Below are positions 1 to 64,000 of a stretch of DNA of 64,000 bases, piece by piece. A program made the position numbers and the translations under genes. The first letter of the stretch is position 1, and each line of letters starts with the position of its first letter. The notes under the pieces were generated by a model, which searched no databases, was not told the DNA's origin, and saw only the letters and a program-made list of their open reading frames with translations. Source of the stretch: Bolinopsis microptera. Taxonomy: Eukaryota > Ctenophora > Tentaculata > Lobata > Bolinopsidae. The stretch is taken from positions 8,865,460-8,929,459 of the forward strand of contig NC_087083.1 of the NCBI RefSeq assembly GCF_026151205.1, read 5' to 3'.

Positions 1-1440
1 TTTTTAAATTGGCTGCTGGTAAGTGGTTTAATTGATGGTTTTGTATCCCAAATGTGATACTAAAGTGTCTCACTTTATCTCCCCCTCTCTCACACTCTCT
101 TTCTCACTCTCCCCATTAACAGCTCCCCAAATTACAATTTTGTACATAATTACTAATTAGGTAATTTGGCAGTGTAGTGGAACCTTTTAAGTATTACTAT
201 TGGATACGTGTTGGGCGCTGAGAATTAAATTTACTCTAATGCGGCCGGTTTCGACTGTGCCAGTTCATACTTTTGCACTGTTTATACTTTTTCAATTCGA
301 CTGCGATAGTAAAGTTCCAGCTGTACGCACGAGTTACACCAGTATAGTCATATCTTTATTAGGTACTGATGATGAAATATTCTACCAATGTTATGAATTT
401 AATTGGAAGTTAAACACTCATAATTGCGGGAAATATTGGTTCTTGAAAGCTGAAAATTATCGTCATAAACTCAACGTACAACTACAAGCACAAGAAGGCT
501 ACAAGGAAACTGTAAAAAAATGAGTATTATATTGTTTAGAATATCAAGCAGAGGAAACTACAGCCTCACAGTTGGCAAGACTCATGACACCTCAAAGCTA
601 TTTAAGGTGACGTGACAAAGTAGATGAAAAGGTTTTGTATCGCACAATTCTACTAAAACTGTTGTCATATCAACACAAAATATCACGGGAGCTGAGGAGA
701 CTATTTACAATGATATGTGAACAAAAACATTGCCATATTTAAACAAGATTCCAATCATATGAATCTAGTTCCCAGGATCTGGAGACGATATAATAATATA
801 AGGCCCTGGAGACGAGATGGCGGACTGGAAAATGGCCCCAAAAGGAAACACTGGATTCAGTTCAACTGCTTGGGAGCTAGTAACAATTCAATGAATTTAA
901 ATATTACGCTGAACATTAATTTAAATCAGTAAATGTCAGTTCCCCAGAATTATAGACCAGGTGACGTGTGCTAAATGATAAGTTTACTTCAGTACTTACA
1001 TACTTACTCAGTAAGTACTACTTACTGAGTAAGTATGTCAGTATGTGTGAGTGCGTTAATAATCTATTAAAGTGTGTTAACCAAAACTATTGGTAAAACG
1101 TCACGTGATAATACATTGACATAGAGTCCACTCTGCAGTGGTAACACCTTGTCGCTACCTTTAAGTTGATTCTAACGCTGAGTTTTGCACCTTTTTTTCT
1201 TCAATAAAGGGGAAATTATTGTACAGTTTCCTAAGTTCAAACGTGTGTAAAAATAAAAGTGAGCAGGAAATTAACTTCCTCATTACACAGGACAGAGAAA
1301 TAATGAGAAACATTTTCTCTCTCTCTCTCACTCTCTCTCTCCACTACCTCCGCAAGCGTTCACTACCCCACATCACCACCTCTGCACGGTCACGTTCAGT
1401 GAGGGTGATGTCATTATACAGAATATGGGTTATATTTACA
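1..1440. other. AT-rich region without a recognised gene
   Basis: No recognisable gene. A stretch at about 200-523 (+) stays open for roughly 100 codons without low-complexity repeats, but it has no in-frame ATG at its start, no similarity I recognise and no convincing splice context, so I do not call it a gene. An almost perfect palindrome lies at 998-1038 and is listed separately. Confidence 0.5.
998..1038. repeat. 41-bp palindrome
   Basis: Two 20-bp arms (beginning ACATACTTACTCAG) are perfect reverse complements separated by a single C. Each arm also contains a shorter internal inverted repeat (TACTTACT / AGTAAGTA). It could form a cruciform or be the remnant of a palindromic element; no function is implied by the sequence. 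Confidence 0.9.
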
Positions 1441-1445
1441 CAGCA

Positions 1446-1665
1446 AGGAGGAGGAGGAGGAGGAGGAGGAGGAGGAGGAGGAGGAGGAGGAGGAGGAGGA
1501 GGAGGAGGAGGAGGAGGAGGAGGAGGAGGAGGAGGAGGAGGAGGAGGAGGAGGAGGAGGAGGAGGAGGAGGAGGAGGAGGAGGAGGTTACACCAGGTTAC
1601 ACCAGGTTACACCAGGTTACACCAGGTTACACCAGGTTACACCAGGTTACACCAGGTTACACCAG
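1446..1665. repeat. (GGA)n microsatellite followed by a 10-bp tandem repeat
   Basis: About 140 bp of uninterrupted GGA triplets pass directly into about eight copies of the 10-mer GTTACACCAG. Open reading frames through here (poly-Gly, poly-Arg) are artefacts of the repeat. Confidence 0.95.
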
Positions 1666-1966
1666 GTCTACAGTAATTCCCTGGTAGAGGATATAGTATA
1701 ATAACAGTAGAACTAGTCTTATTATATTATTACACAGTGACATCTTTAAAACTTCCAAACTTATCATCCGTTTATAAAAACTATCAGAATGAGCCAATTA
1801 GTTAATTGATTAATTACACGGAGCAAGATGCTGGATAACAACTCTGGTAGAACATTTATTAGTGCCCAGCTCCTGCCCAGTATTGAACTAACTTTCAGCT
1901 TCTCCCAACCACACTTAGCTTACCCTGGTAGAGGATAAAGTAAGCTAATAGTATAATGCCAGTCTT

Positions 1967-2192
1967 TGTATCAGTCTGTGTGCCACTCTGTGTGCCACTC
2001 TGTGTGCCACTCTTTGTGCCACTCTGTGTACCACTCTGTGTGCCACTCTTTGTGCCACTCTGTGTGCCACTCTGTGTGCCACTCTGTGTGCCAGTCTGTG
2101 TGCCAGTCTGTGTGCCACTCTGTGTGCCACTCTGTGTGCCAGTCTGTGTGCCACTCTGTGTACCACTCTTTGTGCCACTCTGTGTGCCACTA
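1967..2192. repeat. 12-bp minisatellite (GTGTGCCACTCT)
   Basis: About 19 tandem copies of a 12-mer with small variants (GTGTGCCAGTCT, TTTGTGCCACTC). The period is a multiple of three, so several frames stay open on both strands without being genes. Confidence 0.93.
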
Positions 2193-2267
2193 CCAAGCTA
2201 CCAGTCTGCTTTGCAACACATGGCAGTTCCAACATGTTCTACACATAGGACAAGTGTCTAGTAATTC

Positions 2268-2400
2268 TACGTCTACTACTGCTAGTGCTATTAGGTCGTA
2301 TTACGTCTACTACTGCTAGTGCTATTAGGTCGGAACTAAGTCCGATCTACGCCGGATAACCACCTCCATATCCCTGTCCCGCATCAGGATGGTACGTCTG
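2268..2400 (-). mobile_element. Non-LTR retrotransposon 3' tail fragment
   Basis: The minus strand reads LMRDRDMEVVIRRRSDL from about 2,394, resembling the end of a LINE reverse transcriptase ORF (usual form: DRxxWRxx...). The same DNA block (GGAACTAAGTC...CCTCCATATCCCTGTCC) recurs at 25,404-25,460, where the longer reading supports a LINE C-terminus. A 35-bp direct duplication (TCTACTACTGCTAGTGCTAT) abuts it. The fragment is short and decayed. Confidence 0.5.
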
Positions 2401-5400
2401 GTGATGGTACCTGTAGCTGTAGCGATGGTACAACTACAGTAATTATATTACGGAGTGAGAGCTAACTTTCACCACTAGTTAGTCAGAACGAACTGTTACT
2501 ATACTGTCAGTGTCACAGTGTGTCACACAGCACAGGTACACACTGTAGTTACGATATTTAGCAAAAATACTGAACCGTGAACTGTAAATGATTCTGGGCT
2601 AACGTGACAATTATAGTAGTTACCATGACAATTATACTAGTTACCATGAAAAATTGACTAGACTGGTTACCATGACAACTAGACTATACAGGTCTCCGTG
2701 ACAACTAGACTGCAACCAAAAGAAAAACCTAATTAATTAAATAATCTTGAAGTGTTAACGGTCCGTGTATAGAAAAAAGTTTTAAAATTTAATCCACAAT
2801 ATTTGAATTTTGGTTGAGTGAAATAAATCTCGCAGCTAATCACTGATATTAAATGGCAGTATAACGAAAGTTTAATAATAAAGTTTAACAATAAAATAAA
2901 TGTAACCACTAAAATATACGATTTATTTATGATAGCTATCTAGTATCTATATTTATTCACTCAAAGAACTTCAGACATTGCTGTGAAGTTCTGGTAATAA
3001 TTAGACTACTAATTAATATAGCAAATAAATAAATGAATAAATTAAATCAAATTTTATACAGCATTTTATCGGTAAAAGGAACTATAGATAATGCTGTAAG
3101 TGTAAAGGATGCAGGAAATCAGAGCGTAAATATTGCTCACAACGACAACAAGGTAGTGCATTAAAACCCCGATATACCGCGGCCATTTCCTTTCCCTAAA
3201 TAAGTAAATAGGCCTTAACATGCATTATGTTAACAACCAAAACCCTGATTTACTGCGAACCCCGGTTTCCTGCGGATGTTTCCATTCCCCAAACTACGCG
3301 GTAAATCGCGGTAAATGGGGTATTACTGTACAAGAACACGTACGTTACAACGTACAACACCATTATAACGACATTATCTTGACACAGCTATATGGTGTCA
3401 GTTAGCTAATAGTGACTAATACATTAGATAAGGGCACTGTTTTAGTATCACGTGGTACAACGTCAAACTCTACACTGTTTTAGTACCACGTGGTACAACG
3501 TCAAACTCTACACTGTTTTACTATCACGTGGTACAAACTCTGTGATTGACACCTTCTGTACAATGTACTGGTGGGGACCATGCTGTTCGCACACGTGACA
3601 TAGATCAACCACTCAGATTCCAGTATCGACCAATCAAAATCTAGGATCAATGTCACGTGTCAAAACAAGTTCGCCGCCGCCCCGGCGGGGCGATCCTGTT
3701 TTGAATAATACATTGCAAATGTATTCTTCCGATTGAACGTTTCACGAATTATAAACTGTACTGGTTGTATACTCAACAAAATCTAAAACTGAGTAGATAA
3801 TCTCATGAACGAATGACGCAAATGTGACTTAAACACTGAACTTTTTATACACTGAAAAAAACGATTCCGAGATTTCAATTCACACAATTAAAAATTACTA
3901 ACATTCAACAGAAATTAGAAATTTGACATATTTCAGATGTGACACAATGTCACGTGACAAACATCTGGTGACCATGACAACCTGACATATCATGTAAACA
4001 TGTCTCACTTGCTCATGGGAAATGACGGGGAGGGAGACATGATGAAATATACTGGCTGATAACGAGAAATTTATGACATCTCCTCTAATACACGATGGGA
4101 ACAAATTCTCTAAAGATTATCATCGTCTAAAATTGTAACTTGTTGTCATAATTTAATTGAGATAGAGTCAACTAAAAAAAGTTTCATGAATAATATGGTT
4201 ATCTTTAAGTTTAACGGGTAACCAATACTAAAATCTACAAAAAACACGATTTAAAAACAATTACCAGACGGCGATCAGAATAGCAACAAAAAGTATTTTT
4301 AAACCACAGTCAAATCTCCTGGGAACCTAACCAGGAAAGTGTGCTGTTAAAACAGTGTTAAACATTATCACGTGACAAGTATTAATAAAGCCGGTTACCG
4401 TGGTTACCATAACGCGCAGTAAGGCGCGCACCCAACAATCCCACCAGTTCTAGGGCTACTTCCACACGCGTGTTCCGGACCACTTCCCCACATATTATGT
4501 GGGTTGCCATGACGACCTGGGCCTTTGTCTTGCCGACTATAACGGGTCAGTTTCAACATGTTGACAGGTCCAACAGACGCGTTACTTGTCTGTGTGTTAG
4601 GACCGGTAGTTAACATACAGTGGGGCTACTATCACACTGCACTGGTTACCATGACAACTACTACAGTCACAGTACTTTCCTGGTTAGATAAACCAGTCAA
4701 CACTTGTCACGTTGCTTCCCAAATATACCACATTTGCACTATCTCGGGACCTTTTTATCACGCAAAAAGTTCAGTCAAGACTGCGCGGTTAGGTGAACAG
4801 TTATTTAGGAGGTTCATAACAGCTACTTTAACCAGCACCTGACATTGTTAACGAAAGTGAAACTCTTCTGAAAGTGAAACTCTTCTGAAAGTGAAACTCT
4901 TCAGTTATATGTGAATGTCTAATGGTGGGTATATATGAAATGACAATCGAGTATCGACATTCAAGAACTATTTAACATCAATCCCAACCTACAAATTGTA
5001 AATAATAGGTGAATACTATGTAGTACGTTTCAAAATATCAAAATAATTAAAGTTGAACCGAACCTAGTTCTTGAGCTAAAAGCTTATCAAATATATTATA
5101 CTGAAACTAGAGTCCCTCCTAATGCTAACACTCCAAGAACAAAAACTAACTCTACGGTAATGCCTAAACTTGGCAACACTAGGATACGGGAATAAACATT
5201 GAATAAAACGACTCCTTCATAAATCAGTTTGTTATTTGACGACGTCATCTTAATTAATAAGGGGTTTCGTGGTAAATCTTGTTAAAATTCGACGTGAACC
5301 TGTGTTATTTGACAACTTACTCCTTCATAAATAAATTCATTATCTGACAAGTCTAGATCATCGTCATTTTGGAAAGGGCTGTCTCGGAGTTCAATAACGT

Positions 5401-5930
5401 CTCTTATTTTCATAACATGTCTATTGTCTAAAACACAGAGAACTACTGTATTGTGAGAATTGAAGAACTAAATTTAATTACAGTCTTCTTTTGGTGCGCG
5501 GTAGGGATTCATACCGTGCTAAAATATTGAGATCCGAAATTTTAATGTTTATTAAACTACAATCTGCACAGATTCAGTGTCGATAAAACCGGACGATATT
5601 TTACTACTAAACATTATTTCCGCATCATAGCTGAACAGTACTAGTATGTTTTGCGATCAAAGAATTCCCTAAATTGTCTTTATTTCTCTGACCACTTTGT
5701 GATTAAATCTCTTAGATCTTGTAAGGTCGAACGCGAGTTTTTAACATTGTAGTGTTTAGTAGGGAGCATCACGGCTCTCGACAGACAAAGTGAAACAAGG
5801 CAAATGACTGGTGAAAACTAAATGAAATAATCATTTAGTTTCGGGACTCATTGGCCTTTTACTAATCGTAGTAAAAGTGAGTGATTATTGCATTTAGTTT
5901 ACTAGTGATGCTCCCTGAACACTACAACAC
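2400..5930. other. Non-genic region with dispersed motif repeats
   Basis: No gene recognised. It contains scattered X-box-like motifs (GGTTACCATGACAACT near 2,620-2,700, 4,390 and 4,645), an inverted-repeat block at about 3,160-3,330 (ACCCCGATATACCGCGG near one end, CGCGGTAAATGGGG at the other), three about 50-bp repeats holding TCACGTGGTACAACGTC at 3,430-3,545, CCAAT plus CACGTG motifs near 3,600-3,660, and three 17-bp GAAAGTGAAACTCTTCT units at 4,853-4,902. Confidence 0.6.
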
Positions 5931-6076
5931 CACGTGACGTCACAACACCACGTGACGTCACAACACCACGTGACGTTACAACACCACGTGACGTCACAAC
6001 ACCACGTGACGTCACAACACCACGTGACACAGACAATTACCCTGATTTCATTTAGTTTACTAGTGATGCTCCCTCC
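5757..6076. repeat. Small inverted-repeat element with E-box/CRE array inside
   Basis: AGGGAGCATCAC at 5,761-5,772 and its complement GTGATGCTCCCT at 5,907-5,918 bound a MITE-like segment. The right end (CATTTAGTTTACTAGTGATG) is duplicated at 6,049-6,076. Between the duplicates lie about six 18-bp units of CACAACACCACGTGACGT (5,935-6,030), each joining an E-box CACGTG to a CRE-like TGACGTCA. Confidence 0.75.
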
Positions 6077-6842
6077 TACTGAACAAGATTAAATCTTTAC
6101 AATATCCTCTCTTTACTGATCCCAACTAACTGCTGGAAATATAGAGCAGTGTTGTGTATCTTACTGCTGGAAATATATACATGTTATATACAGTGTTGTG
6201 TATCTTCAGTGTTTGCTCTATATCTTCAGTGTCCACAAACGTATTTATGAAGGAGTAAATAACCCATTCTCTTTAAGTCGGTATGTGCTGGAAGCAGGAC
6301 CCATCACACTGTATATAATACTATACACTGCGTATACTATACTTTATGACATAACGTCTGGTAAATAACTTCCAATTTAACAGGCATTAGTAATGAGGCC
6401 CGGGTTGAAAGTGTGGGAACGTGGAAACTTGTGGGGGTTGTTACCATGGAAACCAGGACACTTTTAGTGCTTGTTACTATGGAAATAATACTGCTCATCT
6501 TTTAAGGGCTCTTAGCCTTCTCAGCAAGTAAAATGACGCTGTGACAAAAGTTCATCGTTCATATTTATATTCGTTGGTAAACTGACTTTAGCTGCAGGTG
6601 AACCATGAAAAGTTATGCAATCTTTGGCAATGGCAGTCTAGTACAAGAACACATTATTTGAGCCAATAATCTGAAAATTTATAAGGGTGCTATCTTTATT
6701 ATTCCTTAAACAAAATTATAAGTATAAAGTACCTATTATCATTATAACACTATAACATGTATAAGTACTGGACGCTGTCACTTGTTTTTCAGAGGTTGTT
6801 CAGATCTGAATAAGCCAGTGATTACAGTTGTTGACGCACAAA

Positions 6843-7675
6843 GTATGGGCGCTATATTATTGTACGTGTCAAGATATGGGCGCTATTTTATTGTACGTGT
6901 CAAGATATGAGCGCTATATTATTGTACGTGTCAAGATATGGGCGCTATATTATTGTACGTGTCAAGATATGGGCGCTATATTATTGTACGTGTCAAGATA
7001 TGGGCGCTATATTATTGTACGTGTCAAGATATGGGCGCTATATTATTGTACGTGTCAAGATATGGGCGCTATATTATTGTACGTGTCAAGATATGGGCGC
7101 TATATTATTGTACGTGTCAAGATATGGGCGCTATATTATTGTACGTGTCAAGATATGGGCATTTTATTGTACGTGTCAAGATATGGGCGCTATATTATTG
7201 TACGTGTCAAGATATGGGCGCTATATTATTGTACGTGTCAAGATATGGGCGCTATATTATTGTACGTGTCAAGATATGAGCGCTATATTATTGTACGTGT
7301 CAAGATATGGGCATTTTATTGTACGTGTCAAGATATGGGCGCTATATTATTGTACGTGTCAAGATATGGGCGCTATATTATTGTAAGTGTCAAGATATGG
7401 GCGCTATATTATTGTACGTGTCAAGATATGGGCATTTTATTGTACGTGTCAAGATTTGGGCATTTTATTGTACGTGTCAAGATATGGGCGCTATATTATT
7501 GTACGTGTCAAGATATGGGCGCTATATTATTGTACGTGTCAAGATATGGGCGCTATATTATTGTACGTGTCAAGATATGGGCATATTATTGTACGTGTCA
7601 AGATATGGGCATATTATTGTACGTGTCAAGATATGGGCGCTATATTATTGTAGGTGTCAAGATATAGGCATTTTA
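6843..7675. repeat. 31-bp satellite, about 27 copies
   Basis: The unit reads GTCAAGATATGGGCGCTATA followed by TTATTGTACGT. Some copies lose 4-5 bp (GGGCATTTTATTG, GGGCATATTATTG). The period is not a multiple of three and the unit has few stops, which creates several long overlapping but meaningless ORFs on the plus strand. Confidence 0.95.
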
Positions 7676-7929
7676 TTGCCACCATCACAAATAAGAGGAT
7701 AAGCACGAGTAATTAATATAAAGCATTTGAATGCAAGATAATATACTTGTATAAGTTAACGACTTGTTGATGTTATCAGATGAAAGAAAGGGCATCGAGG
7801 TAGAATAATACCGACATTTTATGCTGAATTCAATAAAGCAATTTAGATTTTATTATTGCTGAATCAATTACGATATTTATGACATTAACAGTAGAAATCA
7901 GTGTAGAATGTGCTGACAGTGATAAGACG

Positions 7930-8440
7930 AGAATCTTCAGTTTCTCCGGAAATCTTGTAAAGGGACGAGAACCTCTAGAAATCTCGTAAAAGGGACGAGA
8001 ACCTCCAGAAATCTCGTAAAAGGGACGAGAATCTCCAGAAATCTCGTAAAAGGGACGAGAATCTCCAGAAATCTCGTAAAAGGGACGAGAATCTCCAGAA
8101 ATCTCGTAAAAGGGACGAGAATCTCCAGAAATCTCGTAAAAGGGACGAGAATCTCCAGAAATCTCGTAAAAGGGACGAGAATCTCCAGAAATCTCGTAAA
8201 AGGGACGAGAATCTCCAGAAATCTCGTAAAAGGGACGAGAATCTCCAGAAATCTCGTAAAAGGGACGAGAACCTCTAGAAATCTCGTAAAAGGGACGAGA
8301 ATCTCCAGAAATCTCGTAAAAGGGACGAGAACCTCCAGAAATCTCGTAAAAGGAACGAGAATCTCCAGAAATCTCGTAAAAGGGACGAGAATCTCCAGAA
8401 ATCTCGTAAAAGGGACGAGAATCTCCAGAAATCTGGTAAA
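7930..8440. repeat. 30-bp satellite, about 16 copies
   Basis: Very regular units of AATCTCGTAAAAGGGACGAG plus AATCTCCAG. Variation is limited to single bases (ACCTCTAG for ATCTCCAG). There is no variable spacer, so it is an ordinary tandem array and not a CRISPR array. Confidence 0.95.
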
Positions 8441-8595
8441 GTGGAGGAGGTACGAGTAGGTAGAGGTGCAGTATAGTTACCTATTAGCGGAGGTGTAGAA
8501 CCTAAATCTAGACGGAGCCTCTTGGTGGTGATGATGGTCTGGGTATCTGCAGGGGTAGAACGAGGAGTCAGCCATCATTATCACAAGAAACAATG

Positions 8596-8716
8596 ACAAC
8601 ACCACGTGACGTCACAACACCACGTGATGTCACAACACCACGTGACGTCACAACACCACGTGACGTCACAACACCACGTGACGTCACAACACCACGTGAC
8701 GTCACAACACCACGTG
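8596..8716. repeat. 18-bp E-box/CRE array
   Basis: Seven copies of ACAACACCACGTGACGTC, each containing CACGTGAC fused to a CRE-like TGACGTCA half. It is the same unit as at 5,935-6,030, and a 21-bp variant is at 9,846-9,970. The array is bracketed by a duplicated flank (CTGGGTATCTGCAGGGGTAG at about 8,540 and 8,721). Confidence 0.93.
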
Positions 8717-8719
8717 ATG

Positions 8720-9845
8720 CTCTGGGTATCTGCAGGGGTAGAAGTCAGTCATCATTATCACCCGTTCTATCACCCGAGGTTATCTCGCCCACTAACTTGT
8801 ACCAGCCGGTGATATTGAACAAAAAAAAAGTGAATTTTCGGAACAAAACAATCAGATGTTTTGATCAACTGAATGTGGAAATGTGATGAAATTAGCCGCA
8901 TGCAGGGAATATTGACTATTGAGTCCCGTGGATAATGCAAGCCAGGGACTCTGATCTGGTTGCCATGGCAACGAGTGAGGAGATGTGTTGGCACTTAATT
9001 ACCAGGTTAATTAGTTAGTTACCAGGTTAATTAGTTAATCATATATAATCGTATGTTGAAGTGCTTCACAAACTGACACTACAGTATCCCCACACATGTC
9101 TACTTCATGCAGTGAGAGGTCAGGAGACACTCCGAACCCATGCAACCCCTGACAGATAGTATCAAACATGAAAATATGCAAATTATTCAAATTATGCAGA
9201 ATATGCAAGACACTCCGTACCCAGTGTATTCTGTAGAATTCTTGTTCAGAGACTCCGAACTTGCCGCTCTGTAAGACGTGACGTCATCAAATGTAAGAAC
9301 CATGATAATCAGTAATCACACTGGTAACCATGACAACTATATTATTGTCACAACCCACAATGATAATCACTAGTATTTATACTGAGTTAAGGATCACAGA
9401 TTGATTTTGACTAATGAAATTGAAAACTAGTGTTTCGAAATTTGTTTTGGCACGTGACATTATCACGTGTACAAAAACACCTCCGCACCAGTTTTTAAGT
9501 TCATTAATCAGTCTGTGATCGGGAATGTAAACAGAATATAAGTAACCCTTTTACCCTTCCAGGTACTACCCGTTAATATACTCAGAACTAAGCGGGGTTT
9601 TCCCGACCTTAATTTGGGACGTTCCGCATAACCAAAAGAAAGAGATTTGTTTGTAATCACGATACACTAACCAAATGAGGCTATATAATAGATACACAAT
9701 ATTAATAATTGTAGATATTACCCAATATATTAACCGTCACATTTGGTTGATAACCTGACTCGTACGATGCTTTGAGCTGCACAGGCACATGTTTTGTAAC
9801 GAATGGTGACTTTACAAGAACAAGAAACAATGATAACAAGGGTGA
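8720..9845. other. Non-genic interval with X-box motifs
   Basis: No gene recognised. A perfect X-box palindrome GTTGCCATGGCAAC occurs at about 8,959, a variant GTAACCATGACAAC near 9,324, and isolated CACGTGAC motifs near 9,450. Short A-rich and TTAATTAG repeats fill the rest. Confidence 0.6.
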
Positions 9846-9975
9846 ACCCACAACACCACGTGACGTCACCACAACACCACGTGACGTCACCACAACACCA
9901 CGTGACGTCACCACAACACCACGTGACGTCACCACAACACCACGTGACGTCACCACAACACCACGTGACACAGAG
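9846..9975. repeat. 21-bp E-box/CRE array
   Basis: Six copies of CACAACACCACGTGACGTCAC with a three-base insertion relative to the 18-bp version at 8,596. Flanking sequence is unrelated, suggesting independent spread of the same motif unit. Confidence 0.92.
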
Positions 9976-10239
9976 AATTACCCTGATCGAGGCCGAGAGC
10001 GTGATATCACAGGATCTGTTGCTGGGGACTGCACAACTGGACTTCTGTGGATAGTGTAATATGTTTTGAGTGAGACATGTGTGATTGTGTGTAACTTTTA
10101 GTGTAAAATGAGAGTGTAACTTTGAGTGTAAAATTAGAGTGTATGAAATTCGAGTATTGACAAAATTAATTGACCAGAGGGTTTTTGAAAAGCATGATGA
10201 TTATATGTGATTAGCTGATCCAAAGAAAACAATGGGATT

Positions 10240-10465
10240 TTGAAAACTACGCTGGTTAACATGACAACTATACAGTATACAGGTTACAATGGCAACTACA
10301 CTGGTCACCATGACAACTACACTGGTTACCATGACAACTACTCTGGTTACCATGACAACTACACTGGTTACCATGACAACTACACTGGTTACCATGACAA
10401 CTACACTGGTTACCATGACAACTACACTGGTTACCATGACAACTTCACTGGTTACCATGACTACT
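10240..10465. repeat. X-box-like array (21-bp unit)
   Basis: About nine copies of GGTTACCATGACAACTACAC. The core GTTACCATGACAAC fits the RFX-family X-box pattern (GTNNCC AT RRNAAC). An adjoining set of 20-bp GGTCTGTGTAGATCTGTGCT repeats lies at 10,560-10,620. Confidence 0.9.
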
Positions 10466-10734
10466 ACCAACCTGCCAGGTATAGGTACGCGGAGTGCAGG
10501 GTCTCCCCCCGCCCGGTAGTCTGAAGAACGTGACTGGTACTCTGAACTGCGATGAAAGTCTGGTCTGTGTAGATCTGTGCTTGGTCTGTGTAGATCTGTG
10601 CTCGGTCTGTGGAGATCTGTGGCAGAGCCAGAGACCCTACCATTGTCTGAATATCTGAGGAGTTGGAGGTTGAAAAAGAGATTCATGGATAAGGAAGGGG
10701 TTTTACTTCGAATAATAATAATGTAAAACAGCAA

Positions 10735-11065
10735 CTGAATGATATAAAAGTGAAAGTGAGATTTGCCTGAAATCTGAGAATCTGTAATCTGAATAAGGTG
10801 GGGGAGGAGGTGGGTGTCTGACTATATCAACATGTTTGAAAGTGAAAGTGAAAGTGAGATTAACCTGGAATCTGAAAATCTGTAATCTGAATAAGGTGGG
10901 AGAGGAGGTGGGTGTCTGACTATATCAACATGTTTGAAAGTGAAAGTGAAAGTCAAAGTCAAAGTGAAAGTGATAGTGAAAGTGAGATTTACCTGGAATC
11001 TGAAAATCTGTAATCTGAATAAGGTGGGGGAGGTGGTGGGTGTCTGACTATATCAACATGTTTAT
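10735..11065. repeat. Three copies of an about 115-bp repeat
   Basis: Each unit holds a GTGAAAGTGAAAGT run, GAGATTTACCTGGAATCTGA, AATCTGTAATCTGAATAAGG, a GGGGGAGGAGGTGGGTGTCT block and CTATATCAACATGTTT. Read on the minus strand each copy carries CCAGGTAAAT, which looks like a splice donor, but I find no attached coding exon. Confidence 0.85.
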
Positions 11066-12420
11066 CTGCAGCATTCGTTGATCTGGGAGAAACAATATTG
11101 TTATTCAGCTATATTATGGGCACATTTTCTGGTAATAAATATTTAAAATACGTGAGATTCTTAACAATCATAACGGAAAGCCCTACGTTACAAATCTAAC
11201 GGTGTGACGTCAACAAGTGCTAATATTGTCACCACATGTTGATTACATCATGTTTGTTTTTAACAGGTAAACTCAGTAATTGTAGCTCAATGTCTTGTAA
11301 CGTAACAGATACAATGTGTACAGGAAACAACTGTTTGAGGATCTGTAGTTTGAGAAAATCTGGAGAAAAGGGACGCTTGAGGAAGGGTAAGACTTAGAGA
11401 AAATATGGACTTAAGACCTGAAGACCCCCCCCCCCCCCCCCCCCTCGCCTGGCCGCCTGAGTCGGCATAAACTGTACACACAATATGACACAACAGAACT
11501 CAACTTAAGTTATGTCATCCTACCAAACCAGACTCGAACTAGTCTCTACTTGCTACTACTACTCTGCAGTTCTCAAACAGCTCCAAATATGGAGCCTGGC
11601 TACCCGGAGTTAGAGCTGCATGACGTCAACAAGCCCGTTACCTTGGCAACGGCTAGTAAATTCAAATGATAGTTGAGTCGTAAAAACTAAATCGTATGTG
11701 ATCAGATGAACAATTGTGAAGCATTTCGGACACAATAGTCAGTTCCAGATATTGTAGTCTCTGAAACCGTCACAAGAGTCTGACACATGTGGTGACAGAG
11801 TAACGTCACCATGGTGACAGTATGGTGACAGTATGGTGACACCATGGTAACAGAGCCGTGCCATCCTTACCAGTATGTTAATATTCCCCCACTCCACACA
11901 TACACCAGGACACGTTTTAAACCCGTGGCAAGGTAAACCAAGTATCTGCCTCTGTATTTTCAAAAGTAAAACCATAAAATTTACGAAGTTTAATATCTCA
12001 GGGAAAAACCATACATTAGCAAAACACCAGCTGTCAGCTGTTAGAAAGCCATGTAAGTGAGCTCGATGAAATACAGAGGTTGCCATGACAACAACTGCAG
12101 ACAGCAGGATGTTATAGACGGGGTGAATATGGTTGAGGGAGGTACATGTGAGGTACTGAAGTGAGGGCGGCAGTGAGAGGTGACTTTATAATATTACTAA
12201 GCTGGCCTGGTGAATCAAGCTAAGTTTGCTATTGAGATGGAGATGTTATGGTGACTAAAACCATATAAATGAGGCACAGAGGATACAGTTTTTAGTGATC
12301 TTAGACGCCAACTTTATTTGACAGCACTATATTCTATAATAATAGCCACTAGACATACGGGGTGGCATATGCGGAGGAAGGGATACTTTAGACTAAAGAC
12401 ATAGGCTGGAGGCTGAGCGG
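11066..12420. other. Non-genic interval
   Basis: Nothing I can call a gene. It contains a poly-C tract at about 11,424-11,444, an X-box-like GTTGCCATGACAAC near 12,080, and short ATGGTGACAGT repeats at 11,790-11,840. Confidence 0.55.
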
Positions 12421-13075
12421 ATAGTCTATATTGAGAGTGATAGTCTATCTTGAGAGTGATAGTCTATCTTGAGAGTGATAGTCTATCTTGAGAGTGATAG
12501 TCTATACTGAGAGTGATAGTCTATACTGAGAGTGATAGTCTATCTTTAGAGTGATAGTCTATCTTGAGAGTGATAGTCTATACTGAGAGTGATAGACAGG
12601 ATAGTCTATCCTGAGAGTGATAGTCTATCTTGAGAGTGATAGTCTATACTGAGAGTGATAGTCTATCTTGAGAGTGATAGTCTATCTTGAGAGTGATAGT
12701 CTATCTTGAGAGTGATAGTCTATTATATTGAGAGTGATAGTCTATATTGATAGTGATAGTCTATCTTGAGAGTGATAGTCTATATTGAGAGTGATAGTCT
12801 ATATTGAGAGTGATAGTCTATCTTGAGAGTGATAGTATATACTGAGAGTGATAGTCTATATTGATAGTGATAGTCTATCTTGAGAGTGATAGTCTATATT
12901 GAGAGTGATAGTCTACACTGAGAGTGATAGTCTATCTTGAGAGTGATAGTCTATGTTGAGAGCGATAGTCTATATTGAGAGTGATAGTCTATCTTGAGAG
13001 TGATAGTCTATACTGAGAGTGATAGTCTATATTGAGAGTGATAGTCTATACTGAGAGTGATAGTCTATATTGAGG
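12418..13075. repeat. About 20-bp satellite, roughly 33 copies
   Basis: The unit is TTGAGAGTGATAGTCTATC with alternative endings (ATATTGA, ATACTGA), so two or three subtypes are interspersed. Confidence 0.94.
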
Positions 13076-14175
13076 GTAATTATATTCTATTTTAAGTCAC
13101 GTACCTGGTCCGGGGACGAGATTGCGTCAGTAGTTGAGGTGTTTTGTACTCCTCTGAGAATTGGGACCTACTCTGCAAATACTAGACGTTTATCGTTATT
13201 CGTTAGCTTCATCCGTGCACACACAACAAACAAACAATATAATCATAATATATAATTAATAATCATAGCATGTAGAGATTAAAAAGAACAACTCTTAATT
13301 TGACATAGATTTCCATATAGATTGTTCCACACTTCTTACCATACAGTTGCAGTAAAACATTACATTCAGGTAGATATTTCTTCATAACAAACTGGAGTTT
13401 TCACGTCAGATATAAAACACCCAAACAAGCAAACAAACAAACAAGCAAACATGCTGCAACCAACCTGGAAGGCCTGTTCTTTGAGCGTGGCATGTTTCTT
13501 GGCAAGATAACCCTGAGATCTGGTATCCATGACAACTATATATCACGTGTCAGGGGGGTTAGTCACGTGTCAGGGATGTTAGCTGAATCTCATTATCCTC
13601 CTGGTACCTTCACCTCATCTGCTAGAAACAGATTTACAATGAGCTGGGAGAACTAGTGTCTAGTACATTAATAAAAGTTAAAACATGAACACTGAGATTC
13701 AGGTGTCGGTGTGTGATAGTGGGGAGGAGTATTATCTTGACACGTGACAGTAATTAACCAATCAACATCCACTATGGACCAATCAAACTCCAGGAACAAT
13801 GATGTGATCGAGACTATGTACCGTCACATGATACAATGATTAGTGTAACCAATTACCATCAGTGAATAGTATCAGTGGTAGTTAGGTAATGTAAACTTAC
13901 TGTGAAAATGTCAATAACGTGGTTTGTAATTAAGATGTTATCACACATGCTGTGTTATTTGGTAGGTTATAATCTGATTAGTATCACAATACACACAGTG
14001 TTAACTATCCCTGTCATCAACACACTGTTTTAAGCCACTAATATTGTGCATCAATCAGGATGAGAAAATAAAAATAGAAGGAAACATCTAATAGAGACAG
14101 TATATGCTAATTTGGTAACATTTTAATGGACATTTTTTCAATCATAGCTGAATCTATAGAGGCTCTAAAAGATAG
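13076..14175. other. Non-genic interval with CCAAT and E-box motifs
   Basis: No gene recognised. Near 13,735-13,800, ACACGTGACAGTAATTAACC is followed by two ACCAATCA boxes. The pairing of CCAAT with CACGTGAC recurs at 3,600, 17,350 and 17,880. AAACAAGC repeats occur near 13,420. Confidence 0.55.
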
Positions 14176-14945
14176 GAATAACAACAAACTAACAACAAAC
14201 TAACAACAAACCAACAAAAAACTAACAATGAACTAACAACAAACTAACAACAAATCAACACCAAGCTAACAACAAACTAACAACAAACTAACAACAAACT
14301 AACAAACAACATACTAACAACCAACTAACCAACAACAAACTAACAACAAACTACCAACAAACCAACAAGTAAGTAATAACAAACCAACAACAACCAACAA
14401 CAAACTAACAACAAACTAACAACAAACTACTAAACTAACAACAAACTAACAACAAACTAACAACAAACTACCAACAAACCAACAAGTAAGTAACAACAAA
14501 CTACCAACAAAGTAAGTAAGTAATAACAAACTAACAACAACCAACAACAAACTAACAACAAACTAACAACAAACTAACAACAAACTACTAAACTAACAAC
14601 AAACTGACAACAAACTAACAACAAACTAACAACAAACTAACAACAAACTAACAACAAACTACTAAACTAACAACAAACTAACAACAAACTAACAACAAAC
14701 TACCAACAAACTAACAACAAACTACCAACAAACCAACAAGTAAGTAACAACAAACTACCAACAAAGTAAGTAAGTAATAACAAACTAACAACAACCAACA
14801 ACAACCAACAACAAACTAACAACAAACTAACAACAAACTAACAACGAACTAACAACAAACTAACAACAAACTAACAACAAACTAACAACAAACTAACAAC
14901 CAACTAACAACAAACTAACAACAAACTAACAACAAACTAACAACA
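14176..14945. repeat. AACAACAAACT satellite
   Basis: About 770 bp of an 11-mer (AACAACAAACT) with insertions of CCAACAAG and TAAGTAAGTAA blocks that themselves recur, giving a higher-order pattern. Confidence 0.94.
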
Positions 14946-17878
14946 TTATCGCAGCTGAAGCTAGCCCAGTTCGCCAGAACTACTCTGCTATATAGTTCAG
15001 TATGTGGAGTGAGCTAGTGAGTACGACAAGTGACAGTTACTCAGTGTTTAACTTCCCAACTAGTAGTTTCTAGCTCACCACTTGCAGTGTTACACACTGT
15101 ACAATGTACTATGTACATACTGTGTGTTGTATAATATAAACGATATTTTTTGGAGGGGGATTATTTAAAACATAGAAGTGATAACAAAATAAGAAATGTT
15201 TGTTTAGCAGTCCGAGCTTTCAAATTACTTGGTAAATCGTCTTCAGCTGTTTTGCAGTCATAATTTTCTAGTCATAATTTCTAGTAACTCTAATAACCAT
15301 AACAGTATTGAAAATAGTTCCATTTTTTTGCGATTGTTAACTCAATTAAATCCTTAAAACTGTCACCAACTTACACAATATAAAATGAAATGAATTACAG
15401 ACCCGTATTACCTTCAGCAATTGAGGGCGGCAGTGAGAGATGACCAACTAGTATTAAACAAGGAAGCTAATTTCTATCAAACCAATAGCCTCTAATAATT
15501 ATTAATGTGCGTTTCATTTCATCAGGCTAATCTTAGAGTGGTTGCTAAAGCAACGCTGAGTGTAAAAAGAGTCAATACTCAGCAAAGCAGCGTACAACAC
15601 TAGCCAATGTGAGTGTAAAGTGTTGAAGTTATTTTCTAAGTCAGTTTCAACAGTGAGAAGATAGTGAGAAGATTCTCGGAACATGCATAACTTCAACAGT
15701 GTTATATAAATATATATTAATAATTATATGGTTATATGATTAATATTCTATGTTGTGATGGCATAATTTATAATAAATTTGTTGTATTTCAGTACTATGT
15801 AATGAGATGGAAGTGCTTTAACCATTAACCACACCCTTGCCCCATAATATAAAGGACATATTTTAATTCTAAGTGAAAAGCTCGAATAGATTAAATGGAA
15901 TGAATAGAGCTCCGACTAGAAGCAATTTAACAATATATTTGATAATAATAATTAATAGTACTGTATGCGCTGAAGGGGTACGAAATAGCTTGAACAACAT
16001 AAGTAATTCAAGCGAGAGAAGTAATCTAACAGCGTATTAATCAACACAAGAGTGGTAGGTTACCTGTACACTGTGAGGAGGAAACAGTTAAATTAACTAT
16101 CTTAAAATAAACACCACAGTGTTATCTTTAAATAAACTTAGCTGAAACTATCAGTTAACAATATTGATTAATAGTTAAGATAACTGTAGTCAAACCAACC
16201 CGGCGATCGTTATTATAACCGAGTATACCGGAGATTATGGCGATGTATAAATAAACCATTGTTATGCATAAATTTATACTAATTGCGGCCAAACATAATT
16301 TAAGATTATGTAAATATACTGGTTTAACGACGGAAACTATGCGTAATACGTGTATCATATCCAGCGGTTACAAATAGAAATTCCATTAAGTTTAAGATAA
16401 GACACCTTCCTGTAATGTAAGCGTCTAGTTCTAGTTACTTCATTTGCTTCGTGGGTGTATAAATTATAACCTTATTCAGCAATTTTTCATCTCAGGAGAC
16501 CAAATATAGGGAAAGCAAATTTCTTCCAAGAATCAGGAAGATCTTAGCTGGAAACAAAACATCACGTGATTGCAATACAGCTGTTTGATTGGTCTGTATA
16601 GTAACCATGACAACACTGCTAAAAGCTAACAGATGACAGGAAGAGTTTGGAATAATGTCACCACAAAACAGGTTTATTTAACTTGCCTGTTGAAGAGACA
16701 GATATTCACTTTATATTGGCTAACAAAAACTGTTTATTGTATTACATAAGTGTAAATAATTACCTCCTTAATGTTTAGTGTGTACAGGTTTCATTACATA
16801 AGTCCTTTCTGCAATTTCTTTCACTGGAACTCTCTACTCCCTAGCCTACTTTCTCGTTGATGAATCACACTTTCTCGTTGATGAATCACAGAAATTGGAG
16901 GTTATCAGTACATGTAATGACTGCCATACTTTTACACGTCTTTTAGTTGCTTAGATTACACTGTATACAAATAAAATGCAAGCGAAATTTAGGGCGTATC
17001 CTTCCAAAAAATTATAGCTAAAAAGAAACTTTCTCAAAATTACTGGGTCATACAAAAACCAAGATACCAATCAGAGCTTGAGAATCACAATAGAGATTCC
17101 TTCAGTTCGCTGACAACCCTCGTACAGGGTAAATAACGGAAGGTATCTCGCGAGGGAAAAAATGTAGGAAAACTTTGAAACACGCCTGTCTTTGAAGTGT
17201 AGATATTTAACAAGCGCAAAAATGTACGTTAAAAAGTGTAAATTAACAAAAAGTGTAAACCAGAGCCAAGTTCAAACAAAGTATCGTTACGTGCAACAAT
17301 ATCTAGTTGTTTACAATATGTGCATAATATTCGTTAGCCAATCTGGGAGCTGCGTGATAGTCACGTGACATCAATTAACCAATCAGAGAACTGTATTCTA
17401 GCAATCACAATTTCACTTTTATGCATGTGTTTTGTTAGAACTTATTACAGGTGTGACACGTTGTTTTGATCATCGTCCCTTTTAAAGAAGCTGGACAATT
17501 GATTACATGATAAAAATCTGAACAATGCAATTTTATAAACATTACTGATAGGTTGCTGAGTCATCGTGAAAGTTTAACAATAAATATTTAATAAGCATTG
17601 TAAGTGAAACTAGCAAAGTTTCCAACAATTGGTAGACGTTTAGAGGAGTTCTAGCGTTGAAGTCAAAAAGGCTCAAATTTGTAATTTTCCTTCTGTTTAA
17701 AAGTGTAGTGCCGAGTTTCTACGGAACTGTCGACAATACAACAAGCTCCTTTTCGTGGGGAACTGCTGAAATTAGAACCTGGGAAAACCGGTAATAAACA
17801 TAATTTTAACAAGAAACAGTAAACTGCAAGTTGGAATTAATGGCGCGGTGAGTGGTGCTGACAGGAGTACTACACTGA
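14946..17878. other. Non-genic interval
   Basis: AT-rich unique sequence with no gene I can support. Open stretches of about 60 codons on the minus strand near 15,514 and 16,155 have no recognisable similarity. A single copy of the CCAATCAGAG unit that forms the next array lies at about 17,377. Confidence 0.5.
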
Positions 17879-18070
17879 AAACTAGCCAATCAGAGAACTG
17901 TATTCTAGTCACATGACATAGACTAGCCAATCAGAGAACTGTATTCTGGTCTCGTGACATAAACTAGCCAATCAGAGAACTGTATTCTGGTCACGTGACA
18001 TAAACTAGCCAATCAGAGAACTGTATTCTGGTCACGTGACATAAACTAGCCAATCAGAGAACTGTATTCT
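17878..18070. repeat. 41-bp CCAAT plus E-box array
   Basis: Five copies of a 41-bp unit that starts ACTAGCCAATCAGAGAACTG and ends TGGTCACGTGACATAA. Each unit pairs a CCAAT box (NF-Y-type) with a GTCACGTGAC E-box palindrome about 22 bp downstream. The first copy has CACATGAC and the last lacks the E-box. Confidence 0.93.
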
Positions 18071-18534
18071 AGCAACTATATACAAACTTACCAATCGAGG
18101 GCTGCGGCTGTTTTCTTGTTAAGTGAAACAAACCAACCAATCAGATTCCATTCAATCACATGATAAAAACCACCCAACAAGAACCAAATTCTCGTTACAA
18201 TCAACGACCAATAATATAACAGAGGCTGATCAAGAAGGAATTACAACAAAATCCACCACGACAACATGCACTGAAATTGGTTACCAAGTCAGGGACAGGA
18301 TTGGTCGCCATGACTACCGTGGTTTCCATGGCAACCAGCGTATAACACAACCCGGATATACAGTAGAAACAATCTGACTAGTTACTGATGTGTAAGTGTG
18401 TGTTGCTAAAACAGTAAAACCAGCGTATAATACACAAATCACAAAACATAGACTGGATTACTCTAGCAAGGGCTGGCATATGTTAACGACACCAAAACAC
18501 AAAACTACAGAAATTAATTAGGTCACAGCACTCC

Positions 18535-19003
18535 TAAATAATAAGCACTCCTAAATAATAAGCACTCCTAAATAATAAGCACTCCTAAATAATAAGCACT
18601 CCTAAATAATAAGCACTCCTAAATAATAAGCACTCCTAAATAATAAGCACTCCTAAATAATAAGCGATCCTAAATAATAAGCACTCCTAAATAATAAGCA
18701 CTCCTAAATAATAAGCACTCCTAAATAATAAGCACTCCTAAATAATAAGCACTCCTAAATAATAAGCATTCCTAAATAATAAGCACTCCTCAATAATAAG
18801 TACTCCTAAATAATAAGCACTCCTAAATAATAAGCACTCCTAAATAATAAGCACTCCTAAATAATAAGCACTCCTAAATAATAAGCACTCCTCAATAATA
18901 AGCACTCCTAAATAATAAGCACTCCTAAATAATAAGCACTCCTAAATAATAAGCACTCCTAAATAATAAGCACTCCTAAATAATAAGCACTCCTAAATAA
19001 TAA
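18535..19003. repeat. 17-bp satellite, about 27 copies
   Basis: The unit is AATAATAAGCACTCCTA. It is highly uniform, with a few single-base variants such as GCGATCCTA and ACTCCTCAA. Confidence 0.95.
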
Positions 19004-20640
19004 TGAGCTCATGAAACACGGCAGAGTACGGTAGTTGAGCACATCTGACATGGTAATATTTGTGTAGGACAGTTGCTGTTAGTATTGTGTCATCCACACT
19101 TGTAAATGGATTGATTGGTTGGCGCTAGTGCCGTCATACCAGTTCAGCTTTTGTTTACTTATAATACCTACTGCGGTGACAGGGATAATAGACGGATAAT
19201 TGGACATAATCACATGATAATTGCATAATTACCTGGAGGTAGTGATTACGATGGAGTTTTGATTCCTCAAACATAGAGAAGCAGAACCAATTATGCAATT
19301 ACAATTTGTGTTCGCTTTTTCTTTAGCTTCTAAAAAACCGACGGGAATTCTGTAAAAGAACAAAAATCAACGAACAACCAAATTTTCAACAGATCAAGAA
19401 AGCTGGCGTTTGAAAATACCCAGACTTTATCAATAGATATTATGACACGGAAACTTCGACAAGATAGCCTTAAAATTCCGTACAAAGAAACAACAGTCGC
19501 ATGGTGTAAAAAGCAGCTAACTCAGAAAACGTCCCATTAAAAAGATCCGAACGCACACGTCAACCACATTAAACTATATACACTGCGGTAAACTACAACA
19601 AAGAGGCAAACAAGCTTAGAATCTAACAAAGCGAGGTACCCAGAGGCTGACCTTGCAAGAGTATACTAGGAAATACAAGGGGTGCTGTTTCATTGGTCTA
19701 GTGGGTCCTGCTTTAATGCTACTTTACGTAGTGTGTATTGTTTAGTGTGTACACTGTGTGTCTTCTGTGTATAAAGTGAGCCTGTTTTCTGAGTGACAAT
19801 GTAAAAAACTCGGAGTGTTTTCCAAGTAGCAAAAGAGAAACTCAGAGATTTTTCTGAGTAGCAAAACAAAAACTCGTAGTGTTTTCTGAGTAGCAAAAGA
19901 GAAACTCAGTTTTTGTGTTTTCTCAATATCAACGTAGAGTAATCAGCGTGTATTGTGAGTGTGTATTGCGTGTAGAGTGTTGAGAGAACTGCGTTGACAA
20001 AGTGGTAGCATTAGTGCAGCGAACTCGTTAACTGTGCACAACTCATTTGCTGTGCGCTACTCAAGTTTTGACAAGAGGTCACTCTTACATGTGATTCAGT
20101 TAGGATTAGTCTGACTTTTGTATTTGAATATAAACTTCTATCAAAATGAAAAGATATCGAGGTTCAAGGCTAAATGACTATAGCTGTACAAGCTGATCTA
20201 CCAAAATCATAATCATATTCAGACAGCCGACTAAAATTAACATAATTTAATTAAAGGTTGTGGTTTTCTCGTATTACGCCAGATATGGACAATCCTTTAT
20301 CAATCCATTATGTTCAAACAGAGCCTAATCTACATAATAACTTATGTTTTGTTCATGCCCTCTTTCAAGAAACCCCATTACATGGATACTATTATAGGTA
20401 AAAACTAAAAACTGCCTCAGTTTTCGTGTAATTTGATGCTTTTCTCGTATCTTGAGATAATTGACCGATTGGCTGATAAATTTTCCCAAGGGACCTTCAC
20501 GTGTTATTAGTGCAAAGAAGCTGAATCCCGCTACAAGTTCAAAAACCGCGCACATGTGCGCGCGCGATCACACTAAGCGCTGAAAAATTATATTTTCATC
20601 ACTAGAAAGGCAAAAAGTCAAGACCCTTTGGAATGGTTCA
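19004..20640. other. Non-genic interval
   Basis: No gene recognised. At 19,795-19,915 there are a few diverged repeats of about 50 bp containing TCTGAGTAGCAAAAGAGAAA. The rest is AT-rich unique sequence. Confidence 0.5.
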
Positions 20641-21526
20641 TATAATGATTCCTCAAAATGGAGACATTTTCTCAATTTCAGATTTCGCCCAAAACAGCCT
20701 AAAACTGATATATCTTACAAGTTATTAGTTGTAATATGACAGGAAAGTGTTTTGAACCGGTGAAACAGGATGGTGAAGGTGGAATATGCCAAAAATTTAA
20801 ATTCTGAAATTCATCTAAAAACATCGTTGGGAACCGGATTTCCAAGATAAAAAGAAAGAAAACCAGGGAGGGCATTTACAGTTGACAACCTGGTAGATCT
20901 GGAAGTACGTTACCAGTTATTTGGGGCCTTCAGGGGGGAAAATGGGCCGAAAAATGTCTCCAATTTTTTACAAAATCTTTTCAAGTCATTTTGAATCTTG
21001 GGAACCCGGATTTCTGCAACGGATCACACTTGTACTACCTCTATGAAACTCACCCACACCAATTTGGGCATGTCCCATCCAACTAAAGCCGAAAATCTGG
21101 CTTTGAAATCTCAAATTTGAAAACACCCGAAAATGCCCCTTTTCGGCCCATTTTTCGGCCCATTTTCCCCCCTGAAGGCCCCAAATAACTGGTAACGTAC
21201 TTCCAGATCAACCAGGGTGCCAACCAAACTCATTGGAGACGTTTTAGGGCGAAATATGGAAAACAAAATTTTGACATTTTTTTTTGGCAAATATGGTTCC
21301 CCACCCCCCCCCCCCCCCCCCCCCCCCCCTTTTTTGTCTTCTTTTCGCATGTGAAAGGTCTTAGTTTGTTTGAGGGACAGACCAGAACTCAGTTAAGCCA
21401 TATACAGCTAATTTAAGTGCTTAAATATCAATAATACGTAATTCCCCTCTAATTCCCCTCCAATTCCCATGAAATTCCCATGGAGACAATGTCTCCAAAA
21501 TGTCTCCAAATATGAGGAATCATAAT
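20641..21526. mobile_element. Foldback-type inverted-repeat element
   Basis: Two nested pairs of inverted repeats share a centre. The outer pair is ATGATTCCTCAAAATGGAGA (about 20,644) with its complement near 21,498-21,525. The inner pair, of about 70 bp, lies at 20,886-20,959 and 21,149-21,216, with ACGTTACCAGTTATTTGGGG in the left arm. A poly-C run of about 26 lies at 21,304-21,329. No coding capacity is seen. The boundaries are approximate and I see no clear target duplication. Confidence 0.65.
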
Positions 21527-21924
21527 ATCGAGTGGTTAGACTTTTGCGACAAAGGGCGCACAAACTTCTCCTAAGAGTAGTCTTTGCAGGTGTGTTCAAT
21601 ATGAAAATAATAGTCCCAATTTTCAGCATATTTGGTAAGTATAAGAACCTAAAACAGTAAAGTAACCATGAATCTTCATCCTCAAGATAGGTTTAAATAA
21701 AAAGATGGAGTTTTGCCCACCTTATATTGTCTCACAGGAATTGCACCAATTGTTGAAGACCAATTATAACAAGATTTCATGACCAATTTACCCCAAGCTG
21801 CAGTGGTATAAATATAATTTCTAAACAGCTGCTGCAAAGATCCCCACCACTCGAATACTACTGTTCATTAATCATTATGCTACACGGCTAATACATTTAC
21901 CCTATTCCCCAATAATACTACGGA

Positions 21925-22170
21925 GAGTGTATACATGTGTATACATGTGTATACATGGTATACATGCTGTGTATACATGTGTATACATGGTATACATGCT
22001 GCAACATCTTGAATGTTAAGGTTTCAAATGTTCAACAAAAGGGGAGACCAGAGGGGGGGGGGGCAAAGTTTACTACACAATACACATATGTTAGGCCTTA
22101 TAACTTCTGTCGCCATAATTTGAAAATTCGAATATTTGAGACCACGCCCATTTAATATTGCTAATATTGT
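21925..22170. mobile_element. Fragment related to the mariner-like MITE, plus GTATACATG repeats
   Basis: GTATACATGTGTATACATG repeats at 21,928-22,003 precede a G-run. From about 22,105 to 22,165 the sequence (AATTTGAAAATTCGAATATT, then GACCACGCCCATTTAATATT) matches, in reverse orientation, the interior of the element at 55,190-55,950. This is a truncated second copy. Confidence 0.6.
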
Positions 22171-23900
22171 TCTTTGCCAACGTGATGAGTAACCGATTTT
22201 AACATGTTGCAATAAGTAGGCGTGAGAAAAGTACATATTACAAGTTTAGAAGATAATACTTGATCATGCCTTAATAACAATATAGGGATGAAACTCAAAA
22301 GAAACCCTTGCCTCGGACATACAGACATGTCATAATTTCTCTTGAAAACCAAACATTATACACCTCCAATTACCGGGGTTGTCTCGGAGGGAACGGTAAA
22401 TAGTGAATAGTTTCCTGGTAAAGATTACACTTGAAATCTCGTATACGAAATGTTTTATTAGCCGGAGCTTTCAAATTACATGTGTAAATCATATTCGGCT
22501 GTTGTTGAATTTTTGAGGGAAAGTTACATTTTTGAGGGAAGTTAAGTTTTTAAGGGGAGTTAAGTTCTTAAGGGAATTTAAGCTTTTAAGGGAATGTTGA
22601 GTTGTTGAATTTTTAAATTCACAACTACCTAACAGCAGCCATAAATTAGCCTATCAGGACGCTGAAAGTAAAGCATTGGTTGCTGGAATATACCAGGGGT
22701 CTAGCTTTATATAAGAGAATGAAAACCTTTAAAAAGTTGGGCAGTTAAATTGACCTATGAAATTACAAATTACAAATTACAACTTACCAAGTCAGCCATC
22801 ATATAGTCATATGGTACATTGTGAAATATCTAGAGAACTTGCCATTTACCTAAAATCGTAACGCAGTGTTAGTAATTCAAATAACTTGGTGATAATGTTG
22901 GTAAAAAGAATTACCAGTACGGTGCAGTGATGGGATTTAGAATTTGGTAAAATTAAATCAAACGAGATACGATTATATATACGAATAAATTCCCCATATT
23001 ACGTTTTTCAGAGAAAGCGTAACACTTAAAACAGTGTTTTTAGTTTATCTTGCCACATTTGACCATATATAATAACATCTGCCTAATATTTTTAACCAGC
23101 TAAGAAAACGTTCATCATTTGAACAGATTAAACGAGAAAAATCAATTAGAAAATAAAATAAAACTACAAATCATAGCCTACTAACCAAAAGCCTAAATTT
23201 AATAAATTTAATTAAAATCAAATCTTTAAAAGAAGCAATGAACTTGCATAAGCTTAGGTAACGACAATAGGTACAATCACTTATCACCATGTTATCTAAA
23301 CAATATTACACCATGTTTTATAACGCAACTAAACTTTAAAAGCCCCAACAAACAAACAAACACTCTCTCCCTTTCTCACCTGACGAAACTAAACAGTAAA
23401 AACAGCCAGCCCACTACCAAAACGAACAGAAGCACACATCACCATCAACCAACATCAGCACACCACAGCAATATAACTATATAAACACACCCATCACCCA
23501 ATAGTAACAGAGATGATTCAACATTGTAAGTAGCATACACTGCAGAGTGCGTGCCGTATATAGGAAGCAGCATGGAGCGCATAATGCAGCGCACCAAGTG
23601 CACTAATTCCCGTTTTTATACTACCACCTGGTTAATTTAAATTGGATTGCTACTGTACCTATTTGCTGCCTTTTCCTGGTATGTAGTAGTAATTGGTATA
23701 CACTAAGAGTGTATCCTAATTAAAATCTTAACTTGTAACAATTGCTCGGCTCGACGTTTTCATTAGGCCAGGTTTAAAATAAGTTTTATAAAAGTGTCAC
23801 AAGTTTTTCAAAATCCTACGAATAATTTAACCCCATAATCAAAACATAAAAATTGTAACTGTAGAACAGTACATAAAATCATTGACTAAAACCACTAAAA
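22171..23900. other. Non-genic interval downstream of PTRH2
   Basis: AT-rich sequence with repeats such as TTTTTGAGGGAAGTTAAG at 22,510-22,610. No coding exon recognised. Confidence 0.5.
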
Positions 23901-23904
23901 CTCC

Positions 23905-25040
23905 CTACAAAAGTTTCAAGTGTCCAGTAATCATGTCGATATCAGATTTCTTTCCCGGCCCCAGGGCCAATACAGTCCGACTCCCAGCCTCAATCTGGGT
24001 ACGGCCTGCATCCCGCACTATATACGATAATACACCTTGGTCAGACGCTGTTCTCCCTAGAGCTATTAGTTCTTCTTCCGTTTGTATTTTTACTACAACC
24101 TATGGGGAGGAGAAAATTAATTACATTCTTTAGAAAGTTTTACTCTTATTAAATAGTTCAAAACTTTTTAACTAAGTCTCAACCAAGATTTAAATATTTG
24201 AGTCTACTTAAAATGGCAATGAAGTTCATTGCAATGACACATTTTCCAAACTTACTTTAGCCTGTCCCTCCATTCTCCACTTTTTAAGAATATCAGGGTT
24301 ACGTTTAGTTGCTACCTCAACAGAGCCGCAAGCTGCGTGTGCACACTGTGCTGCTACTTTACCTGATTATATACAGATTAGATAATGGGACAGGGACAAA
24401 AGGAAATCGAGGCATGTATTATAGTATGGAATCGCGATTTTTCCCATTATTTGCGACAAATTTTATGTATAGTTTAATATACCGCGAAATTTAATTCGCG
24501 GTATCGCGATTTTTGGCCAAAATTACCGCGAAATCCTTTTATCCCTGATGGGATGGGGGATGAGGTAAATTGCAACACGTGTGTAAATCACAACATGTGT
24601 GCAGTGTGCACCCTCATCTTATAGTGAAAATAATATGTTAATCAATTCAAGTTTGGTGTGTGTGTGGGTCACTGTGGTGGCTTTACTTGGGTAAATTAGT
24701 GTATTAGAGAATTACTTTACTTTTGCCATGTGAGTGTCCTAGTGAAATGTAAAGTTATGTTTTTAAAAGTGTAAGGTTGACAAAAATAAATGGTGTGAAG
24801 AAGCTGATAAACTACAAACTTCAACTAGTATTATGAAAAATAACGAGAGTTGCACCTTTGCCCATCTTGAGATCCATCCTGACCACAAGTAGCATTTTGT
24901 AAGTGTCCCCAGACACAAGGTTATCATCCTCGGTATAGTTCAGGCTTGCTCTCTTTCTCTTCTGGATCCTTGCCTGAACAGTCACTTTGTTAAATCTTTC
25001 GGTGGGATACACTTTTAGTGTTAGTGACAATTTGTCTTCA
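23905..25040 (-). CDS. PTRH2: Peptidyl-tRNA hydrolase 2
   Basis: This PTH2-family enzyme would release peptides from prematurely dissociated peptidyl-tRNA; animal PTRH2 is mainly mitochondrial. Three exons keep phase: 25,040 (approximate)-24,856, 24,362-24,256 and 24,099-23,905. The core begins YKMLLVVRMDLKMGKG in exon 1 and continues KVAAQCAHAACGSVEVATKR in exon 2. It then reads DILKKWRMEGQAK and, in exon 3, VVVKIQTEEELIALGR, RDAGRTQIEAGSRTVLALGP and the terminal GHLKLL. The family's His (QCAH), Asp (RDAGRTQ) and C-terminal block are all present. The exon 1 donor is GTGCAA, weaker than usual. No in-frame ATG precedes the core in exon 1, although the frame is open back to about 25,095, so the true start must lie in an upstream exon that I could not find. 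Intron 1 contains a hAT-like MITE. Confidence 0.92.
24391..24547. mobile_element. hAT-like MITE in PTRH2 intron 1
   Basis: A 157-bp element with terminal inverted repeats CAGGGACAAAAGGAAATCG and the complement ending CCTTTTATCCCTG. ATGGGA lies directly on both sides and is probably the remnant of an 8-bp target duplication. A sister copy at 34,909-35,064 has a perfect 8-bp duplication. There is no coding capacity. Confidence 0.85.
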
Positions 25041-25408
25041 GGGATGAATAATTGAATAACATGTATATTGCTACTGCCACGAAATCGATTTATTATGACT
25101 TAACTAATTATAATTTATGTAAGAATAGGCTTTCCAGTAACCAAATAATTTCCGATGGCAGAAACAACACATTTTACCTCAAGTAAAACCCCAATTTACC
25201 GCACAGTAAATGTGTTATCTGTGACAAATGTAGCCTAAAAGTCTATGATACCTGGTCAGTGGCGTAACGTTGCCTGTTGACGCCCCCCCCCCCCCCTCCC
25301 CTTGCCGAAAAAGCACCCCCTGTTGGCACCCCCTCCTCTTTTGGCACCCCTCCCTAAAATTGGACAAATTAGGTGATTTTAGAGGATACTACTACTACTA
25401 TGTCGGAA

Positions 25409-25602
25409 CTAAGTCGAATCTACACCAAAAAACCCCTCCATATGTCCCTATCCTGCATCAGGGTTCGCAGTTCCTCTTTAGAGCTTGTCCCAACTTCATT
25501 CAGTAACATATACAAGTAGCTTTGTCTTGGTTGGCCTTGCTGTGCTCTACCATGCATAGGTTCCCATAAGACTAAATCACTGACAAGTAGCTCAGGATAT
25601 CT
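25409..25602 (-). mobile_element. LINE reverse-transcriptase C-terminal fragment, split by the inner hAT
   Basis: The minus strand reads LVSDLVLWEPMHGRAQQGQP, then YLYMLLNEVGTSSKEELRTL and MQDRDIWRGFFGVDST with a stop at 25,409. This layout (VLWxPxHG, GRP-like, TSxEELxxxMxDRxxWR) is typical of the C-terminus of a non-LTR retrotransposon ORF2. The upstream part (ILEMVGHFIRYPEL) resumes at 29,820-29,855, on the other side of the inner hAT. One copy of GATGAAGT bridges the two halves in frame. The element is dead; only the tail survives. Confidence 0.75.
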
Positions 25603-25610
25603 GATGAAGT

Positions 25611-28600
25611 CAGTGGCGTAACGTTACTTTGTGCCGCCCCCCTGCTGATCAAAATTTGCCGCCCCTATCTGGAGCCGGCTCGCTTGGCTCGCCGAAATTT
25701 TCCCCCGCAAAAAAGTTGGGTACTTTTTTTGGTGCCCCCTACAGCTTTTTGCCGCCCCCTGAAGCAAAAATGGTACCCGACCGGACGCTAAATTCGACAG
25801 GGCAGTACACCAATAAGGCGCTTTTCGGTGAAATCAGACCAAATCCAGGAAAAATACCGCCCCCCCCCCCCCCCCCCCCCCCTAAGGTGCCGCCCCCTGG
25901 GGGGGGCCAATGACTACCAATGGAGACTTTTGGGGACTAATGGGGACTAAAAATCATGGGGACTAGAGGTCAACTCGTTGACGTAATTCACCATTTGTCC
26001 CCATAAGTCCCCAGAATTTTTGACAGTTATTTATGGTTTTCAAGTTAGTTTAATAACGATACGATCGAGATGTTTTGTCCAAGATAAGAGTAGGATAAAT
26101 CTGACTTAAAAGTAAAATGATAAGCCCGGTTGTAATGTGTTCTACGGGGGGGGGGGGGGAGCTCATGTTATTTTTTGTCCGTTTTTGTCCGTTCAATTTT
26201 GTCCGTTTTCAGAAAATAGGGTACCGAACGGACAAAAACGGACAAAAATTGTAACTTTTGATTTAAATTTTCTCCACAATTTGTAACAGGCTATTTGCAG
26301 AAATGGGTAGCACGGTTAATGACCATGGTCCTTTCTCAAACTTTTAATCCTCAATTAGGCACAAAGAATAACATAAAAAGGGATGAAAAGGGAATTTTTA
26401 AATGAAAAATATCATGTAACAACTTTTCCATATTATTATTTCTGGAGAGTGAAACTCTGTTAAGCCAAAAGATTCTTGAGCACATTTTGAGTCAGACTCA
26501 AATACGTTTAAAAACATTTTAGTATAACAATAAATTGTATAAACAATAACACCAACAATAATTATAAATTGAACAAATTATTGAGAGATGAAAGTGAGGA
26601 AGAGGGAGAGCAGAGGGGGACTGAGGAGGGGGACTGAGGAGGGGACTGAGGAGGAGGAGGGGGCTGAGGAGGATAAAGAGGACTGATGAGGAGGAGGAAG
26701 AGAACGAGGAGGAGAAGAAGAAGGACTCAGGAGGAGAAGGACTGAGGACCTGAGGGCTGAGGAGGAGGAGGAGGAAGACTGAGAAGGAGGAGGACTGAGG
26801 AGGAGGAGGACTGAGAAGAAGGAAAACTGAGGAGAACCGAGGATGCGGACTGAATAGGAGGATGAGGAGGAGGAGGAGGATGAGGAGGAAGGAGAACTGA
26901 GGAGGGGGAGGAGGAGTAAAACTGAGGAGGACTAAGGAGGAGGAGTACTGAGGAGGACTGAGGAGGAGGACTGAAGAGGGGGACTGAGGAGGAGGAGGAG
27001 GACTGAGGAGGATGGCTGATGAGGAATGATGAGGAGAAGGAGGTGGATGAGAAGGATGAGGAGGAATAAGGAGAAGGAGGAGAAGTAGGAGGACTGGTGA
27101 AGAGGATTGATGAGGAGGAGGCGGAGGAGGATTGAGGAGGATGACTGATGACTGGTGAGGAATGACGAGGAGGGGAAGGAGGTGAATGAGGAGGATGAGG
27201 AGGACTAAGGAGGAGGAGGAGAAGAAGGACTGGTGAAGAGGATTGATGAGGAGGAGGACTGATAAGGAGGAGGAGGAGGACTGAGGAGGAGGACTGAGGA
27301 GTAGTAGGAGGATGACTGAGGAGGGGAGGAGGAAAAGGACTGAGGAGAATCAGGATGACCCAGGAGGAGGACCCAGGAGGAGGAGGAGGCAGAGGACTGA
27401 GGAGGATGACTGAGGAGGAGGACTGAGGAGGAGAAGGAGGAGGACTGAGAAGGAGGAGGACTGATGAGAACTGAGGAGGAGGAGGAGGAGGACTAAATAG
27501 GAGGAGGAGGAGGAGGGGATTGGGGAGGACTGAGGAGGGGGACTGAGGAGGACTGAGGAGGAGGAGAACTAAGGAGAAATATGAGGAGGATGAGGACTGA
27601 GGAGGATGGCTGAGGAGGCTGACTGAGAGGGAGGAGGAGGAGTAAAACTGAGGAGGACTGAGGAGAAGGAGGATGAGGACTGAGGAGGACTGAAGGAGGG
27701 GAGGCGGAGGAGGACGACTGATGAGGAATGATGAGGAGGGGAAGGATGTGGATGAGGAGGATGAGGAGGACTAAGGAGAAGGAGGAGGAGTGGGAGAAGG
27801 AGGACTGGTGAAGAGGATTGAAGGAGGAGGAGGACTGAGGAGGAGGAGGACTGAGGAGTAGTCCAGTAGGAGGAGTACTGAGGAGGGGAGAACGAAGAAG
27901 AGGAGGAAGAAGAGGAGGAAGAAGAGGGGAAGGAGGTGGATGAGGAGGATGAGGAGGACTAAGGAGGAGGAGGATAAGAAGGACTGGTGAAGAGGATTGA
28001 TGAGGAGGAGAACTGATAAGGAGGAGGAGGACTGAGGAGGAGGACTGAGGAGTAGTAGTAGAAGGATGACTGAGGAGGGGAGGAGGAAGAGGACTGAGGA
28101 GAATCAGGATGACCCAGGAGGAAGACCCAGGAGGAGGAGGAGGCGGAGGACTGAGGAGGATGACTGAGGAGGAGGACTGAGGAGGAGGAGGAGGAGGAGG
28201 AGGACTGAGAAGGAGGAGGATGAGGACTGAGGAGGAGGAGGAGGAGGACTGATGAGGATGGCTGAGAATGACTGAGAGGGAGGAGGAGGAGTAAAACTGA
28301 GGAGGACTGAGGAGAAGGAGGATGAGGACTGAGGAGGAAGACTGAAGAGGGGGACTGAGGAGGAGGAGGGGAGGCGGAGGAGGACGACTGATGAGGAATG
28401 ATGAGGAGGGGAAGGAGGTGGATGAGGAGGATGAGGAGGACTAAGGAGAAGGAGGAGAAGGAGAAGGAGGACTGGTGAGGAAGATTGATGAGGAGGAGGA
28501 CTGATGAAGAGGAGGAGGAGGACCGTTGAGGAGGAGGACTGTGGAGGAGGACTGAGGAGGAGGAGGACTGAGGAGTAGGAGTAGGAGGAGGACTGAGGAG

Positions 28601-29744
28601 GGGAGGAGGAAGAAGACTGAGGAGGATCAGGATGACCCAGGAGGAGGATCCAGGAGGAGGACTGAGGAGAACTGAGGAGTAGTCGAGGACTGAATAGGAG
28701 GAGGAGGGGGACTGGGGGAGGACTAAGGGGAAGGATGAGGAGGAGGACTGAAGAGGAAGAGAAGGAGGATGAAAAGGAGGAGGACTGAGGAGGAGGGGGA
28801 GGAGGAGGAGGAGGAGGAGGACTGAGAAGGAGGAGGATGAGAACTGAGGAGGAGGAGGAGGAGGACTGAGGAGGATGGCTGAGGAGGACGACTGAGGAGG
28901 AGGACTGAGAGGGAGGAGGAGGAGGAGGAAGACTGAGGAGGAGAAGGACTGAAGAGGAGAAGGAGGAGGAGGACCCAGGAGGAGGACCCAGGAGGAGGAT
29001 CCAGGAGGACCGTTCTACCACTGTACAAGTCAGTTCAGATTGAGGTAAATTGAAGTTTAGCTCTCGTGAAGGTAGAAGTAGCCGACTTGCTGAACTCTTG
29101 AATCTTTTGACCCATCTTATAATCGAATGAAAAATCATGAATTAACCCTTCGCCTTACCCTCCTAATACACTTCAAGATGTTAGATGATGGGTGAATGAG
29201 TATTTATAACAGCCGTTCTGTGAACAGACTTGGGTGATCTTTATTTTAAGCACTGGCAAGTACTCTTTTGTGAATATTTTCATAAATGATCGTCAAAAAC
29301 AAAAGAAACCAACGCCAATTTCAAATTACTGAGCATATCATTTCAAACAAATCAATACAAAAGTAATAAGAAAAATTGATAATGCGTTTATTTTCCTTGC
29401 GCTACAACTCGTGTTACTAGATCAATCTGATAAAATAAGCGTATATATGCAATATGTCTCCTCAATGTTGTCATTGGTAGTCGCCCCCGCCCCCTCCCTT
29501 AATTTATCTGAGGTACTCTAACAGCCCTCAAGTAGCTCCCAAGAAGTCAGGAATGTCCAGTGACCATTTATAAATATTCTAGACTTCAGTCTTGAGACGT
29601 TTACGATCTGGTCTGGAGAAGCCAGATTTTTTGAAATCTAAATGGGGACTAATGGAGACTTTTGGGGACTAATGGGGACTAAAAATCATGGGGACTCGGG
29701 GTAAAATCGTTGACGTAATTCCCCAAGTCCCCAAAAGTAGTCAT

Positions 29745-29775
<31 letters not shown>

Positions 29776-29819
29776 GCCCCCTGCTAGAAGGGGTAGCAGG
29801 GGCAGTCGTTACGCCACTG
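25611..29819. mobile_element. Inner hAT-type element
   Basis: The ends are CAGTGGCGTAACGTTAC at 25,611 and GTCGTTACGCCACTG ending at 29,819. A perfect 8-bp target duplication GATGAAGT lies at 25,603-25,610 and 29,820-29,827. It contains poly-C runs, a large purine array, and a direct-repeat pair (GGAGACTTTTGGGGACTAAT) near 25,922 and 29,657. No transposase is recognisable, so it is a non-autonomous copy swollen by microsatellite expansion. Confidence 0.88.
26586..29010. repeat. Degenerate GAGGAGGACTGA purine array
   Basis: About 2.4 kb of GGA-rich sequence on the plus strand with irregular GAGGAGGACTGAGGA units and recurring longer blocks (GGTGGATGAGGAGGATGAGG). The long minus-strand ORF rich in Pro, Ser and Leu at 28,104-29,138 is a by-product of this composition, not a gene. 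Confidence 0.95.
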
Positions 29820-30009
29820 GATGAAGTGTCCCACCATTTCGAGGATACAACCATGAAATCTCTAAAAAAGTGTGTTTCTAGAGCAAATGCGCAGTATTGC
29901 TAGTACTTCTGGTGAGTTTTTCAAAATTGTCCTACATTCAAACGACGTTTGGGTCCTCCCCCCACACAGCAGGGTCAGCAGGGCCCTTTGTTACGCCGCT
30001 GTACCTGGT

Positions 30010-31233
30010 CTGATGTATTTTTTTAAATATAGAAAGTGGAGACTCCCGTTTCTTCCCCAGAATCAATTGATAAACATTTTAATTATAATTTCATAGCCTT
30101 AATAATATTGAAAGCAAGTTTTAAGTTGATGTGACTGAAATTACCTGCAGTTTGGGGAGTAGATACCCAATCAATGCCCCCGTAATTGTCGAAATCAAGA
30201 TGGTTGGCAAACCTCCAAAGTTCATAATGTGTTTTAGCTGCATGAGGAATTGAATGTTATATTCTATGTACTTAATTCGTTACATTTACAAACAAAGATC
30301 AAATCCACTTTAAGGGGGGGATTGAAAACTGAAAACTGTAATAGAAGATGGAACTGCAACAATCTCAAAATCTGACAGGGGGAATTCGAATGATGAACTC
30401 AAAATAAAATCGATATGACAAAGAGCATCAAAATTATCTAGTCAACATGACTATAATAGCACATGTCATGACCTTTAAATAATATAATAGGGATAATTTT
30501 GTGTACCCAATAGTTAAAGGGTTAAGATTTGATCACTAAACTGCTTCAACTCGTACAGTAACTGATTGACCCTCGTAGGGTATAGGTAAGTGCAGTCTGT
30601 GTCAGAATCTGCTTGCCAAATCCCCGCATTGGGGGTGTCTGCATACAATAGTAAGGGTGATGAACAACGGCATAGTGTAGATTATGAATTGACTGAACAA
30701 ATGGTGAATTTTAAGAGCTGTAGGACAAACATATCTGCAAAACTATTCGTATAAAATGGGCAATTTAAACTGTCTCAAGTATATGTGATGTGTGCAAACA
30801 CTATGAATTAATCGATGACCTTAAATCTCACTCATGTTTTATGTTTTAGAAAAAGAGCCCGATTGGTGTAAACTGAAGGGCATATAATCTTTGTTGGAGG
30901 TAGATTTTGGCTCTGGCGCGTGTGTATTCAGAAAGCAACTATAACTCAACTAACACTGAATTTTATTTTTGAGGTAAACTGTCGCGTATATCCATTACTT
31001 TGTAATTATTAAACAAAACGTGCGGTTTAAATTGGGTGTTTTGAAACAACAAAACGAGATACCAATTAAATTAGATTTTTTTTTAAATTATGTTTATAAA
31101 CAATAAAACTTAAACTTGAAACTATGAACTAATGATTTTTTTATTTTTGTTTGATTGCGCGATTGTAAATAAAACGTAAAATTCCAAATTTGTTTTTAAT
31201 TTTCTATTTGTACAACTTATTAAAGGTTTGTAA
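30010..31233. other. Non-genic interval
   Basis: AT-rich unique sequence between two transposable elements. I recognise no gene or repeat in it. Confidence 0.5.
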
Positions 31234-31416
31234 CCTACCAGGACGCGCGCCGAGTTGGACTCGTCGACGGTCCTTAAAATATTTGAAACAAATATTTTAC
31301 GAGTATCACACGTTAATAAAACTTACTAAAATTTGTTTTTTATAAATAAAGCTTTTTATATTTAGCTTAGAGCACTTTTTAGATATTTTTAAATGATTTA
31401 CTGTATGTCATTTTCA

Positions 31417-31543
31417 TACGTTGTATATGACCCGCCGCGCACGAGTGCGCGGCTCCCCAGCTGTATCGTAGAAACTCTACTCTCTTTACATCATAGTGAA
31501 ACGACCGTGGGAGTCACGACGTGATATATACAAGTATGTCATA
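31417..31543. mobile_element. GC-hairpin mini-element, copy 1
   Basis: It begins CATACGTTGTATATGACCCG, carries a GC hairpin (GCCGCGCACGAGTGCGCGGC) and ends near GTCACGACGTGATATATACA. TATGTCAT flanks both sides, consistent with a 8-9 bp target duplication. A second copy interrupts the kinase pseudogene at 36,651-36,747. Confidence 0.75.
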
Positions 31544-32080
31544 CATTTGGAAAATATTGAATATTACTTGTCAACATTTTTTTCAAAATAGCGCGCGCCG
31601 CGCTAGTTTCTTTTTGTGAAAAAGTGGTGCAAAATAGTGCGTGAAAATCAGTTTATTTAATTAATTAACAATGTACAAACGAAAAGCAACACCTCACGTC
31701 CTCACACTGGCATGTAAAAACATGCTAGTCTAGTATAACACAGGGGGAGCTTAAACCAAGTTTACGATCAAACATTGCATTTGGCATTGCCATTTGTAGA
31801 TTCAAAAATATCAAAAAATACATTCATCTTGAACCACAGTGCACAGGTCTTCAATATAATTGTTTACATTTCAGTTGATACATGTTTCGTATCCCTTCGG
31901 CGGCGCGCGCTTCGCGCGCGAAAAGTGGCATGCAACGTATGTCAACATTTCAGTTAACGTTATATCAAAAAATAATTTAACGTCATCATTACCACTTGAT
32001 GACGTCATCAAGTTAACCATTTTAAAAACTTGAAATGCCCTTCAAAATGTGATGGCATATTAAAATTAAATAATTGTTTA

Positions 32081-33684
32081 GGGCCGTATTTACCAACCTT
32101 TAGGTCATACTTAAACAGCAGTTTAAGGATGAGGTCGCACTTAAAAAGGAGTTTAAGTGGCAACTCTACAAATGGTATTCACGAAATTCTCTTTTAAGTG
32201 TCACCCTTAATTTTTAAGTGTCACACTTAAAATCCCTCAAAATTGGTATTTACCAAATCGAGTCATACTTAAGTTCGTACTTAAACTCACACTTAAAACG
32301 ACTATTTTTAAGGTACACCTATGTCACCCTTAATCTGCAGACCTCATACTTAAAGTTTAAAATCTGTTACATATGTAACAGTTATATTCTAAAATATATT
32401 ATAGTTGGTTATGATTAGCGGTTATATTATTATAGCTGTCATATTAGAGCTAAACGTATTGATTTTGACTCATTTACAATTAAGATCTCTACTCATTTAA
32501 CGGTTAATTATGTACTTGCACCGTGTGAAAAACTATAAAAACACTAGCGTTTCAAGAGTAAAAATAGTGTAAATATTGAAGTGAAAGTAAAATATTCATA
32601 ATAAAATCAGCTATGTTTTCACCCTCAAGCTCGGAGGGAAGGCCACCTGAAAATGGTAATCGGGATGAGGTTGGCACCAAATTGACTGTAAGGCCCTTCA
32701 AAATCTCCATCCACAGTTCATGCCTTTCTGACATCTGTATTCGCTGCGTGGTCAGCATCCCCATTCTCGCTTGATGTATCTCTTCTGCCCGCTCCTGGTA
32801 CGCCTCTTCTGTTGTTGTCCTCTTACAGTTAAACTTAAGGTGAGATGACGAGGCAGGAAAATTCTTTACCTCGTTCTTCACTCCCAACGAGGGTTTTTTC
32901 TTTGAGCTTGCTGAATGTCGCCACAAGAGATCTGCAAAGCCGTTGCGCCACAGAGAGCTGCTGTACCGGGCACAATGGGGAATTGGTTTGTTTCCTGTAC
33001 TGAGAAAGTAGGGGCTCTACGGCTTGGAGGATGAGAAGAAAACATTCTATCTTGACTCGAAATCGGTAGTAAAAATCTACGTCATCGTATGCCTCCAGTA
33101 GGTTAAATCGGTCTCTTAGACAGGCCTGCGCTGAATAACTCTAGATTCTACCCGCTGCCGTTGTAGGTTTAACAAGTCGTCGTAACTCAATACTCATTCA
33201 TTATTCAAATTTACTAAAGTTTAATCAGGAGCAAACAAATCAGACAAACGGATTTCGATCAGAAACATATTACAGCAACTCGCAAACATTGGTTTACCTC
33301 CAGATAGCTTTGTGCTAACAGCTCTCCTGATAATTAGTAAAATTTGTTAATCTTGCTCTCTATTTAATCTCTCAGCAGTCTATTTTCCCCTAATTACCTC
33401 CTGATACTCATCATGTTCTTATACAATACATTACAATACATCTAATTCTGCACTTAAAGTGTCAGTTCAGTGATAAAATTTTGGTGAATAACAATTTTTG
33501 TTAAAGGTTGACCTCCCACTTAGAGCATAAGTGGGAGGTCAACCTATAAATTAAAGTACGAGCTATTTCCAGTTGGTAAATACGAATTTCGATTAAGGTC
33601 CAACTTTTTAAGTGTCACTTTAACGTGATACTTAAAATTCTTCCTTTAAGGTCGTACTTTAAGCAAATTTGGTAAATACGGCAT
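32081..33684 (-). mobile_element. Decayed PIF/Harbinger-type transposon
   Basis: The terminal inverted repeats are GCCGTATTTACCAA (32,083) and its complement (about 33,669-33,682). On the minus strand at 33,113-32,896 the frame reads DRFNLLEAYDDVDFYYRFRV, then ECFLLILQAVEPLLSQYRK and LSVAQRLCRS, which matches the N-terminus of HARBI1-like transposases. The following open frame (to 32,552) has KKKPSLGVKNEVK and a charged helical stretch EEAYQERAEEIHQAR. It may be part of the Myb/SANT-like protein these elements carry. The catalytic DDE core is missing, so this is an internally deleted copy. The target duplication is unclear. Confidence 0.72.
33505..33545. repeat. Perfect 18-bp hairpin
   Basis: The arms AGGTTGACCTCCCACTTA and TAAGTGGGAGGTCAACCT flank a 5-nt loop, GAGCA. 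It sits inside the Harbinger-like element near its right end. Confidence 0.92.
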
Positions 33685-34699
33685 TCTAAAAATTTACCGG
33701 AAAGTTTTCCTACCTTGCTCCTTCATAATAAAAATATTCGCTATTGAAGCTAGGAAGTTAGTGCGTTTTCGAAGAATAATTTTATAAAAACGCAAAAGTT
33801 GTGAATTAGTATTTTTTGGTGTTGGACCATTTCTTGGGTTGTGGGGCTCAATTTTGCTTTTTTTTGGAGGACTTCGCCGCTTCGACGCGCCGCGCAAACT
33901 AGCATTCTTGCTTCGACGATCTCGACGGATTGACATCGTCAATCAAGCTTTTTTTAAGGTCTAAATTGTGTTATAGGCTAGTTTTGAAGTTGAACATCGA
34001 AAATTTGCACACGTGGGCACACGCCCAAATTGATTTAAAATTGCTAAAATCACTGAAAATTGTTATTTTCACGATTTTTATCAAATTTAGAGTCCCGTTG
34101 TGATACAAGTTCTTTTTGAAATCTTTTAACGGGTGATACTGAATACTCGTAAAATATTTGTCTAGTCCAACTCGGCGCGCGTCCTGGTAGGGTGTAAACC
34201 TACAATAAATCTTCTGAAACTTTGCATGCTTATCAAACTATATATAAAATACCACTATGCAAAAATTTACGGTGATTCAGTATTGTATGCGCACACAATG
34301 TCCGCTCAAAGTTTACATGTGCGAAAGGTGAGAATTTTGCTCATTCGTGATTTCGAATAAATTCTGCTTTCCCACGATATTTAAATGGCATTATATGTAT
34401 ATGAATTTAATGACAACTTGAATGAGTAAAAAGTGCCATATTCAGCTCAGTCAGTTATAAACAGATATGCCTACCTAAACGCAAGGAAACGTTTTCAAAG
34501 GTAAAATTTCGAAATCGTTGAAATTACCTCGTTATTAATTGTTAATGTTAATATGTAATATTAATGAAGTTATGAGTGTACATTTCGGCTTTGTAAATTA
34601 TCCTGACATTATAATCAAAAAGAGATGATATTTGACCAAAACCCATAATCATGGGTAGAGTGTACCGCTACCAGTGTCTCTCTTTTCCAAACAAAAGGA

Positions 34700-35345
34700 C
34701 ATGATCTTACAACAATCTTACATCAAACGCCTGATCATATCAACGACAAAGTCACCAAACTTAATCAAGAATCATGGATTACTGATGGTCCCAGACACAC
34801 TAAACTGACACTTGGACACAAAAATTAAACATCAACATCATCAAAAATCTCAACACTACACTCAGTAACAACAAACAAAATTACAGAACTGCAGTGCACC
34901 TCATCACGCAGGGACAAAAGGAAATCGCGGCATGTACGGAATCGCGATTTTCCTCATTATTTGCGACAAATTTTATGTATAGTTTAATGTATAGTCTGTT
35001 AAAAATCGCGGTATCCAGTATCGCGATTTTTGGCCAAAATAATAGCGAAATCCTTTTGTCCCTGTCATCACGGGACATTGTGGCCTCAGCAAACACCTAC
35101 ACACCATTCGCAAATCAGACACAAGTGCTTGTCCTAAATGCGGCGACGAAGAGAAGACTGTCTCACACTTTCTCGGACAGTGCCCGGCTATTGCCCAAAT
35201 AAGAGGTCAATATTTCCGGGACTAATACCTCTCTGTCAATGACATATTCGACAACCAACACATCTCCACCATGATTGTCAACTTTGCAAACCACACTAAA
35301 CGCTTAATGGTGCCAAAGGAGTTGGACCAGACAGGTGTAACATAG
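34700..35345 (+). mobile_element. LINE ORF2 C-terminal remnant (RNase H end and zinc knuckle)
   Basis: Once the MITE inside it is removed, the plus strand reads NYRTAVHLITGHCGLSKHL, then CPKCGDEEKTVSHFLGQCPA. This is the end of a non-LTR retrotransposon pol (ITGH...L followed by a CPxCGxxExTxxHFLxxCP knuckle). A stop (TAA) follows QYFRD at about 35,224. Upstream stops show it is a dead copy. The AT-rich tail near 35,560-35,590 may be its 3' end. Confidence 0.78.
34909..35064. mobile_element. hAT-like MITE inserted in the LINE remnant
   Basis: 156 bp with ends CAGGGACAAAAGGAAATCGC and the complement GCGAAATCCTTTTGTCCCTG. The 8-bp target duplication TCATCACG is perfect (34,901-34,908 and 35,065-35,072). 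Deleting the element and one duplication restores the LINE reading frame (HLITGHCG), so the insertion post-dates the LINE copy. Confidence 0.92.
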
Positions 35346-36420
35346 CGACTACTTTAACGCCGTCTTATTTCGCCTCTCTCTTCCACACTCAACCACCACT
35401 TAAGCGTTCATCTATGACACACCCCACAACACTTACCATCATCCTTGATTACACATCTTGATTCCACCGCGGCATCCTCCCACAGGACTGCCATACCCCA
35501 GAGGTAGGCAAAGCATTCATATGCTATCCTCTCGTGGGCCAACCAGGCCCAGCCTCTCTTTTTTTTTTTTAAGAAAAAAAAAAGAAAAAAGGAAATGATA
35601 TTAATTTGAATAACCGTCCGTAAATGCAAATTGATACCGAGAACGAAATCGGTCGCTCGCTTTTTCCAATCAATAAGCTTTATAATTATTACAATTCGTA
35701 AGCCGTGTCTCCTTCTTAATTTTAGTCCTCTCGGAATACAGCCAGGGGCCCCGATTTACCACATAGTTTGGGGAAAGGAAAATTGTGGGATAAAGAGAAA
35801 AGGTATGGTAAATCGAGGTAGTACTTTCTGACGTTTTTCCAATTTTGAATGATGTCGCCATATTGAAGAAGTCGAGTGCGAACTTGTAGCGCGATGCGTT
35901 ACTAGATCGGCGAGATGCGCTACTGTGCCGCGCCGAGCTGCCATGAATTGACATCGTCAATTAAAGTGCGAACCTACAAGTTTGTCCCTTTCCAAACATA
36001 CATAATTAACTAATAGTTTGAATTTTCAGGTTTAGTCAGAAAAGAAGTTCTGTGCACAAATAGCTACATTACACATGTGAGAAGCTTCTTGTCTTGAATA
36101 CTTCTAGTCTAATAACACTGAATGTCTGCTAGACTAACTGCACTCTAGTCTTAGACAGCCAGTGGCTGGGTCACGTGATACCCATATAAGGGTATACTCA
36201 CCACGTGACTCACCATACGGCTGTTATCAAGCAATCAGTGCAGCTATTAGGGCTCTTAAAAATCCACACTTAATTAGGCGCGTAATGATCGTTACGTAAT
36301 GTCACGTGACCACGTAATTACTCGTGCCTAACAGTTTAGTTATCCCTCCCATAATGATACGGGAAATAAGGGGCGGTATGAATAAGGGGAGGTGAAGGTT
36401 GGAGTGCATCATCTAGTTCA
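35346..36420. other. Non-genic interval with a dispersed repeat
   Basis: It contains a family copy beginning CCCGATTTACCACATAGTTT (35,752) whose second half resumes at about 35,966 (GTGCGAACCTACAAGTTTG). The same family is uninterrupted at 38,391-38,545. Several CACGTGAC motifs lie at 36,172-36,310. No gene recognised. Confidence 0.6.
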
Positions 36421-36429
36421 TCTCTACTT

Positions 36430-37372
36430 TCCAGCTCCAACTTTCTTGATAACCTCTTACCCAAACATTTACCTCGACTGTACAAAAGCTTCGCTTCTAA
36501 CCCACACGATATGTACGGAGACAGATCTGCACTACATACTGGTGGATCAAATTGGATCTGGAGGGTATGTATCGACCTCGGTCCTGGACACAAAACAGAA
36601 GTGTGCGGTGAATATCGTCTCTGATATGAAGTGCTTACGGAAGACCTTGTCATACGTTGTATGACCCGCCGCGCACGAAGTGCGCGGCTCCCCCTGTATC
36701 CCCCTTCACTATAGTGAAGCGACAGTGGGGGTCACCACGTGATACAAGGAAGACTTGGTGCCCCAGATTCAACAAGAACGTCCCGGATGAAGTGGCACTG
36801 TGGTTGCCTCTCTACCATCCCAATCTAGTGTCCCTTCTGGAGGTGTTCTACGACGAGGAAAAACAACTACTGGATGTATGAGATGGATCTCTTCAACTAC
36901 ACGGACCTCTCACCTCCATGCACTGCTTCCAGAGTTATCACCCGGCAGGTTGTCCACTACCTCGTCCCCGGGACATCAAGGACGAGAACATCCTCCTCAA
37001 CCCCATCACCCTCCAGACCAAGCTGATAGACTTTGGTAAACTGTCCAGTAAACTGTCCCCGACCCTGGAACCCTAGTTACCCTACATGACACCACCTACC
37101 AAGAACAGATGTGTACCTCCCTCCGGAGTACTACAGAGAGAAGAAATACTCCGCTTTCCCTGCTGCCGTCTGGACTATCTGCTGTTTGGTCCACTGCCTC
37201 ATCGCTGGAGACTGTCCTTTTAACGATAAGACGGAGATCAGAGACTATGTTAGATTACAGTGGCTGGATGATGGAGACGATCTGGCTAAGGAGGTTATTA
37301 ACCAGTGCATACAGAGTGATGCAGACCAGAGGCTTAATGTTGTTAGTTTTGTTGAAACATCGGTGGTTTAAT
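36430..37372 (+). pseudogene. PIM-like serine/threonine kinase, processed pseudogene
   Basis: An intronless kinase fold can be followed through several frames. In order: the glycine loop IGSGGYV at about 36,550; CAVNIV, where the usual catalytic Lys of VAVK is Asn; VPDEVALWLPLYHPNLVSLL; DIKDENILLNP (catalytic loop, HRD partly lost); LIDFG (metal-binding motif); VYLPPEYYREKKYSAFPAAV; CCLVHCLIAGDCPFND; and VINQCIQSDADQRLNVVSF. The order and motifs fit PIM-type kinases. It is broken by at least three frame changes and by a 97-bp insertion at 36,651. The absence of introns suggests retrocopy origin, but I see no clear poly-A tail. It is not expected to encode an active kinase. Confidence 0.82.
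36651..36747. mobile_element. GC-hairpin mini-element, copy 2, inside the kinase pseudogene
   Basis: It starts CATACGTTGTATGACCCGCC and ends CACCACGTGATACAA, with an internal GC hairpin. The flanks GGAAGACCTTGT (36,639-36,650) and GGAAGACTTGGT (36,748-36,759) look like a slightly diverged 12-bp target duplication. It is the same family as the copy at 31,417. Confidence 0.8.
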
Positions 37373-40300
37373 GAACCACAAGCTAATCCTACTCATAGTT
37401 AATGAACTGTTTTCAAATGCGATCAATTCATTCTGGAGATGTTTTGTGGGTTGATCAGAACTGCTAATTCCGGCAGTCCGCTTTAGTTATTTCGATCAAT
37501 TCTCTGATCAGTGTACGTCTTAGGCTTAATAAGTAGTAATCTAGTTTTTCGAGAAATTGGTATATACTTGGTATTGTGATTTAAATGATAATGAGGAGCA
37601 TGGATACAAATTTGTGACTAAAAATGGTTTTTATCCTTGATTTTGTTCTAAAAATAAAATTACTCTGCTTTTTGATAAACTGAACAACTACATAAGTTGA
37701 TGACGTAACATTTAACTTTTTTGTATGAAAAGCATCAATGTTGAACAATGATCAATATCAAATATATTATCATTTTAAATAGTGCTCACATCTAATCCTA
37801 ACAGTGTTTGCACTGGGTTATATTTATAACGGCTGGTAATATTAAATTTGTAGTCTACGCCATCAACTGCTACAATTACACTCAGCATACAGCCTCACTC
37901 CCGGAAATATTGCCTTCTATAATTGAGCCATTTGAGATGTACGGCACGTCACGAGACTCCCCACGTGACAAACCTGGTGACCACGTGGGTTGCTACGCGA
38001 CCAACCATGCGTTCTCACGCGATCAGAGTGGTTATTTATAGCGTGTCACGTGATGTTGCAGTGCGCGGCGTATGTGTTGCCGATAAAGCAGTGTGTCTGT
38101 AGTTCCTTTACTGTCCTTCCTTTTGGCAGCCTGGCTTAGTAGTCGGTCGCATTGCTTCTCGCTCTCGGTGGGTACCTGTAGCTGGTGGGTGGGCTCGGTT
38201 TATCAGTCAGTTCTCCTAAAATATCAACATGCAGATCACATGATTTGTTGGTCATTTGGACACTATGAAGTATCAGGTACGTCAATTTTTTGAAAAATAA
38301 TATTAATGAGCAACAAAGTCGTTTAACTTTATTTCTTCACTTTGAAAATCGCTGTTTTGGGCTTTCATTGTCAGTCATATACATTAGAACCCCGATTTAC
38401 CACATAGTTTGGGGAAAGGAAAATGCGAACCTACAAGTTTTTCCCTTACCAAACATACACAATTAACTTATAGTTTGAATTTTCAGATTTAGTCAGAAAA
38501 GAAGTTATGTGCACAAATGTGCTACATGACACATGTGAGAATATCACGCGACACGCCTAATATGGGCATCACGTGTCTAAGATATAGGACCTGTGCTATA
38601 GCGTCAATATCACCTCGAGACCTGAGATGTGAGAGCAGCATTTAAAGTCACTTCATAAAGATTTAACACAACGACACCATTGATAAAGATAATCAGTAAT
38701 TAATTAATTAATTAAATAATTGGGCAATTTTAGGGTGGAGTCTGGAACTTTAGGGTTGGTGTCTGGTGAGATTAGGAATTTTAAAAACTTCCAGATCGTG
38801 ATTGGTGGAGAATCGTAATGAGTATAACTTGTGATATATACTTATATATGAGCAAATCGTGTGATAATTATTATTTTAATCAACTCATTGTACATTCTGT
38901 AATAATATTATATAAATATCTTATCGAAAAAATTTGATTTCGTCCTATCTATAGATCAATCACTTTTAATGTTTTAACATTTTGTTTGGGATATAATGTA
39001 TAATTATGTATAATTATGTAGCATGTAATTGTAATATTTTAATTTGTTCATATTGTGATCAATTAACTCCCAATTAACACAACAATTAGTCGTGAAGTGA
39101 TCCTGGGAAGGACTATCAGCTGTTTTTTTACCGGGTGTTAATGGGCAGACTTACTATTAAATCCTGATGTGAATTACCAGTGTTGTCATGGTAGCGCGCG
39201 CGTTGTCACGGCAACACGTGACAATCACGTGGGGTAGAAATAGTGAGCTGTTTGCAGTGGTGTGATCATGAGCCGTGGATCACATCATTTTATGTGCAGT
39301 ACTGGGATTTGGATATATTTATTAAGTTGTGACCGAGTGTGTGTACCGACAATATTGAACACGATGAGGATTATGTTTTGCTTTGTTAGTTCGTATTAAT
39401 TTAAATTAGGATACGTTTGGCTGCTTCTAATTTTATATTGTAGATTTATTCAAATATGATAGATAACTGTTCACCGATTAGACCTAATTGGATCTAGCAC
39501 TGATTTTAGATTAAAGCAAAGCATTTTTTGATTCGTTAAAAGGATGGATTTTATTAGGAACAGGAATAATCGCGAATTTTCTGGAACCTACCTATACAAT
39601 TATTATGATGACGTATGAAATAGTAATATGAACGTATTAATACTATGGATGTTAATTTGCCGCGAATAAAGGATTAAGGATTGTTTATTATATAAGCTAT
39701 AACTTGGTAGACGCAGTTGTTAATGTGTTCCTGGTGTTACTCCTTCATGAACTCAATTGTTGTGTTAATTGGGGATTATTAGTTAGTTTGATTTATTAGT
39801 CACATTATGTAATTTTGTCTTATAATAATCAGAATATTATTGTTTCCTTGCACAACGCTGATTTTTATTTGTTTAAAAAGAGGTGCTCAGATGAACAATG
39901 AACATACGCAACGTATTTATTTAACATAAATTGAACAACTTTCGGCCACTTATTAAATTGTTATTTTTGTGGTCAGAAAAATACTATCTTAACAATCAAC
40001 AGAAAATGTGTACACAAAAACGAGTTATTACATCCCAAATTGACAATTCTTATCTTAATCGTCAAAGGCAATATTTGAGGGCGAAATCGTAAAATTTAAC
40101 TAAAAACCAGATCGAATAATTTACGAAACTTTGCCGCACCCAAATCTTGCCTCTGTCCATCTGTCGCCAAATTGTGCGGAATTAATGCATGCTGTTCGAA
40201 ATAAAATTTAGGCGACAGTTTCTTTATTTATAAGTCTTTACAATTTGGTTTAAATTCATAAATTAACTCATTCCAAATAACTACTAGGGTGTTCTTATCT

Positions 40301-40660
40301 CGGGCGTTCTTATCTCACGTGATGCCCATATAAGGCATTTTAAGTAAATGAGGTTTTTGAAACAAAAGAGCCTCATCTTCCATCTTTATTCTAGAACTAT
40401 CGACATTTGCTTTTTAGTTTAAAACCTCGGTGAAATTGTCACAATAGTTTACTAGACTTTAAGATAATTAAACTATTTCATATCAAAAAAGAAATTAGTT
40501 ATTTTAAGGCTAAGTAAGCTCAAAAACACGAAGACCGATCCTTTGAGGGACAGTCGAATCTTCCGACTATAAACACAGTGTGTCACGTGACGCGTGTCTA
40601 CTCTCTAGAACCGTCTAGAACTATCCAATCTATATAAATTCAATAAAATTGAAGACAAAA
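37373..40660. other. Non-genic interval downstream of ACBD3
   Basis: No coding exon recognised. A dispersed-repeat copy lies at 38,391-38,545 (CCCGATTTACCACATAGTTT). CACGTGAC motifs occur at 37,966-38,052 and 39,220. A minus-strand AATAAA at about 40,386-40,391 could be the ACBD3 polyadenylation signal, about 275 bp past the stop. Confidence 0.5.
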
Positions 40661-40665
40661 AGCCT

Positions 40666-43600
40666 TTACCTCGTATAGAACACTCTGTAATAAACTGTCT
40701 TGGATCTCAATAACGAGAAGGAATTATCAAACATTAACAGGTAGGTGCCACAACGTGGGAAGGCGTGAGACCCTGTTATTACCTTCTCGTGACTACTACG
40801 TCGCAATATGGGAAGTATTGGTTCCCTTCGAACTGTCATCTCTAGAGTCTTATCCTGGGGTGTCCCGATATTATCCCCTTCTTCTTCCTCCCACTCGAAA
40901 CTTGCCCCGAACCCGATATCATAGTTCTGAGTAGCAAACTCCCAGTATAATGCGGTCCCGGACTCGTAGGTGGGGATTCTAACAGTCACAGTCTCCCCCC
41001 GTCCGACATTCAGGACAGAGTCCGCATCACGTGACACCTCAGCTATAAACAGATCAATTCCACTTTTGCTCCACATTCTAACATCCCCGTCGGAGTCCTC
41101 GTCTGAGTCTCCAGCAGCTGGCTCAGTGTTCGGGTCAGGTAGTTGGTTTTGGAGGGTCTCCGCTAAAGCGGACAATTCCTGGGCGTTGTCCGGAGCGGCA
41201 ACATCTGCTGGAGACTGAGGGAGGGGAGGCGCTGCCATTACTGGGAGTTCTGCTAAAACAAGTGTGGGCTTGACAGCGGGGGCTGTTTCAACTGCAGCAG
41301 TGGGGGCTGTTTCAACTGCAGCGGGGGCTGTTTCAACTGCAGCAGTGGGGGCTGTTTCAACTGCAGCGGGGGCTGTTTCAACAGCAGTGGGGGCTGTTTC
41401 AACAGCAGCGGGGGCTGTTTCAACTGCAGCGGGGGCTGTTTTAACAGCAGCAGCTGTTTCAACACTTGTGACAATTTCAGTCACGGGAATTATCTCTAGT
41501 TCAATAGTCGGTTCAATTTCTGACGGTGCTTCAGCGGGGACCTCTTCTTCAGTTGCCTCAACCCCTACTTCAGTTTCAGCTCCATCCGCCAACTCTGCAG
41601 ATAGGAGAATTTCTGCGTAATCAGGAACAGTTCCCTCCTTTGACATGCCGTCCGAATCAATGACCTGCAGGGATTCACCTGAACTGATCATCGAGAAGGA
41701 CTCCTGGCTGTTGGATACGCTTCTGGAGGGTATCAGTAGAGTGTCCTGATCAAGGTCTGAGTCAGATGCAGGGATAGCGATATCTTCCGGAGTTGCTTCT
41801 TCCGGAGCGGCTACTTCCGGAGCTGTTTCTTCTGGAGCAGCATTAACTGGAACTAATTCTACCGGAACAGCTTCAACTGGAGCAACTTCTACAGAAGCTG
41901 TTTCTACCAGAGCGGCTTCTACCAGAGCGGCTTCAACCGGGTAGCTTTTACCGGAGCAGCTACAGCCGGAGCAACTTCAGCCGGAGTAGCTTCAACTGAA
42001 GCAGTTTCTACAGCTGTAGCTACTCTGGACTTCAGAGATTTGAGCTGCTCTTCATAAGCAGACATCTGAACCAAGTAGCTCTCCTGCTCTGCAGTTAAAG
42101 TGTGTCCCGCATCCTTCATTTGCTTTAGGTATAAAACACATGCAAAATGCTGGGCCAGGATTCCATTTAAGACCTCTGGTGTCACTTCGGGGTTGGCGGC
42201 CTGGGAGGTGGCCGGCTCCTCTACTTTAGTTTCATCTATTACCTCTTCTACTGTTTCTGATTTAACTTCATCTACCGAATCAGATTTAACTTCATCAGAT
42301 ATTTCACTTTCCGCCTCAGCCACCACTTCAGACACGAGGTCCTGGACCACCTTATCTTGCACTTCAACTGCATCTTTAGTTTGAACTTCTTCAACTGCAG
42401 CAGGACTAACTTCTTCAACTGCATCAGGGCTAACTTCTTCAACAGCAGCAGGGCTAACTTCTTCAACAGCAGCAGGGCTAACTTCTTCAACAGCAGCAGG
42501 ACTAACTTCTTCAACAGCAGCAGGGCTAACTTCTTCAACAGCAGCAGGGCTAACTTTTTCAACAGCAGCAGGACTAACTTCTTCAACAGCAGCAGGACTA
42601 ACTTCTTCAACAGCAGCAGGGCTAACTTCTTCAACAGCAGCAGGACTAACTTCTTCAACAGCAGCAGGGCTAACTTCTTCAACAGCAGCAGGACTAACTT
42701 CTTCAACAGCAGCAGGGCTAACTTTTTCAACAGCAGCAGGACTGACTTCTTCAACAGCATCAGGGCTAACTTCTTCAACTACAGCAGGACTAACTTCTTC
42801 AACAGCAGCAGGACTAACTTCTTCAACAGCAGCAGGGCTAACTTCTTCAACAGCAGCAGGGCTAACTTTTTCAACAGCAGCAGGACTAACTTCTTCAACA
42901 GCATCAGGGCTAACTTCTTCAACAGCAGCAGGACTAACTTCTTCAACTGCAGCAGGGCTAACTTCTACTGCATCAGGGCTAACTTCTACTGCACCAGCTT
43001 TGTCTTCTTCAGCTACTTCACTTTCAGCTTCAAAAATCACTTCCTCAACCAGATCCTCAACCACCTTATTCTGAAGATCAGAGATGATTTCACTTTCTAT
43101 TACTTTATCAGCTGTCTCCTCACCACCTTCTTCAACATCCACCCCAGATTCAACAACCTCGGTCAGAAAAACAGATGTAATCTCTTCAGGTACTTCAGCT
43201 GTAACGTCAGGCTCAGACACTGGCAATTTGACATCGTTAACAGGTTCCGAATTGTCCGTAATTTCAACAACAACACTAGTTTCAGCTACTTCAATGACCG
43301 CCTCTACAGTTTCTAGAGTTTCATTAGTTTGTAAGGTATCCGGCGTCTGAGTTAAGTCTGATTCTGGCACTGTTTGTGGTTCTACTGCTGGCAATAATCC
43401 AACATCCGCTGTCTCAGTTATTACATCTTGTTCCAACACACCGTTTACGTGTCCATTTACCGCACTAACATCATTAACCGCATCATTAACCGCATCATTA
43501 GTATCTCCGTTGACGGCAGAACCGTTTGAAGACTCCGGTAGTATTAATTCCGGACACTTGGTGGGCTCAACAACGCTCGGTGTGCCGTGATGAGAACCAT

Positions 43601-46600
43601 TCTGAAGTGTGGGGGTGGTGTTTGTGAAAGGAGGTGCTACTTCTGATGTGGGAGGTGCTACTTCTGAAGTGGAAGTTGTTTGGGTGGGTGGAGCGCCGTG
43701 GACTCTTCTGTCGTTCTTTTCCTGAGGATTTGAGGTTACAATTTGGTGATGCTTATTATAAGTTTACAATACGCTGTTTAATGGAAGTGAATTTTCTAGA
43801 ATATTTCAACAATTTCCAATTATTAATTGTCAACTTATCATAATTGTTGATGTGCCAGCATACTCACCAAGCCAGGCATTTCATCATCTTCGTCGCTACT
43901 ATCTTCTTTTAAACTGAAAATAGATCCAGCTAAGAACGAATAACTTCAGACTCGTCACTCGTGGCCGATGCCATGACGATTGGTTTATCGATTAAAAACT
44001 CAAGATTCATGACGTTGCAGAAAAAGATGAAAAATAATGAGGTACGTTCGTGGCGCGCGCTGATGAAATTTACAGAGCGATTTCACGATCCCTTTCATCA
44101 TCAAAATGTCGCGGCGCGTTCCAAACATAAATCCGAAGCTATGAATTTTTGCCAAATTTGTTGATCCAATTTTTAGCTATTTATGGAAATTAGCAATCTG
44201 CGTTCCACTAAAATGACAGAACAAAAAATTACTACTCTTCCATAACAACAATAGATGTTAACATCTTTCTAAATTTAGTACCTCTGTTTCTTCAGTTCAT
44301 CAGCCTTCCTCACAATGTTAATCAGTTTTTTAGCTTCCAACTCTTCCTCTAGCTCCTTCTTCTTTATTGCCTCTTCTTCCTTCTTCTTCTCTACAATCTT
44401 ATCCTCTCTTTCCTGACAAAGATCCTCAATCAGAATTTAACAAGTCTATTGTAACGTTGCTATTGTCACGGCGATTAAAACACAGTGGTTGTGTTACACA
44501 GTACAATTATTAGGGAGGGACAATGCACAAGATAGAGAAAGAGAATAGAGAAACAGAATAGAGAAACATTGTTCCACATAATCTCAATAAATGTAGGGTT
44601 ACACTAGCTGTTACTAATAAGGCCGTTTTGTTCAGATGTTCAGACAATAACTATACATGTCATGAAGCCACAATTGGATAGATTTGAGATATGCCATATT
44701 ATCAAGTTTGAATGCAGACTAAATAATGACTAAATAATGGCACACTTGTGTAGTAGAAAGAAAGTAACATTGACATACTACATAGCAGAACTAAATAGTA
44801 CAACTGCCGACTTTAACTAGCTGGCTTCGTTTACAGTTTTTAGCAAAGAATAAGGACAGTGATGGAACAAGAAATGCGGCCGCTTTTTTTGTGGATGGCC
44901 GCTCAATTTCCCGATCCGTGATGGCGTATTTTATCATATTCCATACAACCTGGAGATCCCAGTTTTAACTGTTTATAAGCATGCAGATATAGCGGAGTGA
45001 CAGGCCGAGCGCCACCAAGTTAATATAATTCCATATTGAATTTGAAAATCGTGTATATATAATATGCTTATTGTTTATGCAACCTGACACCCGACAGTGA
45101 CACGGATCTGTGCAAAATAGTAATAGTAACTCAAAATAATAATAGTATGCTATCAACTAGTGCCTAGTGGGATATGTACATTGTGAAATTAATAATGTAC
45201 TTGGTCAGTTCAGCGCCGCGCGCCAACAATTATTTAATTCAGATTTGTGCGCAAAATAACTTTGCGCAGGTAGTCACGTGGGCGATAACAGTGCGCGAGG
45301 GCAGGCACGCACGGTCGGTCGCACGGTCGCAAAGCTACCATATCAAAAAAAAACCTCGATCGCTAACCCTTGTCCTTGACTCTTTTGTGCCTTCGGCACT
45401 TTGAGTCATGGATCGGGAAAAAATCACATAACAGATACAAACGAAAGACTGTAATCGTATAAAAAAGTAACTGTATCTGGATAATATCCGCTCACAGTCA
45501 CGGTAAACTATAACCGAGAGATTTTCAAATTCATATCTGACACGACATTACGTTACATCTACATATCCGGTAATAATCCTACTAACTGCAGCGATAATAT
45601 GGCAGTTTTAGAAAATCACGTACGAGTATGTTTACAATTGAGAAATAGAACAAGTGAATCAAGTCGCCATAGAGGTAATTCATGACGGCCTCGAATATGC
45701 ATATCCGATTATAATCATGCTAGATAAAATGCAATGAATTAAAGTCACGTACTCGTTTCTTGTGTCTTATCCAGGGAACCAAGTCAGGACACACAGTTTC
45801 AAGTAGATTACAAAACCCGGCCATTGCACCGTTAGCGCTGATATCTCCTAGCGCTTCCCACGCTTTCCTGGGAGAGTGGGTTACAGACAGACGGACAAAT
45901 TAATAAACAAGTAGGTTACAGAACCCGGCTAAGCACCGTTAGCGCTAATATCTCCTAGCGCTTCCCACGCTTTCCTGGGAGAGTGGGTTACAGACAGACG
46001 GACAAATTAATAAACAAGTAGGTTACAGAACCCGGCTATTGCGCCTTTAGCGCTGATATCTCCTAGCGCTTCCCACGCTTTCCTGGGAGAGTGGGTTACA
46101 GACAGACGGACAAATTGATAAACAAGTAGGTTACAGAACCCGGCCATAGCACCGTTAGCGCTGATATCTCCTAGCGCTTCCCACGCTTTCCTGGGAGAGT
46201 GGGTTACAGACAGACGGACAAATTTATAAACAAGTAGGTTACAGAACCCGGCTATAGCACCGTTAGCGCTGATATCTCCTAGCGCTTCCCACGCTTTCCT
46301 GGGAGAGTGGGTTACAGACAGACGGACAAATTAATGGACAAGTAGGTTACAGAACCCGGCTATTGCGCCTTTAGCGCTGATATCTCCTAGCGCTTCCCAC
46401 GCTTTCCTGGGAGAGTGGGTTACAGACAGACGGACAAATTGATAAACAAGTAGGTTACAGAACCCGGCCATAGCACCGTTAGCGCTGATATCTCCTAGCG
46501 CTTCCCACGCTTTCCTGGGAGAGTGGGTTACAGACAGACGGACAAATTTATAAACAAGTAGGTTACAGAACCCGGCTATAGCACCGTTAGCGCTGATATC

Positions 46601-47782
46601 TCCTAGCGCTTCCCACGCTTTCCTGGGAGAGTGGGTTACAGACAGACGGACAAATTAATGGACAAGTAGGTTACAGAACCCGGCTATTGCGCCTTTAGCG
46701 CTGATATCTCCTAGCGCTTCCCACGCTTTCCTGGGAGAGTGGGTTACAGACAGACGGACAAATTAATGGACAATCTGACAAACATACAGAGAGAAAGTCA
46801 GGTGAACATACAGTTATATTGCTCGTGATAAAGAAACTGACATACAGAAATATGGACAAACACTTAACCATAATTATACAGGACAAACACTTAACCCTAT
46901 ATAATATATAGTTTAGATGATTCTGATACAAAATTTCTTTTGATCCCGTTTATTGCGACAAGTAGGAAAATAGAGAATTTTTGTTTCTTTTTCGCAATAA
47001 ACGGGATCAATAGAAATGTTGCATCAGAATTATCACAATGATGCGACTAATAAACAATGCTCCGATCCGGATATCACACGTACAGTGTACAGTGTACAGT
47101 GTACAGTGTACAGTGTACAGTGTACAGTGTACAGTGTACAGTGTACAGTGTACAGTGTAACTTACTTTCGGTCATTTCCCACAAAGTCAAAGTAACCAGG
47201 ATTAAGTTTATCAGCATGATAGGGGCCCAGAGTTGATTGTCTGTAATATGCTGCTAACTGGTTCTTTTGGTCGTACGACAAGTTGAACTGGTGCTTCTCT
47301 GAAATGAAAAATGTAATTTATTATTTTATTAAGAAATACAGTTTGAGATTTAATTTATGAAGTTATTTTAAACGTTTAGTTGTAACGGCTTAATCGTTGC
47401 AGACTTATCAGATCTCTAGGACGTTATCTTATTATCAGATTTGTCTAAAGTTCGATAGCAAATAATTAAGATTGCAAATAGTTTTTAGGTCGTACTATAC
47501 CTGCCATAATCTAGTTGAAACTGTCCACATACTTATAAATTATATAGTTACCATTTTATTATGTAAAATGTACAAACCAAACAAGTAACACAAACAAGTA
47601 ACGAGATTTTAAATTAACAAGATTAATTAATTACTTTTAATTAACAAGATTAATTAATTAAGTTGACAATCACCTTCTTTATAGAACTCAAGAGAAAAGT
47701 TGAAGAGTTCAGGTAGGGTGAGGCCATGACGAGCTATAATGTCACGTGAGCTGTGTATGTTCAGCTGATCTAACTCAACCAT
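40666..47782 (-). CDS. ACBD3: Golgi resident protein GCP60 (acyl-CoA-binding domain protein 3)
   Basis: ACBD3 is a Golgi scaffold; in vertebrates it binds giantin through its GOLD domain and recruits PI4KB. Six exons keep phase: 47,782-47,674, 47,298-47,166, 45,867-45,753, 44,412-44,282, 43,913-43,868 and 43,721-40,666. The acyl-CoA-binding domain spans exons 1-3: LTLPELFNFSLEFYKE, then KHQFNLSYDQKNQLAAYYRQ, LGPYHADK, FDFVGNDRK, then KAWEALGDISANGAMAGFCN. Exon 4 is a Lys/Glu coiled coil. The last exon has a large Val/Glu/Ser/Pro/Ala low-complexity insert and ends in a GOLD domain (VLNVGRGETVTVRIPTYESG, LYWEFATQNYDIGFGASFEW, C-terminal VYYRVFYTR). The predicted length is about 1,196 residues, against roughly 530 in vertebrates. 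One base appears to be missing near 41,940, shifting the frame. The start ATG is the first Met after an in-frame stop. Confidence 0.94.
41270..41470. repeat. ETAPAAV coding repeat in ACBD3
   Basis: About ten 21- to 24-bp units encode AVETAPAAVETAPT on the minus strand. They lie between the frameshift and the GOLD domain. The plus-strand frame is also open here but is only an antisense shadow. Confidence 0.9.
41938..41942 (-). other. Apparent single-base deletion (frameshift) in ACBD3
   Basis: The upstream frame runs to AAPVKATRLKPLW then a stop at 41,919. The GOLD-encoding frame is open from about 41,975. On the plus strand the local repeat expects CCGGAGTAGC but reads CCGGGTAGC, so one A is missing between 41,940 and 41,941. 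Restoring one base would join the frames through the same Pro-Val-Glu-Ala pattern. It could be an assembly or sequencing error, or a real disrupted allele. I found no plausible short intron. Confidence 0.75.
42385..42990. repeat. 24-bp coding minisatellite (VEEVSPAA) in ACBD3
   Basis: About two dozen copies of a 24-bp unit encode VEEVSPAA, with PDA and EKV variants, on the minus strand. The copies are nearly identical at the DNA level, indicating recent expansion or homogenisation. The period is a multiple of three, so the protein frame survives and antisense frames also stay open. Confidence 0.95.
44413..45752. other. ACBD3 intron 3
   Basis: A long intron between the end of the acyl-CoA-binding domain and the coiled-coil exon. 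It contains a small inverted repeat around AAATGCGGCCGC...GGCCGCTCAATTTC (44,872-44,910) and a GC-rich CGCCGCGCGCC stretch near 45,213. No coding exon seen. Confidence 0.55.
45808..46775. repeat. 108-bp array carrying nine copies of an ACBD3 splice acceptor and exon edge
   Basis: Each about 108-bp unit, read on the minus strand, has CCCACTCTCCCAG (acceptor) followed by about 60 bp encoding KAWEALGDISANGAMAGFCN and LL. The copy nearest exon 4 (45,867-45,753) continues into ETVCPDLVPWIRHKKR and a GTACGT donor. The other eight diverge after CTACTTG into a filler (TTTATTAATTTGTCC), where the frame meets TAA. Units differ by only a few bases. Confidence 0.93.
46918..47032. mobile_element. Foldback MITE in ACBD3 intron 2
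   Basis: Two about 40-bp inverted arms (TTGATCCCGTTTATTGCG in the left arm, its complement in the right arm) enclose about 34 bp. The arms differ at about four positions. A short related stretch (ATCCCGTTTATTGC) occurs at 58,022. Confidence 0.8.
47083..47159. repeat. 7-bp repeat (GTACAGT)n beside ACBD3 exon 2
   Basis: About eleven copies of GTACAGT end six bases before the exon 2 donor (GTAAGT, minus strand). The array therefore starts immediately downstream of the 5' splice site. Confidence 0.9.
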
Positions 47783-48887
47783 ATTGTCAAGTGTACTGTC
47801 ACGTGTTATGTCACGTGATCTGTTTGGAGAAGTCTGCTTCAATCAGCTCTCAAGTTGTTCTGAGTCTGATCATTCTAATTTTAGAAATATTTAGATTAGA
47901 TCGTGTATAGTCTTAAACCTTGTTGGATGAATAATTAATTATTAACTATAATATTAATAATTAATTATCGTCATGAACAATTAATAAATAATAATAGTAA
48001 TTCCTCAGTGTATAACTTGACACTTTTGATACTTCGAGAGTCAATAATCTATATATATATAATGTAGCAAGTAAGTACAATGTGATTATTATGCTAGTAC
48101 AATCGCCAGGAATTAATAATGCATGATGATCCCTCGCAACACCTGGAATATTGTCCGACTCTGACATAGTAACCTTTTAGTATTCAAGAAACTGGCTAAC
48201 AGACCTTTCTGAAGAAAATGACGAATACAATTAAGTGAAAGTGAAAGTGAAAGTGAAAGTGAAACTAGACCACTCCGTGGAGATCAAAGAGAATTGTTCA
48301 TGAAAAATTACATTGTATATTCACAAAAATTGGCGTAAACTGCTGGACAGTTCCTTCTTTAAATGATAAAGTCAATTATCAAATGTTTTTTCTATTTTGG
48401 ACACTGCACTCGGCTGCACTCAAGTTGAAATAACTTTGTAACCTAACCTAGTATTGACAAACATGAATAATCAAATTGATAAAATATATTATTAAATTAT
48501 ATTATCAAATTATTAATCTGTTACCAACGGCTAACCTAAAAACGTTGTGGTTAAATAATAGATGTTTTCTTATTTAGTCAAGTAAAAATGTGCACCCGAA
48601 TAAAGGCTAAATCTAAAGATCTATCATTATTTAGATGTGAGATTAATGAGAATAGTTTTAAATCTCCTAAATTTTACAGATACAACTTTTCTTAAAGATT
48701 ATACAATGGCTGTATTAGGGCACCCTGAAAAAGCTGAACAAAATTTGAAATTAAACGCATTATCTTGGACTAACTGCAATTACTAATTAACTAATTGCAA
48801 TTACTAATTAACTAATTGCAATCTGCTGTCTCTGTGTTAAAACAAAAACATCACATAAGCCCCACATATAGCGATACAATCTCCAAT

Positions 48888-51248
48888 TTACGCCATGAAG
48901 ACAACAAAGATAATGAAAAAGACAATCAGGATCCCAAAAACTTTGAACATAAGCCATCTGTTTGAAGAGATACTTTGGAAATATTTGAGGAGTTCCGAGT
49001 GGGCCGCATCCACGTTCGTTTGGATGTCTGTCACGTTGGTATCCAGCAGTGATATCGTCTCGCCTGCAAGAGGTCATCATTAAAAAGTCATTAATAATCA
49101 TTAACAGGTGATTAACAAGTCATTAACAAGTTATAACACGTGATTAAAATACGTTATTAACACGTGATGTGATATAGCAACTTTCTTCAGCCAAAATTTT
49201 TACTGGAAAGCAGTAATGCTTTACCCATAATAGTGAAAATTCCAGTTATCTTCATTTCATTCTAGGAAAACGAAAAGTGTAGCAGATATCTCTAATTACA
49301 AATAATTACAGACGACTATAATTATTTAATTAATAGTAATTACCCTGATTAGCGATCATCTGCGAGAGTCTGCCCATCATCGAACCAAGTTCCTCTATTT
49401 TACTGTAAATCGTCTTAATGTTCCTTTCTCGTTCCTAAACGTAACACGTGTCAAGTATCACGTGTTATTTGTCACGTGTCACGTATCATGTGTCACGTGT
49501 CATGTAACACAAGTTAAGTGAGTTGTAAAGTTAAGTGAAATGTGAAATTAGATGTGTAACTAAGGTAGTTGGTACAGATAATATTATAAACATCCAGGTT
49601 GCTCGTATCGTTTAATTCAAGTTTAATTCAAGTTCAAATTAAGCTGGAACTTTGCCAAATAACTGGTTATTATCCTATGTCAGAACGTTGTGTAGTTTTA
49701 AACCTGATACTTATGTTAAAGAACAACAAGAAGACCTCATTTAAAGCTCGCACTAGTAGTTATGCTCGGGCTGTGTATTGAACAGTAGTTATGTGTTTAA
49801 ATGGTTACGGAGTGGGCCACTTGATATGTGAACGATCCCTTCAAAATTAACTTATTTAATGACAGGTATTATAATTAAAACGAAACTTACAATATAAAAC
49901 GGAACTACAAAGCAACAGGAAAGGTAGACTCCCTCAAGTCTTACCTAACTGTAATAATATTGAATCAATTAATTAATTAATCCAATTACCTGAAGATAAG
50001 TGTCCTGATTATCAATAAGAGATAGCTGCTGATTCTGATCCATACCACTAAAATCTAACATGGTGTCACGTGAGCTATTGCCCTGCTCTGATTGGAGCAA
50101 CAGACTCTGTTCTGGGAACCCATCTCCTGGGTACGCGCTCGATATCGAACCCGAACTGCGAGGAGATATAAGAGGTGAAAATTCCAGATTATTATTATAA
50201 AATCATTGTGTTCATTTTCATTTTTTGATAAGCTGTCTTTTCTTTGACAGGATTCGATTGCTTGCAAGCTGCTTCACTTTAATGTGCATTAACTTTCAAA
50301 AATATGGGTATTTCATTTTATCAAATTGGCATATCGTGGGAATCTGTTTAATAACCAACTAACTAACCTGAATTAAATAATTTAATTTAATTAATCAGAT
50401 AACTCAACAAACTAGCTAACCTGAACTGATCTCTCCTCTGTTTCTGCTCCTTTAATTAACTAATTAACCTAATTAACTAATTAACTAACTAACCTGAACT
50501 GATCTCTCCTCTGTTTCTGCTCCTTTAATTAACTAATTAACCTAATTAACTAATTAACTTACTAACCTGAACTGATCTCTCCTCTGTTTCTGTTCCTTAA
50601 TGCTCTCAGTCCGACTAACCAACACCTCCTTAAAGTCCATGGTTATATGAGCCAGCTGACTCTGCAACGAAACTACAACAGAGTTAGAATGTTGAGAGAC
50701 CTGTAGGTTAACTTGCACTGCACTGTTCTTAGAAAACGCTTGTAACTCACTGATCATCCTGTCCAATCCTGATAAATTATTAATTTTCAAACAATGTGTA
50801 CTGAACATAAGCAATGGTCATTGTCCAGCTGTAAGGTTGGACACCCCCAAAATAACAAAACCGATACAACAATTGCAATAAAAACGGTAGAAATTTGTAA
50901 AAACAAGGGTATAAAATAAAACCCTTAAATATAATAAAAAATCAGCTTAAAATAAAATTCCCCAAATTCACCTGACAAATCCTCGTTGATAATCTCAGTA
51001 AGTTGGTTTATCTCCGTGCTCCGGTCCTCAAACAGTGACTTATTACTGACCAACATGGCTAGCTTCTCCAGCTTTTCACACGTATTAGCAATGTTACGAC
51101 CAATAGTCCCTGCTACTTTATTAAACTGACTCCGAGTGGGAGGCGCTGCAACCACCGCATTGTTCTGCTTAACGTAGGCTCCAGCTATGCGCGACTGTCG
51201 CGCCTGGACAATACTGCGGTACTCTAAAGTTCTCTCTCGACACGTCAT
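48888..51248 (-). CDS. STX5: Syntaxin-5 (Golgi Qa-SNARE)
   Basis: Syntaxin-5 is the Qa-SNARE for ER-Golgi and intra-Golgi fusion. Five exons keep phase: 51,248-50,972, 50,768-50,567, 50,155-49,990, 49,434-49,344 and 49,063-48,888, giving 303 residues, close to the short vertebrate form. It begins MTCRERTLEYRSIVQARQSR, followed by the N-terminal helical domain (FNKVAGTIGRNIANTCEKLE, LVSNKSLFEDRSTEINQLT). The SNARE motif spans exons 3-5 (QQLSLIDNQDTYLQERERNI, then EELGSMMGRLSQMIANQGET, then NVDAAHSELLKYFQSISSNR), with the zero-layer Gln in MIANQGE. A C-terminal anchor follows (LMFKVFGILIVFFIIFVVFM, then A). The frame is open upstream of the Met to about 51,435 without another ATG, so a longer isoform from an upstream exon is possible. 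The exon 2 donor is copied downstream. Confidence 0.96.
50413..50612. repeat. Three copies of the STX5 exon 2 donor and exon edge
   Basis: The block CTAACCTGAACTGATCTCTC, then CTCTGTTTCTGCTCC, occurs at about 50,415, 50,489 and 50,562, spaced 73-74 bp. On the minus strand each copy is the exon 2 end (encoding KEQKQRRDQF) with its GTTAGT donor. Only the copy at 50,567 is attached to the exon; the other two lie in the intron with AT-rich filler (TTAATTAACTAATTAACC). Confidence 0.9.
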
Positions 51249-51981
51249 CTCACGTGTTATGACATGGTGTGGGGGAGAACTGGTGAGGGAGGGTGTTGTG
51301 GTTGCTACAGGCAACGGACCCCTGCGACGCAGTGTCGAGAACCCGTCCAACTTGCTATATACATTAACAACTACCTTAGATAGTGAGGGGTTAGACTTGA
51401 GCTTAGGACCATTTGTTTTGTAAGATTGCTTTATTTACATATGTAAACGGAGTAATTTTAGTGGACTATTAAATATTATGTGATATTAATTATTATGGTA
51501 TAAAGAGCTCTTTTATGGATAAAGATTTTGGTCTAATATTTTAATTTTCTGTTTATAACTGATCATAATAGAACATTAAAAGTCTGTTATTTCTGAATGA
51601 ATAAAAGAATTCTAACATAAAGAATAGTTATAAATAAATTAAATCTGATGATAGAAAGAAAAATTAATTAGAAAATACAGTTCATGCAAAAAATCAGTAC
51701 TAAAAAGTAACGTAGGTATCTAATTTAACAAATAAACTATAAATTAAACAAACAAACACTTTACAAAAATCATTGTTTCTGAAGTTCGTGAAGGGACAGT
51801 TTAAACAGGAAAGTTTTTTTTACATTTTTTAGAAGAGCTTTTGAAGATCCCATAGATTGAGCCGATGAGATGGTAGTAGGAAGACATAAAAGAATCTCTT
51901 AAGATATAACTTTATAAAAGTAGCTAATGTAGACCAAAAATTGTTCAAAATAGGAAACAAAAATGTCCATTAGATTCATGC

Positions 51982-52767
51982 CTAAAGTTCTTCTGTATGT
52001 TGATGATCACTGGCAATATAATGGTGATCTTTGATGAAACCTGTAATTGCCTTGGCTCGAAGGAAATTCACAAAAAGGTTTTGATCATTGGAGTTTAGCT
52101 TTCTTGGTTCCGATGTTGTCCATTCCTTTGTCCAAAGACGGAATCCTAGAAAAGTTTGGTCTTCACTGTGGTGTAATTCTCGGTCAGCCATTTTGAATTT
52201 GAGATTGTAAAATGCCAGAGCAATATCTATTTTATCGGACCCGACCTTTTTTGTAGTAACAACCCAATACCAAACATTGCTTTCCTCTCCAACATTAAAG
52301 ACAAACTCATTCTTATCTGATTCGTAAGCGTCGATATGTATTCCAAGGAGAATCTCATCGATAAATGTGCCGGGAAGCTTGTTTGATGCAGCGATTGTTC
52401 TCATTACGATCTCAAATTTATCCAACGGAATTCCTTTCAAAACCCGATTACCATGATTTTCATTGTACATTTCAAACTCCATTCCATTCATTGCCTCTTT
52501 TGCTTGGGTTAGATCGGTAACTATTGTCTCTGTGTCGAAACCGTCTACCAAGGCCTTGGCAACATCAACAACAGGAAAAAAACTGAAATTCCAAATTTGA
52601 TCAATACCAATATCTACAAGACGTTTGACGAACGTTTTCAATTGACTCATATATCCAGTTTCCTCCTCATGATTATCAAATTGGCCTTTTTTTTGTTTTC
52701 TCGATTTAGATGCACAAACCACGATGAGGAGCAGAATAATGAGAAGGGTACGATAGCAACTAATCAT
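51982..52767 (-). CDS. Secreted protein, family paralogue 1
   Basis: I do not recognise this family. The 261-residue product starts MISCYRTLLIILLLIVVCAS, a clear signal peptide, then a charged linker and a helix-rich N-terminal part (VDVAKALVDG). The core blocks shared with its three neighbours are: FEMYNENHGNRVLKGIPLDK; MRTIAASNKLPGTFIDEILL; EFVFNVGEESNVWYWVVTTK; KIDIALAFYNLKFKMADREL; GFRLWTKEWTTSEPRKLN; and NFLRAKAITGF. It reads as a single exon. There are no cysteines in the shared blocks and no transmembrane helix beyond the signal. It is probably a secreted or lumenal protein of unknown role. It is the most complete copy along with paralogue 4. Confidence 0.8.
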   Translation of the reverse strand: MISCYRTLLIILLLIVVCASKSRKQKKGQFDNHEEETGYMSQLKTFVKRLVDIGIDQIWNFSFFPVVDVAKALVDGFDTETIVTDLTQAKEAMNGMEFEMYNENHGNRVLKGIPLDKFEIVMRTIAASNKLPGTFIDEILLGIHIDAYESDKNEFVFNVGEESNVWYWVVTTKKVGSDKIDIALAFYNLKFKMADRELHHSEDQTFLGFRLWTKEWTTSEPRKLNSNDQNLFVNFLRAKAITGFIKDHHYIASDHQHTEEL

Positions 52768-54147
52768 TCCTTGGAGCAAATCAATGGTTAACAAAATTTC
52801 AATTAATTTTTCACATATTATATGTGAACGATCCCTAACTCGTAGCTCTGAGATAGCCTAATTGTTATGATAAGTGCTCACAAAATTACTGGCAATGAAA
52901 ATACAATAAAAGAGAAGTGTAAACTCACATGTCATGAAATTGAACTTTAAGGATAATAACAATATCGATTAAAAAAAATGCAAAGATGAATAGAACGTAG
53001 AGGTGAAATTTATAAGAAACATAATATAATACAAATTGTTGGTCTTTTTCCATATTCCATCAGTGGATCTAATAAGCCTCATAATATATGGAAGCATTGA
53101 ACTTTTGAAACTTTTCAACGCTATTATATAATAACACTACGTAATATCTATCAAAAAATTTGAGTATCAACTAGTAACATTCTAATTTTCCTCTGTAATT
53201 GCTATTGAAACGACAACTTTGAATAAACGAAATATTTTGTTATATATTTAATAATAGTGTTGAAAGTATTAAAACAAAAATAGTTAGAGTATCATTATAA
53301 TTTTAGGCTGTTGTCGTCATCTTATATATCCTTTGAAAATAGCCTTCTTAATTACATGGGAACACGTCAAGTACTGTAAAGACTAATTATAGCACTATGA
53401 AATAGTAGCAATACCAGAATGTTATGATAATATATTTAAATACTGGTTAACAGACTAGTAATATATAATATATAGTTAATATACTTAATTAATATAATAC
53501 AAATTTTTGGTCTATATAGCACTATAAAATAGTAGCAATACCAGAATGTTATAATAATAATATGTTTAAATTCAACGTCAATAACTTATCAAACTGTCTT
53601 AAAGTTATGCGTCAATCCTGTTCTCTAGTAAATGAAGCTGTCGATAATATTTCTGTGGAAGTGTCACTGGTAAGTGGTACTGGTAGTTGTGATTGTAAAC
53701 TGTCTGCAACTCAATCACTAACGAAATGAAACTTGTAATAATTACTTGAAACTTGGCTGAGTGACAATAAATTAAATAGCTTACTGAACAGCTATTTGTA
53801 CGAGCGTGTAAGTAGGGATTTACGACATAATTCTAATAGTAAGGTTTATTTAATTAATTTCACTAAATTAATCAATTATTTCTCAAGTGACAATAAACAT
53901 GGGATAGGAAACTATTGTTCACATAAATACAAATTATCTTAAACAATTTATGTAGAAATAAACACTAAAAAGAAATCTTAGAAACTCAAATTAAAGATAA
54001 AATAATGCCCACTTAAAAACATCAATTCATACAAGAAACTATAAAGATTAAAATCAACTTAAAAAGTACTAAAATACGCCAGTCTTCATAAATGGGGAAT
54101 AACCGCAACCTACGTCCTGCTTACACCGTTTCGACCCATTTTAATCA
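52768..54147. other. Spacer between paralogues 1 and 2
   Basis: AT-rich sequence without coding exons. A block of about 60 bp (AGCACTATGAAATAGTAGCA, then ATACCAGAATGTTAT) is duplicated at 53,391 and 53,517. Confidence 0.55.
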
Positions 54148-54970
54148 TCAGTGTTCACCATCATCAGAAGACTGTGTCAGCTGTTGATAATTTGGATACT
54201 TTTTCACAAAACCAGAAACCGCCTTGAATTGTAGATATTTAGTGAAGTGCTCCTGATCCCCACTGTTAAGTTTACGTGGTTCAGATGATGTCCACCTGTT
54301 TGTCCACAGCTTTACCCCAAGAGCCCAAGAAACCGCTTAACCTCAGAATGATGACGTATTCTATCAGCAAGCTTGAAGTTAAGATTGTAGAATGCCACAG
54401 CTAAATCAATTTTGTTGTCCCCACTTTTAGCGGTAGTAGCAATACAGTACCACCCACTGGTTACGTCGCCCACATTAAACTTAAACTCGCTTTGCTGTGA
54501 TTCGTTTGACTCTGTACCTTTGCCGAGAGAAATCGCCTGTAAAAAACTGGCTGGTAATCCTGTAGCACTGGCAACTAACGACATATACTCCTCGAACTCA
54601 TCCTGAGCAATACCCGTGAGGATCATATTGGTTTGTTTCTCTTCAAATTTATCAAATTCTTGTCCGTGCACTGCTTCAGTAGCAGCGGTTACATCTTTGA
54701 CAGTTATTTCATCTGAGTCTATAGCTGTAGATACTAGTAGTTTTGCCACATCCACAATAGGCTTTAAGTGGTGACGACTTTCGTCCATATGTGTCCACCT
54801 ACCACGTCTAGAACTAGATCTAATATTTCTCTAGCTGTTCCAAAATTTTTGAGTCCGAAAAATCCGCTTTCTTCGTCTTGAATGTCTTCATTATTTTCGG
54901 AATATTCAGAATTAGAATTACATACCCACAGCAATATTAGAAGGTTGAAGAGCAGTGATAAGCCCTTCAT
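54148..54970 (-). pseudogene. Secreted protein, family paralogue 2 (two frameshifts)
   Basis: It starts MKGLSLLFNLLILLWVCNSN (signal peptide), with an acceptor-like TTTTCGCAG about 20 bp before the ATG. The frame breaks twice relative to its relatives. Near 54,775 it passes from VVGGHIWTKVV to LKPIVDVAKLLVS. Near 54,320 it passes from SEVKRFLG to LGVKLWTNRWTSSEPRKLNS. It then runs to a stop at 54,148 after FTKYLQFKAVSGFVKKYPNY. All family blocks are present, including EFKFNVGDVTSGWYCIATTA and KIDLAVAFYNLNFKLADRIR. It could be a young pseudogene or a functional gene with two sequence errors; no short intron explains the shifts. Confidence 0.75.
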
Positions 54971-55189
54971 TTTTCATTTCCAATCTGCGAAAAAATGGAT
55001 TAAAAAAGTCATTTATAAGATTTATATAGATAGTAGAATATGGTTTTCTTTATTGTAAGAATTTCTTATTATGATGAAGACAATATTGAATTTTAAATTT
55101 TGGATACAGTTGTTTGAAGAAAAGTAGATACACAATTCAACATTGCACATTAATGAATATAAAATATGAATGATTTTTGATATATAATA

Positions 55190-55950
55190 CAGGGTGGGCC
55201 AAAAGTCAGTACCCATACGTTGGCCTTTATAGCTCAGTCACTGAGTGCCCAATTTAAATACTTCTTTCTGGTATGACTTAGTACCACCACTGGTTCGAGG
55301 AATTTGTCAACTCGAAAAATATTCGCGTTCATTTTTTTCAAACGGAGGTTCATTTTCACATTTATTTGATAGTTTAGATAGTCGGATCAAGCTAAATGTT
55401 ATTGAATTGTGTTTGGCCATTCGAATTACGTTTGTCCTGAAAGAATTAGAACTGTAGCTTCTCAGATGACCGAGATATGAAGCATAACGAGTTTATTCAT
55501 TACGTGTGATCAGGTGATTGGTTTACCTAATCACGTGATAAGGTCCCCCGTTAACTACCCCGTTAAACATTATGGGAATTGTTAAGGGTGCCCAATTAAG
55601 GTGTCGTGTCACATAATCACCCAGTCAATTTTGTTAACGAGATACAGAAAATGCTTGATAACTTCGTCATTTCTAATCCGTTTTGCCTCATATTTTCAGA
55701 TCATATATGCAACATTTGATAATCTACCGTCTCTGAAAAAAATTAGGCGTTCAGCATGTTCAGAGAAAACAATATAGGTGTTTTAATATTGAATGGGCGT
55801 GGTCTAAAATATTCGAATTTTCAAATTTTGACGACGGAATCCTCGAACCAGTAAATACAGTATGCCATCTGCAAAGCAACAGCTCTCAAATATAAAACAC
55901 GGCGGAGCTATTAAGGCCAACGTATGGGTACTGACTTTTGGCCCACCCTG
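55190..55950. mobile_element. Mariner-like MITE
   Basis: 761 bp with long inverted ends. The left end begins CAGGGTGGGCCAAAAGTCAG and the symmetry continues through TACCCATACGTTGGCCTT. TA lies at both outer flanks (55,188-55,189 and 55,951-55,952), the target choice of the Tc1/mariner superfamily, and the CAGGGTGGGCCAAAAGT end is typical of mariner relatives. No transposase is seen. Part of its interior recurs at 22,105-22,165. Confidence 0.88.
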
Positions 55951-56409
55951 TATAATGGGTACAAATTTATACTTCTATAAATATAAGAAATAGTAAATGT
56001 TTTACAAAATGAAACTTATCAAAAGCATTCAAAATTTTAAACAAAGAAATAACAACTTTTAAAAAAGGAAGTCTGTCGTTAAAATTATACGAAATATATA
56101 ATGTAAAAAAAGAAGTATACACAACCCCATCATCTTTCTAGTTTAAGGTATAATTATAATGTACAAAAAATAAAAACTGTATTATACATCATCATCCCAC
56201 TACAGAAATAATTGTTAAATTTCTGGTTTTATGCGAAAACAATTTATAAACCACAGCCGGTTTCTTGATAATAATAAATGATGCTTTAACATTATCTAGA
56301 TAAATTTAAAAATAAAATCTCCACTTACAACATCTTCGTTGATGTTAGTTACCATAGTTACCATGGTTACCATAGTTACCATAGTTGCCATAGTTACTAT
56401 GACAACCAA
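55951..56409. other. Spacer with X-box-like repeats
   Basis: AT-rich sequence 3' of paralogue 3. At 56,345-56,405 there are five short repeats (AGTTACCATAGTTACCATGG), ending just before the paralogue 3 stop codon. Confidence 0.6.
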
Positions 56410-56982
56410 TCACATCTCATCGTGTGGACCACGTGACGCATCCTCAGCAAGATGAGGATACTCCTCAACGAAACCAGCAATGGCTTTAAGTCGCAGAAAC
56501 TTGTCAAAAATCTCCTTTTCGTTCTTATATCTAAAAACTCTATCAGATAAACCGAAGTTCATGCCATATACCGCTATAGCAATATCAATAGTATCAGGAC
56601 TATTCTTAACTGTAGCCACAGTGTAGTATTTCACAGTACTGTACTTTCCCACTCGACGAACAAACTCCTTTCCTTGAGTTTTACTCATTTTAGAATCTTT
56701 CCCTGCCATTATATCCAGTATAAAGGGTTCAGCAAAGCCGTGGTTGCTTGCAATCTTCCGGACATATCCATCTAACTCCTCCGCAAGCATTCCCTCTTTT
56801 AGATAATTAGCATTCTTTTCATCAAATGTTCTTCCTTTTATTCCATCGTTTATTACTTTTAAATCGGAGGGCTCCGTTGGTGGGTCAATGAGAGCTTTAC
56901 TAACGTCAACTACTTCCTCTTCAGTTGAGCAGATAACTAGTAGAGATAGTACGAGCAGTGAGGAGGTACATGGACAAACCAT
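56410..56982 (-). CDS. Secreted protein, short family paralogue 3
   Basis: The 190-residue product starts MVCPCTSSLLVLSLLVICST (signal peptide). The ATG directly follows TTTTTCAG, as in paralogue 4, suggesting a 5' UTR intron whose acceptor abuts the start codon. It lacks two segments present in paralogues 1, 2 and 4: the N-terminal helical linker and the LWTxxWTTSEPRKL block. Conserved parts are VVDVSKALIDPP, YLKEGMLAEELDGYVRKIAS, STVKYYTVATVKNS, TIDIAIAVYGMNFGLSDRVF and FLRLKAIAGFVEEYPHLAED. A second acceptor-plus-ATG copy lies 84 bp upstream and is in frame. Function unknown. Confidence 0.78.
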   Translation of the reverse strand: MVCPCTSSLLVLSLLVICSTEEEVVDVSKALIDPPTEPSDLKVINDGIKGRTFDEKNANYLKEGMLAEELDGYVRKIASNHGFAEPFILDIMAGKDSKMSKTQGKEFVRRVGKYSTVKYYTVATVKNSPDTIDIAIAVYGMNFGLSDRVFRYKNEKEIFDKFLRLKAIAGFVEEYPHLAEDASRGPHDEM

Positions 56983-57065
56983 CTGAAAAATGTTATGAAT
57001 TAAATCTAGTGGAGTAATTATATTAAAGTCATTATTGTAACGGTATATTAGAACCAGACGAACCA

Positions 57066-57520
57066 TCTGAAAGATTGAATGAGAATTATTCTATCGAGTC
57101 TGGACTATACGGAATACTATCGATATAATCATATAATTTTCATAACTTCAAAGTAAGGTATAAATAATGCAATAATTGAGGATGTGTTATAGTAAGCAGT
57201 TATACTGTAAGTGCTAACTAAACTGACCCACATGGTATGCAAAGAAGAATTAATATCCGGTGATATGATGAGCTGTAATAATTAAATTATTAATATTAAC
57301 ACCAATAAAGATTTCCATACAATGAAAAGTAACAAATAACAAGCTTTGATATAACCAATTCAAGCGTAAACTCCAAAGTGGCATAGGACTTAGGAGTCAC
57401 AATCTTAAACATTAGACATGGAAGATGGTGAGCTATATTTGCTTTGACACGTGACAGAGAATATTTATTTCGATTCGCCAATGTTGAGAGCTGGTTGGTA
57501 AAATGATGTCGACGAAATAT
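57066..57520. promoter_or_regulatory. Upstream region of paralogue 3, homologous to that of paralogue 4
   Basis: Blocks such as CAAAGTGGCATAGGACTTAG at 57,375 and TTTGACACGTGAC at 57,442 correspond to CAAAGTGGCTTAACAATCAG (59,371) and repeated TTTGACACGTGAC (59,447-59,523) upstream of paralogue 4. The shared order (TATGCAAA block, CAAAGTGGC block, E-box) indicates that the duplication included a promoter or first non-coding exon. Assignment as regulatory is inference. Confidence 0.5.
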
Positions 57521-57900
57521 GGTTCACAACCTCGAACAGTATCCATTGATAAAATTCAATTTAATTCAAAACAAAAAATTTTACAAAAAATAACAAATTT
57601 CAGCCGAGGTAAAAAATTTATACAACCCCAGCATATTCTGTGATCTATCTGATAAAAGCTATAAAGATATTGTTACAAAGAATAAAAGCTTTGGTATTTA
57701 AATACCATAACTATAGTTCACAATCTCGAACAGTATTCATTAATAACATTTAGTTTAATTCAAAACAAAAAATTTTACAAAATATATAACAAATTTCAGC
57801 AGAGGTAAAAAATTTATACAACCCCAGCATCTATGATCTATCTGATAAAAGCTATTAAGATATTGTTACAAAGAATAAAAGCTATGGTATTTTTAAAATT
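57505..57900. repeat. Two tandem copies of an about 190-bp block
   Basis: AATTCAAAACAAAAAATTTT, then ACAACCCCAGCAT and ATCTATCTGATAAAAGCTAT recur at 57,525-57,700 and 57,715-57,895 with about 90% identity by eye. The pair lies between paralogues 3 and 4. Confidence 0.85.
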
Positions 57901-58214
57901 ACTCTACGACAAATCTGACAAATTGCAGCCGATATACAAGCTCTAACACTCCCCAGATGCTTAAATATCGGCTGAATAATAAATAAAACTAAAGATAAAA
58001 AGGTTTTCAGTACTACACAGTATCCCGTTTATTGCTGGAGACGATGCTTCGTGCTTTGAGAAAAGTTCAGCGGGTAGCATAACATTTTGGGCAGATAGGA
58101 TTCATATCAGTTTGTTCACAAAAAATGTGGATGTGCAGTTAGAATTGCTCTTGTGTAGGCAGCAAGGTTACCAGGTTAAGGTTTTTTCTATCAATACCAT
58201 GCTTTTAAATTAAA

Positions 58215-58961
58215 TCACATTTCATCATGAGACTTATCCGGAAGGGCGAGATGAGGATACTGCTCGATGTAGCCATGAATTGCTCGTTGTTGCAAAAACT
58301 TGAAGAAAATATCTTGATCATCGGTTGTCAGTTTTCGAGGCTCGTAGGTGGTGTGATGTCTGGTTCCCCATGGGATAAATCCCAGCAAGGTTTGTTGCTC
58401 AGAATGGCGAAAGACTCTGTCCGCTATTTTGAAATTCAAGCTATAAATTGCCATTGCAAAATTGATTTTATTTTCTCCATTTTTTGCTGTAGCAACGATG
58501 CAGTATTTCACTGTGCTGTCCTTTTCAATGCCAAAAAGAAACTCTTTTCGGTTAGACTGATTTAAATTGGAACTTTTGCCTAAAGTGACTTCAAGTATGA
58601 ATTTCTCAGGAAGACCATGAGCAAATGCTATAGCACGAAAATATTCATCAAATTCCTTAATCGGCATGCCCTCTTTTAAAATATTGTTGGTCTCTTCATC
58701 AAATTTGTCGAATTCAAACCCTCTGATTCTATCGTTTATTGATGTCAAATCAGTTGTTTTAACTGTCGAAGCAACAAGAGCTCTGCCCACATCAACTGCT
58801 TCGTCATAGGAGTTTAGAGAAGCCAGGAGCTTATCATAAAAATAAGTTGCCAATTTTGAAAACCAGCCAAAATCTTCTTTTTGATTGTTTGGATCTGATG
58901 TAGAGACAACCAAAGGAGAAACTGTCAGGATGAGCAATATCGAAATACATAAACGAACCAT
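58215..58961 (-). CDS. Secreted protein, family paralogue 4
   Basis: A 248-residue product starting MVRLCISILLILTVSPLVVS (signal peptide); the ATG sits directly after TTTTTCAG, an acceptor-like sequence. Family blocks in order: AVDVGRALVASTV; FDKFDEETNNILKEGMPIKE; FDEYFRAIAFAHGLPEKFIL; EFLFGIEKDSTVKYCIVATA; KINFAMAIYSLNFKIADRVF; RHSEQQTLLGFIPWG; TTYEPRKLTTDDQDIFFKFL; IHGYIEQYPHLALPDKSHDE. The end of the protein (HDEM) is shared with paralogue 3. Upstream lie several TTTGACACGTGAC motifs. No characterised domain is recognised, and I see no basis for assigning an activity. Confidence 0.82.
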   Translation of the reverse strand: MVRLCISILLILTVSPLVVSTSDPNNQKEDFGWFSKLATYFYDKLLASLNSYDEAVDVGRALVASTVKTTDLTSINDRIRGFEFDKFDEETNNILKEGMPIKEFDEYFRAIAFAHGLPEKFILEVTLGKSSNLNQSNRKEFLFGIEKDSTVKYCIVATAKNGENKINFAMAIYSLNFKIADRVFRHSEQQTLLGFIPWGTRHHTTYEPRKLTTDDQDIFFKFLQQRAIHGYIEQYPHLALPDKSHDEM

Positions 58962-59948
58962 CTGAAAAATTGAACGGAAATTATTTTCTTGAGAAGAGAT
59001 TCAATCTTAAGCAATTTTTAAAACATTAAGCTTTAAGTTTTTTAAATACAAAATAACAGCCAATAACTTGACAATATTTTAGGTATATAAATGGTAGAAA
59101 ATAACATGTTCGTCATCTTTAAACTTCAAAGTGATATTAAATGTATTTTCAGCTGATCCAGCACAGTATGCAAATAAGAAATACAACAAATTTGAACACA
59201 ATAAAAGTCGGTGATAGGATGAAATGTAAGGAAAAAATTACAATTAATCATGAGTAATAAATTATGAATAGCAACAAAGAAAATTAAGTACACATATACT
59301 AGAATTTTTCATACATTTAAACTAACTTTAAATATAGCTTTGAAATAACCAAAGCAACCGTACACAATCCAAAGTGGCTTAACAATCAGTCACAATATTT
59401 CTAGCAATAGATCTGGAACTGGAGGGATGGTCTAACTATATCACTTTTGACACGTGACTATATCACGTTTGACACGTGACCATATCACTTTTGACACGTG
59501 ACCATATGAGATTTGACACGTGACTAGTCACGTGGCAGTGAAAATATAGTTCACCTCCACACCAGTATCCAGACCAATAAAAGCGTAGGACGTAGGTACC
59601 TATTATGCTAAACACATAAATTCTACAAATAATAAATTTCAGGTAAAAATGGTTACTTATAAAATAAATTACTTATTTACCTGTCTAGAGCTCTATATTA
59701 TAATTTAACAAAATTCACGTGAAAATCAAAATATTATCGCCTAAAGATAAATTTCTATTTAATTTGACTAAGCTCAACATCTGCGAGCAATTACAGCTGC
59801 TCTAATCTCCTAATGGAAATTATTTGCTAGCTGGAGTATGAATGAGGCAGCAGAGATGCTGCAAGGGCGGTCGAACTATTTGATGACGTCACGTGATGTA
59901 TGATGACGTCACGTGATGTATGATGACGTCACGTGGTGTGAGATGACG
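58962..59948. promoter_or_regulatory. Upstream region of paralogue 4 with an E-box cluster
   Basis: Four TTTGACACGTGAC units spaced about 22 bp lie at 59,447-59,523 (filler CATATCACTT), followed by a further CACGTGGC. At 59,881-59,950 there are 20-bp GATGACGTCACGTGATGTAT units combining CRE and E-box; these run up to and into the stop codon of the lipase gene. The regulatory role is inferred from motif content only. Confidence 0.55.
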
Positions 59949-62900
59949 TCACGATGTAGGTGAAGACTCTGCCTCTAGGAATAACTTCAGCGTTTTTTGA
60001 TACTCATGAGGCCAATGATCAGCGATTAGTCTATGTCCAATATGTGTTCTTTGCCACTCAAAAGGCTCCTCTTGCAATACAACAGGTCTAGCCACTGAAG
60101 GTGATTTCTCACTGTTATCATCTGATGAATCTGTGGGTGAATTTGGGGATGTTTTCTCCGAGGGAGCTTGGTGGAAATCATCATCAGCATGACCAGGGTT
60201 ACCATTGCAAACCAAGCCGTTAGGTATCTGGTCTAATATTGAACATGATGGCTCATCTTCTAAGATGGTTTTATCGGACACTGTGACCTTGTCAACCCAG
60301 AGGACTTTTCCCACGTGGAAAAGGGGGCGGAATACCTGAAAATGAGAAAAACAATGAGAAAAACAATGAGAAAAACAATGAGAAAAACAATGAGAAAAAA
60401 CAATGAGAAAAACAATGAGAAAGTGAACTGTGGTGTCTAATCAAAGTCATAGGACGAATAAATTAAATCTAAAATTGATTCCGATGCATCCTGTTTTCTA
60501 TGCTATCTCTAAGAAAGATAATGAGATACTGCTATCTCTAACTATACTAACTTCTTCACTATTTTCTATGCTATCTCTAAGAAAGATAATGAGATACTGC
60601 TATCTCTAACTATACTAACTTCTTCACTATTTTCTATGCTATCTCTAAGAAAGATAATGAGATACTGCTATCTCTAACTATACTAACTTCTTCACTATTT
60701 TCTATGCTATCTCTAAGAAAGTCCTCCATTCCCACCATGAGTTTCTCCAAATGCTCAGTTTTCTTGTCTATAATCAGACTGCATCGTTCCCAGAATGATA
60801 GAGGTAACATCTCTATGTATTGTAACTGCGAGGTAACTAAATTAATTATGTAAATAAATAAAGTTAAATTTTAAACTGCAAATGTTACAGTAACGGTAAC
60901 TGTGAGAGTGTATTATATTGTGTAAATTTATATTGTTACTAAATATTCACAAAGTTCTTTCTAGTACATAATGTCATGGCATTTTCTCTTACCATAACTC
61001 TTGTCATGTTGCATATTTTAGTACTTTAATAGTACTCATGTGCCATAATAAGTATATTGTAATTTTAAGAAAGGATTATAGATGTCAGAAGCCGTACAGT
61101 TCGCTCGTAGTATGGCCCAATACACCACCGTTAATACTAATCATGTGAAACATGAGATGGTATTCTAATTACCTAAAATCACGAACTACTTAGTAAAACC
61201 TAATTCAATAAACAATTTAACAACGATAACATGTGTGTTTACACCCAATAATGATAAAAGTATGATAATAATTATGTATAATGTAATAATAATTTCACCT
61301 GCATAACAAGACAGAACATATTTGCTAGTGAAGCTCTTGGTATAATATCCATCCCGTTAATCACTGTCACCACGTGGTCGCTCCATTTATTATCGCGTTC
61401 TGAACCTAAGTTATGAGTGTTATTAGGATTAGCAGGCACGTGGTGTGACGTCATGACACGTGGTGTGACGTCACACCACGTGGTCGCTCCATTTATTATC
61501 ACGTTCTGAACCTAAGTTATGAGTGTTATTAGGATTAGCAGGCACGTGGTGTGACGTCATGGCACGTGGTGTGACGTCACACCACGTGGTCGCTCCATTT
61601 ATTATCACGTTCTGAGCCTAAGTTATGAGTGTTATTAGGATTAGCAGGCACGTGGTGTGACGTCATGGCACGTGGTGTGACGTCACACCACGTGGTCGCT
61701 CCATTTATTATCACGTTCTGAACCTAAGTTATGAGTGTTATTAGGATTAGCAGGCACGTGGTGTGACGTCATGACACGTGGTGTGACGTCACACCACGTG
61801 GTCGCTCCATTTATTATCGCGTTCTGAACCTAAGTTATGAGTGTTATTAGGATTAGCAGGCACGTGGTGTGACGTCATGGCACGTGGTGTGACGTCACAC
61901 CACGTGGTCGCTCCATTTATTATCACGTTCTGAACCTAAGTTATGAGTGTTATTAGGATTAGCAGGCACGTGGTGTGACGTCATGACACGTGGTGTGACG
62001 TCACACCACGTGGTCGCTTCATTTATTATCGCGTTCTGAACCTAAGTTATGAGTGTTATTAGGATTAGGATAAAATTTACACAGCAATGCGATACGAATA
62101 AAAAATAATTCAAAGAAGCTTCAATCTGCTGTACAGGACATTCAAATCAGTCAAAAACTGCATGTGTGGTGTTATGTGTGGTGTGTTATGTGTGTTATGT
62201 GTGTTATGTGTGTTATGTGTGTTATGTGTGTTATGTGTGTTATGTGTGTTATGTGTGTTATGTGTGTTATGTGTGGTATGTGTGTTATGTGTGTTATGTG
62301 TGGTGTGTTATGTGTGTTATGTGTGTTATGTGTGGTATGTGTGTTATGTGTGTTATGTGTGTTATGTGTGTTATGTGTGGTGTGTTATGTGTGTTATGTG
62401 TGTTATGTGTGGTGTGTTATGTGTGTTATGTGTGTTATGTGTGTTATGTGTGGTGTGTTATGTGTGTTATGTGTGTTATGTGTGTTATGTGTGTTATGTG
62501 TGTTATGTGTGGTGTGTTATGTGTGTTATGTGTGTTATGTGTGGTGTGTTATGTGTGTTATCTGTGTTATGTGTGTGGTGTTATGTGTGTTATGTGTGTT
62601 ATAATTACTGGAAATCTGGTGGTCACAATACAAGAATCTATCGCAAAACCTGATTTTCAGTTATTACCACTGATTAATTTGCTGGAAAGATCGGTATTGA
62701 TTAGAAAATGGACAATTTCTGTTGTCTCTGCCCAATGATGTGTAAACTGAACAACAACAATACCAATCAATATATGTTATATATATTATATATATATTCT
62801 GTTAGATTACAAACCGTAATAGTTGAAGACGGGCGGTGGAGCATAAGCGTAACAAGTAACCTTGCACTTTGATAGGGGGGACTCGCCCAATGTCTCTTTC

Positions 62901-64000
62901 TTAGATAGTATGTGTAATGTTAACAACACAGCAGTTCCTGAGAATTAACAATTTACAATATAATAATACATTTTAGATAATATACAATAATATAATACAT
63001 AATATATACAATAATATAATGAATAATTAGATAATAGATATGACTGATATGTCATCACTGTTCTCACAAATATCAATAAATATTGTTATAATCCCATGAT
63101 CAATGTTACAGTAGCTACAGTAGTTACATTAGTTACAGTAGTTACATTAGTTACATTAGTTACATTAGTTACATTAGTTACAGTAGTTACAGTAGTTACA
63201 GTAGTTACAGTAGTTACAGTAGTAATAGTTACAGTAGTTACAGTAGTTACAGTAGTAACAATAGTTACAGTAGTTACAGTAGTTACAATAGTTACATTAG
63301 TTACAGTAGTTACAATAGTTACATTAGTTACAGTAGTTACAATAGTTACAGTAGTTACAGTAGTTACATTAGTTACAGTAGTTACAGTAGTTACAGTAGT
63401 TACAGTATATAGACCTTCTTACCTGCGCCCAGGCTGTGTCCACAGAGCACCAGATCATATCCTGTCTGTCTGAGCATGCTCTCCAGCAGACCTTTAGTTT
63501 CGTTAAATATAGACTCCGCACCTACACTAAAGTAGTGACTAGTCACGTGTCAAACCTCATATAGTCACGTGTCAAAAGTGATATGGTCACGTGTCAAAAG
63601 TGATATGGTCACGTGTTAAATATAGACTCCGCACCTACACTAAAGGAACTGACTTAAAACAATTTCCCTCTTATTAACAGCTTACAGTGCAGAGTAAAAT
63701 AAACCTTGAGAAAATTTGGCCAAAAACGAAAATAAATAACCCCATACTTCCAACAAACACAATAGTGTAATCGTGTAAATCATGTAGTTCCTTTTCAATA
63801 TGACAGCTAAACATTATCTAACCTGATGCCATGGTGAGCCCACCCACCAGCAAACTCCTTACTCAGACACGCAATATCAGTAAACGCATCTGACAGAGTC
63901 AGAGTACCTCGTATCACCAGAACAACTGATCTTGTCTCGTCGTCTATACAGATGTAGTAGCCTGGCTTTAGAGGACTTTCTCCTATTAACTGTGTCTGGA
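59949..64000 (-). CDS. Class 3 lipase, sn1-diacylglycerol-lipase-like (3' part)
   Basis: An alpha/beta-hydrolase, probably hydrolysing diacylglycerol at a membrane. Six exons keep phase: beyond the window end to 63,823, 63,526-63,423, 62,937-62,815, 61,405-61,299, 60,825-60,688 and 60,335-59,949 (344 residues visible). In order: YYICIDDETRSVVLVIRGTL; AFTDIACLSKEF; AHHGISVGAESIFNETKGLL; LVLCGHSLGAGTAVLLTLHI, with the nucleophile Ser in GHSLG; CYAYAPPPVFNYYG; WSDHVVTVINGMDIIPRASL, likely carrying the catalytic Asp; then LQYIEMLPLSFWERC. The last exon begins VFRPLFHVGKVLWV and has a Ser/Asp-rich insert before IGHRLIADHWPHEYQKTL. The conserved order fits DAG lipases; any N-terminal membrane domain lies outside the window. 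Junctions of exons B, D and E are copied in neighbouring tandem arrays. Confidence 0.87.
60340..60422. repeat. AACAATGAGAAA repeat beside lipase exon F acceptor
   Basis: About six 13- to 14-bp units (AAAAACAATGAGAA) begin at the acceptor of exon F (CATTTTCAG on the minus strand) and so supply its polypyrimidine tract (TTTTTCTCATTGTT). Confidence 0.88.
60494..60722. repeat. 68-bp array carrying the lipase exon E donor and exon edge
   Basis: TTTTCTATGCTATCTCTAAG recurs at 60,494, 60,562, 60,630 and 60,698. On the minus strand each unit holds the end of exon E (coding FLRDSIENSEE) and a GTTAGT donor. Three full donors are present (about 60,547, 60,615, 60,683). Only the copy ending at 60,688 is attached to the rest of the exon. 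Confidence 0.9.
61365..62070. repeat. About 107-bp array carrying seven copies of the lipase exon D acceptor and exon edge
   Basis: Each unit, on the minus strand, contains CATAACTTAG (acceptor), the first about 40 bp of exon D (coding SERDNKWSDHVV), then GTGTGACGTCACACCACGTG repeats. Only the copy at 61,405 continues into the rest of the exon (TVINGMDIIPR). In the others the frame reaches TGA just after DHVV. The E-box/CRE filler (CACGTGGTGTGACGTCAT) resembles the exon's own CACGTGGTGACA. Confidence 0.93.
62161..62605. repeat. 9-bp repeat (TGTGTTATG)n
   Basis: About 440 bp of TGTGTTATG with occasional TGTGGTATG and GTGTGGTG variants, located in the lipase intron between exons C and D. The open frames (Cys/Val/Tyr/Leu-rich) are artefacts. 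Confidence 0.95.
63105..63412. repeat. 9-bp repeat (GTTACAGTA)n ending beside lipase exon B donor
   Basis: About 33 copies of GTTACAGTA, GTTACATTA or GTTACAATA. The array stops about 10 bp beyond the exon B donor (GTAAGAAGG on the minus strand). Confidence 0.94.
63502..63645. repeat. Duplicated lipase exon B acceptor with E-box satellite between
   Basis: TTAAATATAGACTCCGCACC, then TACACTAAAG occurs at 63,503-63,532 (real exon B edge) and again at 63,618-63,647. Between them lie three units of GTCACGTGTCAAAAGTGATA, then TGG. These match, in reverse orientation, the satellite upstream of paralogue 4 (59,447-59,523). Confidence 0.9.

Follow-up and report, generated by a model that had tools for sequence, protein, structure and literature searches.

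Tandem copies of exon edges in a ctenophore locus resemble the mirages of amphioxus

The closest described counterparts of the repeats analysed here are the amphioxus 'mirages', reported as minisatellite-like tandem duplications across one intron-exon boundary of the genes Adh3, troponin C, the globins BflGb6 and BflGb9, and PGBD5 (PMC3087553, PMC3902484). According to these reports, mirages affect both 5' and 3' sites, have units of ~10-160 bp, many of which carry splice signals, and leave an mRNA that is apparently spliced normally; haplotype polymorphism and somatic instability are also reported, as are clusters in which inner units are homogenised and boundary units less so (PMC3087553, PMC3902484). 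In human segmental duplications, internal tandem repeats at exon-intron boundaries (units of ~30 bp on average) are attributed to minisatellite expansion, and are reported to alter splicing and to form introns in recent paralogues (PMC2812944). The Rogers model, as cited in two of these sources (PMC3087553, PMC2812944), proposes intron gain via tandem duplication of an AG/GT site.

We found this known phenomenon in a distant phylum, Ctenophora. The window, that is the whole 64,000-nucleotide stretch of Bolinopsis microptera DNA that was analysed, contains three adjacent affected genes, coding for an ACBD3-like protein, STX5 and a class-3 lipase. Within 19 kb, they hold five arrays plus a repeat of two copies, each with its own unit. 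The five repeats listed in the original prediction, where a real splice site is copied with 25-73 bp of exon, all proved real, and the NCBI proteins P0001 and P0109 are recovered from the exons of STX5 and the lipase. By contrast, its statement that no standard description of the pattern exists was wrong, as amphioxus mirages match it closely (PMC3087553, PMC3902484). The features are as follows.

45753..45867, minus strand: ACBD3-like exon 3, end of the ACBP domain; joined sequence spelled by a relative, P0071
45800..46767, minus strand: ACBD3-like exon 3 acceptor array, 108 bp x9; 51-73 bp of exon edge copied
50410..50598, minus strand: STX5 exon 2 donor array, 73 bp x2.6; donor three times, 34 bp of exon edge
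50567..50768, minus strand: STX5 exon 2; spells P0001 exactly
59952..64000, minus strand: lipase gene (class-3 lipase domain PF01764; NCBI LOC134824154), last six of 11 exons
60494..60721, minus strand: lipase exon E donor array, 68 bp x3.4; donor three times plus a partial unit, 34 bp of exon edge
61368..62068, minus strand: lipase exon D acceptor array, 106 bp x6.6; acceptor seven times, 41 bp of exon edge
63502..63645, minus strand: lipase exon B, acceptor twice in a 31-bp direct repeat; acceptor plus 25 bp of exon
63984..64631 (window part 63984..64000), minus strand: lipase exon A acceptor array, 46 bp x14.1; 12 bp of exon

Across the five arrays, exon A included, each unit holds 12-73 bp of exon edge, and it is only the last copy that continues into the complete exon, as had been predicted. 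Neither the remainder of the exon nor a second splice site is present in the decoy units, so that whole-exon tandem duplication was rejected. The AG or GT is intact in all listed copies, and neighbouring units are 0.94-1.0 identical, the exception (0.80) being one step of the ACBD3-like array that has a one-base shift. Donors are copied at STX5 exon 2, lipase exon E and the SCAI gene outside the window, and acceptors at ACBD3-like exon 3 and lipase exons A, B and D. The claim that both kinds of site are involved, in unrelated genes and with unrelated units, thus holds and extends beyond the window, to SCAI and, in milder form, to one kinesin gene and one EMC3-like gene.

In the ACBD3-like array, the first exon base of the real acceptor is 45867, eight decoys follow upstream in steps of 107-108 bp, and the copies display a three-unit pattern. 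The ACBP domain runs across this splice, with one exon reaching profile position 53 and the next starting from 54, the second half being a weak match (E 0.11). It had been stated that the extra copies run into an early stop; this is the case for four of the eight decoys, which stop after 17-27 codons, but in the other four the frame continues for 63-99 codons into adjacent units.

STX5 exon 2 ends at 50567, with decoy donors at 50494 and 50421. The B. microptera STX5 protein at NCBI (P0001, 303 aa) is exactly spelled by five exons with the exon-proximal donor, and a second STX5 protein (P0002, 303 aa) has the same junction. The latter comes from a 1,227-bp contig that is too short for the 2.36-kb STX5 gene, and therefore presumably derives from mRNA.

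The lipase gene, whose first five exons lie past the window end (65024-66751), has four affected edges (A, B, D and E). Its NCBI B. microptera protein (P0109, 559 aa) is exactly spelled by 11 exons, using the exon-proximal copy each time. Exon E ends at 60688 and exon D starts at 61405; in both arrays the decoys are also matched by tblastn. The units of E are identical to each other, and those of D contain a CACGTG/GACGTCA minisatellite filler. At exon B (first base 63526, decoy 113 bp upstream) the predicted second acceptor is present but the head-to-tail array is not: we found an exact 31-bp direct repeat whose two copies, spaced by 113 bp, lie on either side of a 22-bp minisatellite (63540-63620) and share just 6 bp of intron upstream of the exon. 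The array at exon A, absent from the original list, has an exact acceptor motif in six decoys.

Outside the window, SCAI contains a 33-bp exon-donor segment three times in identical form (C12:13,804,609-13,804,964), whereas its paralogue at C12:13,644,716 has a single donor copy, with one mismatch. Arrays with a period of 40-250 abound in this genome, covering 7.5% of twenty 10-kb stretches of C12 and 6.6% of the window. Among 38 merged arrays of this period listed in the window plus 200 kb, 15 were examined outside the window (13 of them by their open frames), and of these only the SCAI array straddled an identifiable exon. Another of the 15 (56 bp x 23.5) repeats CAG|GTTAGA, taken from where an open frame without a Pfam match ends, and was left uncounted.

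SCAI and Cpn60/CCT genes were obtained from relaxed profile searches of the genome, and kinesins at E 1e-3 only. The 45 rows of the Cpn60/CCT profile search, which is blind to short edges, gave no clear extra exon-edge copy; one neighbour pair on C1 is ambiguous, overlapping by 33 profile positions with stops within both. Among the overlapping neighbour matches of the kinesin search, those on C7 corresponded to intron read-through, with no second exon copy. A codon-score exon finder trained on the window genes was too weak, leaving the ACBD3-like and lipase D exons unflagged, and much of what appears as long open frames in the sampled C12 stretches resembles transposons. A possible kinase piece in the window (37204-37368) has no clear Pfam family and was left out of the counts.

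We consider it likely that these mirages result from ordinary tandem duplication of local sequence with unequal exchange, and are tolerated through exon-proximal splicing. A segment of 46-163 bp, made of an intron end and the adjoining exon edge, would be tandemly duplicated, probably via microhomology-mediated end joining or slippage, sometimes incorporating CACGTG/GACGTCA minisatellite filler from this same genome; the array would then expand and be partially homogenised by unequal exchange. Short words, which may be shared by chance, occur at or near some unit junctions: the ACBD3-like array has TTG (common to exon and distal intron), lipase D has CACGTGGTG, SCAI has GATAG, and the lipase E unit has one 12-bp word present in both exon edge and intron; none was established for STX5, lipase A or lipase B. 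Splicing would select the exon-proximal copy, in line with exon definition. The gene would survive because the whole exon is joined only to that copy and splicing picks it, and the additional copies may be selectively neutral. For STX5 and the lipase, the public proteins do show use of the exon-proximal sites, which is compatible with low-level use of decoys.

A second reading is that exon edges are true hotspots, where breaks, slippage or template switching at borders give birth to arrays whatever their unit length; possible causes include steps in base composition, R-loops and the borders of nucleosomes. We regard it as unlikely, although several counts from the window genes speak against simple duplication and tolerance. 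Under random placement, all six long units in the three window genes, which were selected for showing the pattern, straddle one edge versus 1.16-1.30 expected (P 3e-5 to 7e-5), and without exon B five of five do (P 1e-4 to 2e-4); this test omits a 41-bp row at 62169-62602 that is a multiple of a 9-bp unit. Moreover, nine of 14 intron-confined arrays in these genes lie within 20 bp of an edge versus 1.99 expected (0 of 5000 permutations) and, with straddling allowed, 14 of 19 do versus 7.57 expected (P 0.001), lipase B entering more than one of the window-gene counts. Chance alone is thus rejected in the window genes against a random-placement null, with the caution that they were picked for the pattern, and random placement with tolerance would fail to explain their crowding if this were general.

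The other controls are weaker or contrary. Five further genes, themselves no random sample, comprise SCAI (chosen via its array), one gene chosen via overlapping profile matches, one chosen because it is compact, and two that were picked as recognised open frames, EMC3-like and PTH2; PTH2 is in the window and the other four outside. Their edges were hand-placed by homology and GT/AG phase. Kinesin, SCAI and PTH2 identities are backed by profile or Pfam matches, and the EMC3-like gene, whose three pieces have no Pfam match, is one that we take to be EMC3. Here three of nine arrays straddle an edge and two of six confined arrays lie within 20 bp of one, which goes in the direction of a hotspot. 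However, over 21 introns the crowding does not reach significance (P 0.14 with a TRF score of 50, 0.10 with 36), nor does it with straddling allowed (5/9 versus 4.25 expected, P 0.39; at 10 bp 3/9 versus 3.91, P 0.90). Local duplication per base is even lower at edges (5/34) than at intron points (290/763), also in complex sequence alone (3/28 versus 181/525), and the Cpn60/CCT search, within its blindness to short edges, argues in the same direction. The claim that coincidence is unlikely agrees with the window-gene counts. The suggested focusing of duplication on exon edges gains no support from the per-base rates or the five other genes, and is at most a candidate explanation. It is doubtful, though conceivable, that exon-intron borders of B. 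microptera are preferred birthplaces of arrays of every unit length; mirages would then be what shows of a process directed at borders, one that constantly duplicates splice sites and might supply intron gain and shifts of exon ends.

That the copies are retained as decoy splice sites tuning splicing or transcript level, as the original prediction had also suggested, appears very improbable. The AG and GT of the listed copies are intact, and human boundary repeats are reported to alter splicing (PMC2812944). However, it is the exon-proximal site that appears in the public proteins of STX5 and the lipase, unit sequences are unrelated, the SCAI paralogue does without copies, and amphioxus mirages are reported to leave splicing undisturbed (PMC3087553, PMC3902484). 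Repeat-assembly errors are hardly credible as an explanation: tandem repeats are difficult to assemble, lipase E units are identical and one amphioxus mirage was apparently misassembled in a draft genome (PMC3087553), but neighbouring units differ in three arrays (ACBD3-like, STX5, lipase D), the five arrays and the two-copy repeat that share these 19 kb each have their own unit, and the sister SCAI locus of the same assembly has one copy. Some assembled copy numbers may nevertheless be wrong.

A link to ctenophore chromatin-loop anchors was considered and dropped, as the consulted text gives no sequence for the GC-rich motif and never uses the word 'tandem' (PMC12221973).

That mirages, described in a single chordate lineage, also occur in a ctenophore suggests either that they originated independently or that a more widespread process has been overlooked. 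An exon preceded by nine near-identical acceptors, or followed by three near-identical donors, represents a natural experiment on splice-site choice: as the copied sites hardly differ, position must count. These arrays may also be an early stage of raw material for intron gain and exon-boundary shifts.

As in amphioxus, the units of the five B. microptera arrays span the boundary with splice site and exon edge, and both donors and acceptors are affected; lipase B fits in the limited sense of two copies that include 6 bp of intron. The host differs, a ctenophore instead of a cephalochordate, but is not part of the definition. Also unlike amphioxus, a single lipase gene has four affected edges, and some units contain CACGTG/GACGTCA filler. 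The nearest counterpart of amphioxus copy-number variation is SCAI, with three copies versus one in its paralogue, within one assembly; the three-unit pattern of the ACBD3-like array, the identical 33-bp copies of SCAI and the identities between neighbouring units may bear on homogenisation. Human boundary repeats have in common the expansion at the boundary, whereas the known products here ignore the copies. Intron gain by duplication needs copies that supply both a donor and an acceptor inside an exon. The B. microptera arrays share with the Rogers model tandem duplication across a splice-site motif, but each of their units has either a donor or an acceptor and lies at the edge of an intron that is already there.

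Exon models for STX5 and the class-3 lipase were rebuilt from the exact spelling of public proteins. The closest match to the STX5 of the window is the NCBI syntaxin-5-like protein of the ctenophore Bolinopsis microptera (P0001), whose 303 aa are spelled by five exons with GT-AG introns. In the third gene, the match to the ACBP profile runs to position 53 and continues from 54 in the next exon, with a weak second half (E 0.11), and FVGNDRKKAWEALG of a fused relative (P0071) is spelled across this splice junction. In our reading the gene ends with KKQRY and a stop codon, and no GOLD domain is seen, so that the name ACBD3-like is loose. A 20-bp array of 3.7 copies (TGATGACGTCACGTGATGTA, window 59881-59953) spans the stop codon of the lipase and extends to the final coding bases. 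The gene models and the extent of exon carried by decoys, i.e. the extra splice-site copies in an array, are the following (all minus strand):

51248-50972, 50768-50567, 50155-49990, 49434-49344, 49063-48891, STX5 exons spelling P0001
66751 to 59952, lipase, 11 exons spelling the 559 aa of P0109 (LOC134824154, Pfam PF01764)
63984-64631, array copying the acceptor of lipase exon A, 46 bp x 14.1
Exon edge in decoys, ACBD3-like gene, 51-73 bp
Exon edge in decoys, STX5, 34 bp
Exon edge in decoys, lipase A, 12 bp
Exon edge in decoys, lipase B, 25 bp
Exon edge in decoys, lipase D, 41 bp
Exon edge in decoys, lipase E, 34 bp

All four tandem arrays named in the original prediction were returned by Tandem Repeats Finder (TRF), and the two-copy case at lipase B is visible in the sequence. 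These cases are real, but the array that copies the exon A acceptor of the lipase had been overlooked, and its addition brings the affected lipase edges to 4 of 20. Each unit holds one splice site, and the whole exon follows the exon-proximal copy only. The proposal that decoys run into an early stop applies to half of those in the ACBD3-like gene: four of eight stop after 17-27 codons, whereas the other four have open frames of 63-99 codons that run through several units. Copies in this array recur in a three-unit pattern. Lipase B differs from the other arrays in being an exact 31-bp direct repeat that flanks a 22-bp CACGTG minisatellite, and therefore the working acceptor now has the minisatellite upstream.

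Beyond the three genes, we sampled 20 stretches of 10 kb evenly spaced along C12, the contig that holds the window. In one of these (L024), an array at 4571-4991 (163 bp x 2.6) copies the donor of an exon with a SCAI peptide (Pfam, E 4e-15). A whole-genome SCAI profile search places two oppositely oriented loci on C12, ~160 kb apart:

C12 13.644-13.651 Mb, SCAI paralogue
C12 13.802-13.805 Mb, SCAI locus of L024

The paralogue and the L024 locus are 81% alike over the aligned stretch, and extra copies of profile positions 60-75 (E up to 1) are found at one of the two only. Correspondingly, the 33-bp exon-donor sequence is present in three copies with no mismatch at 13.804 Mb, and in a single copy with one mismatch at 13.645 Mb. 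A kinesin gene and an EMC3-like gene provide milder cases, the former at a donor with a 21-43-bp unit that includes 8 bp of exon, the latter at an acceptor with a 38-bp unit that includes 3 bp. We conclude that arrays across exon edges recur in the Bolinopsis microptera genome. In a Cpn60/CCT gene on another contig (C1:17,367,756-17,368,233), two adjoining profile hits share 33 positions and both contain stops; either read-through of an intron or an additional copy of an exon edge may account for this.

Other elements were also noted. A ~170-bp stretch of L024 (~5111-5284, minus strand), located upstream of the SCAI exon, is repeated elsewhere in the genome, with at least 38 other places at 83-87% among the matches listed (40 of 569 candidates scored). 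Its GGTTCGAACTC box suggests a tRNA-derived SINE. A 77-bp satellite (103.6 copies, 97%) occupies positions 1-7976 of the sampled stretch L006 and terminates within it. In the window, four similar long open frames follow in a row at 51982-59000, minus strand (52.0, 54.3, 56.4 and 58.2 kb), with starts that by eye resemble signal peptides, and form a tandem family of probably secreted proteins; between them, a 761-bp element (55190-55950) with 45-bp inverted ends and one mismatch resembles a DNA transposon or MITE.

Whether arrays meet exon edges more than by chance was assessed in several ways, and the results do not all agree. Tests (a) and (b), which overstate the pattern because the window was selected for it, both gave an excess at edges. 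Founding units in (a) were placed at random in the three gene spans, excluding purely exonic and multi-edge placements as well as a wholly intronic 41-bp TRF row (62169-62602) that is a multiple of a 9-bp unit: 6/6 straddle an edge against 1.30 or 1.16 expected, depending on the overlap required (P 7e-5 or 3e-5). Lipase B enters this count as a 115-bp unit, although its actual duplication covers 31 bp, 6 of them intronic; once it is divided out of that table, 5/5 remain (P 2e-4 or 1e-4). Among arrays of every period confined to introns of these genes (b), 9/14 lie <=20 bp from an edge against 1.99 expected (0/5000 permutations), a count that includes the lipase B minisatellite and these three arrays close to lipase/ACBD3-like exons:

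Window 63105-63407, 9-bp unit, ends 15 bp from the exon
Window 47080-47159, 7-bp unit, ends 6 bp from the exon
Window 60341-60422, 12-bp unit, ends 5 bp from the exon

In an inclusive version of (b), where arrays may overlap exons by <=75 bp, 14/19 touch or straddle an edge against 7.57 expected (P 0.001), with 10 against 6.78 at 10 bp (P 0.085) and 14 against 8.36 at 30 bp (P 0.004). In five other genes with 21 introns (d; PTH2 inside the window, four outside), three of nine arrays straddle an edge, and confined arrays <=20 bp from an edge number 2/6 against 0.77 expected (P 0.14), or 3/12 against 1.26 at a lower TRF score (P 0.10); the inclusive test gives 5/9 against 4.25 (P 0.39), 3 against 3.91 at 10 bp (P 0.90) and 6 against 4.59 at 30 bp (P 0.19). 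Counted per base (c), a further copy no more than 1.5 kb away (>=83% identity) exists for 5/34 edges against 290/763 intron points, or 3/28 against 181/525 in complex sequence; the intron-point count is swollen by the array bodies themselves, but exon edges do not come out as the bases most often duplicated. A preference of arrays for exon edges is thus suggested rather than shown.

Concerning their origin, a common word lies at or near the unit junction in the ACBD3-like array (TTG), lipase D (CACGTGGTG) and SCAI (GATAG), and the lipase E unit has a 12-bp word common to its exon edge and its intron part; none was found in STX5, lipase A or lipase B. Such words are compatible with microhomology-mediated duplication, which may have been the source of the units. 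Filler with CACGTG words is present in lipase B, lipase D and SCAI, and CACGTGAC is over-represented 13.9x outside tandem arrays (window plus the 200-kb sample, L006-L025). In the same sequence TCACGTGA is over-represented 9.0x outside arrays, and both words also occur in many minisatellites. The three-unit pattern and the identical copies point to subsequent expansion via unequal exchange. Survival of the gene would then depend on use of the exon-proximal site, possibly chosen by exon definition; this is the site used in the STX5 and lipase proteins.

A literature search returned by title no ctenophore report of splice-site-copying arrays, an absence from print that is weakly tested in this way, and the accessible portions of two ctenophore genome papers hold nothing relevant on tandem repeats, satellites or introns. 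The original prediction knew of no standard description of the pattern, yet one exists in the mirages of amphioxus, minisatellite-like tandem duplications spanning one intron-exon boundary, of which PGBD5 and troponin C are further cases according to PMC3902484. The Bolinopsis microptera arrays match these mirages closely, in a different animal.
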